A stretch of DNA of 53,580 nt from assembly GCA_018607905.1 (NCBI GenBank), contig JABBAP010000055.1, positions 1-53,580 on the forward strand, given 5' to 3'. How positions within the stretch are numbered: position 1 is the stretch's first letter; every line of letters begins with the position of its first letter. A program made the position numbers and the translations under genes. Source of the stretch: Paracoccaceae bacterium (GTDB taxonomy: Bacteria > Pseudomonadota > Alphaproteobacteria > Rhodobacterales > Rhodobacteraceae). Below are positions 1 through 53,580 of this stretch, piece after piece. The notes beneath the pieces were generated by a model. It saw nothing but the letters and a program-made list of their open reading frames with translations. It was not told the DNA's origin and did not search any database.

Positions 1-375
1 CGCCAGCTGAAAAGTTCGCCCAATGTGTTGCGTCGATCAGTTGAGCCCGCCGCCCTTTGATACCGGTTTCTGCACGGCAACAATTCGACATTGTGTGCGG
101 AAAACGGACTTTGACTGCAAAATCGCAATACTAGAAAGCGTGAGTGAAGCGCAGATATTCAATAAATTCATGCGCCCTGCCCCGCGTTTCTAGCCCGCAG
201 ATTCGCGAGTAGCTGACGATGTGGCTCTAAGTGTTTTTTCGTCCTAGGGGGCGTTAAAAGAGCAAATTGGGCCCTAAAAATTGAACCCTTTGTGGAAAAG
301 ATTACATCCGCTCCTTTAGCAACGGAATGCCACACGCGATATTTGCCCCATCAATTTTCAACCAGAAAACACTAC
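1..375. other. stretch without a recognisable gene
   Basis: No reading frame here resembles a protein I know. It lies immediately 3' of the truncated dehydratase gene. A plus-strand frame that begins near 292 runs antisense through the dehydratase 3' end and is treated as a shadow. No strong hairpin plus T-run, RNA gene or repeat was recognised. It may be decayed sequence like the neighbouring pseudogenes, but nothing in it proves that. Confidence 0.4.
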
Positions 376-2001
376 TCAATAGATTTCGGGCTCTTGGACC
401 GATGCCCCAAAATCTGTGCTCAGAAAATCAAAATCACACCCTTTATCTGCCTGTTTAACATGCTTGGAGAACACCCAACCATACCCCCGTTGATAGCGTG
501 GCTCAGGCTGTTGCCACTCGGATTGGCGGCGCTTCATTTCGGCGTCAGATATATCAACATCCAATCGTCGATTTGGCACATCAACGAAAATGATGTCATC
601 GGTTTGGACAAACGCTAGCGGTCCTCCGATAAAAGATTCTGGGGCAACGTGAAGAATACATGCGCCGTAACTCGTGCCGCTCATCCGCGCATCAGACAGG
701 CGAACCATATCACGATGCCCCTCGTTCAATAATTTTTGCGGCATCGGGATCATACCCCATTCGGGCATTCCCGGCCCGCCCTGTGGCCCAGCATTTCGCA
801 GGATCAAAACATGGTCTGGTGTGATTGCAGCATCTGGATCATCGGTGATCTCTTTCAACTCTGCATAGGAATTCGTCACCAAAGCAGGGCCGCGATGGGT
901 TAAGAATTTGGGGTCCATCGCCGCGGGCTTGATAACTGCACCGTCTGGCGCAAGATTGCCCTTTAGAACCGCCAGTGACCCTTCGTGGTAAACTGGGTTC
1001 GATAACGGGCGAATAACATCTGTGTTGTAATTTCGCGCCCCTTTCAGGCTCTCGCCTAATGGCTGCCCCGTCACTGTTAGGGCTGTCAAATCCAGCTTAT
1101 CCCCCAGCTCTTTCATCAGCACAGACAAGCCACCTGCATAAAAGAAATCTTCCATAAGGTATTCAGTTCCCGAAGGCCGAATATTGGCAATCACGGGTGT
1201 GGTGCGCCCGATTGCGTCTAGATCATCCAACTCCAAAGGAATGCCAGCCCGCCGCGCCATCGCGATCAGGTGGATGATCGCATTCGTCGAACACCCAGTC
1301 GCCATGGCAACTGTAACCGCATTTCGCGTGCTGGCCTCTGTGATGATCTTATCGGGCGTCAAATCCTCCCAGATCATATCAACGATCCGTCGCCCGCAGG
1401 CAGCGCTCATTCTTTGGTGGTTTACATCCGGTGCGGGGATGGATGATGCACCGGGCAAGCACATGCCCCAAGCATCGGCAATCGCGGTCATGGTGCTGGC
1501 GGTGCCCATGGTCATGCAATGGCCATAGGATCGCGCAATGCCCGCTTCAACACCTTGCCATTCCGCTTTCGTGATATTGCCAGCGCGCCGTTCGTCCCAG
1601 AATTTCCAAGCATCCGCGCCCGAACCAAGGGTCTTGCCTGCATAATTCCCTCGTAGCATCGGGCCAGCGGGCAGATAGATAAAGGGTAATCCCATCGACA
1701 CAGCCCCCATCACCAAAGCAGGCGTGGACTTATCACAACCGCCCATCAATACCGCGCCATCAACGGGATTTGATCGCAGAACTTCTTCGACCTCCATCGC
1801 AACCATATTTCGATACAACATGGCGGTGGGTTTAAGCAGTTGTTCCCCAAGAGAATGAGCAGGAATTTCAACTGGCATACCACCCGCTTGCAAAATCCCT
1901 TTTTTAACGAACTCAACCCGATCCCTAAAATGCATATGGCAGGGCTGTAAATCCGACCAAAATGGAAATTTTATTGTGTTTGAAACCAGAATAAATCCCA
2001 C
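376..2001 (-). pseudogene. IlvD/Edd-family sugar-acid or dihydroxy-acid dehydratase, 5'-truncated
   Basis: Members of this family dehydrate 2,3-dihydroxy acids or sugar acids with an Fe-S cluster in the cytosol. The readable frame is 541 codons from a GTG, but family likeness starts only at WSDLQPCHMHF (about residue 15). The cluster cysteines are present (C21 in PCHMHF, C89 in GCDKSTPA, C162 in GHCMTMGTAST), as is the rest of the fold to a normal C-terminus. What is missing is the N-terminal segment of roughly 40-50 residues that normally precedes the NTWSD-type motif. The codons between the GTG and W15 are the reverse complement of the adjacent cytochrome-like gene, so the GTG is probably not the native start. 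No ribosome-binding site was seen there. The exact substrate (branched-chain acid precursor, arabinonate or another sugar acid) cannot be told. It is called a pseudogene because the start and promoter region have been replaced; a functional truncated enzyme is possible but unlikely. Confidence 0.75.
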
Positions 2002-2865
2002 CGCTGAGGCTTATATTCTTGATGATTTTCTGCACACCTATTCTGGGCAAGTTGCCCACGGGACCAAACCTGTTTCTTTCCCTCAGGGTAAGATTGGAAA
2101 GGCAGCGACACCGGCGAGCGTTCTTATTAAAACGTCTTGGCAAATTCTGCCACCTACAGCGGATACCAACAATTACATTGTAAAAGACGGGCTCATTTAT
2201 GTGCCTGCGGGTCAAAGCGGGACTGGGCAAGATATGTGCCTGCAAGAACGTCTCGGGCTGGTTGGCATGCATATTGTTTCGCGCACACACAGCGGGAACG
2301 GTGATGAATGGTTGTGGACCACTTTTGAACATCGCAAGACAGCCCCAAAAGCAAAAAATTCGCGCCGTGTGAATGTTATTTTTTCCAAGGATCTTTTTCC
2401 TGGTGGATGTTCGGCGCCGCAAAAAGATACTGCTGGGCCGTATGTTCTGTTTGATCCAGATTGCCCTGATTGCACGCCAAACGAACCCCCAAATGGAAAC
2501 TTAAAATGGGCCAATACCCAGCCCTACGCGCGTACCAGCGAAAACCTTGTTTCTAATCCATCCCAAGTAGTTCGGTGTTGGGAAGTATTTGAAGGAACGG
2601 CAGAATTGAATGAAATGTGGCAAACGGAACTCATGGATACCCCGCTCAAAAACTATCAACTGATTTCAACGCAATGGCGTGGGGCAGACAAAAGCCCAAT
2701 GTTCGAACATGGCGAAGTACCTCGTTTTCTAACCAACACGACGATGGAAACTATCTTCAGGCAGATGACGACGGAACATGCCTTGGCTGCCGTGCTTCAG
2801 CAGAAACAAGCACGGGTCAAGATGCTAACTTTACGTTTTTATTGCGCGCGCCGAACGAAGAATAA
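1951..2865 (+). pseudogene. cytochrome-c-like protein of unknown function, truncated and frameshifted
   Basis: The readable part begins at about SDQNGNFIVFETRINP with no start codon or signal peptide in front of it, so the 5' end is missing. It continues through VKTSW-like (IKTSWQILPP) and GLVGMHIVSRT motifs, which I associate with a family of periplasmic heme-binding or cytochrome-family proteins of unknown role. At NTTMET (ending near 2751) the frame breaks. Adding one base between 2751 and 2752 would read NTTMETYLQADDDGTCLGC and then run to the TAA at 2863-2865, so a single-base deletion explains the break. The expected heme-attachment motif CXXCH reads CLGCR (CGT in place of a His codon). 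Loss of the 5' end, a frameshift and a lost heme ligand together make a pseudogene. The family assignment is moderate; the reading-frame evidence is direct. Confidence 0.65.
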
Positions 2866-2990
2866 TGACAGACAAAGGGCGATCTGACACTGAACGGTTT
2901 TTGTCCACGATATGGCGTTGCGTTTTGCACGCTTGTTCTTTGCGGCTCCGCTACAGTTTTGGCAGCCCAAAACGGCACTGGCACCTTTAA
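2865..2990 (+). pseudogene. fragment of a secreted-protein gene
   Basis: An ATG overlaps the preceding TAA as TAATG, as in translationally coupled genes, and reads MTDKGRSDTERFLSTIW. One frame further on, RYGVAFCTLVLCGSATVLAA then AQNGTGTFN follows, which looks like a hydrophobic signal segment with an AXA-type cleavage site. Joining them needs one indel near 2905. The sequence stops resembling a protein at about 2990, where the kinase gene's 3' end begins on the other strand. I read it as the remnant of the gene that followed the cytochrome-like gene in one operon. No family could be named, and the fragment is short enough to be coincidence. Confidence 0.3.
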
Positions 2991-2997
2991 TTCTCGG

Positions 2998-3597
2998 TCA
3001 AAAAATCAGATCGGCGGGCGTCTTTGATTGCTGCACCAATCTGGCGTTGGGTAGATCATTTTCCTTGGCACGCAAAATAGCCATTGTCTTATCAAGCCCG
3101 TAGCACAACCAGCGGTCAACTAAGCGGCACCGCAATGTATGAATTGGTGTATCGAGAAAGATAGAGAAATCCCAAAGCCCTGCCAATTCAACCCAATTTG
3201 GATGGTCCAAAAGAAGATAATTACCTTCGACTAATATAGTTTCATCAGTGGCTAATACCGCCCCGCCATTTGGAACAACGCAATCGTTTGCGCGATCAAA
3301 GGTTGGAAATTCGGTCTCTTTCCCACCGCGTATCAGTTGGATAATCGCGATAAAACCGGCAACATCGAATGTCTCTGGCGCGCCTTTGCGAGCTAGCAGA
3401 TCTTGTTTCTTGAGGTCTTCATTGTCGAGGTGGAACCCATCCATTCACACAACGCAGGCGTTCGCTATACTTTGGCCAAGTTTTGATGCTAAAGTGGATT
3501 TACCACTCGCAGGTCCACCAGAAATTGCAATAATTCGTCTGCCATTGCGCAGCGACACCGCAGAAATCTGTTCAATGAGGGCTTGATGATCTATCAT
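2998..3597 (-). pseudogene. P-loop nucleoside/sugar kinase-like gene with in-frame TGA
   Basis: The full frame starts at ATG 3597 (MIDHQALIEQ) and contains the Walker A sequence GGPASGKSTLASKL, then ACVV, an in-frame TGA at 3445-3447, and then MDGFHLDNEDL in the same frame to a normal end. The layout (P-loop, MDGFHLDN, EGNYLLLD, LVDRW) is that of the uridine-kinase/phosphoribulokinase-like family, which includes FrcK-type kinases beside sugar transporters. The TGA sits exactly between two conserved segments and splits the P-loop from the rest. The internal ATG just after the stop could restart translation but would lack the ATP-binding loop. The product would be cytosolic; the substrate is unknown. 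Either a nonsense mutation or a sequencing error could produce this. Confidence 0.7.
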
Positions 3598-3628
3598 ACG
3601 CTGCCTATTTCATTCGTCGCTTGTTTGA

Positions 3629-5315
<1,687 letters not shown>

Positions 5316-5319
5316 TTAA

Positions 5320-5451
5320 GGTGGTGAGTTTGCCAAGGACGTCAAGCCTGATGTCACCTTTTCAGTCTTTGATGCAAGAAAGGAAACGCGAACCAAGCCC
5401 CATTCTGAAAAATGGCGCGGTAACATCCGTGTGATTCAGGACTTATTTTGA
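5320..5451 (+). pseudogene. 3' fragment of an unidentified coding sequence
   Basis: After an in-frame stop at 5317-5319 a frame of 43 codons runs to TGA 5449-5451. Part of it reads AKDVKPDVTFSVFDARKETR and later EKWRGNIRVIQDLF. The composition is protein-like and there is no start codon with a ribosome-binding site, so it looks like the end of a gene whose 5' part is gone. It is followed by a terminator-like hairpin. I could not assign a family. It lies between the phosphoglucomutase and the Rrf2 gene in the otherwise non-coding 395-base gap. Confidence 0.3.
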
Positions 5452-5540
5452 AGCAGCCACGTGAGGCGATCACCTCTCGAGGGTAGGCCATTTCTTTGAG
5501 TGCGTAAAATCGCATTTTCGCGCATTCGCTTCGTTAAGGG

Positions 5541-5578
5541 AGTGCGGAAAACAGCACTGGTTTTTGCGCACTGTTTTT
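5541..5578 (+). terminator. terminator-like hairpin
   Basis: AGTGCGGAAAAC and GTTTTTGCGCACT can pair with one irregularity around the loop AGCACTG, and the right arm is followed by a run of T. It would terminate plus-strand transcription about 90 bases after the coding fragment that ends at 5451. It lies about 75 bases upstream of the Rrf2 gene, so it would also insulate that gene. Confidence 0.4.
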
Positions 5579-5653
5579 GACGGCACATTATCTTTGCCGC
5601 GCTGATTTAATTACGCACTTTAGGTACCAATTAAAATGATGTAAGAAACCGGC

Positions 5654-6133
5654 ATGCAACTTACAAAATTCTCAGATTACGCACTTCGCATTCTTCTTCA
5701 TTTGGCTTTGGCTGACGGAAGATTGATATCGACAAAGGATATCGCAGAAATCCACAGCGCCAAATACAATCACTTGGCCAAAGTTACCCAGTGGCTTGCA
5801 GCGGAGGGGCTGATTGAGGCAATTCGCGGCCGTTCGGGCGGGATGCGTTTGGCGATTGCAGCTGAAAATATCAACATTGGCAAGGTTGTCAGAAAACTGG
5901 AAGGTCGCTCTTCGCTTGTTGAGTGCATGCAAGAAGATGGTGGCAATTGCCGACTATCCAAAGCCTGTGGATTGTCGATTGCGCTTACAAAAGCCCAAGA
6001 TGCATTTTTCGACGTCCTTGATGAATTTACCTTAACTGATCTAATTCTTGCACACCCCAGCATGACCGATCTTCTGCTGAGCATTCATCCAGATGGCGCA
6101 AAACCTTTGGCGGGATCGGGCCTGTCAAATTAA
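5654..6133 (+). CDS. Rrf2-family Fe-S transcriptional regulator, NsrR-like
   Basis: A cytosolic DNA-binding regulator of 159 residues, the normal length for the family. The N-terminus MQLTKFSDYALRILLHLAL and the wing region (IRGRSGGMRLA) are the Rrf2 winged helix. Three cysteines follow in CMQEDGGNC and SKAC (about residues 92, 100 and 106), the arrangement that holds an Fe-S cluster in NsrR- and IscR-type members, so it probably senses nitric oxide or iron/redox state. The spacing between the first two cysteines (seven residues) is slightly longer than in the NsrR proteins I know, so the NsrR label is tentative. The ATG is preceded by a weak purine-rich site and an AT-rich stretch that may hold its promoter. 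No nitric-oxide gene is nearby; the next gene downstream is a ChaC protein, so the target is not evident from context. Confidence 0.85.
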   Translation: MQLTKFSDYALRILLHLALADGRLISTKDIAEIHSAKYNHLAKVTQWLAAEGLIEAIRGRSGGMRLAIAAENINIGKVVRKLEGRSSLVECMQEDGGNCRLSKACGLSIALTKAQDAFFDVLDEFTLTDLILAHPSMTDLLLSIHPDGAKPLAGSGLSN

Positions 6134-6208
6134 AAACTGTCGCTAGAATTTGCTGATTTGGGTTAAAAACCGCTGGCCCCACCGGTGCATAACTGACTAA
6201 ATCGTCTG

Positions 6209-6961
6209 ATGAACTTTGCACACCATGTCTTTCGCCACACGCCAGCCTTGCGCGGTCTGATCACTCCGCCTGACGCGTCTGAAATGCGTTTTGGACAAGA
6301 CCGTTTTGCTGAATTGGATATTCAGGCAGAGGCCGAGGGTTGGCCAGCAGGTTGGCGAATGGAGCACGACGCCCGTGAAGCAAACCGGAAAACAATCCTT
6401 TCTGGGCGGTTGGAGCAGGATCTTTGGGTGTTCGCCTATGGGTCGCTCATTTGGGATCCAGCGGTTCAGGTGGAAGAGTATCGATACGGTGCGTTATCTG
6501 GTTGGTGCCGCAATTTCTGCATGCGACTTGAAGGCGGGCGCGGTAGCCATGAGCAACCAGGATTGATGGCAGCGCTGGACGAGGGCGGAAATTGTGACGG
6601 CATTGTTTTTCGTATTCCAGCAGCGCTGGTGGAACGCGAAACCGAATTTATGTGGCGACGAGAGATGTTTTCTGGCGCCTATCGCCCGATCTTTCTTGAG
6701 GTTGCAACACCGCAGGGTTCGGTTGACGCGCTTGTATTTGTAATGGATCGCGCAAATCGCCGTTACATGCCAGAACTGCCCCAAGAGGATGCCGCCCAAA
6801 TGATCGCGGTGGCCGAGGGCGGGTTGGGCACCAATTTCGACTATTTAGACTCGCTGGTTCGCCATCTCGATCAACTTGGTATTCAAGACGGCGACATGCA
6901 GCAATTGCACGCGCGCGCCGATGCACACCGCCTCAAATCGCCTTTGGCTGACACGGCGTAA
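6209..6961 (+). CDS. ChaC-type glutathione-specific gamma-glutamylcyclotransferase
   Basis: ChaC enzymes cleave glutathione to 5-oxoproline and Cys-Gly in the cytosol. The signature VFAYGSLIWDP lies at residues 74-84, and the acid of the WRREM segment (about residue 152) is the likely catalytic glutamate. The 250-residue length is normal to slightly long because of a 70-residue N-terminal extension seen in alphaproteobacterial members. The gene starts about 75 bases after the Rrf2 gene on the same strand and may be co-transcribed with it, which would connect redox sensing to thiol turnover, though that is only inference. A small gap separates it from imuA. Confidence 0.88.
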   Translation: MNFAHHVFRHTPALRGLITPPDASEMRFGQDRFAELDIQAEAEGWPAGWRMEHDAREANRKTILSGRLEQDLWVFAYGSLIWDPAVQVEEYRYGALSGWCRNFCMRLEGGRGSHEQPGLMAALDEGGNCDGIVFRIPAALVERETEFMWRREMFSGAYRPIFLEVATPQGSVDALVFVMDRANRRYMPELPQEDAAQMIAVAEGGLGTNFDYLDSLVRHLDQLGIQDGDMQQLHARADAHRLKSPLADTA

Positions 6962-7010
6962 TGACGGCACAAGCGTTTTACATATTTTCTTAGGGTGCTA
7001 AGGTTTGGCC

Positions 7011-7565
7011 ATGCTCGGTCCTGATCTGCAATTTTTCCCACCACCCAACGCCCGCACCCACGAGGTTTGCGGGCCTGGCGCGTATGCTTTTGCCTTTGTG
7101 CTTGCCGCGCGGCTTGGCGGGCATTGCATGTGGGTGCGCGGAAGGTCGGACGCCACTCAAATCAACCCAAATGGGTTTGCCGAGTACATCGCCCCATCCG
7201 AATTGACATTCTGCAACACCAAAGACCAAACCCAAACCCTGGCTGTCGCCGAGGAAGCGCTCCGTGCTGGGGTTGTCTCGTTGGTGGTGATGACCCCCAA
7301 TAAACCGTTGGGTTTGACCCAAGGACGGCGCTTACAGCTTGCTGCGCGTGATGGGAAATCCACTGGCTTGGCCATAATTTCCGAAGGTATGGGCAGCAAT
7401 GCAGCAGAAACTCGCTGGCGCTGTACGCCTGTGTTTAGCTCTGGGGACTCGACACTGCACAAATGGGAACTTATAAAGAACAAATCGGGAACATTGGATA
7501 TTTGGTATGTTTGGTGGGATACAGCGTCGCGTCGCCTCATTATGGTTCCCCCGGCTATCGAGTGA
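7011..7565 (+). CDS. imuA: ImuA, RecA-like accessory protein of translesion synthesis
   Basis: ImuA is a RecA-related accessory protein that works with ImuB and DnaE2 in damage-induced mutagenesis. The protein is about 184 residues, short like other alphaproteobacterial ImuA, and its identity rests mainly on its position directly before imuB and dnaE2 plus segments such as HEVCGPGAYAFAFVLAARLG and MTPNKPLGLTQGRRLQLAAR. A TTG at 7005 could also start it, but the ATG at 7011 is better placed behind an AAGG. Its end overlaps the start of imuB by 59 bases, so translation is probably coupled. I saw no GTTC-N7-GTTC LexA box just upstream. Confidence 0.8.
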   Translation: MLGPDLQFFPPPNARTHEVCGPGAYAFAFVLAARLGGHCMWVRGRSDATQINPNGFAEYIAPSELTFCNTKDQTQTLAVAEEALRAGVVSLVVMTPNKPLGLTQGRRLQLAARDGKSTGLAIISEGMGSNAAETRWRCTPVFSSGDSTLHKWELIKNKSGTLDIWYVWWDTASRRLIMVPPAIE

Positions 7566-8994
7566 GCGGGTTCTGCGGCGTTGCCCGCTGAATGGGCCCT
7601 TTGCCCTGACCCAAAAACAGAGCAACACCAATCGGCTTTATTGCCTCAACACTGAGGCCACGCGTCAGGGTTTACATCAGGGCATGTCCCATTCTGATGC
7701 GCGCGCCTTCTGTCCCAGCTTGCAGACGGCACCCGTTGATCTTTTACAAGAGCAGCGTTTTTTGCAGACACTGCGCCGCTGGGCCACGCGGTATTGTCCT
7801 TGGGTCGGAATAGAAGGCCGCGATGGGCTGGTGCTGGATATCAGTGGGTCTGTTCATCTTTTTGGCGATGAAGAGGACATGCTGAGCGATATGCGCGCGC
7901 GCTTGATGCGGGCGGGCCTGTCGGTACAGATCGGACTGGCCAACACACGTGGGGCCGCCTGGGCACTGGCGCATTATGGTGAGGGAATAGCGCCAGCCAG
8001 CGACATGTTATCTGCGCTGCAGAACCTACCTATTGCGGCCTTACGACTGGATGAAAAAACCTCCACGGCTTTGGTTCGTCTGGGGCTGCGCAAGGTTGGC
8101 GAACTAGCCGCTGCACCGCGTGCCCCACTGACCCGTCGTTTCGGGCCGGATGTGGTGATGCGGCTGGATCAGGCTTTGGGGCAGCAACCCGAGGAAATCA
8201 TGCCGCTGGCTGAAGCGCCCCATTACGGCGTGCGCATAACATTGCCAGAACCGATTGGCCTCATTAGCGATGTGATGGCCGGTACTCAGCGGCTTTTGAT
8301 CCAGCTTTGCGCCAAGTTGAAGGCACAGGACATGGGCGCGCGGGTTCTTACAATCACATTGCGCCGCGTGGATCAGGAAAACCAAGACGTCGAATTGCGT
8401 CTGGCGCGCCCTTTACATGATCCTCATCGTATCTTGCCCTTGTTTGAACGTGGGCTGGCCGAGGTGGATGCGGGTTTTGGCATTGATCAACTCAGACTTG
8501 AAGCCACCCAAGTTATGCCCCTGCCCTCACAGCAGATCACACACGCTCCTCAAAGGCATATGGGACACAAGGGGCAATTGGAGGATCTCATCACCCGGAT
8601 CGGCACAAGGATCGGGCTGGAAAACATCCAGCGCTTCCTGCCCGCTGACAGCCATATCCCAGAGCGCAGTTTTGTCATCGCGCCAGCCGCCTATTCAGAA
8701 CCCGCCAGCAGTTGGGTCTGCCTAAACCCACGCCCGCTATGCCTGTTCCCGCCCGAGGCGATAGCAGCCAATGGTCCACAGCCGCCCACACGATTTCGCT
8801 GGCGGCGCATGTCGCTGATTACAGGCCGTGCGACTGGCCCTGAACGTATTGCCCCTGAATGGTGGCTTGAGGACGACAATTGGCGATCAGGTTTGCGCGA
8901 TTACTGGCGCGTAGAAACCACGCAAGGACGACGGCTTTGGTTGTTTTACACGCCCCAAAACCCCGGGTGGTACGTGCAAGGGGAATTTCCATGA
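7507..8994 (+). CDS. imuB: ImuB, Y-family-like polymerase subunit of the mutasome
   Basis: ImuB resembles Y-family DNA polymerases but in studied cases acts as the hub that ties DnaE2 to the sliding clamp rather than as a polymerase. The 495-residue protein starts with RRVASLWFPRL, has a helix-hairpin-helix-like region (LVRLGLRKVGELAAAPRAPL, about residues 185-205) and a C-terminal tail ending in WYVQGEFP, all typical. The gene starts inside imuA and its TGA shares bases with the dnaE2 ATG (ATGA at 8991-8994), so the three genes form a tightly coupled operon. Confidence 0.9.
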   Translation: MFGGIQRRVASLWFPRLSSERVLRRCPLNGPFALTQKQSNTNRLYCLNTEATRQGLHQGMSHSDARAFCPSLQTAPVDLLQEQRFLQTLRRWATRYCPWVGIEGRDGLVLDISGSVHLFGDEEDMLSDMRARLMRAGLSVQIGLANTRGAAWALAHYGEGIAPASDMLSALQNLPIAALRLDEKTSTALVRLGLRKVGELAAAPRAPLTRRFGPDVVMRLDQALGQQPEEIMPLAEAPHYGVRITLPEPIGLISDVMAGTQRLLIQLCAKLKAQDMGARVLTITLRRVDQENQDVELRLARPLHDPHRILPLFERGLAEVDAGFGIDQLRLEATQVMPLPSQQITHAPQRHMGHKGQLEDLITRIGTRIGLENIQRFLPADSHIPERSFVIAPAAYSEPASSWVCLNPRPLCLFPPEAIAANGPQPPTRFRWRRMSLITGRATGPERIAPEWWLEDDNWRSGLRDYWRVETTQGRRLWLFYTPQNPGWYVQGEFP

Positions 8995-11900
8995 TTGAGA
9001 AGGCCGACCACACACACCGCCCGGCAAAAGCATTTCGCAAGGATAGGGGGATGCAAACGCAAGATTATGCCGAGCTATGCGTTACCAGTAATTTCACCTT
9101 TCTGACCGGAGCATCGCATCCTGAAGAACTGGTGATAAGCGCCGCCGAGCTGGGTTTATCCGCGATTGCCATTACGGATCGTAATTCATTGGCCGGTGTG
9201 GTTCGGGCTTGGACGGCGCTCAAGGAATTGGCGCGAGACAGCGATGAGGCTTTGAAAATTCGCTCTCAGCAGCGTGTTGATGCCTCCTCTCGGCAAAAAG
9301 TGGAAACAGGGGCAGGCATTGCAAAACCATTCGCCGTGACATTACCCAAACTGATCGTCGGGTGCCGTCTTGTTCTGCGCGACAGTTCGGTGGAATGGAT
9401 CGCCTTGCCTCGCAATCGCGCGGCGTATCAGCGGCTAACGCGCCTGCTGACATTGGGCAAACGTCGCGCCCAAAAAGGCGACTGCGTACTTTATGTCAAG
9501 GACATGACTGCTGCATGCAAGGGAATGATCCTGATAGCTCTACCGCAAAAACGACTGAAAGAGGCCGTGCCAGAAATTCAAAATATGCGCCGATACTTTC
9601 CCAATCATGTCTTCCTTGGGGCCACCCCTCGTTATGATGGCAGCGATCAAGCCTATTTGAAAGCCTGTGCCAAGATTGCGCAAAAGGCCTGCGCCCCGAT
9701 GGTTTCAATGGGGGATGTGTTGATGCACCGGGCATACCGCAGGCAATTGGCCGATGTTCTAACCTGCATGCGCGAACATATCACCATCGACAAAATTGGC
9801 ACCCGCGCCCTGCCCAATGGCGAACGCCGCATCAAGACGGGTCAGGATATGGCGCGACTGTTTCGCAATCATCTGAGTGCCGTGCGCCGCACGTTGGAAA
9901 TTGCCAACCAATGCAGTTTCGACTTGGCGGAGTTATCTTATGAATACCCCCATGAAGAAACTGAGGAAGAAACTTCGCACGCCCGTTTGGAACGATTAAC
10001 CCGTGAAGGCCTGACGCGCCGTTATCCTGATGGGCCACCTGCTAGGGCAATAAGTTTGATGGAAAAGGAGTTGGCCGTGGTCAAGGAGTTGGATTTTCCA
10101 GCCTATTTCCTGACAGTCCACGACATTGTGCAATTCGCAAAATCACAAGGTATTCTTTGTCAGGGGCGCGGGTCAGCCGCCAATTCGATCTTGTGTTATC
10201 TTTTGGGCATCACCGATGTCAGTCCAGACATGATCTCAATGGTGTTTGAGCGATTTATCTCAAAATATCGGGGGGAACCGCCAGATATCGACGTTGATTT
10301 TGAACATGAACGACGCGAAGAGGTGATCCAGTGGATTTACCAGAAATACGGTCGTCATCGCGCCGGACTTTGTGCCACCGTCATCCATTTTCGTACCCGC
10401 GCCGCGATCCGCGAGGTCGGTAAGGTCATGGGCCTGTCCCAAGATGTCACCGCAGGTCTGTCAGCGCAGATTTGGGGGATGAGCAATGGCGGGATTGATC
10501 TGGATCGTATCCGCGAGATTGGCCTTAATCCCGAAGATCGTCGACTTATGCAGACGATCCGGCTCATCGGCGAGGTTATCGGCTTTCCGCGACATCTGTC
10601 ACAACATGTCGGGGGTTTTATCATCACGCACGGGCGTCTGGATGAGCTGTCACCGATCTCTAATGCTGCGATGGAGGATCGTACGGTGATCGAATGGGAC
10701 AAGGATGATATTGATGCATTGGGGCTTTTGAAGGTGGATGTTTTGGGGTTAGGTATGTTGAGCTGTATCCGCAAAGCCTTTGATTTAATGCTAAAACATG
10801 AAGGTCACAGCCTTAGCATCGCCACGGTCCCGCAGGAAGACAAAGCCACCTACGACATGCTTTGCGTCGCTGATGCAGTGGGAGTGTTTCAAATCGAGAG
10901 CCGGGCTCAGATGAACTTTCTGCCTCGAATGAAACCTCGGACGTTCTATGATCTGGTGATCGAGGTTGCCATCGTACGACCTGGCCCTATTCAGGGCGGC
11001 ATGGTGCAACCCTACATCAAACGTCGGCAGGGTTTTGAACACGCCGAACCCTTTGGTCCAGCGCTCGAAGAGGTCACAAAACGCACACTTGGCGTGCCCC
11101 TTTTTCAGGAGCAAGCCATGCAGATTGCTGTGGTCGGGGCCGGGTTTTCTGTTGAAGAAGCCGATCATCTGCGACGCTCCCTTACCTCATTTCGCCGTCT
11201 GGGCACCATCGGGGCGTTTGAGGATAAATTCATCAATGGAATGCTCAACAATGGGTATGATCTGACCGTGGCTAAACGCTGCTTTTCCCAGATCGAGGGT
11301 TTTGCCGATTATGGATTTCCCGAAAGCCACGCCGCCGCCTTTGCCATGTTGGCCTATGTGTCCGCTTGGTTGAAATGCCATCATCCAGCAATCTTTGCTT
11401 GCGCGCTTCTCAATTCTCAGCCCATGGGATTTTACGCCCCTGCCCAAATCGTGCGTGACGTACGTGACCATAGCGTTGAAACGCGCCCGATATGCGTAAA
11501 TTATTCGGAATGGAATAATGCCCTAGAACGCCGCTCCGATGGTGCATTGGCGCTACGTTTGGGGTTTCGTCAAATCAAGGGTTTCAAAGAAGAAGAGGCA
11601 GGGTGGATCGTTGCCGCGCGCGGAAATGGGTATCCAAATCCAGAGACACTCTGGCTGCGGGCGGGCCTGCGACCTGATGTTCTGACACGGCTCGCCGAAG
11701 CGGATGCGTTTTGCAACATGGGTCTCACGCGGCGCGATGCGTTGTGGCAGGTCAAGGCCATTCGCAGTGCGAAACCTCTGCCGCTTTTCAATGATCCTAT
11801 TGACGGGGAAAGTATTAATGAGCCGCAAATCATCCTGCCCAGCATGCATTTGGGTGAAGAAGTGGTTGAGGATTATGTTTCAACCCGATTGTCTTTGCGC

Positions 11901-12368
11901 GCCCATCCAATGGAACTGTTGCGCCCCAGCATTGCGGGCCTCACGCCTCACAACGCGCTTATAGATGTGCCGTTGGGGCGGCACACAGTCTGCGGGCTTG
12001 TCATCACCCGTCAACGCCCCGGCACTGCGTCAGGGGTGATCTTTTTGACCCTTGAGGATGAAACTGGGGTCAGTAATGTGGTCGTTTGGCCCAAAATCTA
12101 TGAGCGTTTCCGCCGTGTTGTAATGGGAGGGCGGCTTTTGCATGTGCAGGGATATCTACAGCGTGAAGGCATCGTTGTGCATCTGATTGCGCAAGATATT
12201 TGCGATATGTCCCATAAGCTTTCTGAGTTAGGCCATCCAATGCCAGAGGCGCTCACGACTGAGGGGCCACAGGCGGACGACACCCCTAAAACATCCCGTT
12301 ACCCCGCGCGCGCTACGCACCCACGCCAACAGGCCAAACGACTGTTTCCAAGTCGAGATTTTCATTAA
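8991..12368 (+). CDS. dnaE2: error-prone DNA polymerase III alpha subunit DnaE2
   Basis: DnaE2 is the C-family polymerase that carries out lesion bypass and induced mutagenesis with ImuA and ImuB. The N-terminal PHP domain is recognisable in CVTSNFTFLTGASHPEEL, the palm in GRGSAANSILCYLLGIT and PPDIDVDFEHERREEVIQW, and an OB-fold domain near the C-terminus (HTVCGLVITRQRPGTASG). At about 1125 residues from ATG 8991 it has the usual length. That start overlaps the imuB stop by four bases; the open frame continues further upstream inside imuB but those codons are shadow. It ends 78 bases before the convergent sulfatase, and no clear terminator is visible between them. Confidence 0.95.
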   Translation: MIEKADHTHRPAKAFRKDRGMQTQDYAELCVTSNFTFLTGASHPEELVISAAELGLSAIAITDRNSLAGVVRAWTALKELARDSDEALKIRSQQRVDASSRQKVETGAGIAKPFAVTLPKLIVGCRLVLRDSSVEWIALPRNRAAYQRLTRLLTLGKRRAQKGDCVLYVKDMTAACKGMILIALPQKRLKEAVPEIQNMRRYFPNHVFLGATPRYDGSDQAYLKACAKIAQKACAPMVSMGDVLMHRAYRRQLADVLTCMREHITIDKIGTRALPNGERRIKTGQDMARLFRNHLSAVRRTLEIANQCSFDLAELSYEYPHEETEEETSHARLERLTREGLTRRYPDGPPARAISLMEKELAVVKELDFPAYFLTVHDIVQFAKSQGILCQGRGSAANSILCYLLGITDVSPDMISMVFERFISKYRGEPPDIDVDFEHERREEVIQWIYQKYGRHRAGLCATVIHFRTRAAIREVGKVMGLSQDVTAGLSAQIWGMSNGGIDLDRIREIGLNPEDRRLMQTIRLIGEVIGFPRHLSQHVGGFIITHGRLDELSPISNAAMEDRTVIEWDKDDIDALGLLKVDVLGLGMLSCIRKAFDLMLKHEGHSLSIATVPQEDKATYDMLCVADAVGVFQIESRAQMNFLPRMKPRTFYDLVIEVAIVRPGPIQGGMVQPYIKRRQGFEHAEPFGPALEEVTKRTLGVPLFQEQAMQIAVVGAGFSVEEADHLRRSLTSFRRLGTIGAFEDKFINGMLNNGYDLTVAKRCFSQIEGFADYGFPESHAAAFAMLAYVSAWLKCHHPAIFACALLNSQPMGFYAPAQIVRDVRDHSVETRPICVNYSEWNNALERRSDGALALRLGFRQIKGFKEEEAGWIVAARGNGYPNPETLWLRAGLRPDVLTRLAEADAFCNMGLTRRDALWQVKAIRSAKPLPLFNDPIDGESINEPQIILPSMHLGEEVVEDYVSTRLSLRAHPMELLRPSIAGLTPHNALIDVPLGRHTVCGLVITRQRPGTASGVIFLTLEDETGVSNVVVWPKIYERFRRVVMGGRLLHVQGYLQREGIVVHLIAQDICDMSHKLSELGHPMPEALTTEGPQADDTPKTSRYPARATHPRQQAKRLFPSRDFH

Positions 12369-12446
12369 GTAAGCATCTGCTCATGACCGATCCCTAATCA
12401 AAAGGGCCGATTGGAAACTTACGCTCGTCCCTTAGACAAACGACCA

Positions 12447-14009
12447 CTATGCTAGTCGTGTCGCGCGGGGGCTTTCGTCCATTTGGAATGTCAGATGCTC
12501 GACCAAACGCATTGTTAAGGTTGCTTTTTCACCAGCGTATTCGGGATCATCCCACAGGTTGTTGGTCTCTTTTGGATCAGCCGTTAGATCGTACAACTCT
12601 CCCCAACCTGCACCTGCAAATACCGACACCCGCCATTTTTTGGTCCGAAGAGTCCGCACACGGGCGGCCTGCGCAAAGCCCATTCTTGCACCCCCGTCGT
12701 TATGTTCGATCAACACCTCATCGCGGTGGGGTTGGGTGCCATCCAAGGATTTAAGGAAACTTTGCCCCTGCATGCCATTGTAAGGCGCCAATCCCACACG
12801 ATCCAGAATGCTGGCCGAGATGTCGATTGTCGAAGCCAAAGTATCGGTACGAGCGGCCGCGCGGGTTTCGGGATCAGACCAAATCATCGGCACGCGGGTA
12901 ATCGCGGGCAATTGAATAGGCCCTTTGAGCATAAGATTGAAATCACCCAAATAGTCGCCATGATCGGCCGTAAAGATGATGATTGTGTCGTCATATTGGC
13001 CCGTATCCTTGAGCGATTGCACCACCCTGCCAATTTGATCGTCGATCATCGTGATCATGCCCGCCGTCAACGCCATTGCCTCGCGGATGTGCTGATCATC
13101 TGCGCGAAACGGCATCTGTGGAATAGGCGGCGCGATTCCAGACGCCCACATCTCGGTTGCGTGCTCCATCGGAGCGGTTGGGTTTTGATGGGCGTCGTAT
13201 GGCAGATCAACGGTGAAATCATCCGGTGAATACATGTCCCAGTATTTCCCGGGCGGATTGAAGGGGTGGTGGGGGTCAGGGAAGGACACAAAGGCGAAGA
13301 ATGGATCGTTTTGATCCGAACGGCCCTTAACATATTCGATCGCTTTATCCGCGATCCATGTAGTTGGGTAACTTTCTTCTGGCACGGGTGTTCGGTAGGC
13401 CTGTGGGCAGGTATAATTGTGATTGAGCTCATTGGCTGGGTCGTGCAATTCCTGCCAATTTGGGACCGTTTCGCGGAACCATTGGCCGTAATGGCCGCCA
13501 CATTGATCCCCATGACTTGTGACCATATCCACATGCTGGAAGCCGTAGTATGGCACCTCGAAGGGCGAGACTGCATCCCCTTGGAAGTTGACGGGCTGCT
13601 CTAGCGTGTAGCTTGCCGAGTCCAACTTCCAGGCCTCTGGTATCAGCCGTTCAACTTTGTCCGGAGCGCGCAAAGGCGGGCTTTGCGTAAAAGGTTGCAG
13701 GTGGCTTTTGCCAATGCTTGCGGTTGAATACCCACCCGCCGCAAGAACATCCACAAAGGTATTTGCACGTTTAGACAGAAGGCATCCATTGTGGCGCAGT
13801 CCGTGCACCGACGGCATGCGCCCCGTCATCAAAGACGCACGATTTGGCATGCAAACTGGTAGGGCAACGTGAAAATCCTCGAACAAGGTTCCATCCGCAG
13901 CAATCGCATCAATATTGGGCGTGCGCACGATGGGATGACCCGTGCACCCGAGCCAATCAGCGCGGTGCTGATCGGTTATGAAAAGGAGGATATTCGGCTT
14001 CTTGGCCAT
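12447..14009 (-). CDS. type I sulfatase (alkaline-phosphatase fold)
   Basis: The protein hydrolyses sulfate esters. Its N-terminal PNILLFITDQHRADWLG holds the calcium-binding Asp pair, and CMPNRAS (C53) is the C-X-P-X-R motif in which the cysteine is converted to formylglycine, so a maturation enzyme encoded elsewhere is needed. FTADHGDYLGDFNLMLKG is the second metal/active-site segment. The 520-residue length and C-terminal region resemble arylsulfatase A / choline-sulfatase-type enzymes; no signal peptide is seen, so it is probably cytosolic. AGGAG lies upstream of the ATG. It is the last gene of the long minus-strand unit, 12 bases after the TRAP permease, which suggests its sulfated substrate or product is handled by the same transport system. 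The substrate is not identifiable from sequence. Confidence 0.88.
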   Translation of the reverse strand: MAKKPNILLFITDQHRADWLGCTGHPIVRTPNIDAIAADGTLFEDFHVALPVCMPNRASLMTGRMPSVHGLRHNGCLLSKRANTFVDVLAAGGYSTASIGKSHLQPFTQSPPLRAPDKVERLIPEAWKLDSASYTLEQPVNFQGDAVSPFEVPYYGFQHVDMVTSHGDQCGGHYGQWFRETVPNWQELHDPANELNHNYTCPQAYRTPVPEESYPTTWIADKAIEYVKGRSDQNDPFFAFVSFPDPHHPFNPPGKYWDMYSPDDFTVDLPYDAHQNPTAPMEHATEMWASGIAPPIPQMPFRADDQHIREAMALTAGMITMIDDQIGRVVQSLKDTGQYDDTIIIFTADHGDYLGDFNLMLKGPIQLPAITRVPMIWSDPETRAAARTDTLASTIDISASILDRVGLAPYNGMQGQSFLKSLDGTQPHRDEVLIEHNDGGARMGFAQAARVRTLRTKKWRVSVFAGAGWGELYDLTADPKETNNLWDDPEYAGEKATLTMRLVEHLTFQMDESPRATRLA

Positions 14010-14021
14010 GAGTTTCTCCTG

Positions 14022-16358
14022 CTAGGTTGTGGCAGCTCTGCGTGAGGTGATCCTATGGAAAACAAGGACTGCCGCCGCGAGTATGAGCGCGCTGAAATAG
14101 ATTGCTTCGGGGCGGGCAAGCAGACCAATTGCAATTGCAAGGCGCACGAATACCCAGAACAAACTGAGCCGTGTCACATCAAATTGCGACAGTGCGCTGG
14201 CCACAAAATAAAGCGCAAGGATGAGTTTAGCGAGCAACCACAACAGCGGCATCAACTCCACACCGTTTTCATACCCAGGAAGGAAATCTTTGCTCGCACT
14301 TGATGGATCAATAAGCGCTTGGTCGATCAGTAGTAGTTCCGGGTAGAATGCAAAGACGAACGGGATGACAAACATCACGATACCAGACCGAACGGCGCTG
14401 AAACCCGTGGCCATCGGTTCCGCTTTGGTGATGGTCGAGGCCGCAAACGCGGCCAGTGCCACAGGTGGGGTAATCGCCGATGCCACAGCAAAATAGAAGA
14501 TGAACATATGTGCGGTGAACGTCGCAATCCCAAGGCCGATCAAAAGTGGGCCCATCAACAATGCTACGTTGATATACGCGGGCACGGCGGGCATGCCCAT
14601 ACCAAGCAGAACTGCCAATAACATTGTAATCGCCAACGCGATGAATTGGAAGGAAACGGATCCGTCCCCGCCCAGATCAAGCGAGAGCAAGAAACGCAGA
14701 ACATCGACAGCCACAAATTTCGACAGGCCTGTGAAGTTTAGGCAAACGTCAATCACAGTTACCGCAAGGAACATAAGATACAATGTTGAGACTGTGATCC
14801 CCGCATCAGCCAATGCGTCCAACGCCAGCCGTGGTGTTTTGCGAAACTCTTTGTCCATAAACAGCAAGGCGATCACAAATGCTGCCCCCCACCAGCCAGT
14901 GGCACCCGCATCCCCAGCGGCATTTTGATAGATTTGCAGAAACCAAGGCAGGCTCGTCGCGCGGCACCCGCTGTCTGTGAGGACGGTTTCAGCACCAAGC
15001 AACCAGCCAAGAGGACCACAGCCAACGGCATCTTTTGGGGTCAGTAACAAAACAAGAATGAGAAGGATTGGCAGGAATATTTGTGCCAGATGGATGATGT
15101 CTGAGCGAGACATCAACATGTCTTCGGTTATTTCGCCGTATGCTTCGATGCCTTGTTTTCGCGACTGGAACATCGCCGTGAGGAATAGGCAAAAGAAGTA
15201 CGCAATCGCGGGGATCGTGGCTGCAACGATCACGTCGCCGTAGGGTGTGGCAGTCATAGCCGCGAGGATAAAGGCCGCAACTCCCATGACAGGTGGCATG
15301 ATCGAGCCACCTGAAGATGCTGCCGCTTCAACGCCACCAGCAAAAACGGGTGAAAAGCCACGGCGAACCATCATCGGAATAGTGAGAACACCTGTCGATA
15401 AAACGTTGGTTACTGGGCCGCCAGTTATCGTACCAAACATTGCAGAAGACACAATTGCCGCATGTGCAGGTCCACCACGCAGGTTCCGCGTCCAACGAAA
15501 TGCGAGTTTGATAAGCGATTGGCCACCAGCCGATTTGCCAAACATCGCTCCTAGAATAATGTAGGGAAACACTACATTTATGATCACATACATGAACCGT
15601 CCAAGCATTCCTGAAGCATTGTTCACCAGTGCATCATGCACGTTGGGTCGCCCATCAAGGAAGGTGCGAGGCTCTCCACCCAATTTTGTCATCAGGTATT
15701 TGTTGATATCCTCTGGACCATGGAAGTACCAAACCAGCACGGTACCGATCGTGTAGAGAGCAATGACAAGTGAGACAAGTACCAACGGAAGGCCCCATAC
15801 TTTGATGTTGTAGCCCAGAAACACGAGCATAGATGCGCCCATGATAAGCACCAACCAAACACCAGTTGTTGATCTACACTTCGGATCATCCACGGTGTCG
15901 GGGACGGGCAAGCCATAGTCTTCGGCGAATGCAATCTCGGCCTTTAGCGACTCTGCCAGCATTAACGCACGATCACCGTTCAACAGATCGATGGCGCAAA
16001 CACTGTCAATTTCAATCAGATAGGTCGCCGAAATTACGGCAGCGGAGGCAACCAAAGCAACATCCATAAACAGGCCAAAACCACGTTTTGGAGAGCCCTC
16101 CCAGTCACGCCACATCGAATGTTTTAGTGCGACTATTGTCATCATCGCAAGGAACATAAGTGGATAAAACCACTCTGTTGGGAAGGCACGAACGCTCAGC
16201 GTGTCAAACGAGGTAATTCCGCGCCACAAATCTTCCCAACCGGGAATAGTGGGGGTGCTGTTAACAATACCCGCAAAGACGAAGATCAACGCTAAAATAT
16301 ATAACGTACGGTTGGAAAAGACGGCTTTGCGCTCTGCTTGGATATATGCTTTGGACAT
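14022..16358 (-). CDS. TRAP transporter fused permease (DctQ-DctM type), TAXI family
   Basis: A 778-residue inner-membrane protein with many hydrophobic helices. It joins the small four-helix and the large twelve-helix TRAP subunits in one chain, as is usual for TAXI systems. Family-like stretches include AMFGTITGGPVTNVLSTG, GGSIMPPVMGVAAFILAAMT and LGMGMPAVPAYINVALLMGP. It would use an ion gradient to import the ligand delivered by the adjacent TAXI binding protein. The start has GGGGAGAGAG just upstream. The gene follows the binding-protein gene after 74 bases containing a hairpin, and is followed by the sulfatase after 12 bases. The ligand cannot be read from the sequence; known TAXI ligands are few and include glutamate-like and other organic acids. 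Confidence 0.92.
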   Translation of the reverse strand: MSKAYIQAERKAVFSNRTLYILALIFVFAGIVNSTPTIPGWEDLWRGITSFDTLSVRAFPTEWFYPLMFLAMMTIVALKHSMWRDWEGSPKRGFGLFMDVALVASAAVISATYLIEIDSVCAIDLLNGDRALMLAESLKAEIAFAEDYGLPVPDTVDDPKCRSTTGVWLVLIMGASMLVFLGYNIKVWGLPLVLVSLVIALYTIGTVLVWYFHGPEDINKYLMTKLGGEPRTFLDGRPNVHDALVNNASGMLGRFMYVIINVVFPYIILGAMFGKSAGGQSLIKLAFRWTRNLRGGPAHAAIVSSAMFGTITGGPVTNVLSTGVLTIPMMVRRGFSPVFAGGVEAAASSGGSIMPPVMGVAAFILAAMTATPYGDVIVAATIPAIAYFFCLFLTAMFQSRKQGIEAYGEITEDMLMSRSDIIHLAQIFLPILLILVLLLTPKDAVGCGPLGWLLGAETVLTDSGCRATSLPWFLQIYQNAAGDAGATGWWGAAFVIALLFMDKEFRKTPRLALDALADAGITVSTLYLMFLAVTVIDVCLNFTGLSKFVAVDVLRFLLSLDLGGDGSVSFQFIALAITMLLAVLLGMGMPAVPAYINVALLMGPLLIGLGIATFTAHMFIFYFAVASAITPPVALAAFAASTITKAEPMATGFSAVRSGIVMFVIPFVFAFYPELLLIDQALIDPSSASKDFLPGYENGVELMPLLWLLAKLILALYFVASALSQFDVTRLSLFWVFVRLAIAIGLLARPEAIYFSALILAAAVLVFHRITSRRAATT

Positions 16359-16383
16359 AAAACTCTCTCCCCGTCAGTATTAA

Positions 16384-16410
16384 AACGCCGCCCCGAATAG
16401 GAGCGGCGTT
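16384..16410 (-). terminator. hairpin between TAXI binding protein and TRAP permease
   Basis: AACGCCGC (16384-16391) and GCGGCGTT (16403-16410) form a perfect eight-base stem around an 11-base loop, in the 74-base gap after the binding-protein stop. There is only a weak T-run on the minus strand, so partial termination or mRNA 3'-end protection is more likely than full termination. It would give more binding protein than permease. Confidence 0.5.
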
Positions 16411-16432
16411 AAATCATTATCGTGACAATGCT

Positions 16433-17476
16433 CTAGTTGTCTTTGGCACAATCAGGAATTTCAAAGCCAGCTTCTTCCCAAGCCCGTGTCGCACCTTTGT
16501 GGTACTTCATTGGGTTGGCGCCGCACATGCCCAAACCTGGATTGTCGTAGGCAACAGTGTTGCCGAACGGAGCCTTGGCTTTAAGGTCATTCAGTGACGC
16601 GATATAGGCTGACACAAGTGTATAAACCAGCTCTTCGTTCATGTCTTTGTGAACAACGTCACCGCCAACAGTCGAGAAGCCGCGGAACATGTCGTCTTCT
16701 GAAACGACAGTCCATGCCTCACCCAAGCCTGCTTTTACGTCAGTAACTGGCAGGAACAACGGGGCGCTGCCCGGTGCTTTGATGTATTTCTGCATAGCTT
16801 CGCTGTCGTAGACATCTTTTGGCATGGACCAAGCGGTCATCTTTCCAGATGCGCCAAGTGTCGAAGTCCGGCCACTTGGGAATACTTCTGGCAATACAAC
16901 CGCGTCGACGCTACCGCCGCTGATGGTTGCAGTTGCCTGTCCCCAGTTTGATTGAACGCCTTCATAGCCTTCGCCTTCTTTTAGGCCAGCTGTGATCTGG
17001 ATCATCGCGCGCGCGTTGGTCAATGCGCCACCACGAGGTGGGCCGTTGAAGATTTTCTTACCTTCAAGACCATCCCAACCCGTAATACCTTTGGCATCAT
17101 AAGCGAACAACATGAAGTTACCCAGAATATATGGATAGATTGAGCGAAGGTTGCTCGCAAGCTCTGCGCCTTTTTCAGCACCAAGTTCGCCATAAGGGCC
17201 AACGCCACGGTTCATCAAGAACGGCAAAATATGTGGTGTGCTTGCAATATCAGTCTTGCCTTCAGCGACATTCTGCAAAGAGTTCGTCAACGTCTGACCA
17301 TCAGCCAACTGAATGTTTGCGATACCTTTCGTGCCCGCGATTTCAACCAAGTGACTAGGCGCGAGATGCGTAGGGCCACCAGGGCTCGCAGTTTCGGCTG
17401 TTAGATTGACCTGGGCCATTAGCGGTGATGATAACAAGATACCACTAAGCAGCGCAGTTAAAGCTGTAAGTTTCAT
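16433..17476 (-). CDS. TAXI-family TRAP transporter solute-binding protein
   Basis: A periplasmic binding protein of 347 residues. The signal peptide MKLTALTALLSGILLSSPLMAQ is followed by VNLTAETASPGGPTHLAPSH, and the body carries TAXI-type segments (IQLADGQTLTNSLQNVAEG, GPPRGGALTNARAMI). ATG 17476 is chosen because GGGAGGAAACT directly precedes it; an earlier ATG at 17518 would put 14 extra residues before the signal peptide. It delivers its ligand to the fused TRAP permease encoded next. The upstream neighbour is an M20 peptidase (107-base gap), suggesting that the peptidase and the transporter deal with the same compound or its hydrolysis product. Confidence 0.92.
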   Translation of the reverse strand: MKLTALTALLSGILLSSPLMAQVNLTAETASPGGPTHLAPSHLVEIAGTKGIANIQLADGQTLTNSLQNVAEGKTDIASTPHILPFLMNRGVGPYGELGAEKGAELASNLRSIYPYILGNFMLFAYDAKGITGWDGLEGKKIFNGPPRGGALTNARAMIQITAGLKEGEGYEGVQSNWGQATATISGGSVDAVVLPEVFPSGRTSTLGASGKMTAWSMPKDVYDSEAMQKYIKAPGSAPLFLPVTDVKAGLGEAWTVVSEDDMFRGFSTVGGDVVHKDMNEELVYTLVSAYIASLNDLKAKAPFGNTVAYDNPGLGMCGANPMKYHKGATRAWEEAGFEIPDCAKDN

Positions 17477-17582
17477 AGTTTCCTCCCAAAGAAATATTTG
17501 TACGTGCATTAGGCACAAAAGTCGTTAACATGGCAAGTAGATAGTCAGCTCAAAATTGCGCATGCCAATTGAGAATTGCGTG

Positions 17583-18713
17583 CTAGGACAATCGAACCAA
17601 CATGCCAGCGATTAGTCTGGCACGCTCCACGAGGCTGTCCACTTCGATGTGTTCATTCAACGTGTGCAAGCCAGCGCCGCGCACACCTATGCTGTCAAGG
17701 GTCGGAATACCGAGGTTGCCAGTGAAATTCCCATCTGAGCCGCCCCCCGAACTGGCTGCTGACAGATCAAAACCAAGGTTTTTGGCAATTTCACGAGCCA
17801 TTTCGTACAGCATCATCGTACCGGGTTGATCGGGCTCCCACACGGGGCGTGTGACGCCACGCGTCACTTCGAATTCGACACTATCATCATTTTTCATCAA
17901 AGCCATCATACCAGCAACACCTCGATCCAAATCTTCTTGGGTTTTGGCCATTGTGAGGGCTTGTGCGGTGCATTCCGAAGACACGCAATTAACCCACTGA
18001 CCACCGTTGATAACACCGACGCTGAATGTGCAATCATCATCTGTCATCGCTTCAATCTCACCGATCTTGCGGGCCATTGCAGCAATCGCAGAGCGGCCCT
18101 CTTTTAGGCGTGCGCCTGAATGACTGGGCTTTCCGATGGTGCGCAAATTGAACCTCGCAATGGCATAGCGTCCGATGACTGCTCCGCCATCATCACGGGC
18201 TGGTTCAGGCACCAGAACGTATTTGTTGCGCGCTGCTTCTGCTTCGATCAGTTCACGGGTCGAGGGCGTGCCGACTTCCTCATCTGGGGTAAATAGGACC
18301 GTAATCGGAAGCGGTGTTTGATGCCCTGCCCTGATCAGCTGTTTGACTGCCTCGACGCAGACAAAATTGCCGCCCTTCATATCTTGGATACCTGGTCCAT
18401 AGCAGATGCCTCCTTCGCGTTTGAACGGAAGAACATCAAGGGTTCCAACGGGATGCACTGTATCCATGTGACCTGCTATCAAAATACCTGGTTCACCTAA
18501 GTTAGGATGGGGAAAACGGGCGCGCAAGCATCCGCCAAACCCCATGCGCCCTGGAATACGTTCGATGGTGGCGTGCCCTGCTAAATCATAGGCCGCTAGA
18601 TCCAACATTCGATCAACGGCAGCCGCATCATAAGTTGGACTTTCGCATTCAATCCATGGCCTTAACCCAGCCAACATCTCGTCGGTGTTAAACGGTAGTT
18701 TGGTGATATCCAT
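17583..18713 (-). CDS. M20 metallopeptidase, glutamate-carboxypeptidase-like
   Basis: A cytosolic zinc hydrolase of 376 residues. AGHMDTVHPVG (first metal His and Asp), GIQDMKGG (bridging Asp), FTPDEEVG (catalytic Glu pair) and the C-terminal HTLNEHIEVDSL His are all in place. Its closest type is the CPG2/carboxypeptidase G2 group, which removes C-terminal glutamate from N-acyl amino acids, although M20 specificity is hard to predict. AAAGGAA lies upstream of the ATG. It sits 15 bases after the other M20 gene and shortly before the TAXI transporter. Two different M20 enzymes in one operon suggest that the unit processes several amide-linked conjugates or short peptides. Confidence 0.88.
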   Translation of the reverse strand: MDITKLPFNTDEMLAGLRPWIECESPTYDAAAVDRMLDLAAYDLAGHATIERIPGRMGFGGCLRARFPHPNLGEPGILIAGHMDTVHPVGTLDVLPFKREGGICYGPGIQDMKGGNFVCVEAVKQLIRAGHQTPLPITVLFTPDEEVGTPSTRELIEAEAARNKYVLVPEPARDDGGAVIGRYAIARFNLRTIGKPSHSGARLKEGRSAIAAMARKIGEIEAMTDDDCTFSVGVINGGQWVNCVSSECTAQALTMAKTQEDLDRGVAGMMALMKNDDSVEFEVTRGVTRPVWEPDQPGTMMLYEMAREIAKNLGFDLSAASSGGGSDGNFTGNLGIPTLDSIGVRGAGLHTLNEHIEVDSLVERARLIAGMLVRLS

Positions 18714-18728
18714 TGGGGATTCCTTTAA

Positions 18729-19892
18729 CTAGGCAGATAGGCGACGCTCCGCAATTCGGGCCATAATTGACGCGCCAACAGGTAATATTTCTGGATCAAG
18801 ATAGAAACTGGGATTGTGCAAACCCGTAGTGCCGTTGTGCCCAAGTTTGACGTAAGAGCCCGGAACAACTTTGAGCATGTCAGCGAAATCTTCAGACCCT
18901 GTGGCGGGATCGTCCGTATCGGTTACGTTTTCAGTACCAACAATATCAGCAGCGGCTTCCAGGTAGGCGTCTGACAAAGCTGGGTCATTGTTCAGCACAT
19001 CAAAGATATTGCGCAGATCAATGCGGATTTCTACGCCGTAAGCCACCGCGAAACCATCGCACAATTCTTTCATGCGCTTTTCTGCCAATTCGCAGACTTC
19101 GTCTTTGAAATAACGGATCGTGCCGGCCAAACGCGCGGTGTCAGGAACGATGTTGTAGGCTGATCCAGAATGAATTTCAGTGACGGACAAAACGCAGGCA
19201 TCCAAAGGCGCCACGTTACGCGACACGATGGATTGGATTTGTCCGACAAGTGCTGACGCAACGATCAGGGGGTCGCGCGACATTTGTGGCATTGCGGCGT
19301 GGCTGCCCTTTCCTTGGATGTGGATGTCAAAAAAGGACGCGCCAGCCATTGCCGTGCCTTTTGTCACGCCAACTTTGCCCGGTTGGCCATTGGGATAATT
19401 GTGCATTCCATAAATTTCGTCACAGGGGAATTTTTCGAACAATCCATCGGCGAGCATACCGCGCGCACCGCCAAGCCCCTCTTCGGCAGGTTGAAAAATG
19501 AGAACAACCGTGCCGTTGAAATTGCGGGTTTCTGCAAGGTATTTTGCAGCGCCGAGCAACATCGTCGTGTGACTGTCGTGTCCACACGCGTGCATCACGC
19601 CAGGTGTTTGGGAAGCGTAGGGCAGATTTGTTTCTTCGTGGATGGGTAGCGCATCCATATCCGCGCGCAACCCGATGCGGCGTGCGCCTTCACCGTTGCC
19701 TTTGATAATTCCGACGACGCCCGTTTTGCCAATACCTGTGTGGATTTCATCGACGCCAAAATCGCGCAGTTTTTCGGCGACGATGCCCGAGGTGCGAACC
19801 TCCTCGAAACCGATTTCCGGGTGCGTGTGCAAGTCTTTGAAAATCGCAGTCATTTCTTCTGCGAAATTTTCAATAATTGGAAGTGTGGCCAT
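18729..19892 (-). CDS. M20D amidohydrolase (hippurate / IAA-amino acid hydrolase family)
   Basis: These enzymes split N-acyl amino acids such as hippurate and indole-acetyl amino acids in the cytosol. Motifs seen are LHTHPEIGFEE, GLRADMDALPI, MHACGHDSHTTMLLG with the metal Cys/His, FQPAEEGLGGA with the catalytic Glu, and GSEDFADM and GLHNPSF near the C-terminus. The length (387-390) is normal. The second ATG (19892, MATLPIIE) is preferred because AAAGGA sits nine bases upstream of it and directly abuts the first ATG. Following the dipeptide ABC transporter by 32 bases, it probably hydrolyses what that transporter imports. Because the same family includes plant ILR1-type and bacterial indoleacetyl-aspartate hydrolases, and indole genes lie nearby, auxin conjugates are a reasonable candidate substrate, but this is inference. 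Confidence 0.9.
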   Translation of the reverse strand: MATLPIIENFAEEMTAIFKDLHTHPEIGFEEVRTSGIVAEKLRDFGVDEIHTGIGKTGVVGIIKGNGEGARRIGLRADMDALPIHEETNLPYASQTPGVMHACGHDSHTTMLLGAAKYLAETRNFNGTVVLIFQPAEEGLGGARGMLADGLFEKFPCDEIYGMHNYPNGQPGKVGVTKGTAMAGASFFDIHIQGKGSHAAMPQMSRDPLIVASALVGQIQSIVSRNVAPLDACVLSVTEIHSGSAYNIVPDTARLAGTIRYFKDEVCELAEKRMKELCDGFAVAYGVEIRIDLRNIFDVLNNDPALSDAYLEAAADIVGTENVTDTDDPATGSEDFADMLKVVPGSYVKLGHNGTTGLHNPSFYLDPEILPVGASIMARIAERRLSA

Positions 19893-19924
19893 GACGGGCA
19901 TTCCTTTCTGAAATTTTTGGTGGG

Positions 19925-21562
19925 CTAACGCACCGCTGAAACGCCAGCGGTAAAGTCCACGTCTCGACCAGGTGCCGCATCAAGCAGTATTCTGGTGTAT
20001 TCGTGTTGAGGGTTTGCATAAACGCTCGCGGTTGGGCCTTGCTCGACCACTTCGCCAAGTTTCATCACCATGATCCGATCACAGATTTGGGCCGCGACAC
20101 GCAAATCGTGGGTGATGAACAGCATTGCCAGGTCAAAATCTTTGCGCACCTGATCAAGCAGCTCCAACACTTGAGCCTGAACCGAAACATCAAGCGCAGA
20201 CACCGCTTCATCCGCTATCAAAACATCTGGTTCCATTGCAAGTGCCCGGGCGATGCAAATACGTTGGCGTTGGCCACCAGAAAACTGATGGGGGTAGCGA
20301 TCCAGCGCATTTGGCGACAGGCCAACAACCTCCATTAGATCACGCGCACGTTTGAAGGCGGCGGTCTTGCTGACACCAAAGTTCATCGGCCCCTCAACAA
20401 TGGATTTACCAACTGAACGGCGTGGATTTAGCGAACGATACGGGTCCTGAAACACGATTTGGACGTCTTTGCGCACGGGACGCAGAGCTTTTTGGCTCAG
20501 GCCTGCGATGTCTTTGCCGTCGATCAGGATTTCACCGCCGTTGGGATTGATCAGGCGGACGATACACCGCGCGACGGTCGACTTGCCTGATCCAGATTCA
20601 CCAACAACGCCAAGGGTTTCGCCCCGACGTACTTCTAATTCAACCCGCTTGGCCGCGTGCACAACGCGCCCCTTTCCAAACCACCCTTTTGCGCCATAGG
20701 TTTTGACCAAAGATTGCGTTGAAAGGATCGGTTTTCCTTTGGTCATCAGCGCGCGCTTGGGCGGGATCAGCGGCGGCACAGAGGATATCAACATCCGCGT
20801 GTAAGGCTCGATCGAGTGATGCAGCATGTGATCCATTGTGCCCTGTTCCACCATCTGCCCATTGCGCATAACGACCACTTTGTCAGCAATTTGCGCCACA
20901 ACGCCAAAGTCGTGGGTGATGAACAAAACAGCGGTGCCGTGGCGGCGTTGGATATCTTTGATCAGGTCCAAAATCTGCGCTTGAGTTGTTACATCAAGAG
21001 CCGTCGTTGGCTCGTCCGCGATCAAAAGGTCGGGTTCGAGCGCCAATGCAATCGCAATCATGATACGTTGTCGTTGACCACCAGAAAGCTGGTGTGGGTA
21101 AGATTTTGCCATGCTCGGCGCGTCTGGCAAATTTACGTCTTCCATTACTTCGATCACACGGGCATTGCGTTCGCTCACGCTCATATCCGTGTGGATTTCC
21201 AGCATCTCGGCAATTTGATCACCAACACGTATAACAGGGTTGAGCGCGGTCATTGGTTCTTGGAAAATCATCGCCATCCGCTCGCCGCGCAATTTGCGCA
21301 GCATCGGTTGTGGAATGTTCAGGATTTCGTCGCCGTTCAACAGGATCGACCCTGCGGTTGGGGTTAATTGATCTGGTGGATTTAGCCCCATGACTGTTTG
21401 TGCGGTCACGGATTTACCTGAGCCGGATTCTCCGACGACGCAAACGATTTCACCAGCGTTTACGCAAAATGAAATATCCTCAATAGCATTCTCGCGGTCT
21501 GAATCTTTGGGCAGACGAACCGTCAGGCCTTTGATGTCGAGAACTGTTCTTGGGTCATTCAT
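19925..21562 (-). CDS. peptide ABC transporter, fused DppD-DppF ATPase
   Basis: A single chain of 545 residues with two complete ATPase domains that would energise the two permeases. Each half has Walker A GESGSGKS, a signature (LSGGQRQR in the first, FSGGQRQR in the second) and Walker B (LLIADEPTTALDV and VLIADEAVSALDV). The C-terminal extension after each domain is that of oligopeptide/dipeptide systems. The ATG at 21562 is chosen because GGGAAG lies eight bases upstream; a TTG at 21568 would overlap the dppC stop. It is placed directly after the permeases and before the amidohydrolases. Confidence 0.93.
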   Translation of the reverse strand: MNDPRTVLDIKGLTVRLPKDSDRENAIEDISFCVNAGEIVCVVGESGSGKSVTAQTVMGLNPPDQLTPTAGSILLNGDEILNIPQPMLRKLRGERMAMIFQEPMTALNPVIRVGDQIAEMLEIHTDMSVSERNARVIEVMEDVNLPDAPSMAKSYPHQLSGGQRQRIMIAIALALEPDLLIADEPTTALDVTTQAQILDLIKDIQRRHGTAVLFITHDFGVVAQIADKVVVMRNGQMVEQGTMDHMLHHSIEPYTRMLISSVPPLIPPKRALMTKGKPILSTQSLVKTYGAKGWFGKGRVVHAAKRVELEVRRGETLGVVGESGSGKSTVARCIVRLINPNGGEILIDGKDIAGLSQKALRPVRKDVQIVFQDPYRSLNPRRSVGKSIVEGPMNFGVSKTAAFKRARDLMEVVGLSPNALDRYPHQFSGGQRQRICIARALAMEPDVLIADEAVSALDVSVQAQVLELLDQVRKDFDLAMLFITHDLRVAAQICDRIMVMKLGEVVEQGPTASVYANPQHEYTRILLDAAPGRDVDFTAGVSAVR

Positions 21563-21564
21563 AA

Positions 21565-22491
21565 TCAAAACTTCCCTTCCATGCGTGGATCAAGCGTGTC
21601 GCGAAGGCCATCACCAAGCATGTTGATCGCAAGCACTGTGAGCGACAAAAAAATACCAGGGAAGAAAATAGCGTGGGGGTAGATTTGAAAGAAATCGCGC
21701 CCCTCGGCCATGATATTGCCCCAGGTGGGCGTTTCGGGCGGAATGCCAACGCCAAGGAAGCTGAGGATGGCCTCTAACAGGATGGCCGAGCCGCAAATGA
21801 ACGTGCCTTGTACGATCAAAGGTGAGATCGTGTTGGGTAAAACGTGACGCCACAGGATCAAATAGGTTGGTGTGCCTACTGAAATGGCGGCTTCGACGTA
21901 AGGCTCCTCGCGGATCGACAGCACGATAGAGCGCACCAGGCGCACCACCCGCGGTATTTCAGGGACGGAGATTGCGATGATAACGGCGGTCAAACTGGCC
22001 CCTGACAAGGCGACCAGCGAAATTGCCAATAGGATCGCGGGGATGGCCATGAGGCCGTCCATAAATCGCATGACAATCGCATCGACCCAGCGAAAATACC
22101 CCGCGACCAACCCGATAAACGTGCCCACCGCCACAGAGATAAGAGCAACTGCAATACCAACGATCAGCGAAATCCGGGCGCCGTAAACAACGCGTGCGTA
22201 AATATCACGGCCCAATGTATCGGTGCCCATGCGCGCCGTGACTTGGTATTTGTTCCCATCGTTATCGCGCAACGTGCCCTCATAGCCAGGTGGTTTGAGG
22301 CGATTTGATGGGTTGATATCAGTCGGATCAAGCGGCGTTAGAAGCGACGCGAAAAGGGACATCAGCAGGATTATCGAAAACAGAAATCCGCCAACGCGCA
22401 CGCTCGTGTTCTTTGCCAAACGCACCCAAGGAGAGGGTTTGTTGCTTTTGACAATTTCATCGTCTTCCACGGGTAAAACCTCAGTATTCAT
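21565..22491 (-). CDS. peptide ABC transporter permease, DppC type
   Basis: An inner-membrane permease of 308 residues. The N-terminal cytosolic segment is followed by one helix and a periplasmic loop with DTLGRDIYARVVYGARISL, characteristic of DppC/OppC proteins, then the transmembrane block. The coupling loop EAAISVGTPTYLILWRHVLPN contacts the ATPase. It follows dppB by a single base and lies two bases before the ATPase start, so the core transporter genes are tightly packed and probably translated together. Confidence 0.93.
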   Translation of the reverse strand: MNTEVLPVEDDEIVKSNKPSPWVRLAKNTSVRVGGFLFSIILLMSLFASLLTPLDPTDINPSNRLKPPGYEGTLRDNDGNKYQVTARMGTDTLGRDIYARVVYGARISLIVGIAVALISVAVGTFIGLVAGYFRWVDAIVMRFMDGLMAIPAILLAISLVALSGASLTAVIIAISVPEIPRVVRLVRSIVLSIREEPYVEAAISVGTPTYLILWRHVLPNTISPLIVQGTFICGSAILLEAILSFLGVGIPPETPTWGNIMAEGRDFFQIYPHAIFFPGIFLSLTVLAINMLGDGLRDTLDPRMEGKF

Positions 22492-22492
22492 A

Positions 22493-23434
22493 TTAGTACC
22501 TTATGCGTGGATCAAGGAGTGAGTAGATCACATCAATTACCAAGTTGATGAGCACGTAGACGAACGAAAACAGCATGATTAACCCCTGAACAGTGGGGTA
22601 ATCGCGGCCTTGGATGGCGTCGATTGTAAGCGTCCCAAGCCCTGGGATAACGAACACGCTTTCGGTGACGACAACGCCGCTGATCAGAACCGCGATCGCG
22701 ATGCCAATCACAGTAACAATTGGTACCGCTGCATTGCGTAGCGCGTGTCGCGTCATGACTTTGGTTTCAGAAAGGCCTTTTGCGCGGGCGGTTCGGATGT
22801 AATCCTCGTTCAAAACCTCCAAAACGCTGGTGCGTGTCATGCGCGCAATCAACGCGATAAAGATAACCGACAGTGCAGATGACGGCAAAATCAAACGATA
22901 GATAAATCCACCGAACCCGTCCGCGATGGGCTGATACCCTTGGACAGGAAACCAATCGAGTTTAACTGCAAAAACATAGATCAACACATAGCCAATGACG
23001 AAAACGGGAACCGAGAAGCCAAGCACCGACATGCCCATAACCGTGCGATCTAACCATGATCCCTGTTTGTAGGCCGCAAGCGTTCCAAGTGGCACAGCAA
23101 CAACGCAAGCGATGACGATGGTGAACGTAGCAAGCGCAAGTGTTGGCCATATTCGATCCGAGATCATGCTGGTGACGCTGCGTTTATAGTAAAACGACTC
23201 GCCAAAATCGCCGCCAAGCATGTTGCCGATCCACAGCACGAACTGTTCGATCAAGGATCGTTCAAGTCCAAGCTTTTCACGGATTAGGTCGATGTCTGCG
23301 CTGGTTGCCGCGTCCCCTGCGATGATCGCGGCTGGGTCGCCAGGCGTAAGGCGGAGCATTAGAAATACGATGACTGCAACGATCAGCATGACCGGAATAA
23401 CCGCAAGAATTCGTTTGATTAAGTAGACGAGCAT
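22493..23434 (-). CDS. peptide ABC transporter permease, DppB type
   Basis: An inner-membrane permease of 313 residues with the DppB hallmarks: an N-terminal helix (MLVYLIKRILAVIPVMLIV), RLTPGDPAAIIAGD, and the ATPase-coupling loop YIRTARAKGLSETKVMTRHAL. It is paired with the DppC-type permease. It is separated from the upstream binding-protein gene by 93 bases holding two hairpins, which may lower its expression relative to the binding protein. The ribosome-binding site is weak. Confidence 0.93.
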   Translation of the reverse strand: MLVYLIKRILAVIPVMLIVAVIVFLMLRLTPGDPAAIIAGDAATSADIDLIREKLGLERSLIEQFVLWIGNMLGGDFGESFYYKRSVTSMISDRIWPTLALATFTIVIACVVAVPLGTLAAYKQGSWLDRTVMGMSVLGFSVPVFVIGYVLIYVFAVKLDWFPVQGYQPIADGFGGFIYRLILPSSALSVIFIALIARMTRTSVLEVLNEDYIRTARAKGLSETKVMTRHALRNAAVPIVTVIGIAIAVLISGVVVTESVFVIPGLGTLTIDAIQGRDYPTVQGLIMLFSFVYVLINLVIDVIYSLLDPRIRY

Positions 23435-23470
23435 TTGATGCCAAGATCCCCAAGCAGAAAGAGATAAACG

Positions 23471-23503
23471 GGTAGCGCCGCGAACAAACTAAGCGGCGCT
23501 ACC
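23471..23503 (-). promoter_or_regulatory. 11-bp stem-loop in the binding-protein/permease gap
   Basis: GGTAGCGCCGC (23471-23481) and GCGGCGCTACC (23493-23503) pair perfectly around an 11-base loop. It is the second of two hairpins in the gap and has no T-run, so on mRNA it may block 3'-to-5' decay of the binding-protein message, as REP-type elements do, rather than terminate transcription. Confidence 0.5.
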
Positions 23504-23510
23504 GATATTT

Positions 23511-23539
23511 AAAGACGAGTAATTAGATTACTCGTCTTT
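23511..23539 (-). terminator. 13-bp stem-loop overlapping the binding-protein stop codon
   Basis: AAAGACGAGTAAT (23511-23523) and ATTACTCGTCTTT (23527-23539) pair perfectly around a three-base loop. The stem includes the last codons and the TAA of the binding-protein gene. On the minus strand it is followed by TTTAAATAT, a moderate T-run, so attenuation between binding protein and permeases is likely. Confidence 0.55.
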
Positions 23540-25126
23540 TTTGTAGCCCCAAAACGCGACAACCGGTGACACAGGCGCGCCAGAGATGTTTGCACCCATC
23601 GCAGCTGGTGAGTACCACTGACCAAGATGAATGTGGGTTGGGTTTTTGGACGCTTCCATTTGGATTTTCTCAACAATTGCCAAATGCTTGGACGCGTCTG
23701 CCTCATTTGCAAACTCCATCCGCAGCTCTTGGATTTTGTCGTTACAAGGCCAGCCAAACAGGGCTTTGTCACACGCAGCGTTCAACATAGGCGTGCTAAG
23801 CGGGCTGGCGTTATCAACCGAGTTCCATGACGTGATGAACGCGTTCCAGCCGCCATCAGCGGGCAATTCGCGTTTGTTACGACGACCAACAAGTGTTTGC
23901 CAATCCATCGCAACCATTTCCACGTTTAGGCCGATTGCTTCCATGTGCTGCTTAGCCACTGGAACCAAGTTACCCAAGATTGCAAGATCGGTTGGGTGCA
24001 TGATCAGAACAGGTGTTCCGTCATAGCCCGACTCTGCGATCAGTTCACGCGCTTTGGCATAGTTGGATTCGAATTTATCTTCAAAGCCAGCTTCTGATGC
24101 CAATGGCGTGCCGCAAATGAACATCGCTTTACACAGCTTGTAGTACTTGTCGCTGCCAACTGTGGACTGAACAAAATCCTCTTGGTTGAACGCGTAAAGC
24201 AACGCTTCGAGAACCTTTGGATTGTTGAACGGTGGGTGCAGCGCATTTGGGCGGAACGTGTATTGGTTGCCAAATGGGTTTAGATCCACAAGTTTGATAT
24301 TTTCATCTGCTTCCATCAAAGGCAGCAAATCGTGTGAAGGAGATTCGATAACGTCGATTTCGCCTTTTGACAGCGCATTCATTTTTGTTTGCGCGTCGCG
24401 GATAACTTTCCACACCACTTTGTCCACGTGAACGACTTTACCACCGGCAAGGCCATCATTCGGCTCGCTGCGCGGCTTGTAGGCTTCGAACTTTGCGAAC
24501 TCGGCTTTGTCGCCCGGTTTCCATTCGTCTTCCAAGAATACAAACGGGCCAGAGCCTGTGTAATCCGTGATCTGATCGCCCGGAGGCGTCGCTGCGACAC
24601 TTGCTGGCATGATGAACGGAACATTTGAAGAAGGCTTACCAAGCGCTTGAACAACCAATCCTGTTGGCTTGCTCAGCTTGATTTGGAAACCGTCACCATC
24701 CGAACCTGTCATGTCAGTTACAAAGGTCATCAGCAGTTGACCCATGGCGTCTTTTGCGCCCCAACGCGTTAGCGACGCAACGACATCGTCGCCCGTTACA
24801 GGTGCCCCATCGTGGAACGTCATTCCGCTGCGAAGTTTGAAATCATAAAGCTTTCCGTCGTCGGAAACTTCCATGCTTTCGACCATTTGCATTTTGATTT
24901 CGCCTTTGGAATTCATCCCAAACAGCGTATCATAAACCATGTAACCATAGTTGCGCGACATGTATGCGGTGGTCCAGATCGGATCGACGATTTTCAAATC
25001 AGAGTGCATGTTAACGCGCAGAACAGATTCAGCCTGTGCGCTTGTAGTGCCCCCGCCCAAGCCGAGGCTTAGCGTGATTGCAAGTGCGGCGGTTCCCAAT
25101 AAACCGCGTCGTGAGAACTTTCTCAT
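23528..25126 (-). CDS. peptide ABC transporter substrate-binding protein (SBP family 5)
   Basis: A periplasmic binding protein of 532 residues. The N-terminus MRKFSRRGLLGTAALAITLS has a twin-arginine pattern (SRRGLLG), so it may be exported by Tat, and the signal ends near AQAES. Family 5 features include MVYDTLFGMNSKGEI, FKLRSGMTFHDGAPVTGDD and TGSGPFVFLE. GGGAGGAAAATCT lies upstream of the ATG. Being first in the minus-strand unit and followed by hairpins, it is probably made in excess over the permeases. Family 5 proteins bind di- and oligopeptides but also other compounds, so the ligand could be an N-acyl amino acid given the hydrolase genes downstream. Confidence 0.93.
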   Translation of the reverse strand: MRKFSRRGLLGTAALAITLSLGLGGGTTSAQAESVLRVNMHSDLKIVDPIWTTAYMSRNYGYMVYDTLFGMNSKGEIKMQMVESMEVSDDGKLYDFKLRSGMTFHDGAPVTGDDVVASLTRWGAKDAMGQLLMTFVTDMTGSDGDGFQIKLSKPTGLVVQALGKPSSNVPFIMPASVAATPPGDQITDYTGSGPFVFLEDEWKPGDKAEFAKFEAYKPRSEPNDGLAGGKVVHVDKVVWKVIRDAQTKMNALSKGEIDVIESPSHDLLPLMEADENIKLVDLNPFGNQYTFRPNALHPPFNNPKVLEALLYAFNQEDFVQSTVGSDKYYKLCKAMFICGTPLASEAGFEDKFESNYAKARELIAESGYDGTPVLIMHPTDLAILGNLVPVAKQHMEAIGLNVEMVAMDWQTLVGRRNKRELPADGGWNAFITSWNSVDNASPLSTPMLNAACDKALFGWPCNDKIQELRMEFANEADASKHLAIVEKIQMEASKNPTHIHLGQWYSPAAMGANISGAPVSPVVAFWGYKKDE

Positions 25127-25454
25127 AGATTTTCCTCCCTAAAGGTTGTCGTAGGGTAACTATAATCCCGAAGATGCCAAAAGATACTGAATTCGTTAAT
25201 GATGTGACAGGTACATGAATTTGAATATATTATTTTAAGTCAATAAGTTGCCGTGTATTTCGCGCCTTTTTGACCTTGTTTTGAAGAATTATTACCACGC
25301 GTCACTCATCAAAAAACAGGCTAATTCATGGTCAGATTTTCGGAAATAGCAGGCCGATTCTCTCATTTTTCGTTGCAACGATGCCAAGATTTACCCAAAC
25401 TTGACCCGACAAAAAGACAATTCAAAACCTCAAATTCAAGAAATCGGAGGCCGC
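25127..25454. other. divergent intergenic region between binding protein and amidase
   Basis: This 328-base gap must hold the promoters of the minus-strand transport unit and the plus-strand amidase. It is AT-rich around 25190-25260. No palindrome like those near 27.6 and 39.6 kb was seen and no promoter could be assigned with confidence. An open frame extends the amidase upstream to TTG 25401 but without a ribosome-binding site. Confidence 0.4.
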
Positions 25455-26903
25455 GTGGATCTTTCATTGGTAAATATGGATGCAACTAAAATGGCGTCTT
25501 TGGTTCGCACAAAGCAAATCACTTGCCTTGCGTTACTGGAAGCACATTTTGACCGTGTCGATGCGCTTAACCCCAGCTTGAATGCAATCATCTGGCAAGA
25601 TCGCGATGGGGCGCGTGAGCGCGCTGCCATCCTGGATACGGAGGTCGCGCAAGGCGTATTTCGCGGACCTTTGCACGGCGTACCGATCACGGTAAAAGAG
25701 GCGTTTGATTTCGCCGGATCACCGAGCACTTGGGGAAATCCGGAGCTAGCGCAAAATTACCCGGCGCAGAACTCGGACGTCGTTCAACGCTATTTGGATG
25801 CGGGTGCCAATCTGTTTGGAAAAACCAATGTGCCGCTCAATCTGGCGGATTGGCAGTCCTTTAACGCGATTTATGGCACCACAAATAATCCTTGGGATAT
25901 GTCGCGCGGACCAGGCGGGTCATCGGGTGGATCTGCTGCGGCGTTGGCGACAGGCATGTCAGCCCTTGAAGCAGGTAGCGATATCGGATCATCCATCCGA
26001 AACCCCGCGCATTACTGTGGCGTATTTGGGCTAAAACCTACTTGGGGCGTTGTATCTGAGCAAGGCCACAGCCTGCCTGGCTGGCACACAGACATTGATA
26101 TCGCAGTGACGGGCCCAATGGCGCGCAGTGCACGGGATTTAATGCTCGCGTTTGAATTGTTGGCAGGGCCGGATCGCTATTCAAAGGATACTTGGTCGCT
26201 TCATTGCCCGACGGATCTGCGCGAGGATATTTCGGATTTCAAGATTGCGTTGAAGTTGAGCGACGCCGCCTGCCCTGTTGATCAGGCGTATCAGGACAGA
26301 TTGGCAGATTTTGCCGAAAAACTGTCTAAGGCAGGTGCAACGGTTCGCGAAATCGAACCTGAGTTGGACACATCAGATTATTTCAACACATATCTAACAT
26401 TGTTGGGCGCCGCGATGGGGTTTGGGATCTCTGCTGATGCAGTTGCCGTGGAACGGGCAGAAATGGAAGCCAAAACCACAGGCGTTATTCGCGATATTAT
26501 GACGACCCGTTTGAATGGGCGAGACATGCGCCATTCTGATTGGATGGTTGCGGACAACAAACGTAGGCTTGCACGACAGTTGTTTGATAACTTCTTTCAA
26601 GATTGGGATATTTTGCTGACGCCCGTTTGCGCATCCGCGGCATTTCCCCACAATCACAGTGGCCAACGCTATGAGCGTGCGCTTACGATAAATGGCGCAC
26701 AACAGCCCGAAATGCAGCAATTGTTCTGGTCTGGGTATTCGGGGGTTGTTGGCCTGCCAAGCGCGGTTGGCCCGATGGATTTTGTTGGGTCTTTACCAGT
26801 GGGCTATCAAGCGATTGCTGGCCATGGCAAAGATCGCACGGCCCTTGCTTTCGCAAGTTGCGTCGAAAATCAAATTTGCAGCTTTACAGCTCCACCGATC
26901 TAA
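25455..26903 (+). CDS. amidase-signature family amidohydrolase
   Basis: A cytosolic Ser-Ser-Lys amidase of about 482 residues. The catalytic lysine is in VPITVKEAFD, the glycine/serine signature in GPGGSSGGSAAALATG and the nucleophile region in EAGSDIGSSIRNPA. The GTG at 25455 is preferred: GGAGG lies four bases before it and VDLSLVNMDATKMASLVR is where family likeness starts; an upstream TTG at 25401 has no such site. Amidases of this family include indoleacetamide hydrolases and the GatA subunit; no GatB or GatC gene is present, so a catabolic role is more likely. It is divergent from the peptide transporter and precedes the MarR and iorAB genes on the same strand, fitting a supply of aromatic acids from amides. 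Confidence 0.88.
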   Translation: MDLSLVNMDATKMASLVRTKQITCLALLEAHFDRVDALNPSLNAIIWQDRDGARERAAILDTEVAQGVFRGPLHGVPITVKEAFDFAGSPSTWGNPELAQNYPAQNSDVVQRYLDAGANLFGKTNVPLNLADWQSFNAIYGTTNNPWDMSRGPGGSSGGSAAALATGMSALEAGSDIGSSIRNPAHYCGVFGLKPTWGVVSEQGHSLPGWHTDIDIAVTGPMARSARDLMLAFELLAGPDRYSKDTWSLHCPTDLREDISDFKIALKLSDAACPVDQAYQDRLADFAEKLSKAGATVREIEPELDTSDYFNTYLTLLGAAMGFGISADAVAVERAEMEAKTTGVIRDIMTTRLNGRDMRHSDWMVADNKRRLARQLFDNFFQDWDILLTPVCASAAFPHNHSGQRYERALTINGAQQPEMQQLFWSGYSGVVGLPSAVGPMDFVGSLPVGYQAIAGHGKDRTALAFASCVENQICSFTAPPI

Positions 26904-27047
26904 AGCAGAGCCGTCACCTTGGATTGCAAACAACTTATGGCTATTTCATTGCAGGTTTTAACATCGTATCGCGCAAGCTCCTTTGGTTGCTCTTTTGCGT
27001 TCGCATCGTAAGCATAACAATTGAGCAAAAGTAACGAGGAGTTTAGC

Positions 27048-27536
27048 GTGAAAAGCAAGGGCATCAAATCGAAGGCGGTGCAAAATGAGGCACCCCATGA
27101 AGGACAAGGTTTATCACGCTTTGCGCCGTATTTAATTAACCGGATTGCGCATCGCTATAATCAAAGCCTTCAGGATGCTGTCACCGAATTGGGCCTGACG
27201 ATACCAAAAATGCGCGTGCTGGCTGCCCTTGCCGCGATGGGCAAGTTAAGTGTGAACGAACTGACCGTTGTTGCTGTTGCCGAGCAATCAACGATGAGCA
27301 GGACGCTCGATCAGATGGAACGCGACGGATTGATCAACCGCATGAAAAGCCAAGCAGATAGCCGCATGCGTGTGGTGCAGTTGACGCAATCCGGGCTTAT
27401 GGCCTACCGCGAAGTTTGGCCCCAAATGAGCGAAGCCGAAGACGCGTTGTTTGTTGGGTTAAGCAAAGACCAACGAGATGGCTTTCTTGATACGCTTTCA
27501 CAGATTTTGCTAAATATCCGCAAACATGATTTCTAA
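27048..27536 (+). CDS. MarR-family transcriptional regulator (iorAB-linked)
   Basis: A dimeric winged-helix regulator of about 163 residues, including a 20-30 residue N-terminal extension. LTVVAVAEQSTMSRTLDQME is the recognition-helix region and ADSRMRVVQLT the wing. The GTG at 27048 is chosen because GAGGAG lies 7 bases upstream; TTG 27021 has no site. The iorA gene starts 78 bases downstream, and a promoter plus a 14-base palindrome fill the gap, so this protein is the obvious candidate repressor of iorAB, released by an aromatic acid or CoA ester as in other catabolic MarR proteins. The ligand is inference. Confidence 0.88.
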   Translation: MKSKGIKSKAVQNEAPHEGQGLSRFAPYLINRIAHRYNQSLQDAVTELGLTIPKMRVLAALAAMGKLSVNELTVVAVAEQSTMSRTLDQMERDGLINRMKSQADSRMRVVQLTQSGLMAYREVWPQMSEAEDALFVGLSKDQRDGFLDTLSQILLNIRKHDF

Positions 27537-27545
27537 ACTTGCTGT

Positions 27546-27574
27546 TTGACTCGCTCAGACATTGATCATATTTA
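27546..27574 (+). promoter_or_regulatory. sigma-70-type promoter of iorAB
   Basis: TTGACT (27546-27551) and TATTTA (27569-27574) are separated by exactly 17 bases, a good match to the vegetative consensus. They place transcription start near 27581, inside the palindrome, about 34 bases before the iorA GTG. Confidence 0.55.
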
Positions 27575-27576
27575 TT

Positions 27577-27590
27577 TATGCAAATGCATA
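27577..27590. promoter_or_regulatory. palindromic operator candidate upstream of iorA
   Basis: TATGCAAATGCATA is a perfect palindrome with six-base arms around AA. It lies just after the -10 hexamer, where bound repressor would block initiation. Its layout (TATGnA, two bases, TnCATA) matches the palindrome in front of the Rieske oxygenase operon at 39.6 kb, which points to related MarR proteins reading both. Confidence 0.55.
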
Positions 27591-27614
27591 CAAATTTTCT
27601 TGGGAGTCAAACTT

Positions 27615-29771
27615 GTGGCAGAACGCTCATTTGCAAAAGAAGTTCAACACCTCAAGATTGGTAAAGGCGAGACCTTCCGCGGCGAGGGTATTTTGGCAAT
27701 TACAAAAGCGTTGCTGGAGAATGGCGTTGGCTATGTCGCTGGGTATCAAGGGTCGCCGATCTCTCACTTAATGGATGTTTTGTCTGATGCGCAGGACATT
27801 TTGGCAGACATGGGTGTTCATTTTGAAGCAAGCGCATCCGAAGCAACTGCGGCGGCAACTTTGGCTGCATCGGTGCATTATCCAATCCGTGGCGCAGTGA
27901 CGTTCAAATCAACTGTCGGAACGAATGTGGCGTCTGATGCCTTGGCCAATCTGGCCTCTGGTGGGGTCACGGGTGGAGCGTTGGTAATTGTTGGCGAAGA
28001 TTACGGCGAAGGATCGTCGATCATGCAAGAACGCAGCCACGCTTTCGCGCTCAAAAGCCAGATTTGGCTGCTCGATCCGCGCCCAAACTTGCCCTCAATG
28101 GTGAAAGCAGTTGGTGACGGGTTTGCACTGTCCGAGGCCACAAACAGCCCCGTTATGTTGCAATTGCGGATCAAGTCCTGCCATTTATTGGGCGAGTTCG
28201 AAGCGAAAGACAACGTCGCCCCCCACACTACCGTGAAGGATGCGTTGGAAAATCCGAAACGTGATTTAACGCGCATTGTTCTACCGCCCGCTTCGTTTCT
28301 GCATGAGCAGGAAAAAGTGACGAAGCGTCTACCGGCGGCGATTGATTACATTCGCGAGCATAACCTGAACGAGCGTTTTGGCCCTGCGCAGGGCAAAGTC
28401 GGCATCATCTGTCAGGGCGGCATGTACAACAGCGTTATTCGCGGGTTGCAGCGATTGGGTCTGGCAAATATTTACGGCGACTGTGATGTCCCGCTGCATG
28501 TTCTGAATGTGACTTACCCGTTGGTTGATGATGAAATCCTGAGCTTTGCCGAGGGCAAGGACAGTATTCTGGTTATTGAAGAAGGCCATCCAGCCTATAT
28601 TGAACAAAATATCCGCGCGATTTTGCACAAAGCTGGGGCGCAGTCTGGCGTCGCGGGCAAAGGCCCCTTCCCTGAAGCAGGTGAATTGACAGGGGCAATT
28701 CTTCTCGATGGGATTTCAGCATTCTTTCGGGAGGCAGCACCTGATTTGATGCCCTCTGTTGCCCGCGCGCCCAACGCGCCGCCAATCCTAAAAATGCCAG
28801 AGCTGACAGCCACCGTACCCGCGCGCCCGCCGAGTTTTTGTATCGGCTGTCCGGAACGGCCCATTTTTGCGGCAACCAAGATGATCGAGGAAGAGCTGGG
28901 CCCGCATCACATTGCCGGTGACATTGGATGCCATTTGTTTTCGATAAACGCCCCGTTTGATATTGGCGCGACAACGATGGGCTATGGCTTGGGGCCAGCA
29001 TCTGCATCGGCGTTCAATGACAAAACAGCTGCGCGACGGTCTATTTCATTCCTCGGGGATGGCGGATTCTGGCACAATGGCTTGACCTCGTCGATCGGGA
29101 ACGCCGTGTTCAATGACAATGACGGCGTTATCGTAATCGTCGATAATTTCTATTCAGCTGCCACGGGCGGGCAAGATATTTTATCCTCACGCGCAGACAA
29201 CAAATCAAAATCCACAAAGCATCCGATAAAGAAAGCAGTTGAGGGCATGGGGGTCAAATGGGTGCGCCAGTTGGACCGCACCTATGACGTTGGTTTGATG
29301 CAAGCGACGTTGAAAGAGGCCTTAGAAACACCAGAAACTGGACCAAAAGTTATCATTGCCTCGTCCGAATGTATGTTGAACAAACAACGTCGCGAAAAGC
29401 CCCTTCGCAAGAAAGCAGTGTCTGAGGGCAAACGCATGAAACGCACGCGGTTTGGAGTGGACGAAGATGTTTGCACTGGCGATCACGCCTGTATCCGCCT
29501 GTCTGGATGCCCGTCTTTATCATTGAAAACGCTCGATGATCCGCTGCGCGATGATCCCGTGGCCAGCATTGATCAGAATTGCGTGGGCTGTGGTAATTGT
29601 GGCGAAGTGGCAGATGCAGCGGTGTTGTGCCCGTCGTTTTACCAAGCGGATTTGATTGAAAACCCGTCTCGGCTGGATCGTTTCTTTGGCCAGTTGCGCC
29701 AAGGTTTGATTACCAAGCTGCAAAAGCGCCGCGATGCGCGGCGGTTGGTGTTTTCGCGAGATCCGTCATGA
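27615..29771 (+). CDS. iorA: indolepyruvate:ferredoxin oxidoreductase alpha subunit
   Basis: With IorB this enzyme oxidatively decarboxylates aryl-pyruvates (indolepyruvate, phenylpyruvate) to aryl-acetyl-CoA, using thiamine diphosphate and passing electrons to a ferredoxin. The 718-residue chain has an N-terminal pyrimidine-binding domain (GYQGSPISHLMDVL), a thiamine diphosphate region (SFLGDGGFWHNG then DNFYSAATGGQD, about residues 490-540) and a C-terminal ferredoxin-like part with cysteines in CTGDHACIRLSGC and CVGCGNC. GTG 27615 is chosen because GGAG lies about eight bases upstream; the open frame extends back to 27546 through the promoter. It shares four bases with iorB. Homologues act on several 2-oxo acids, so indolepyruvate is the family name rather than a proven substrate; the anthranilate-type genes nearby support it. 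Confidence 0.88.
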   Translation: MAERSFAKEVQHLKIGKGETFRGEGILAITKALLENGVGYVAGYQGSPISHLMDVLSDAQDILADMGVHFEASASEATAAATLAASVHYPIRGAVTFKSTVGTNVASDALANLASGGVTGGALVIVGEDYGEGSSIMQERSHAFALKSQIWLLDPRPNLPSMVKAVGDGFALSEATNSPVMLQLRIKSCHLLGEFEAKDNVAPHTTVKDALENPKRDLTRIVLPPASFLHEQEKVTKRLPAAIDYIREHNLNERFGPAQGKVGIICQGGMYNSVIRGLQRLGLANIYGDCDVPLHVLNVTYPLVDDEILSFAEGKDSILVIEEGHPAYIEQNIRAILHKAGAQSGVAGKGPFPEAGELTGAILLDGISAFFREAAPDLMPSVARAPNAPPILKMPELTATVPARPPSFCIGCPERPIFAATKMIEEELGPHHIAGDIGCHLFSINAPFDIGATTMGYGLGPASASAFNDKTAARRSISFLGDGGFWHNGLTSSIGNAVFNDNDGVIVIVDNFYSAATGGQDILSSRADNKSKSTKHPIKKAVEGMGVKWVRQLDRTYDVGLMQATLKEALETPETGPKVIIASSECMLNKQRREKPLRKKAVSEGKRMKRTRFGVDEDVCTGDHACIRLSGCPSLSLKTLDDPLRDDPVASIDQNCVGCGNCGEVADAAVLCPSFYQADLIENPSRLDRFFGQLRQGLITKLQKRRDARRLVFSRDPS

Positions 29772-31273
29772 CTATTCTGATGCCCACGGTAGGTGGCGCC
29801 TCTGAAATCCTAAAGCTGGCGGTGTTGGCGGTTGGGGGGCAAGGCGGCGGCGTGCTAACAAATTGGATCGCCGATCTTGCAGCTCGTGGTGGGTATGCGG
29901 TTCAAATGACGTCTGTGGCTGGTGTGGCTCAACGCACGGGAGCGACCATCTATTATGTAGAGATGGCGCCAAAAACGGACCGCCTGCCCGTTTTCGGCCT
30001 TAGCCCATCGCCAGGAGATTTGGACGTCCTTATCGCGGCAGAGCTGATGGAAGCGGGTCGTGCCGTGATGCGCGGATTTGTGACGCCAGACCGCACAACT
30101 TTGATCGCATCGAACCATCGCATCCTTGCGATTTCAGAAAAGGAAGTTCCCGGGGATGGGCGCGCCAAAGGCACGTTGGTAGAAGAAGAAATAACAAAGG
30201 CAGCCCTTCGTTGTGTTTGTTTTGACATGGAAACCTTGGCCGTTGACGCTGGGAGCATGATTTCGGCTAGCCTGTTTGGTGGGCTTGCCCGCAGCGGCGC
30301 ATTACCGTTTGAAGTTGCCCAATTTGAAGAGGTGATAATGGCATCTGGGCGCGGTGTAGAGCAAAGCCTCGCTGCGTTTCGCGCTGCATTGAATTACGAA
30401 ACTAGCGATGCGATTGAACTGGTAGCGACGCCAAAAAAACAAACAGTTTCAGGGCCGCAAAAGTTAATGACTGGGTGGACTGAGCTGTGCGCGCAGGTTG
30501 CTGTTTTCCCAAGCGAAGCGCGACCAATGGTTCAGGCTGGGTTGGCGAAAGTTGTAGATTATCAAGATTTGGAGTACGGTAAAACATATCTCTCTCATGT
30601 GTCCAAACTAACAAATATTCATGCAGGTTTGGCCGAAAACGCAGCAAAATACATCGCAAATGCAATGTGTTACGATGATATTTTACGCGTTGCTGATCTA
30701 AAAACACGCGCGTCGAGACAAACACGATTGCGTGCAGAGCAAGACATTCCTGAAGGCGAAATCGTTCAAGTGACTGAGTATTTTCACCCACGCGCACAGG
30801 AGGTGTGTGGAACATTGCCAGCGGGATTAGGCGCGTGGATCGAAGCGCGTCCAAAGGCGTTTTCGCGCCTAGATCGCATGACAAACAGAGGACGGCGAAT
30901 TAGGACCGATGGTATTTTCGGATTTGGAATTTTATGGGTTGTTAGCACTTTGAAATCACGCCGACGCAGCCTTTTGCGGCACCATTATGAAACGTTGCAT
31001 TTGGATGCATTGCTCGAACACGTTAAGCATGCCGCTCAAACCAATGTGAGTTTGGCAGTCGAGATTCTAAAATGCCAGCGATTGATCAAAGGATATTCAG
31101 ACACCCACGTACGCGGCCACTCCAAATTTGCAAAAGTCATTTCGGCGCTGAGCGTTCTATCTGGGCGTGATGATGCAGCGGAATGGATCAGGCGCCTTCG
31201 TCAGGCCGCGTTGGAAGATGAAAAAGGCGAAGCGCTAGAGGGTGCATTAAAAACGGTTCGTTCTTTTGCATGA
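29768..31273 (+). CDS. iorB: indolepyruvate oxidoreductase beta-type subunit with C-terminal extension
   Basis: The N-terminal 200 residues are the pyruvate-ferredoxin-oxidoreductase gamma/beta domain (GGQGGGVLTNWIADLAARGG, then QRTGATIYYVEM). The further 300 residues are a C-terminal extension found in the long proteobacterial IorB type, rich in Lys/Arg near its middle and of unclear function. At 501 residues it is much longer than archaeal IorB (about 200). Its ATG overlaps the iorA TGA as ATGA, so the subunits are probably made in equal amounts. It ends 12 bases before the convergent SDR gene with no visible terminator between them. Confidence 0.85.
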   Translation: MTILMPTVGGASEILKLAVLAVGGQGGGVLTNWIADLAARGGYAVQMTSVAGVAQRTGATIYYVEMAPKTDRLPVFGLSPSPGDLDVLIAAELMEAGRAVMRGFVTPDRTTLIASNHRILAISEKEVPGDGRAKGTLVEEEITKAALRCVCFDMETLAVDAGSMISASLFGGLARSGALPFEVAQFEEVIMASGRGVEQSLAAFRAALNYETSDAIELVATPKKQTVSGPQKLMTGWTELCAQVAVFPSEARPMVQAGLAKVVDYQDLEYGKTYLSHVSKLTNIHAGLAENAAKYIANAMCYDDILRVADLKTRASRQTRLRAEQDIPEGEIVQVTEYFHPRAQEVCGTLPAGLGAWIEARPKAFSRLDRMTNRGRRIRTDGIFGFGILWVVSTLKSRRRSLLRHHYETLHLDALLEHVKHAAQTNVSLAVEILKCQRLIKGYSDTHVRGHSKFAKVISALSVLSGRDDAAEWIRRLRQAALEDEKGEALEGALKTVRSFA

Positions 31274-31285
31274 GGGTGAGCGGCG

Positions 31286-32011
31286 TCACAGCGACATCGC
31301 GCCAACGCTGCCACCGCCACAAACATAGAGTGTCTGTCCTGTAACAAACCCGTTTTCTGGATCGCAGAAAAACAGGAATGCGTTTGAAATATCGCGCACA
31401 TTTCCCAAACGCCCGACAGGGATCCGTTTGGCCAGCTCTTCTTCGCGCGCGCTGCCTTTGGGAATTATTCCCCAAAAATTGTCGGTCTGTACAGGACCCG
31501 GTGAAACAACATTTACCGTGATCCCATGTGGCGCCAACTCCAATGCCCAAGTGCGGGCCATCCCGATGATCCCTGCTTTGGTTGCCGAATAAGCGGTGCG
31601 CGTTGGGACGCCCAGCGCTGCCCTTGACCCGTTAAACAAGACACGGCCAAAGCCATTCGCTTTCATTGATGGCAAGCAGGCCTGCAACATGATCAATGGC
31701 GCACCAAGATGCAATTGCGTCAAGCCAGCCAGATCAGATGAACTCGCTTCTTCCAGCAGGTTGGGCCAGATCATGCCCGCGTTGTGGACAAGATGCGTGA
31801 TGTTATGCTTTGCCGCGATCTCTGCCGCCGCTGATTGCGTGGCGGTGGCATCTAGCAAATCGACTTCAACATGATGAAGCTGCGCATCAGACCATTCTGG
31901 CGTACCACGTGACAGCGAAACAACATCATACCCTTTGGCAATCAATCGTTGCCCAAGATCAGCACCAATCCCTTTGCTGCCTCCGGTAATAAGTGCGGTG
32001 TATTTCGTCAT
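31286..32011 (-). CDS. short-chain dehydrogenase/reductase
   Basis: A complete SDR of 241 residues with the cofactor loop TGGSKGIG (residues 10-17), HNAG and the catalytic S-Y-K triad in NGSRAALGVPTRTAYSATKAG. It probably oxidises or reduces a hydroxy/keto group of a pathway intermediate with NAD(P). It is the last gene of the overlapping minus-strand unit, its ATG sharing four bases with the cyclase-family gene stop. In the proposed pathway it could oxidise a cis-diol or beta-hydroxyacyl-CoA formed after the oxygenase step. The DUF35-SDR fusion upstream has lost these motifs, so this protein may be the active SDR of the operon. Confidence 0.88.
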   Translation of the reverse strand: MTKYTALITGGSKGIGADLGQRLIAKGYDVVSLSRGTPEWSDAQLHHVEVDLLDATATQSAAAEIAAKHNITHLVHNAGMIWPNLLEEASSSDLAGLTQLHLGAPLIMLQACLPSMKANGFGRVLFNGSRAALGVPTRTAYSATKAGIIGMARTWALELAPHGITVNVVSPGPVQTDNFWGIIPKGSAREEELAKRIPVGRLGNVRDISNAFLFFCDPENGFVTGQTLYVCGGGSVGAMSL

Positions 32012-32781
32012 GACATCACCATTGCAAGAACGCGCAATGGGCTGCCCGTTCCGCCCTTAATCTTAAGCGGGGGCGCAATAAGCAGCGCCCCAGTTGCAGG
32101 CAATAAATCAAGGTTGCACAGGCATTGCAGCCCAAATTTGCCAGCGCCATGCAGCAGGTAATGCGCAGGATAAGGCGGAACATAATGGGAGCCTTGGCCT
32201 GCGTCTGTGCCAACGGTTTCTGTTCCAAAGCCGCGGATATCTCGTTTGAGCAAGAGTTCAATTGCAGCGGGTGTCGGACCTGGGGAATGGGGGCCATCTT
32301 CGGCCATATTCAGATACTCTGCGCCGCGGCGTTTGGACCAATCGGTGCGCATCAACACCCAAGCATCGGCGGGGATTGTGCCATGTTCAACTTCCCAAGC
32401 CTCGATCACGGCAGGAGTTAATTCAAAGTCATCATCCTTGGCCGCGCCAGCGGAACAATCAATAACCACGACAGGACCAACGAACACGCTGGGATCAATT
32501 TCATCCACATCGCCATTTGGAACATCTTTACCCGACACCCAGTGGCTAGGCGCATCAAAATGCGTGCCTGTGTGCTCATTTAACGTGAGGTTATGCCACT
32601 TCCAAGCAGGGCCCCGATGATCATAAGCGCTAACTTCTTCCATACGAAAACGGGCGCATTGGCCGAATTCTGGCGGAAGGATAATCACCGGAAAATCTGG
32701 ATCAAGCGTGTGGGTTAGATCGACAATGCGGGCCGCTCCACTTGCCAACGCCTCAGCAACATTTGAAATCAGCGCGCTCAT
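32008..32781 (-). CDS. cyclase-family metal hydrolase (kynurenine-formamidase / isatin-hydrolase-like)
   Basis: Family members are metal-dependent amide hydrolases: bacterial kynurenine formamidase removes formyl from N-formylkynurenine, and isatin hydrolase opens the isatin ring to isatinate. The 257-residue protein carries the metal motif HTGTHFDAPSHW and, in its second half, TETVGTDAGQGSHYVPPYPA and HGAGKFGLQCLCNLDLLP, which I associate more with the isatin-hydrolase-like group than with KynB. ATG 32781 is chosen because AGGAGG lies six bases upstream and it overlaps the preceding TGA. Lying among a Rieske oxygenase, a thiolase-fold protein and 2-aminobenzoyl-CoA genes, it probably hydrolyses an aminobenzoyl-type amide made by indole-ring cleavage. 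The exact substrate is inference. Confidence 0.82.
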   Translation of the reverse strand: MSALISNVAEALASGAARIVDLTHTLDPDFPVIILPPEFGQCARFRMEEVSAYDHRGPAWKWHNLTLNEHTGTHFDAPSHWVSGKDVPNGDVDEIDPSVFVGPVVVIDCSAGAAKDDDFELTPAVIEAWEVEHGTIPADAWVLMRTDWSKRRGAEYLNMAEDGPHSPGPTPAAIELLLKRDIRGFGTETVGTDAGQGSHYVPPYPAHYLLHGAGKFGLQCLCNLDLLPATGALLIAPPLKIKGGTGSPLRVLAMVMS

Positions 32782-34028
32782 GATCCGCCTCCTGTCATTT
32801 CGCGTTCCAGCAAAAGCGCGTCTGCTCGCCAACGGGCATAAACATCGCGGGCGATATCACCGCAGGTGGCTTCTTCTAGGCCGTCAACCAACGCCGATAC
32901 GAGTGTTCGCGCGATAGCGTTTGGTGTGACTTTGGGTGGGGGCAAGGGTTGAAACCATGCATCGCCTTCAATCGGACCAATATAAACATTCATCATTCGC
33001 AATCCGCTGGTGCGAAACTCGGCTCGCAAACTTTGAGAAATTGAGTGAGCAGCCGCTTGCGACGCGCCAAATGCGCCATAATTTGCATCTGGCGAGAGGG
33101 CGCGAACAGACAGGATATTTACAAATGCGACCGCAGAATTGGTGTCGTCTTGTGCCCGACCAGTCATACCCGGGGCGAACCCTTGAGCAAGCCGCATTAA
33201 GCCGATGGTATTCACCTCAAAGCTTTTGGTCGCAAAATTTGTGTCATTGCCCATAATGCCACCGGGGCGGACGTAGCTCGCAGTGTTGATCAAGATATCC
33301 ACCTTGCCTCCAATTTCCGCAGCCAGTTTAGTGACAGACGACGCATCTGTCACATCGAGCGGGAGGATCGAAACATTCACTAGCCCTTCAAACGCAGCAC
33401 GTTCGGGCCAAGCAAGCCATGCTTCGGGTTCGCCCAAAAACACATGGGCGGCACCTGCTTTCAGCAACGCTTGCGTCAATGCCAATGCGACGGGCGAACG
33501 CGCATCACTGATAAGCACGCGGCGGTGTTTCGGATCAGACGACATCGCCCGCAAAACAAGATCATCTTGCATCAAATCACTTCCTTTTAAGGGAAGTGCG
33601 ATCAAAACGCCCTGCCCTGCTTTATCGAGTTTTAGCGCCATGCGCACAGTATCACCGCGTCCGACTTCACCGTGTAAATGGCAATTTACTGTGGGGCCAG
33701 CAGCCAATTGCACCGCGCCCATGCGCCAGGGCATCCGTTCACGAAAATAAGGTTCGGGCGACACGCGGATCGTCGTTTCGGCCATGATCGTGCCCTCAGA
33801 GGCCACGTCTTGCCACACTAAATCCGCTGACAGGCATTTTAGGCAAGCGTCGCGCGGCGGATATTGGATGGCCTGACAATCTTTACAAACTTGCAAACCA
33901 AAGCGCCCTTGCGCCGCCATTACGCCCAAACCGAGGGCCGCACGGCTGCGGGCCACAGGCGGTAGAACTGGCACGAGTGTACGTTTTTGCGGGTCTTTTT
34001 TGGATGGACGCGTAAGGGGTGTCGTCAT
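32778..34028 (-). CDS. DUF35 zinc-ribbon/OB protein fused to a degenerate SDR domain
   Basis: DUF35 proteins are partner subunits of thiolase-fold enzymes, binding acyl-CoA and holding a zinc ribbon. Residues 40-165 show the ribbon (C48, C51, C62, C65 in CKDCQAIQYPPRDACLKC) and the OB domain (VNCHLHGEVGRGDTV). Residues about 168-416 are SDR-like in pattern (LPLDVTDASS, DILINTASYVRPGG, FEVNTIGLMRL) but lack function-defining residues: the Gly-rich cofactor loop reads ISDARSPVALAL, and the YxxxK pair reads F320 and Q324 in NYGAFGASQAAAHS. So it is probably a structural, non-catalytic SDR subunit. BbsC, the inactive SDR partner of BbsD in toluene degradation, is a precedent for such a pseudo-SDR beside a DUF35-thiolase pair. 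It overlaps the thiolase-fold gene by one base, which fits a complex. Confidence 0.8.
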   Translation of the reverse strand: MTTPLTRPSKKDPQKRTLVPVLPPVARSRAALGLGVMAAQGRFGLQVCKDCQAIQYPPRDACLKCLSADLVWQDVASEGTIMAETTIRVSPEPYFRERMPWRMGAVQLAAGPTVNCHLHGEVGRGDTVRMALKLDKAGQGVLIALPLKGSDLMQDDLVLRAMSSDPKHRRVLISDARSPVALALTQALLKAGAAHVFLGEPEAWLAWPERAAFEGLVNVSILPLDVTDASSVTKLAAEIGGKVDILINTASYVRPGGIMGNDTNFATKSFEVNTIGLMRLAQGFAPGMTGRAQDDTNSAVAFVNILSVRALSPDANYGAFGASQAAAHSISQSLRAEFRTSGLRMMNVYIGPIEGDAWFQPLPPPKVTPNAIARTLVSALVDGLEEATCGDIARDVYARWRADALLLEREMTGGGS

Positions 34029-35194
34029 TATCCCGCGCCCTCGATAATGGCTGCACCAGAGCAGAGCCCGCGATCATAGTTGATAACGCCAAATCCCGAA
34101 ACGACAGCGCGTTTTGCGCCTTCGACCTGTGTTGGGCCTGCGGTTTGTGTGACTTGTCGAATGGCTTCGACTAATCCCAGATATCCACCTGCTGCACCTG
34201 CCTGACCGACGGACAATTGCCCGCCTGATGTGTTGTGGGGAAAATCACCGCCAATCGTTAGATCATGACGCCGTACGAACTCTGGCCCTTCACCTTTGGC
34301 ACAAAACCCGAGGTCTTCGAATTGCATCATGCAGATCACGGGGTAATCGTCATAGGTTTGCAAAACGTCGATGTCGCTAGGTCCATGCCCTGCCATATTC
34401 CACAACTCATCAATATCTACGGCCCAGCCGCCACGCAATTGCATAGGATCGTCTGGAAATGCATTGGTGCGTTCAATCGTGGCGCTGATACGGGCAAACG
34501 GCAACCCTTTGGCGACAGCCATGTCCTCGTGCATCAAAACGAACGCTTCAGACCCCGCACACGGCATGACGCAATCAAATAGGCTGATGGGATCAGATAT
34601 CATGCGCCCTTCCATGTATTGTTCAAGGCTCAGCGGCTTTTTCATAATCGCTTGTGGGTTCATCAATGCGTTGGCGCGTTGTGACACGGCAATCCGCCCG
34701 AAATCTTCGCGCGTGGCGCCGTATTTATGCGTGTAGGCATCTTGCAGCAGCGCAAAGCTGGCGTTCGGGCCGCCAAAGCCGTAGGGGAAAGTTGCATCCA
34801 TCGAAAATCGCGAAAAGGCGGACAAAAGGTTGCGAAAACTGTCGATGCGATTTGTGTCGCCTGCAACACACGCCACCACGTCCACATCGCCGCATTGAAC
34901 GGCGCGCGCGGCGCGGCGCATGGCGGCGACACCACTTGCGCCCCCCATCGGAACAGTATCAAGCCAACGGGGCGAAATGCCGAGGTGCTGGGTCAATCCG
35001 ACGGGCGTATCTGGCGCGAGCGTGAAGCTAGAGACTGACAACCCGTCAAGGTCTTGCGGTGCCATTTCGATAATTTTGAGCACTTCGCGCAGCGCACGCG
35101 CGATCCACCAATGGGCAGTTTCATTCGTGTAACGCACATAGGGCACCGAAACAGGCGCCACCAGGACAACACCATCGTAAGGCAGTCGGTTCAT
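34028..35194 (-). CDS. thiolase-superfamily protein, partner of the DUF35 protein
   Basis: A 388-residue thiolase-fold protein. Thiolases cleave beta-ketoacyl-CoA with CoA. Related DUF35-linked proteins either do this (BbsB-like) or act as retro-aldolases (Ltp2-like). The usual nucleophile segment with CASG reads MGGASGVAAM (about residues 83-92), and the His motif GHPxG reads GQAGAAGG near residue 345, so the classic Cys and His are not recognisable. The segment TYDDYPVICMMQFEDLGFC resembles the corresponding part of lipid-transfer/aldolase members. It therefore probably performs C-C cleavage in complex with the DUF35 protein, but whether by thiolysis or retro-aldol reaction cannot be said. 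It overlaps the DUF35 gene as TAATG and the ligase gene by four bases. Confidence 0.8.
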   Translation of the reverse strand: MNRLPYDGVVLVAPVSVPYVRYTNETAHWWIARALREVLKIIEMAPQDLDGLSVSSFTLAPDTPVGLTQHLGISPRWLDTVPMGGASGVAAMRRAARAVQCGDVDVVACVAGDTNRIDSFRNLLSAFSRFSMDATFPYGFGGPNASFALLQDAYTHKYGATREDFGRIAVSQRANALMNPQAIMKKPLSLEQYMEGRMISDPISLFDCVMPCAGSEAFVLMHEDMAVAKGLPFARISATIERTNAFPDDPMQLRGGWAVDIDELWNMAGHGPSDIDVLQTYDDYPVICMMQFEDLGFCAKGEGPEFVRRHDLTIGGDFPHNTSGGQLSVGQAGAAGGYLGLVEAIRQVTQTAGPTQVEGAKRAVVSGFGVINYDRGLCSGAAIIEGAG

Positions 35195-36795
35195 GCTGCA
35201 ATCCGCTTTTTAAGGTGTCGTGTGTCGATGGTATTGGGATCATTCAGCAGTTCGCTAGCAAGGGTTTTCAAAGTTGCCCTTTGAAGTTTTTGGGTGGCCG
35301 TCACCGGCAGGGTTTCGACAAAAGCCACGTAACCAGGCGCTTTGTAGTAGGCCAGCTGTGTTAGGCACCATTGCGTGATGTCCTTTGCCAATTGCGCGCT
35401 GGCAGGGCTCTCGGGAACGATACATGCAAAGACTTCATCGCCTCTGATTTCATCTGGAACGGCTGCAACTGCAACGCTGGCAATCGCGGGATGTCGAGCA
35501 AGCACGGATTCAACCTCGACGGCTGCGATATTTTCACCTGAGCGTCGGATTACATTCTTTTTACGATCTACAAAATACATGGTTCCATCGGAAGCACGCC
35601 GCACGATATCGCCAGTGTGAAACCAACCGTCGCGCCATGCTTCGTCTGTTGCTTTTTGGTTTTTGAAATACCCCGCAAAGAACCCCTTGCGCGGATTTTC
35701 ACCTGCATGGCGGACCAACAGTTCTCCTTGATCAGCGTCTTGCCCAGTATCGTCCACTAACCGTGCTTGGACTGTTTCATCGGGCTGGCCGATACAGCAA
35801 CTCCCGACATTGCGTGGTTCTCGGTTGGCGCAGATAGTACCTCCTGCGCCCGTTTCCGTCATTGCCCAACCTTCTGACAAAGCAAAACCAAAGCGTTTTT
35901 CAAAAGGCGCATGGAGTTTGGGATCAATCCCGGCGCCAAACCCGAACCGAACAGTATGATCGCGATCCGCATTGCTCGGCTCAGCGCCCATTAACATTGA
36001 TGGCATTACACCAAGATAGTGCAGACACGTCGCGCGGCTGTCGCGCACATTTGCCCACCAACTGCGGGGATGAAACCGATCAAGCACGGTTAGGCATCCG
36101 CCTACACAAACCATCGCCATAAAGGAAAATGCCATCGCATTCATGTGAAAGATTGGCAGCGGTGTGATCATCCGTTCACCGTCAATGTTAAGCGCGCAAA
36201 CGCCCGTCGCGGTGCTGTACCAGTGGCCTGCTTGTGTAAAATATTCGTTGGTCAGGATGCAGCCTTTGGGCTGACCCGTAGTGCCAGAGGTGTACAAAAG
36301 CGCTGCTTCGGCATCACCGTCGCGCGCGGCAATCGTTTGGATCGTGACGGCCTTTGGCAGCGGGTCACCGATCGCAACCACAGGCATCTGCACCTCAGCC
36401 TGGATCGCGGCACCCTGCAATTCATCTGCTCGTTTAGCCAACGAAATGGCCAGCACGGGTTCAGCATGGCCAATCATGTAAGCCATTTCAGCCATTCGCA
36501 AATCAGGATTCACAGGTACGACGGAAATGCCCAGCGCATTAAACGCAAGCCACCAAAGAAAGTAGCTTGGACGATTTTCAAGGAGCAACATCACACGCTG
36601 GCCTTTGGTGTACCCAGCATTTTTGATTTGGTTCACATGATCTTGCACCTTACCTGACGCTTTTGCGTAAGAAATTTCGCCTGCGGGTATGTCGTAGATA
36701 TCAGCCGTTTCAGGCAGCACATTCAGGAAGGGACGATCGGGCCATCGCTTCGCGCTGTCCACAAAGGTGGTAAAAACAGTCTGTTCGGCGCTCAT
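35191..36795 (-). CDS. ATP-dependent acyl-CoA ligase (AMP-forming)
   Basis: Activates a carboxylic acid to its CoA thioester through an acyl-AMP. The 534-residue protein has the P-loop-like ALLYTSGTTGQPKG, the ATMTETG-equivalent WAMTETGAGG, and the hinge/lysine region GDIVRRASDGTMYFVDRKKNVIRRSGENI followed by a terminal lysine region (TATQKLQRATLK). Its position in the Rieske-oxygenase operon suggests an aryl- or indole-acetic acid as substrate, entering the same pathway point as the IorAB product. It overlaps neighbours by four bases on both sides. The aromatic-acid specificity is inference from context. Confidence 0.88.
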   Translation of the reverse strand: MSAEQTVFTTFVDSAKRWPDRPFLNVLPETADIYDIPAGEISYAKASGKVQDHVNQIKNAGYTKGQRVMLLLENRPSYFLWWLAFNALGISVVPVNPDLRMAEMAYMIGHAEPVLAISLAKRADELQGAAIQAEVQMPVVAIGDPLPKAVTIQTIAARDGDAEAALLYTSGTTGQPKGCILTNEYFTQAGHWYSTATGVCALNIDGERMITPLPIFHMNAMAFSFMAMVCVGGCLTVLDRFHPRSWWANVRDSRATCLHYLGVMPSMLMGAEPSNADRDHTVRFGFGAGIDPKLHAPFEKRFGFALSEGWAMTETGAGGTICANREPRNVGSCCIGQPDETVQARLVDDTGQDADQGELLVRHAGENPRKGFFAGYFKNQKATDEAWRDGWFHTGDIVRRASDGTMYFVDRKKNVIRRSGENIAAVEVESVLARHPAIASVAVAAVPDEIRGDEVFACIVPESPASAQLAKDITQWCLTQLAYYKAPGYVAFVETLPVTATQKLQRATLKTLASELLNDPNTIDTRHLKKRIAA

Positions 36796-37265
36796 GGCAG
36801 CAACTGGATGTTACGGAAAGCCGCATCGCTATTCAAAATATCCACCCGCTTAGCTGCAATTCGCAAAGTGCCATCAACCAAAGCAAGATCGTGACGCGCC
36901 GTGAGGGCAAGCAGTTGCTGCTCATCAAGCCGCGTTTCAACATAGTGCATGGAGGTGTTCGTCACAAAACGATCCCCATTCACTTCATCAACAAAGGGAC
37001 GTTGGATCACATGATGACAGCGGCTTTTGGGCTTTTGGCTAAAGGTTCGCACACCGTTCAAACGCTCAACGCGCAATTTCAGCATAAACATGTCTTCGTA
37101 CAGCAAGGACGTCTGGTTAATCGGGTCTTCCTGTTTGTACTCTAACGGCATCCAGTACATTCCATCGGGAAGCCACAACGCCAGCCAATCGTCATACCGC
37201 CCCTCGTCTAGCATGCGTACTTCATCATAGATAAAATCGATCAGCTGATCCTTGGAAACAGTCAT
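36792..37265 (-). CDS. aromatic-ring-hydroxylating dioxygenase beta subunit
   Basis: A 157-residue cone-shaped structural subunit that makes the alpha3-beta3 hexamer of ring-hydroxylating oxygenases. DEGRYDDWLALWLPDGMYWMP at the N-terminus is characteristic. It has no cofactor. Its ATG overlaps the alpha-subunit TGA by four bases, giving balanced synthesis, and its own end overlaps the ligase start. Confidence 0.9.
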   Translation of the reverse strand: MTVSKDQLIDFIYDEVRMLDEGRYDDWLALWLPDGMYWMPLEYKQEDPINQTSLLYEDMFMLKLRVERLNGVRTFSQKPKSRCHHVIQRPFVDEVNGDRFVTNTSMHYVETRLDEQQLLALTARHDLALVDGTLRIAAKRVDILNSDAAFRNIQLLP

Positions 37266-38602
37266 TCCGCTGTCTCCGTCTTGGCGGCGTCATAGGTCAT
37301 GAATTTAGCCCAAGCGTTAAACTGATTTCGCATTTGTCGCTCAGTCGTGCCGTTGTGAACCGATACTTCGTCGAAATTTTCATCCTCTTCCAGCAAGCGC
37401 TGGATGTTTACCCATTCCATACCATCAACAAGTAAACCTTCCTGCGCGCGCTCGTACATTTCGAGATCATCGTGCCCGACAATTGAGGTTGAGGCATTGA
37501 TCATGCGATTGTACATCGCCGTGCGTGCGGTCAGCTCATCAGGTGCGCCAACAAGCCGATATATGTAGCTTTCTACGATGGTCTTATCAGCAGCTAACGG
37601 AATAAAGACCCGCAATTGTTGGATCGGGCCTTTGACCATAATATTCGGAAAATAGACTGTGTTATGGCGATTTTCGTCAAGGATGGCTTTTGCTTTATCT
37701 TCACCGTAACTCTTTGTCATGGCTTCGAAATAATCTGGGATCGCACTGTAATTTGAATGAATAGAATGGTTCACTCCTGTATGTCCGTGCCCATTAGGCC
37801 AAGTGCGGATTCCCATGCCTTCAAAGAACTCATAAGGCGACATAAACGGGGCAATGATCTCCATCGCGGCGGGTTTTGGAGCACCTTCTGGGAGATTCAG
37901 TTCCTCATACAGCTTTACCGCCGTGCCAGCGCTACTTTCATGCGCAACCATAGGATGGCAGGTGTCGGTTTGGTTTTCGACCAACATTTTCCAGTTACAA
38001 TGATGCAGATAGCGCAGCGGTGATCCGACGACTTCTAGTCGACCCTCGGGCGAGCGATCTACCATATTGTCTATTGAACTAAGGCTATCGCCAAAGAAAT
38101 CCTCGAATGAAATGCCGTCCTGCGCCAAGCGTGTAAAGATGAAGCCACGATAGTTTTTCACGGCTCCTACGGATTTCATTCCGTTGCCGCTGGCAGTTTG
38201 TTTTAACCCCGTACCCTCGTATCCCTTTTTCAATGGGATCGCGAGCAAACAACCATCTGTCTTGAACGACCATGCGTGATAGGGGCACCGAAAGAACTTG
38301 CCTGTGTTGCCCTGTCTGTCGATGACGATCTTAGTACCTTTATGCGGGCAACGGTTATACAGAACGTGAATTTCATCCGCCTTATGACGGACCTGAATCA
38401 CCGGTTGATCCCCGATTTGGGTCGCAAAGTAATCACCCTTTTCTGGCGTCTGGCTTTCGTGGCCAACAAACACCCATGCATTGTTAAAAACGTGCCGCAT
38501 CTCAAGTTTATAGATATCTTGGCTTACATAGACATCGCGGTGCACTTGATTGGACTCAACCAACGCAGCCGCTTTGGCAGGATTTCCTGAATATTGTTCC
38601 AT
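37262..38602 (-). CDS. Rieske ring-hydroxylating dioxygenase alpha subunit
   Basis: The catalytic subunit adds O2 to an aromatic ring. The Rieske cluster ligands are C85 and H87 (CPHKG) and C106 and H109 (CPYHAW). The mononuclear iron site is in NQTDTCHPMVAH: the bridging D213 and ligands H216 and H221, with D378 or D379 the likely third ligand. The length (446) fits. GGGAGGA precedes the ATG. It is the second gene of the minus-strand operon, 12 bases after its reductase. The set of ligase, thiolase-fold protein, formamidase-like hydrolase and 2-aminobenzoyl-CoA genes around it suggests a nitrogen-containing bicyclic substrate, perhaps indole-acetate or its CoA ester, although anthranilate- or benzoate-type dihydroxylation is an alternative. 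Confidence 0.92.
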   Translation of the reverse strand: MEQYSGNPAKAAALVESNQVHRDVYVSQDIYKLEMRHVFNNAWVFVGHESQTPEKGDYFATQIGDQPVIQVRHKADEIHVLYNRCPHKGTKIVIDRQGNTGKFFRCPYHAWSFKTDGCLLAIPLKKGYEGTGLKQTASGNGMKSVGAVKNYRGFIFTRLAQDGISFEDFFGDSLSSIDNMVDRSPEGRLEVVGSPLRYLHHCNWKMLVENQTDTCHPMVAHESSAGTAVKLYEELNLPEGAPKPAAMEIIAPFMSPYEFFEGMGIRTWPNGHGHTGVNHSIHSNYSAIPDYFEAMTKSYGEDKAKAILDENRHNTVYFPNIMVKGPIQQLRVFIPLAADKTIVESYIYRLVGAPDELTARTAMYNRMINASTSIVGHDDLEMYERAQEGLLVDGMEWVNIQRLLEEDENFDEVSVHNGTTERQMRNQFNAWAKFMTYDAAKTETAE

Positions 38603-38614
38603 CGTAAATCCTCC

Positions 38615-39556
38615 CTAAATATCCAACACCAGTCGCGCCGATTTTGCGCGGCTAACACAGATTTGAATAACATCCCCCGCGTCACGCTCGGCCTGGCTCA
38701 AAACCACATCGCGGTGATCTGGCGTACCTTCAAGCACGTCACACTGGCAGATACCGCAATCTCCGCGTTGGCAATCATACATCACATCAACATCGTTTTC
38801 TTCCAACACGTCAATGATGCTTTTACCAGGTGGAATAGTGAACACAGAACCATCATTGATTTGCACTTCAAATGCCGCGTCATCAACTTGCACGCTCGCG
38901 GCTTCGAACAGTTCGAAATGCACGCGTTCGGTTGGAATATTCGCGACTTCGGCTTTACCACGTACGGCGTCTAGCAAGCCACGAGGACCACAAACATAAA
39001 GATGTGCGTCGCCAACAGATGCAACAAGCGCATTCAGATCGAGAGCCGTTTCGCTATCGTCACAATGTAAATGAAACGCATCACCCCACTGTTCAAATAG
39101 CGTTGCCGGGTAGGCCATTGCACCCGCGCTGCGTCCAGAATAATGGAACGCAAATTCCTGACCTGCCGCACGTACCGCAGCGGCCATCGAGATCAACGGA
39201 GTTACACCAATTCCACCAGCCACGAAAACTGCGGGCGCGTCTGAGTTTACTGGAAAATCATTCTTTGGCGGCCCAAATGAGATCGCATCGCCAACCGTAA
39301 GAGAGTGCATCGCCACCGAGCCGCCCTGCCCTTTATCTTCACGTTGCACAGCAATTTGGTAGCTTGTCGGCAGCTTGGGAACAGGATCAAACGACACTAA
39401 TGAATAAGCGCGCGCGCCATCAGTTACATCAAACTCCACATGAGCACCTGGCTGCCAGCTAGGCAGCGGAACACCATCTGTCGCAGCGATGGTCAAGCTG
39501 CTGATACGATCAGTCAACTTGGTAACCTCAACCACAACACCAGAAATTTTACCCAT
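38615..39556 (-). CDS. oxygenase reductase (FMN/NAD with C-terminal 2Fe-2S ferredoxin)
   Basis: Supplies electrons from NAD(P)H to the Rieske oxygenase. The domain order is flavin domain (ARAYSLVSFDP), NAD domain (VFVAGGIGVTPLISMA; HLYVCGPRGLLDAV) and a plant-type ferredoxin at the C-terminus (CQRGDCGICQCDVLEG with a later Cys near the end), as in phthalate-dioxygenase-reductase/VanB proteins (313 residues). It is the first gene of the minus-strand operon; the start is 22 bases from a 16-base palindrome shared with the divergent MarR gene. No separate ferredoxin gene is needed, giving a two-component oxygenase. Confidence 0.92.
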   Translation of the reverse strand: MGKISGVVVEVTKLTDRISSLTIAATDGVPLPSWQPGAHVEFDVTDGARAYSLVSFDPVPKLPTSYQIAVQREDKGQGGSVAMHSLTVGDAISFGPPKNDFPVNSDAPAVFVAGGIGVTPLISMAAAVRAAGQEFAFHYSGRSAGAMAYPATLFEQWGDAFHLHCDDSETALDLNALVASVGDAHLYVCGPRGLLDAVRGKAEVANIPTERVHFELFEAASVQVDDAAFEVQINDGSVFTIPPGKSIIDVLEENDVDVMYDCQRGDCGICQCDVLEGTPDHRDVVLSQAERDAGDVIQICVSRAKSARLVLDI

Positions 39557-39577
39557 AGGAGTCTCCCTTGCAAAACA

Positions 39578-39593
39578 ATATGAATTTTCATAT
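39578..39593. promoter_or_regulatory. palindromic operator candidate in the reductase/MarR divergent gap
   Basis: ATATGAATTTTCATAT is a perfect 16-base palindrome. On the minus strand it lies downstream of a TTGACC hexamer (39600-39605) and covers the expected -10 position of the oxygenase operon, so a bound regulator would block transcription. The half-site arrangement matches the palindrome upstream of iorA. The divergently encoded MarR at 39647 is the likely binder. Confidence 0.6.
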
Positions 39594-39646
39594 ACTTTTG
39601 GTCAAGAAAATTCTGTGCATGACCCACGCAAGGCAGGGATGTCAAC

Positions 39647-40102
39647 ATGACTACATCGTCTAAATTTGAAGAAAAAACTGGATTTGTTGATGATTACTTG
39701 CTCTATTTGTTGGCCGCTGCCAGCGAAGGCGCAAGCGCACAGTTTCATGCTGAAGTACGCAGTCTAGGCCTGCGCGTTCCAGAATGGCGAGTGTTAGCCT
39801 GTCTACACGATCAAGACGGGGCAATGATTACCCAACTGGCATGTGTTGCCCTAGTCGAACAATCTCGCTTGACCCGCATCATCGTACAAATGGAAGATCG
39901 AGGGCTGCTGATCCGTCAAAGTGACCCTGTTGACGGTAGACGCGTATGTGTTTTTCTGACGCGCAGCGGAAAAGAACTGACCAATCAACTTGTGCCTAAA
40001 GCCCGAGCCCATGAACAAGTTCTTTTAGACCGCTTACCGAAAAGGGGCAGTGCCAATTTAAAGCCAATTTTGCGTGCGCTTTTGAATGCGCTCGATAAAT
40101 AG
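39647..40102 (+). CDS. MarR-family regulator (oxygenase operon)
   Basis: A 151-residue winged-helix regulator; ALVEQSRLTRIIVQMEDRGL is the recognition helix region and DPVDGRRVCVFLT the wing. It is transcribed divergently from the oxygenase operon with a palindrome in the 90-base gap, the usual set-up for an autoregulated repressor responding to a pathway aromatic or CoA ester. It is followed after 130 bases by the 2-aminobenzoyl-CoA monooxygenase/reductase gene. Confidence 0.9.
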   Translation: MTTSSKFEEKTGFVDDYLLYLLAAASEGASAQFHAEVRSLGLRVPEWRVLACLHDQDGAMITQLACVALVEQSRLTRIIVQMEDRGLLIRQSDPVDGRRVCVFLTRSGKELTNQLVPKARAHEQVLLDRLPKRGSANLKPILRALLNALDK

Positions 40103-40132
40103 GTTAGATTTTCTCGCGGTAGATGAACTATC

Positions 40133-40172
40133 AGAATATACTTCATATATAAAATATTTATACTTGAAATTA
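40133..40172. promoter_or_regulatory. AT-rich repeat region upstream of the monooxygenase/reductase operon
   Basis: The stretch carries two ATACTT repeats (in ATACTTCATAT and ATACTTGAAAT) and an imperfect inverted repeat TATAAA-ATA-TTTATA. ATATGAA, half of the palindrome at 39.6 kb, occurs here on the minus strand. It probably contains the promoter and regulator site of the plus-strand operon, but no clean palindrome was found. Confidence 0.3.
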
Positions 40173-40232
40173 AATCATAGCTTTTCTAACCTATAAATGA
40201 AAGCGACCAAGTACAACAGAAAGTGACACTCT

Positions 40233-42527
40233 ATGCGTATTGCCTGTCTCGGCGGTGGACCTGCTGGCCTGTATTTCGCAATCTCAGTAAAACTTCGCGA
40301 TCCATCCGCTGAGGTAGTTGTTTTTGAGCGCAACCGCGCCGATGATACCTTTGGCTGGGGCGTAGTTTTGTCAGATGAAACGCTTGGAAACCTAGAGACT
40401 AACGACCCAGTAAGTGCCGCCAGTGTTCGCGCGCATTTCGCCTATTGGGATGATGTTGCGACAGTACACAAAGGTCAGAAAATGCTGTCAACAGGGCATG
40501 GGTTTTGCGGCATCGGGCGTAAACGACTGTTAATGATTTTGCAGGCGCGTGCAGCAGAATTGGGTGTTGATTTGCGGTTTGAAACCGAAGTCGGCGCCGC
40601 ATCTGAATACATGAATGATTACGATGTGGTCGTAGCCTGCGATGGATTGAATTCTAAAACCCGTATGGAATTTGCTGACACCTACAAACCGGATATTGAT
40701 ACACGGCTGTGCCCTTTTGTTTGGCTTGGAACCCATCAAAAATTCGACGACGCGTTCACCTTTATCTTTGAGGAAACTGATAAGGGTTGGATTTGGGCAC
40801 ACGCCTATCAATTTGATGATAATACCGCGACGTTTATCGTTGAATGCAGCCAGGAAACCTATGACGCATATGGCTTTGGAAATTTGTCCCAACAAGATAG
40901 CATCGCAATCTGTGAGGAGGTTTTCAAAGACCATCTTGGCGGCCATTCTTTGATGACAAATGCCAATCATATTCGGGGATCGGCTTGGATTAAATTCCCG
41001 CGTGTGCTGTGTGAAAAATGGAGTCACAAAAATGTGGTTTTGATGGGTGATGCTGCCGCGACCGCACATTTCTCGATCGGATCAGGTACAAAACTAGCAC
41101 TCGAAAGCGCAATCTCCCTGGCCGAATATTTGGATCAAAGCCCTACCGTTTCTGACGCCTTCGCCAAATACGAAGATACACGACGCCTTGAGGTATTGCG
41201 CCTGCAATCAGCTGCTCGCAATTCTGTCGAATGGTTTGAAGATGTGGAGCGGTATTTGCACTTGGACCCCGTGCAGGTGAATTATTCACTGCTAACGCGC
41301 AGCCAACGGATTAGTCACGAGAATTTACGTGAGCGCGATCCAAAATGGCTCGCCTCCGCTGAAAAGTGGTTCATTGAACAAGCTGGTGCCGATACAAACG
41401 GTGCCGCCCGCGCGCCGATGTTTGCTCCCTTTAAGTTGCGTGAAATGCACCTAAAAAACCGGATCGTTTTATCTCCGATGGCGCAATACAAAGCAATTGA
41501 TGGCGCTCCAACAGATTGGCACCTTATTCACTATGGCGAGCGGGCCAAAGGTGGGGCTGGCCTCATCTATACTGAAATGACCTGCCCCTCTGCAGATGGG
41601 CGGATTACACCGGGATGCCCTGGTCTTTATGCCCTAGAACACGAGGCCGAATGGTCGCGTCTGATAAATTTTGTGCATTCAGAAACCGAAGCAAAAATAT
41701 GCTGTCAGATTGGCCATGCTGGACGCAAGGGGTCTACCAACATTGGCTGGGAGGGCATGGATTCGCCGCTTAAGGCCGATAATTGGCCGCTTTTTTCCGC
41801 GTCCTCGATCCCTTGGTCCAAATGCAATGCCGTCCCAAAGGCAATGACTCGCGAAGATATGAACGTCATCAAAGCCGAATTCGTGCTAGCGACAAAAATG
41901 GCCCAACGTGCGGGTTTTGACATGATAGAATTACACGCAGCGCACGGGTATTTGATCTCGTCATTCATCTCGCCGCTTTCTAACATCCGCACCGATGAAT
42001 ATGGTGGGACGCTTGAAAACCGGATGCGTTATCCATTGGAAGTGTTTCTCGCGATGCGCAACATCTGGCCCGCTGATAAGCCCATGTCAGTACGCATTTC
42101 TGCAAATGACTGGGCAGGTGATGACGGCGTTACGCCCATTGAGGCGGTTGAAATCGCGCGGATGTTCGAGGCAGCGGGTGCCGATATCATTGACGTTTCG
42201 GCTGGGCAGACCTCAACACAAGGCGAACCTATTTATGGACGTATGTTCCAAACGCCGTTTTCAGATCGTATCCGTAACGAAGCAGGGATCAAGACAATGG
42301 CTGTTGGCAATATCTTTGAAGCCGATCATGTAAACTCAATCTTAATGGCGGGCCGTGCTGATCTGGTGTGCCTTGCGCGCCCGCATCTCGCGGACCCTTA
42401 TTGGACCCTGCATGCGGCAACAGAATTGGGGGACAGGCAGGAAAAATGGCCCCAACCCTATGAAGCGGGCCGCGATCAAGTATGGCGTTTGGCGGACAAA
42501 CAAGCAGAAACGGAAAACAAAATATGA
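40233..42527 (+). CDS. fused FAD monooxygenase/old-yellow-enzyme, 2-aminobenzoyl-CoA monooxygenase/reductase type
   Basis: Enzymes with this architecture hydroxylate and reduce 2-aminobenzoyl-CoA (ACMR) or hydroxylate salicylyl-CoA. Residues 1-385 are a class A flavin monooxygenase: [10 protein letters not shown] at the N-terminus and [20 protein letters not shown] near residue 270. Residues about 392-764 are an old-yellow-enzyme domain: [38 protein letters not shown] with the catalytic-type His, [14 protein letters not shown], and a C-terminal [12 protein letters not shown]. The length, 764, matches the fused type. Followed with overlaps by SDR, MarR, crotonase, acyl-CoA dehydrogenase and a benzoate-type ligase, it fits the aerobic hybrid route of 2-aminobenzoate degradation (the abm genes of Aromatoleum/Azoarcus evansii), where the dearomatised CoA ester enters beta-oxidation. 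Salicylyl-CoA is the alternative substrate. Confidence 0.88.
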
Positions 42528-43243
42528 GGCGCGTATTGGTAACGGGTGGTGGATCTGGCATTGGGCGCGGCATCGCACGGGCCTTTGCTGATGCGGGCCA
42601 CGATGTAACGATCGCGGGGCGGCGTGCTGAGGCCTTGGAAGAAACGAATGGCGCGCGTTCCGTGACTTGCGTCACGGCCGACGTCTGCGATGAAGCGACG
42701 GTGGATGCATTGTTCGAACATCCCTTCGATGTGGTTGTCGCCAATGCGGGCATTGGCCGCGTAGCCCCCCTAACCGAAGTCACTCTTGATGAATGGAACC
42801 AAACGATCGCGGTGAATCTAACCGGCACGTTTCTAACCTTTCGCGGCGCACTTCGTGGGATGAAATCAGGTGGGCGATTGATCGCCGTTGCATCTACCGC
42901 TGGGTTGCAAGGGGGACCACGCATCGGTGCCTACTGCGCGTCAAAACACGGAGTTATCGGCCTTGTTCGCTCGGTAGCCAAAGAGGTCGCGCGCAAAGGC
43001 ATTACCTGCAACGCCATTTGCCCTGGATTTGTGGACACCGAAATGGCGCAAACAGCTGTTGCGTCTGTTATGAAAGCGCGAAACGTAGATGCGGTAACAG
43101 CTGAAAAAATGGTCGTTTCTGGGAACCCGACTGGTCGCATGATCGACGTGGCCGAGGTTGTCTCCGCCGCTGTTTTTCTTGCCTCAAAAGGGGCATCCAG
43201 CGTGAACGGCCACGCCCTTAGCGTATCGGGCGGCGAAATATGA
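42524..43243 (+). CDS. SDR, probable 3-hydroxyacyl-CoA or cyclic-alcohol dehydrogenase
   Basis: A complete 239-residue SDR with [10 protein letters not shown] at the N-terminus, NAGIG, and the triad in [20 protein letters not shown]. It starts with ATGA shared with the previous stop and ends with ATGA shared with the following MarR gene. In the 2-aminobenzoyl-CoA route a hydroxyacyl-CoA dehydrogenase acts after reduction and hydration of the ring, and this gene is the natural candidate. The start at 42524 ([12 protein letters not shown]) fits family length; an upstream in-frame start lies inside the previous gene. Confidence 0.88.
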
Positions 43244-43716
43244 GTGACCTGCAGACAACACCCACACCAGATCGAGTTTCCAAAGACAGGCTTCGCCTTT
43301 GGCTCCGTTTTCTAAAAGCAAGCCGCACGATCGAAACCCAATTACGTGAAAATTTGCGGGTTGAGTTTGCATCAACCCTGCCCCGTTTTGATGTGATGGC
43401 TGCATTGTCACGGTTTGAAGAGGGATTGAAGATGAGCCAGCTTTCTGGCGTTCTAAAGGTATCTAATGGCAATATTACTGGAATTGTTGATCGTTTGGCC
43501 GAAGATGGCATGATCGTTCGTGTTCCCGTTCCCAAGGATCGACGTGCAACACTTGTTTGCATGACAAAACGTGGTCGCGAAGAGTTCGCGATGCAAGCGG
43601 CGGCGCATGAAACGTGGATAAACGAGATGCTGGTTGATTTTTCTGCTCAAGAAGCCCGCGACATCGCAATCCGACTGGAACAGCTTGACCTTAGTTTACA
43701 GGAGAAAACCCCATGA
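43240..43716 (+). CDS. MarR-family regulator inside the CoA-pathway operon
   Basis: A 158-residue winged-helix regulator; [20 protein letters not shown] is the recognition helix and [13 protein letters not shown] the wing. Unusually it is embedded between enzyme genes, overlapping by four bases on each side, so it is produced together with the enzymes. Regulators of aerobic aryl-CoA pathways often bind the first CoA thioester; 2-aminobenzoyl-CoA is the natural guess here. Its operator may lie in the AT-rich region upstream of 40233. Confidence 0.88.
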
Positions 43717-44519
43717 CAATGCGCACAGATGTAAAGCATTTCAATTGCACTCTCAAAGATGGCATCGCGACCGTCAAATTGGACCGTCCTGATCGCAAAA
43801 ACCCGCTGACTTTCGATAGTTACGCCGAACTGCGCGACTGGTTTCGCGATCTTGTTTATGCAGATGATGTTAATGCCGTGATCTTTGCCTCCAATGGTGG
43901 CAATTTTAGTTCAGGTGGCGATGTGCACGACATTATCGGGCCCCTTACTAAGATGACGATGAAAGAGCTTTTAAACTTTACGCGGATGACCGGCGATTTG
44001 GTTAAGGCGATCGTCAACTGTGGCAAGCCGGTCATTGCAGCTGTTGATGGTGTTTGTGTTGGTGCAGGTGCGATTATCGCGATGTCCTGTGATCTGCGCA
44101 TTGCGACGCCTGCTGCAAAATGTGCTTTCTTATTTACACGCGTTGGCCTTGCGGGTTGCGATATGGGGGCGTGTGCGATCCTTCCACGTATCATCGGTCA
44201 GGGCCGTGCCGCGGAGCTATTGTATACAGGTCGCTCAATGAGTGCTGACGAAGGGGCGGCATGGGGATTTTACAACAAAGTTGTTGAGCAGGATGCTCTG
44301 GATTCCGAAGCGTTTACAATGGCTTCTCGGATTGCATCTGGGCCAAATTTTGCAAACATGATGACAAAAACGATGCTTGCGCAAGAATGGTGCATGTCTA
44401 TCGAACAAGCAATTGAAGCAGAGGCACAGGCCCAAGCGATTTGTATGAAAACAGTCGACTTTGAGCGGGCCTACAACGCATTTGTAGCCAAAGAAAAACC
44501 AGTATTCGAGGGCAACTAA
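43713..44519 (+). CDS. enoyl-CoA hydratase/isomerase (crotonase) family protein
   Basis: A 268-residue crotonase. The oxyanion-hole segments [10 protein letters not shown] (64-73) and GVCVGAG (113-119) are intact. The usual first glutamate position in the 140s reads FTRVGL (R143), and the second acidic position appears as D150 in GCDMGA. This pattern departs from simple enoyl-CoA hydratases and may indicate a ring-directed reaction such as hydration or hydrolysis of a cyclic CoA ester, as in the 2-aminobenzoyl-CoA pathway. ATGA overlap with the MarR gene before it and TAATG overlap with the acyl-CoA dehydrogenase after it show translational coupling. Confidence 0.85.
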
Positions 44520-45682
44520 TGGCTGATAAAACTTTTCTAAACTGGCCGTTTTTCGACGAAAAGCATCGTCATTTGGCCCAGCGTCTGGATGCATGGGCCA
44601 CCAAAGAATTGGCTAATATTGATCACAGTGACACGGATACGGCCTGTAAATCTTTGGTTAAGAAGTTGGGTCGTGGTGGTTGGTTGCAGCATGCCGCTGT
44701 CGACCCCGAAGGTGAAACACAATTAGACGTACGAACCTTATGTTTGATCCGTGAAACACTTGCCCGCCATGATGGGTTGGCTGATTTCGCCTTTGCGATG
44801 CAAGGATTGGGAACGGGCGCTATTTCACTGTTTGGGACGACGGCACAGAAACGCGAATGGTTGCCTAAAATCCGGAATGGCGAGGCGATTTCGGCCTTTG
44901 CCTTGACGGAACCACAGTCTGGTTCTGACGTTGCCAACTCAACTATGACAGCCACCCGTGATGGTAATCATTACATGCTGAATGGTGAAAAAACATGGAT
45001 TTCCAACGGTGGCATTGCCGATATCTACACGACCTTTGCGCGCACAGGAGATGCACCGGGCGCGAAAGGGCTGTCAGCATTTATCGTGCCTGCAGATACA
45101 CCTGGGTTGGAAATTGTTCAGCGGCTGGATACGATTGCCCCTCACCCGCTTGCAACGCTACGCTTTACAGATTGCCGCATTCCGGCAACCGCGATGCTTG
45201 CCCAAAGTGGCGAAGGTTTTAAAATTGCGATGTCCGTACTGGACGTATTTCGATCAACGGTCGCGGCAGCAGCCCTAGGGTTTGCACGGCGTGCATTGGA
45301 CGAAGCACTGACACGTTGTACGACCCGCGAGGTTCAAGGTGCACCTTTATTTGAACTCCAGATGGTTCAGGGCCACATTGCCGATATGGCTGTGGATGTG
45401 GATGCCAGCGCTTTGCTAATTTACCGCGCTGCCTGGACCAAAGATTCCGGAGCGCCGCGCATCACACGCGAAGCTGCAATGGCCAAATTGTTTTCCACAG
45501 ACCAAGCGCAAAAAGTTATCGACAAGGCCGTTCAATTGCACGGCGGTGATGGTGTGCGCTCCGGTGAAACCGTTGAAAAGCTATACCGCGAGATAAGAGC
45601 CCTTCGCATCTATGAGGGCGCATCCGACGTGCAGCGCGTTATCATCGCGCGCCAAACGCTCGGCGCACATTCCCCCACGTAG
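44519..45682 (+). CDS. acyl-CoA dehydrogenase
   Basis: A 387-residue FAD enzyme that introduces a 2,3-double bond into an acyl-Co[20 protein letters not shown] and [17 protein letters not shown] are the FAD/substrate signature regions, [20 protein letters not shown] the C-terminal signature, and the glutamate in [10 protein letters not shown] is the usual catalytic base. It follows the crotonase with a one-base overlap and is followed by the CoA ligase after 19 bases. In this setting it would oxidise a saturated cyclohexane- or alkyl-CoA intermediate after dearomatisation. Confidence 0.92.
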
Positions 45683-45701
45683 CGTATCGTTAGGAAGCCA
45701 A

Positions 45702-47327
45702 ATGTTCGAACAGACAGCACACTTAGATACCTTTGCACGCGATAATCTCCCGCCGCGCGATCAAATGCCAGATTTTCTGCTTGATGGGTTTGATTATCCT
45801 GCCCGATTAAACGCGGGTGTGGAATTGACGGATGCGTTGGTTGAAAAAGGGTTTGGCGACAACACGGCTTTGATTGGAAATGGCAGACGACGCACCTACA
45901 AAGAGTTGGCCGATTGGACCAACAGATTGGCCCATGTTCTGGTAGATGATCTGGATCTGAAACCTGGAAATCGTGTCTTGATCCGCTCTGCAAATAACCC
46001 TGCGATGGTTGCTTGTTGGCTGGCTGCGACGAAAGCTGGCGCCGTGGTTGTCAACACGATGCCGATGTTACGCGCTGGCGAATTGAGCCAAATCGTGGAC
46101 AAGGCTGCGATTACCCATGCCCTGTGTGACACACGGTTGATGGACGAAATGGTATCGTGTGCAAACGGCAACGCACATCTGACACACGTTGTTGGGTTTG
46201 ATGGAACCTCAAATCACGATGCCGAGTTAGACCGCTTGGCATTGGAAAAACCTGTGCAATTTAGCGCTGTGAAAACGGCTTCAGACGATGTTGCCCTACT
46301 GGGTTTCACGTCTGGCACGACTGGCTCAGCCAAAGCAACAATGCACTTTCATCGTGACCTTTTGATTGTCGCAGACGGATACGCCAAAGAGGTTCTTGGT
46401 GTATCACCAGAAGACGTTTTTGTCGGCTCCCCGCCACTGGCGTTTACCTTTGGGCTTGGCGGCTTAGCAATATTTCCGCTTCGGTTTGGCGCGACGGCTA
46501 CTTTGTTAGAACAAGCCACGCCACCAAACATGATTGAGATTATTCAAAAATACAAAGCGACGGTTTGCTTCACGGCTCCCACGGCTTATCGCGCGATGCT
46601 TGGCGCGATGGATCAAGGCGCTGACCTTTCGAGTTTGCGTGCTGCCGTTTCGGCGGGTGAAACGCTGCCAAAACCTGTCTATGACGATTGGATCGCAAAA
46701 ACTGGCAAACCGATGTTAGATGGAATTGGTGCAACTGAAATGCTCCACATCTTTATCTCAAACCGCTTTGACGATCACAAACCTGCCTGCACAGGACGTG
46801 TTGTCACTGGATATGAAGCCAAGATCATTGATGATCAGGGGAACGACGTTCCTTTTGGAACCGTTGGCCGATTGACGGTGCGTGGGCCAACCGGATGTCG
46901 ATATCTGAGCGACGAACGACAGATTGGATATGTTCACAAAGGGTGGAACATCACCGGCGATGCCTTCACGATGGACGCCGATGGATACTTGTATTTCGCT
47001 GCCCGTAACGACGATATGATTATTAGCTCTGGGTACAATATTGCCGGGCCAGAAGTCGAAGCCGCACTTCTTTCTCACCCCGAAGTGGCCGAATGTGCCG
47101 TTATTGGGGCTCCTGACGATGAGCGTGGCATGATCGTGCAAGCACATGTTGTTTTGATCAAAACAAACCCAAGCGCCAAATTGATCAAGTCGTTACAAGA
47201 TCATGTGAAAGCAACAATCGCGCCGTACAAATATCCTCGAAGTATAAAATTTTGTGATGCGCTTCCAAAAACTCAAACCGGGAAAATTCAGCGCTTTATG
47301 CTCCGATCAGAAAATATGAAGTCGTGA
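45702..47327 (+). CDS. benzoate/2-aminobenzoate-type CoA ligase
   Basis: An AMP-forming ligase of 541 residues, typical of the benzoate-CoA ligase family. GFTSGTTGSAKATMHFHRD is the nucleotide-binding loop (the AT-MHFHRD form is typical of benzoate-type ligases), DGIGATEMLHIFISN the aryl-adenylate motif, and TGDAFTMDADGYLYFAARNDDMI plus KTQTGKIQRF the hinge and lysine parts. ATG 45702 is chosen, with AGGAAG upstream. As part of the monooxygenase/reductase operon it most likely makes 2-aminobenzoyl-CoA from anthranilate. It allows free anthranilate to enter the pathway in addition to any CoA ester made by the minus-strand operon. Confidence 0.9.
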   Translation: MFEQTAHLDTFARDNLPPRDQMPDFLLDGFDYPARLNAGVELTDALVEKGFGDNTALIGNGRRRTYKELADWTNRLAHVLVDDLDLKPGNRVLIRSANNPAMVACWLAATKAGAVVVNTMPMLRAGELSQIVDKAAITHALCDTRLMDEMVSCANGNAHLTHVVGFDGTSNHDAELDRLALEKPVQFSAVKTASDDVALLGFTSGTTGSAKATMHFHRDLLIVADGYAKEVLGVSPEDVFVGSPPLAFTFGLGGLAIFPLRFGATATLLEQATPPNMIEIIQKYKATVCFTAPTAYRAMLGAMDQGADLSSLRAAVSAGETLPKPVYDDWIAKTGKPMLDGIGATEMLHIFISNRFDDHKPACTGRVVTGYEAKIIDDQGNDVPFGTVGRLTVRGPTGCRYLSDERQIGYVHKGWNITGDAFTMDADGYLYFAARNDDMIISSGYNIAGPEVEAALLSHPEVAECAVIGAPDDERGMIVQAHVVLIKTNPSAKLIKSLQDHVKATIAPYKYPRSIKFCDALPKTQTGKIQRFMLRSENMKS

Positions 47328-47446
47328 GTTGATGAAATGCGATTTCAATGCGTTCCAACTCTTGTCCATTCCAATTCAATCAGAAAACCGACGCCTTGGC
47401 CTGATCATACCCACACGGCCCTCACCCCCTACATTCGGAGCACACC

Positions 47447-47854
47447 ATGACTGCAAAAATAATCCAACCCAACGATTGGGCTCCCGCAAGGGGCTATGCT
47501 AACGGGTTGTTGGCGCGTGATGGAACGCTGTACATTGGTGGGCAGATTGGGTGGACTGAAGATCAAGTTTTTGAGACTCATGATTTCATTGGGCAAATGG
47601 AACAATCACTGAAGAACATTGTGGCTGTGGTTGAAGCTGCCGGGGGCCAGATTGATGATATCACACGATTGACTTGGTTCGTGATCAACAAAGCCGAATA
47701 TGTTGCGCGACAACGTGAAGTCGGAGAGGTTTATCGCCGCGTATTAGGGCGCCATTTCCCTGCGATGTCGATGTTGGTTGTCGCCGGTTTGGTCGAAGAT
47801 GCAGCCTTGTTAGAAATTGAGGCGACTGCTTTTATTGATCCCAGAAAAAAATAA
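47447..47854 (+). CDS. Rid (YjgF/UK114) family protein lacking the RidA arginine
   Basis: A 135-residue trimeric Rid-fold protein with FETHDFIGQMEQSLKNI and a C-terminal LLEIEATAFI. Archetypal RidA hydrolyses enamines/imines using a conserved arginine that binds the substrate carboxylate in a PARS-type motif. Here that segment reads FPAMSML, with M107 in its place. So it belongs to another Rid subfamily. Its position after the 2-aminobenzoyl-CoA genes suggests it helps remove the amino group from an enamine CoA ester, which has no free carboxylate to bind; this is inference. GGAG lies upstream of the ATG, and a gap of about 119 bases separates it from the ligase gene. Confidence 0.82.
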   Translation: MTAKIIQPNDWAPARGYANGLLARDGTLYIGGQIGWTEDQVFETHDFIGQMEQSLKNIVAVVEAAGGQIDDITRLTWFVINKAEYVARQREVGEVYRRVLGRHFPAMSMLVVAGLVEDAALLEIEATAFIDPRKK

Positions 47855-47896
47855 ATTTTTCCAAGAACAAACGGCCTGTCATGTTTTGGCTCAAGC

Positions 47897-49306
47897 TTAC
47901 ATTTCGGGGGTCGTAGCTGTCCAATCATGGTACGAATGATACGCTTGGCCAAGCGTCAATATTTCACGATCCGATTCATTTGGGCCGAATAGCTGCACCC
48001 CCATCGGAAGGCCTTCCGGGCCAAACCCGGCAGGAATTGCTAGACAAGGCAATCCAATCAAGCTCACTGGAATTACGACCTCCATCCAGCGATGATAGGT
48101 ATCCATTGGTGTTGAATTGATTGCTTCTGGGAAAATCCGGTCCTTTGGAAAAGGCCAGACCTGCGCAGATGGCAGGGCAAAGGCATCGTATTTTGTCGAT
48201 AGTTCGGCAATTTTGCGAAACCATTCCGAACGAATTTCACTTGCCTGATGAATATCTTGCGCGCTCAACGAACGGCCTTTTTCAATTTCCCAGATCATTG
48301 CAGGTTTTAACAATTCGCGTTTTTTTGGGTCATCATAAAGCGCGCCAGTCCGACACGCATTTGCCCAAGATCGCAACGTAATCCAAGCTGACCACAATTC
48401 TGTAGGATCAAACGGAGCCTTGAGCGGTTCAACGGTGCAGCCCAATTTTTCAAAAGTAGACAACCCAGTTTCACATAAAGGCAAAATACCGTTTTCACAG
48501 GGATATGCGCCGTCCCAATCGCCAAACCAGCCGATACGTTTCCCACTAACCGAACCCGTTAGATCGCCCAGTTTGGCCGGCAATTGAACCGCGTATGGCA
48601 GCCGAGAATCAGGTCCAGCCATCGTTTGCAAAAGCGCCGCAATATCCGCAGGCGAACGCCCCATCGGGCCAGAGGTCGCAAGCTGCTGAAAGAACATCTC
48701 GCCTGCGGGTTCATCTGGAACTAGCCCCCAACTAGGCCTGAAGCCATAGACGTTACAAAAGGCCGCTGGGTTCCGTAAGCTTCCCATCATATCAGATCCA
48801 TCGGCGATGGGCACGAGACGCGCCGCAAGGGCAGCTGCCGCGCCACCAGATGAGCCGCCTGCCGTTGTTTCCAGCCCGTATGGGTTACTTGTAGCACCGT
48901 GAACTGGATTAAAGGTATGTGATCCCAAGCCAAATTCGGGTGTGTTGGTTTTGCCAATAATAATTGCACCTGCATCTTTGATCCGCTTAACCATCAACGC
49001 GTCTTGCGTCGGGATGTAATCTGCAAAAAGAGGCGATCCGAGTGTAGTGCGAATACCCTTTGTTTCGGCCAGGTCCTTTATCGCAAACGGTAGACCATGC
49101 AGCCATCCACGGCGTGGCGTTTCATCTGCTAATTTAGCTTCAGCAAGAATATCTGCACGTGACCGCAGGCTTACAATCGCATTGATTTTCGGATTGTATC
49201 TTTCAATTCGATCCAGAAAGGCTGTGATCACTTGAACTGAAGTAAGCTCGCCGCTTTCAATTTGAGACGACAGTTCCAAAGCACTTTGTTGTGTCAAATC
49301 TTGCAT
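47897..49306 (-). CDS. amidase-signature family amidohydrolase
   Basis: A 469-residue cytosolic amidase. The catalytic lysine is in PFAIKDLAETKG, the signature in TAGGSSGGAAAALAAR, and the nucleophile in DGSDMMGSLRNPAAFCN (the middle Gly of the usual DxGGS is Met). AAGGAA lies upstream of the ATG. It is convergent with the Rid gene and has no GatB/C partner, so it is likely catabolic. With the amidase at 25.5 kb it makes two such enzymes bracketing the aromatic genes. IAA-degradation clusters of the iac type also carry an amidase gene, which fits the proposed indole link, but the substrate is unknown. Confidence 0.87.
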   Translation of the reverse strand: MQDLTQQSALELSSQIESGELTSVQVITAFLDRIERYNPKINAIVSLRSRADILAEAKLADETPRRGWLHGLPFAIKDLAETKGIRTTLGSPLFADYIPTQDALMVKRIKDAGAIIIGKTNTPEFGLGSHTFNPVHGATSNPYGLETTAGGSSGGAAAALAARLVPIADGSDMMGSLRNPAAFCNVYGFRPSWGLVPDEPAGEMFFQQLATSGPMGRSPADIAALLQTMAGPDSRLPYAVQLPAKLGDLTGSVSGKRIGWFGDWDGAYPCENGILPLCETGLSTFEKLGCTVEPLKAPFDPTELWSAWITLRSWANACRTGALYDDPKKRELLKPAMIWEIEKGRSLSAQDIHQASEIRSEWFRKIAELSTKYDAFALPSAQVWPFPKDRIFPEAINSTPMDTYHRWMEVVIPVSLIGLPCLAIPAGFGPEGLPMGVQLFGPNESDREILTLGQAYHSYHDWTATTPEM

Positions 49307-49405
49307 TGCCGTTCCTTAACATCTCTTGAAGCAAACATACTTTTACAGGCCTCAAATTCAATTTCATCGATGCCACTGATCATCCAGAAATGCTATATCA
49401 AGCAC

Positions 49406-50317
49406 CTAGTCTTGCGAAGGGAAATATACTTCTTCACGACACAAAGCCTGGCTTAGACAGTGCACGCCACCACCTCCCAGTGTGAACATGGACATGTCAG
49501 GGTCGTAAACCTCAAATCCCAATGCACGCATTTTGGCATTCAATTCAGTAGCGCCAATCATCGACAGAACTTTGTTGTCACCAAGAGCAACCAAATTTAC
49601 GCCCAGATTTTTGGCTTCACTGTAATCAACATCCACTATCTCGATGCCCCAGCCTTTAACGATATCGACGAGCCACGGCTCCATCGCGTCGACACAAGCC
49701 ACAACTAGTTTTTCTGCTAAAGGAACAATCAAGCCATCCATGTGAACAAATTCGCGGCTTATCGGCGCAACGATAGCTTCCCAACCTTCCGCGCGTACGA
49801 ACTCCGCAACTTGTTCAGAACCCGCCTGCTCTGAGCGTTCGCCACAATAACCAATTAGAACACGCCCCGGTTCGATAATATTAAAGTCACCACCCTCAAA
49901 GTGGCCAGCCGTTGCGAATTTCCAGATCGGGATGTCATTTTCCTGATAAAACTTGATCGCTGTGGCATAATCTGCCCGGCGGCATTTCAACTGCATGTGA
50001 CAAATCAAAGCGCCCCACGGGGTCATAGCCGAACTGTCACGGGCGAAAAAATTACGGTGCAATACCTCGTCACTGTCCAGATAATGACAAACCACACCAT
50101 TTTCTTCGTAGATCGAAACCATTTCAGCATGCTGCGCCATAGCCTTTTGCAGATCAAACTTCGCACCCGTTTTATGTGCATTTGCCAATGTGCGTCCAAT
50201 AAGCGGCCCAGCTTCGACCCATTTGAAATGATCTGGCGTCCCAAGAAGAACATTCTTAAGCTTGGCATAATCATTGTTGATACCCCAACCTTGCGCAGGT
50301 GCGATAGTCTTTGTCAT
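49406..50317 (-). CDS. arginine-deiminase-fold hydrolase (DDAH/amidinotransferase family)
   Basis: A 303-residue guanidino-modifying enzyme. The family's catalytic features are visible: the acidic loop in HFEGGDFNIIEPG, the His in FVHMDGL and the nucleophilic Cys in GGGGVHCLSQ near the C-terminus. Such enzymes hydrolyse arginine, methylarginines or agmatine or transfer amidino groups; here no arginine deiminase pathway partner is nearby, so dimethylarginine dimethylaminohydrolase is the likeliest label. ATG 50317 (MTKTIAPAQGWG) is chosen with AAAGGC upstream; the open frame extends further but without family likeness. It stands alone, about 99 bases from the amidase start and 157 bases from the ABC-like gene. 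Confidence 0.83.
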   Translation of the reverse strand: MTKTIAPAQGWGINNDYAKLKNVLLGTPDHFKWVEAGPLIGRTLANAHKTGAKFDLQKAMAQHAEMVSIYEENGVVCHYLDSDEVLHRNFFARDSSAMTPWGALICHMQLKCRRADYATAIKFYQENDIPIWKFATAGHFEGGDFNIIEPGRVLIGYCGERSEQAGSEQVAEFVRAEGWEAIVAPISREFVHMDGLIVPLAEKLVVACVDAMEPWLVDIVKGWGIEIVDVDYSEAKNLGVNLVALGDNKVLSMIGATELNAKMRALGFEVYDPDMSMFTLGGGGVHCLSQALCREEVYFPSQD

Positions 50318-50474
50318 CTTGCTGCCTTTCTTTTTCGTGCAGGGCTTTGCGCCCGACGATTGCACGATTTTTCGTTCAGAGGAACTACATTCTAAAACCC
50401 CAAGGGTATGCCTAGCGAAACGACAGTTAGAAGAATTTTTCAAAGAAACTCAAAAGAAACACGCCTGTCTGCGC

Positions 50475-53453
50475 TTAGCTGGTTTTCTTAGTGAGATACC
50501 GCGTAACGACTTGAAGCATGTTAAATGCCGTTTGTGGGTCGTTCTGAAGCACGACTAAAAACTCTTCACCACCAATACGGAGGCCGCTGATATTCGTTCT
50601 GGCTTTCATTGAAAGCGAGCGTGGTTCATCTAGGATCAACGCCAACTCACCGACCATTGCCCCTGGCCCAAGCGTTCGGATATGTTGGTCTTCTTTGTCT
50701 GGCACCGGTAGATAAAAATCGGCTTCACCATCCAAAATAAGATAGGCGCCATCACTTGGGTCTTCGCCTTTGGTAAACACCACGTCGCCAGCAGTTTTTT
50801 CGAACCAACGCGCACTAAACGCCAAAAGACGCATTTGCTTACGATCTAAATCTGCAAAAAACTCTGTCTGTTCTAAGGCTTGCAGCTTAATCGCAAGGTC
50901 AGTTTCAGTTTCATCTTTGATTTCTTCCAAAGAACTGACGCCAGTTCCCAATTTATAGTCACCGTGATTTAGCTCCATATAAACATCAAAGTTTTCTGGA
51001 TGCCTGAACCCTTCCTCTAGATAAATTATTGTCGCGTTTGGCATTTCTTGCCTTAGGCGGATGGAGGCTTGAAACCGTGTACTGTCATCGTACCCAGCTA
51101 AAACTTTATCTAAGATAAAAATGTCGGGGCGTTTGATTGCAGCACGCGCAAAGCCAATATTTTCCAGCATTTTACGTGGCAGGTTTGTGCCACCAAAAGT
51201 GGTTTCCTCGATCAAAGTGGAACCTGCCAAGTAAGATTTGTAACCGTGCTTTACGAGCGTATCGATGACCACATCTTGAAGTTCGATAGACCGGTGTGCG
51301 GCGTTCTTATCTACAACTCCAAAGATAGCATTTTCAAAAAATGACAACCCAGCCGAAAACTCATTTTGATCCAAGGTTTGAAAGACATCGCCGAGGGAAC
51401 CTGCCAACAATTCTGGAGATTTAACCCTCAAGGATACAATTTTTTCCGTCAATTCTGTTGGGACAAATTCCCCAACGTGGGCTGGTTCGATAAGACATGG
51501 AAGTGCGAGCAAAAGTGCCAAATCAGAATGCGGCAGCTTTCCTATTCCATGTAGGTTCGCCGCTTTACTGATCTTGACTGTTTGAGCGTAACTTTGAGCA
51601 TCAATGCTAATTCTTTGAAACAATGGATGATCGGTTCCATCGCTCCCAAAAGTTGTAAAAAGCAAATCCACCAGCGACTGCGCGACTGCGAATACATCCT
51701 CTAAAAGATCCGTTTTCCTCAACAGCTCCAAAAAATCTGGATGATCCGCCAATTGACGTTGGCTCACCGATTTTTTTAGCGATGCAAATAATATATTTCT
51801 TAAAATGGGTACATCGGAATTATAAGCGGTTCGATCAAAGTGAGTCACCGTATTAGTAAAGCCCTGGGAGCCCAGTACGTCTTTGATTTCGCCTCTAAGG
51901 TCGACAATTGCAGTCGTCAATTTTGGATTTTCCTCAGGGGTAGTCTTTAGACCCATGCTGCGACGCAAAATATCGCGATCGACACCGATTGCTTCGATAA
52001 TTGTAATCCACCATTTATAGACCTCAATCAGATCGTCCAATTCTGCAATAGAGGGAGTCAGCCAGCGGTCTTCGACAAGGTTCACGCTGTTACCAGATTT
52101 TTCTGCTTCCAGTCTCGACAGAACCAATTCGCCAACGTCAGGGCCCTTTGCTTGCGGGTTTGCACGCAAAGCCATTAAGATATTGTCACGGATCGTTCCC
52201 GCAAAAAGGTATGGATTAGAATCTGCCCACCCTATGCGCGCGCCAATAATATCTTGGTGGATTTCAGAAAGTTTACTTCCACCGATCGAAATCGTACCCG
52301 ACGATGGAAGCAATTCACGGGTCAATAGCTCAGCCATCGCACGGCGATCTTCATCGTTCGGCGCTGCAATCCCGATGAGCCCGCCTTTAGGAAACGTAAC
52401 TGTCAAATTTTTGATCACAGCAACACCGTCGCTGTCGTGCGCAGTTACACCATCAAAAGAAACATCACCTTGCAATCGATCAATGGTATTTGGATGGCTC
52501 TCGATAAGCGTTCGATCTAATGCACCGCTTGGCGCAAAATGATCTGTTAGTAATGTCCAGCGTTGTGCCATTTCATGGGCACGCGTGTAGTAAGTTAACA
52601 ACTCCTTCCAAGGGCTGGAAAGGTCTTTGTAAGCTGCCAATGCCGCAACCAACGCACCAATGGTGACGTTCCCAACGATAACCAAATACCCGCCGATTGA
52701 GAAAAAGAAGAATGGCGTGAGCTGGGATAAGAAGTTATTTAAGAACTTCATAAAGAACTTCTTTTTGTAGATTGCCAATCGAATGAAAAACAGTTTTCCA
52801 AGTTGATGCGTTAACTGCGCGGCGCGATATCGGTACCCACCATTTGCGCGCAGCGCAGTCGAGCCAACTGCCGTTTCTCCAATTTCACTAGCAAGTTTGC
52901 GAACTTCTTTAATCCGTCTTTTGTTAAGAATATTAATTTGTTTTTGCAGCCGAGGAATGAGCCAAGCTTGCAGCGGGATCATCGAAACTGCCGCAAGACC
53001 GAACCAAAAACTTTGAAGGAATAAAAAGGCGAGAATGGTGAGCATTTGCCCCAATTGCATGATGGGTTGCGAAATCGCGTTCCCCATCATTCCGCCTAAA
53101 GGCTCTGCCTCGGATGTAACCATGGAGACAATTTCAGATTGGCTCGTTCTTTGGAAATAGGGTTTTGGGAACCGAAAAAGCCGAGTCACAAGTTGATAGC
53201 GTAATCTGCGAAGCATCCGCTCAGCCACCACGCCTTTCATAGTATTTATTCGCATTTTAAGCAGGCCATGGATCACGACCGAGAGCAGAAAAAGCACACA
53301 TAAAAGCGCTAAGAAACCAATCTGGGTAAACTCAAATCCAAAAACGAAAACTGAATCACCACCGGCACCAATTGCATCATTGATAATCCGTTTTGGTAGC
53401 TCCAAAGTAAGGAACAAAAATGGGAAAAGTGATACCGTTGCAATCAATAGCAC
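50475..53453 (-). CDS. ABC-exporter-like protein with degenerate ATPase domain, large insertion and cyclic-nucleotide-binding domain
   Basis: About 992 residues. Residues 1-305 are an ABC-exporter membrane domain (several hydrophobic helices, an RIINDAIGA-type start). Residues 330-830 are a nucleotide-binding domain whose key motifs are altered: Walker A reads GLIGIAAPNDEDRRAM (no GKS/T), the signature FGGTNLPRKM, Walker B DIFILDKVL with K783 where the catalytic Glu should be, and the H-loop position is Glu in IIYLEEGF. Between the Q-loop region (GWADSNPYLFAGTIRDN, about 408-424) and the signature (about 753) lie some 320 extra mostly hydrophilic residues. Residues 855-985 are a cyclic-nucleotide-binding domain (VGELALILDEPRSLSMKA). 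It is probably not an ATP-driven pump by itself, and may act as a regulated membrane scaffold or pair with another ABC half. The first standard start is GTG 53453, but family-like sequence (SLFRYIWKHSKRQQ) continues upstream. Confidence 0.8.
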   Translation of the reverse strand: MLLIATVSLFPFLFLTLELPKRIINDAIGAGGDSVFVFGFEFTQIGFLALLCVLFLLSVVIHGLLKMRINTMKGVVAERMLRRLRYQLVTRLFRFPKPYFQRTSQSEIVSMVTSEAEPLGGMMGNAISQPIMQLGQMLTILAFLFLQSFWFGLAAVSMIPLQAWLIPRLQKQINILNKRRIKEVRKLASEIGETAVGSTALRANGGYRYRAAQLTHQLGKLFFIRLAIYKKKFFMKFLNNFLSQLTPFFFFSIGGYLVIVGNVTIGALVAALAAYKDLSSPWKELLTYYTRAHEMAQRWTLLTDHFAPSGALDRTLIESHPNTIDRLQGDVSFDGVTAHDSDGVAVIKNLTVTFPKGGLIGIAAPNDEDRRAMAELLTRELLPSSGTISIGGSKLSEIHQDIIGARIGWADSNPYLFAGTIRDNILMALRANPQAKGPDVGELVLSRLEAEKSGNSVNLVEDRWLTPSIAELDDLIEVYKWWITIIEAIGVDRDILRRSMGLKTTPEENPKLTTAIVDLRGEIKDVLGSQGFTNTVTHFDRTAYNSDVPILRNILFASLKKSVSQRQLADHPDFLELLRKTDLLEDVFAVAQSLVDLLFTTFGSDGTDHPLFQRISIDAQSYAQTVKISKAANLHGIGKLPHSDLALLLALPCLIEPAHVGEFVPTELTEKIVSLRVKSPELLAGSLGDVFQTLDQNEFSAGLSFFENAIFGVVDKNAAHRSIELQDVVIDTLVKHGYKSYLAGSTLIEETTFGGTNLPRKMLENIGFARAAIKRPDIFILDKVLAGYDDSTRFQASIRLRQEMPNATIIYLEEGFRHPENFDVYMELNHGDYKLGTGVSSLEEIKDETETDLAIKLQALEQTEFFADLDRKQMRLLAFSARWFEKTAGDVVFTKGEDPSDGAYLILDGEADFYLPVPDKEDQHIRTLGPGAMVGELALILDEPRSLSMKARTNISGLRIGGEEFLVVLQNDPQTAFNMLQVVTRYLTKKTS

Positions 53454-53580
53454 AATTTGTTGGCGTTTAGAGTGCTTCCAAATATACCTAAAAAGAGAAA
53501 TTTCGATCTTAATGCTCCGCCAATCGACGTTGTGATCGCCCCCAGAATCTCAGGGCCGCCGTGGAAGATGTTAGCAGTCT
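53454..53580 (-). other. upstream region of the ABC-like gene, N-terminus unresolved
   Basis: The ABC-like frame stays open from GTG 53453 back to a TGA at 53550-53552 and includes protein-like codons (IEISLFRYIWKHSKRQQIV) but no ATG, GTG or TTG. Either translation starts at the GTG and cuts off the first segment, a rare ATT/ATC start is used, or an indel separates the true start. The window edge leaves too little sequence to decide. Confidence 0.4.

Follow-up and report, generated by a model that had tools for sequence, protein, structure and literature searches.

An auxin degradation cluster joined to aminobenzoate-ring degradation genes in a marine Paracoccaceae bacterium, and a probable route from indole-acetate through isatinate to 2-aminobenzoyl-CoA

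The window, i.e. the whole stretch of 53,580 nucleotides analysed here (contig JABBAP010000055.1 of a marine Paracoccaceae bacterium), contains a known auxin (indole-acetate, IAA) degradation cluster joined to genes for the degradation of the aminobenzoate ring. The gene families listed in a preliminary description of this DNA were confirmed in their places, as long, mostly overlapping open reading frames with Pfam and NCBIfam matches. The features are as follows:

27021-27536, forward: MarR gene beside iorAB (MarR, 42.8 bits)
27577-27590, no strand: palindrome TATGCAAATGCATA upstream of iorA, second candidate operator (TATG(N6)CATA match)
27615-29771, forward: iadA (iorA), alpha subunit of a 2-oxoacid:ferredoxin oxidoreductase (TPP_enzyme_C, 55.9 bits)
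29768-31273, forward: iadB (iorB), beta subunit, POR and DUF6537 (PRK08312, 657.8 bits, cut-off 348)
31286-32011, reverse: iadJ, SDR dehydrogenase (adh_short_C2, 135.2 bits)
32008-32781, reverse: iadI, isatin hydrolase (structure 5nnb, isatin hydrolase A, 495.8 bits)
32778-34028, reverse: iadH, ChsH2-type DUF35 fused to a degenerate SDR domain (Pfam zf-ChsH2, OB_ChsH2_C, adh_short)
34028-35194, reverse: iadG, thiolase-fold protein, proposed retro-aldolase with the IadH DUF35 (9myr, 167.2 bits; 6ok1, 134.8 bits)
35191-36795, reverse: iadF, acyl-CoA ligase (AMP-binding, 182.7 bits; place in the published order)
36792-37265, reverse: iadE, oxygenase beta subunit (Ring_hydroxyl_B, 79.7 bits)
37262-38602, reverse: iadD, Rieske oxygenase alpha subunit, IAA oxygenase (9o71, 545.5 bits; 7yls, 544.2 bits)
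38615-39556, reverse: iadC, reductase with a [2Fe-2S] domain (Fer2, 46.8 bits)
39578-39593, no strand: palindrome ATATGAATTTTCATAT, candidate IadR operator (TATG(N4-8)CATA upstream of iadC elsewhere)
39647-40102, forward: iadR, MarR regulator (81/140 residues identical to 3CDH)
40233-42527, forward: fused flavin monooxygenase/OYE reductase of the ACMR type, FAD monooxygenase and OYE domains both present (PRK08255, 1283.2 bits, above the cut-off of 1078)
42524-43243, forward: SDR of the ACMR operon (adh_short_C2, 168.9 bits)
43240-43716, forward: MarR of the ACMR operon (39.4 bits)
43713-44519, forward: enoyl-CoA hydratase family (PRK08258, 472.4 bits, cut-off 330)
44519-45682, forward: acyl-CoA dehydrogenase (Acyl-CoA_dh_1, 155.3 bits)
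45702-47327, forward: aryl-CoA ligase, probably 2-aminobenzoate-CoA ligase (benzoate-CoA-ligase-like; TIGR02262, 353.8 bits, under the cut-off of 375.25)
47447-47854, forward: Rid-family protein (Ribonuc_L-PSP, 64.7 bits)

The iorA reading frame opens at 27546, while conservation begins at residue 24, making the GTG at 27615 the likely true start; translations likewise point to ATG 32781 for iadI, ATG 42524 for the second SDR and ATG 45702 for the second ligase (reading frame from 45612). The amidase at 25455 does not belong to a conserved system, with one match of 27% identity in the best 80 of 567 iadD loci. It was considered as an indoleacetamide hydrolase and rejected (NF005688, 179.1 bits against a cut-off of 532; no conservation beside iad).

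The route had been presented as undescribed, which does not hold for its first part: the operon from 39556 to 31286 is the published iad locus, with iadCDEFGHIJ in the published order. This locus is reported from Variovorax paradoxus CL14, Achromobacter and Bradyrhizobium japonicum (PMC9613470, PMC12633357, PMC10374108, PMC11630574), and IorAB, the product of iadAB (COG4231/COG1014), is a published marker of it; the window carries this pair at 27615-31273. Among the best 80 of 567 iadD relatives in other genomes, all eight genes iadC-J were found in 56/80 loci and the order C-D-E-F-G-H-I-J on a single strand in 53/80, thus the arrangement is not due to chance.

By its sequence (545 bits), the window IadD is orthologous to the IAA oxygenase of known structure, which binds and converts free IAA and not a CoA ester. 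The equivalents of C85, H87, C106, H109, N210, H216, H221, H311, K322, R329 and D377 are present in 81/81 aligned rows, so that 11 of the 12 residues compared from the published cluster, iron and pocket sets are kept (F251 and Y362 lay outside the comparison), and L211 is Gln in 81/81 rows. For Variovorax, published work assigns to IadJ the step to dioxindole-3-acetate, and the Tyr and Lys of the IadJ YxxxK motif are kept in 68/68 rows. Published mutants place the ligase downstream of oxygenation. The intermediates named there are DOAA, dioxindole, isatin and isatinate, with anthranilate as the reported end product. It is also reported that the iadI mutant builds up C8H7NO2 (the dioxindole formula) and not the isatin formula, and that C8H7NO3 and C7H7NO build up only in a strain with iadC-K2 but the rest of the locus deleted.

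The hydrolase had been proposed to remove a formyl group as KynB does. IadI scored only 32.9 bits against the arylformamidase KynB model TIGR03035 (cut-off 223.05), and is instead an isatin hydrolase, 82% identical to LaIHA. All 249 residues printed for 5nnb are identical to those of IadI from the iad operon in Roseibium aggregatum IAM 12614, thus the crystallised Labrenzia isatin hydrolase is that strain's iadI. The Mn motif and the Asp-His-His triad are present in the window IadI (H69, H73, D75, H79, D193, H207 and Q219, with W59, W61, W80 and Y204), and these residues are found in 50/50 aligned rows (14/63 orthologs were left out as short), except Y204 (40/50, otherwise Phe). The activity of LaIHA on isatin has been shown (PMC6117287); the part of that paper available mentions IAA degradation and not these operons.

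A thiolase cleavage yielding 2-aminobenzoyl-CoA had also been proposed, but IadG has Gly at the site of the thiolase nucleophile (G84-G85, 64/64 rows) and no nucleophilic Cys. It carries instead Y281, the catalytic Tyr of the YDxx motif, in 64/64 rows, as is the D-D-Y that follows (YDDY). A fold search with the IadG model, whose pLDDT is below 50 at residues 83-86 and 325-336, returned 9myr and 6ok1, both aldolases, as the top solved folds. The acid Cys304 of Sal and the acid Tyr344 of Ltp2 are not conserved in IadG, where Asp283 (64/64 rows) and Gln331 (invariant, 30 rows) were found, thus IadG would work like a retro-aldolase but is not filed as Sal or Ltp2. Its partner IadH is a fusion of a ChsH2-type zinc ribbon and OB fold with an SDR-like domain. 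The four zinc Cys of the N-terminal half are present in 63/63 rows (2/64 orthologs were left out as short), identifying it as a DUF35 partner, and the YxxxK pair of the SDR half is present in 0/63; in an IadH from another family, Gln replaces the YxxxK Lys. Taken together, an isatin hydrolase, an IadG without the nucleophile and an IadH without YxxxK suggest the sequence dioxindole-acetyl-CoA to isatin plus acetyl-CoA, and then isatinate. A passage through isatin and isatinate, offered in the preliminary description as a variant, is a better reading than its main chain.

IorA scored 281.8 bits against the indolepyruvate ferredoxin oxidoreductase model TIGR03336, far under its cut-off of 650.9. 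Its seven C-terminal Cys are invariant in 11 rows; a sequence search of solved structures gave no match, and the AlphaFold model, with a pLDDT of 46.7, has no readable pocket. In the window's family (296 genomes), isatin hydrolase was found only with this IorA (55/55 genomes), including all 30 that lack IadD; conversely, 55/59 IorA genomes have isatin hydrolase, and it lies within 5 kb of 39/61 IorA copies. IadD was accompanied by IorA in 25/25 genomes, while ACMR was absent from 3/25 IadD genomes and 7/59 IorA genomes. A paralogous IorA group had isatin hydrolase in 0/8 and ACMR in 1/8 genomes (the Fisher tests on these family figures ignore the relatedness of genomes). At the phylum scale, where the figures were counted by hand, isatin hydrolase and IorA occurred together in 16/17 isatin hydrolase and 16/18 IorA genomes, with IadD in 5/264.

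The exceptions, with IorA but not isatin hydrolase, are 4/59 genomes in the family (G139, whose contig ends early, G200, G220 and G240) and 2/18 in the phylum (G500 and G314). In G314, a Hydrogenophaga plasmid contig, IorA lies beside a Rieske/glutamine-synthetase cluster, without iorB; around IorA in G200, G240 and G500 we found TRAP transporter, thiolase-like, SDR, aminotransferase and other genes, and nothing explanatory. LaIHB, the second crystallised isatin hydrolase, has its gene 2.1 kb ahead of iorA in R. aggregatum, both being read in the same direction. In several lineages (G220, G526, G478 and Caballeronia), iorA, iorB and ACMR follow one another on a single strand, and in Azospirillum thermophilum they do so with iadCDEFJ in between. 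Among the best 80 of 567 iadD loci, iorA is within 10 kb of iadD in 12/80 (9/61 of those of at least 20 kb). These partners, isatin hydrolase and ACMR even without the IAA oxygenase, speak against the proposal that IorAB gives indoleacetyl-CoA.

Regarding regulation, IadR is 58% identical to 3CDH, a MarR of Ruegeria pomeroyi whose affinity for IAA is the highest published. The motif TATG(N4-8)CATA was found upstream of iadC in 38/69 loci, and TATG(N6)CATA has just two copies in the window (expected 0.38). Of 49 further iorA loci, 4 carry the palindrome upstream of iorA, one of them with another spacing; the background in this operator search, random 160-bp stretches, is unmatched for intergenic composition. 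Of the three MarR genes of the window (27021, 39647 and 43240), the first also has a homolog upstream of iorA in many iad-negative loci.

The best explanation, with a probability of about 0.6, is that an iad locus joined to an ACMR operon takes IAA through isatin and isatinate to 2-aminobenzoyl-CoA via IadAB. IadCDE would oxygenate free IAA and IadJ would oxidise the product to dioxindole-3-acetate, as published for Variovorax and here predicted by orthology. IadF would form the CoA ester of dioxindole-3-acetate, in line with the published inference, and IadG with the IadH DUF35 would cleave this tertiary beta-hydroxyacyl-CoA by a retro-aldol reaction into isatin and acetyl-CoA, as residues and fold suggest. 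IadI would open isatin to isatinate (2-aminophenylglyoxylate), the activity published for its ortholog LaIHA. On the grounds of gene partnerships, IadAB may then carry out an oxidative decarboxylation, converting isatinate, CoA and ferredoxin into 2-aminobenzoyl-CoA and CO2. The ACMR operon would dearomatise and degrade 2-aminobenzoyl-CoA, its ligase also admitting free anthranilate, and IadR would keep iadC-J, and perhaps iorAB, repressed as long as no IAA is bound. The earlier view of the two operons as a likely joint route from IAA towards 2-aminobenzoyl-CoA thus stands, and its endpoint may be right, but with IadAB proposed in place of the thiolase.

The wider reading, to which we give slightly better than even odds, is that the IadAB clade is an unrecognised isatinate:ferredoxin oxidoreductase which, with isatin hydrolase and ACMR, forms a widespread isatin module, and that IadG-IadH is a new oxindole acyl-CoA retro-aldolase. 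On the same odds, the module would belong to aerobic proteobacteria and be fed by the IAA oxygenase in iad loci and by another isatin source elsewhere (clusters of isatin hydrolase B and an FAD oxidoreductase). A search of titles and abstract beginnings, with subscription journals outside it, found no proposal of IorAB acting on isatinate or of an iad aldolase.

We judge the published interpretation unlikely, in which iadC-J suffice to convert IAA into free anthranilate via isatinate and an aldehyde-level C7H7NO, iadAB has another task (e.g. indolepyruvate oxidation) and ACMR is reached via the ligase only. In its favour, the Variovorax deletion strain given iadC-K2 but not iadAB regains full anthranilate formation, thus IadAB is dispensable for anthranilate there; anthranilate is the end product in print, and an aryl-CoA ligase is present in the window's ACMR operon. 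This reading leaves unexplained why IorA follows isatin hydrolase in 30/30 IadD-negative genomes, why iorAB heads ACMR operons, which enzyme oxidises isatinate, and the induction of iorAB by IAA (in B. japonicum 30.7-fold for iorA and 7.64-fold for iorB, as published). Moreover, a 1151-aa open frame in the genome of the window encodes a second and distant homolog of IorA, which could serve indolepyruvate.

Less probable still is that the IorAB clade makes aroyl-CoA from an arylglyoxylate and has another main substrate (e.g. 2-hydroxyphenylglyoxylate or, in isatin-hydrolase-B clusters, aminobenzoylpyruvate from kynurenine), being a helper in iad. In the Caballeronia and G526 operons, genes for a thioesterase, a cupin and a member of the fumarylacetoacetate hydrolase family come next, which resembles a gentisate-type route, and four loci have, before iorA, an isatin hydrolase B fused with a kynureninase-like PLP domain. 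On the other hand, isatin hydrolase is the commonest IorA partner, and iad-linked and isatin-hydrolase-B-linked IorA copies interleave in the tree, which argues for one substrate. Finally, the chain first proposed, in which the oxygenase opens the ring of indoleacetyl-CoA before deformylation and thiolysis to 2-aminobenzoyl-CoA, fits the gene families in a general way but is very improbable, given an oxygenase for free IAA whose residues are kept in the window, a ligase acting after it, the hydrolase and IadG described above, and the intermediates in print.

IAA degradation in iad bacteria shapes root growth, and the middle steps of the pathway are without enzymes in the literature; iadA and iadB are absent from the text of the latest pathway paper. 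If IadAB makes 2-aminobenzoyl-CoA, these marker genes would gain a function, and energy would be conserved as reduced ferredoxin, acetyl-CoA and a CoA ester. In addition, "indolepyruvate ferredoxin oxidoreductase" annotations in many aerobic proteobacteria would need a new name.

IadAB resembles the indolepyruvate and phenylglyoxylate oxidoreductases, TPP-dependent two-subunit enzymes with iron-sulfur motifs, and differs from the former in its score and in its partners. With the 2-aminobenzoyl-CoA monooxygenase/reductase (ACMR) pathway of Azoarcus evansii, the window shares the fused monooxygenase/OYE protein, ligase, SDR, crotonase and acyl-CoA dehydrogenase, whereas here the CoA ester is proposed to come directly from IadAB besides the ligase. 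The iac route (to catechol) and the anaerobic iaa route, which runs via aminophenylsuccinate and also ends at 2-aminobenzoyl-CoA, start from IAA as well, but their enzymes differ, and no iac- or iaa-type gene was found among the window proteins profiled. Ltp2-ChsH2 (6ok1) and Sal-Shy (9myr) are, in the paper on their mechanism (PMC12329534), steroid side-chain retro-aldolases cleaving beta-hydroxyacyl-CoA, the reaction type proposed for IadG-IadH. They share with it the thiolase fold without nucleophilic Cys, the YDxx Tyr and the zinc-ribbon DUF35 partner, while the third motif residue is Asp in IadG, Cys in Sal and His in Ltp2, the proposed substrate is an oxindole, and the DUF35 has a dead SDR domain as its fusion partner. 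IadI, as an ortholog with the same catalytic residues, shows no difference from LaIHA of the LaIHA/LaIHB pair (Labrenzia/Roseibium aggregata, PMC6117287). Finally, the window shares with the Variovorax, Achromobacter and Bradyrhizobium iad loci cited above an orthologous IadD, the order iadCDEFGHIJ, IorAB and an IadR-kind MarR. It differs in that iadAB is convergent with iadJ (13 bp apart) and the ACMR operon follows, in the steps assigned here to IadG, IadH, IadI and IadAB, and in the end product, anthranilate in the published pathway and probably 2-aminobenzoyl-CoA in the window.

The gene families named in the preliminary description are present in 25455-47854, as ORFs with profile matches. 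The claim that they form an undescribed operon fails because the minus-strand operon has the gene order of the Variovorax locus for indole-3-acetate (IAA) degradation (iad; PMC12633357, in excerpt), and IorAB corresponds to iadA and iadB, used as exclusive markers of iad-like loci in a phylogenomic study (PMC9613470, in excerpt). This region combines an iad locus with an adjoining 2-aminobenzoyl-CoA operon, headed by the fused monooxygenase/reductase (ACMR).

39556 to 31286, minus strand: iadC-D-E-F-G-H-I-J, encoding in this order a reductase, Rieske alpha, Rieske beta, acyl-CoA ligase, thiolase-fold protein, DUF35-SDR fusion, cyclase-family hydrolase, and SDR
27615-31273: IorAB (iadA and iadB)
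39578: palindrome ATATGAATTTTCATAT, between iadC and iadR

Among the iadD loci of other genomes (best 80 of 567 relatives), 56/80 had all of iadC-J and 53/80 had them in the window's order on one strand. The two operons are flanked by amidases of different subfamilies (25455-26903 and 47897-49306; PRK06170, 514.9 bits, and PRK07486, 692.7 bits). A dipeptide-type ABC transporter (fused ATPases, two permeases, and a family-5 binding protein) occupies 19925-25126; its OppC-like permease shares only 38% identity with the one in the isatin hydrolase B clusters. By domain matches, a Y-family polymerase-like (IMS) gene and, after it, one for DNA polymerase III alpha lie in 7507-12368, a pairing like that of an ImuB-DnaE2 mutagenesis cassette; 49406-53453 encodes a protein of the arginine-deiminase/DDAH kind and a 992-aa ABC-membrane protein that carries a cyclic-nucleotide-binding domain.

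Among solved structures, IadD matched Variovorax IadD best (9o71, 545.5 bits; 7yls, 544.2 bits), followed by phenylpropionate dioxygenase (140.1 bits). PMC10374108 (in excerpt) lists cluster, iron, and pocket residues, and twelve of them were checked: eleven are kept in 81/81 rows (aligned orthologs), and the Leu211 equivalent is Gln in 81/81. For Variovorax IadD, free IAA is both the ligand (Kd about 17 uM) and a substrate (same excerpt), and a Variovorax ligase mutant builds up C10H9NO4, already oxidised (PMC12633357, in excerpt); therefore, the previously proposed oxygenation of a CoA ester is not supported.

Thiolytic cleavage by IadG was not borne out either, as Gly replaces the thiolase nucleophile in 64/64 rows; Sal also has Gly at this site (PMC12329534, in excerpt). 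The nearest solved proteins by sequence, the aldolases Sal (9myr) and Ltp2 (6ok1), ranked first and second in a Foldseek search with the predicted model (pLDDT 75.3; residues 83-86 and 325-336 of low confidence). The motif is YDDY in 64/64 IadG rows, YDCY in Sal, and YDHF in Ltp2, with Tyr as the base in the two aldolases (same excerpt), whose general acids are not conserved in the IadG rows. The DUF35 half of IadH, the partner, keeps four Cys in 63/63 rows, and YxxxK is absent from its SDR half (0/63 rows); that of IadJ is present in 68/68. The simplest reaction for IadG-IadH would start from dioxindole-3-acetyl-CoA, a tertiary beta-hydroxyacyl-CoA, and split it by retro-aldol cleavage into isatin and acetyl-CoA, with no redox change. 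The published labels are ketothiolase for IadG and alcohol dehydrogenase for IadH. Against isatin as the product, the Variovorax iadI mutant builds up C8H7NO2, the dioxindole formula (both PMC12633357, in excerpt); therefore, isatin would need reduction by something else.

By sequence similarity, the window IadI is an isatin hydrolase (IH): its match to isatin hydrolase A (5nnb) scored 496 bits and that to kynurenine formamidase only 31, at odds with a KynB-like deformylation. In the Roseibium aggregatum IAM 12614 iad operon (L056), the iadI product matches all 249 residues printed for 5nnb. The window IadI has the catalytic residues named in PMC6117287 (in excerpt), as do 50/50 usable rows, except that Tyr204 is Phe in ten of the 50. 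The product isatinate (2-aminophenylglyoxylate) is C8H7NO3, which agrees with the printed statement that the C8H7NO3 of the iad pathway is not N-formylanthranilate (PMC12633357, in excerpt).

The MarR protein encoded at 39647 (IadR) shares 58% identity (81/140) with 3CDH, which had the highest IAA affinity among the MarR proteins of its study (PMC10374108, in excerpt). TATG(N4-8)CATA lies upstream of iadC in 38/69 other loci versus 0.48% of random stretches. TATG(N6)CATA occurs only twice in the window (0.38 expected; two reached in 6/100 shuffles), at 39578 and just before iorA; in other iorA loci the palindrome is rare (4/49).

A search for IadD, IorA, ACMR, and IadI covered 296 genomes from the window's family, close to one for each genus; the co-occurrence p-values ignore kinship. 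IorA matches form a close (64-100% identity) and a distant (52-54%) group. A close iorA lies somewhere in all 25 genomes with IadD (25/25), and ACMR is in 52/59 genomes with close IorA. IH, present in 55 genomes (30 without IadD), was always accompanied by close IorA (55/55) and was found in 55/59 close-IorA genomes; the eight genomes with distant IorA only had IH in 0/8 and ACMR in 1/8. Around the 61 close IorA copies, IH lies within 5 kb for 39 and within 20 kb for 48 (40 on the same strand), and ACMR and IadD lie within 20 kb for 13 and 9. By hand count, with two IorA genes matched in two pieces, 264 genomes of the phylum gave close IorA in 18, IH in 17, both in 16, and IadD in five (one at only 43% identity).

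Twenty of the 34 IadD-negative close-IorA loci were fetched, chosen partly for a nearby ACMR, which 9/20 stretches contain. IH adjoins iorA in 19/20, and most of these loci also carry MarR and one or two CrtI-like FAD oxidoreductases. IH is nearer to the crystallised Labrenzia LaIHB (68.9-90.5%) than to LaIHA in 22/24 loci compared; in R. aggregatum, the LaIHB gene (exact over 255 residues) lies 2.1 kb ahead of iorA, in the same orientation. Six distant-IorA loci showed none of the close-IorA partners. CrtI/CrtO-like oxidoreductases accompany isatin hydrolase B in L088-L094, L096, L098, L099, L101, L117, and L122; most of these stretches also encode a dipeptide-type permease or a family-5 solute-binding protein. 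In L083, L084, L085, and L097, by rough ORF calls, the isatin hydrolase B immediately upstream of iorA carries a fused class-V PLP domain, weakly similar to kynureninase (TIGR01814, 44.6 bits).

A supplier of the ACMR substrate should make an aroyl-CoA, hence its substrate should be an arylglyoxylate, which isatinate is and indolepyruvate is not. Genomic runs join the genes concerned: iorA-iorB-ACMR lie on one strand in G220 (without IH and IadD), G526, G478, and, with a thioesterase gene in between, Caballeronia SBC1, and Azospirillum thermophilum has iorA-iorB-iadC-D-E-F-J-ACMR-SDR-crotonase. In a tree of 50 IorA rows, the close group is separate (support 100/100) and its iad-linked and IH-B-linked members interleave, which favours a single function. 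In Bradyrhizobium japonicum, IAA induces iorA 30.7-fold and iorB 7.64-fold (PMC3788728, in excerpt). Among the Variovorax strains, those overexpressing iadC-K2 are the only ones to accumulate C8H7NO3 and C7H7NO (PMC12633357, in excerpt); their deletion background lacks genes 77-53, with iadA being gene 72 (PMC12633357 and PMC9613470, in excerpt).

It is possible that IorA acts on another 2-substituted arylglyoxylate, since the downstream genes in G526 (L113) and Caballeronia (L132), in iorA-iorB-thioesterase-ACMR-cupin-fumarylacetoacetate hydrolase-carbon-nitrogen hydrolase runs, suggest a gentisate-type lower route. Against isatinate as the IadAB substrate, only 12/80 iad loci (best 80 of 567 relatives) have iorA within about 10 kb of iadD, and some close IorA genes lack IH (4/59 family, 2/18 phylum genomes) or ACMR (7/59 family). 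On a Hydrogenophaga plasmid, a close iorA has as its neighbour a Rieske cluster that looks unrelated. This homolog (sp. PBL-H3, L131, 8001-10349) stands without iorB next to genes for a Rieske oxygenase and a glutamine-synthetase-family protein; an IS66 element lies downstream, and the homolog is also matched on Variovorax plasmids from linuron-contaminated soil. Finally, the Variovorax strain with iadC-K2 but without iadAB makes full anthranilate (PMC12633357, in excerpt), which argues against IadAB acting on isatinate.

What stands out is that iadAB and IadG-IadH each gain a proposed, testable function, in a form that the preliminary description did not put forward. Compared with published systems, an iad locus with a 2-aminobenzoyl-CoA operon is known in kind, and the joined endpoint is new.
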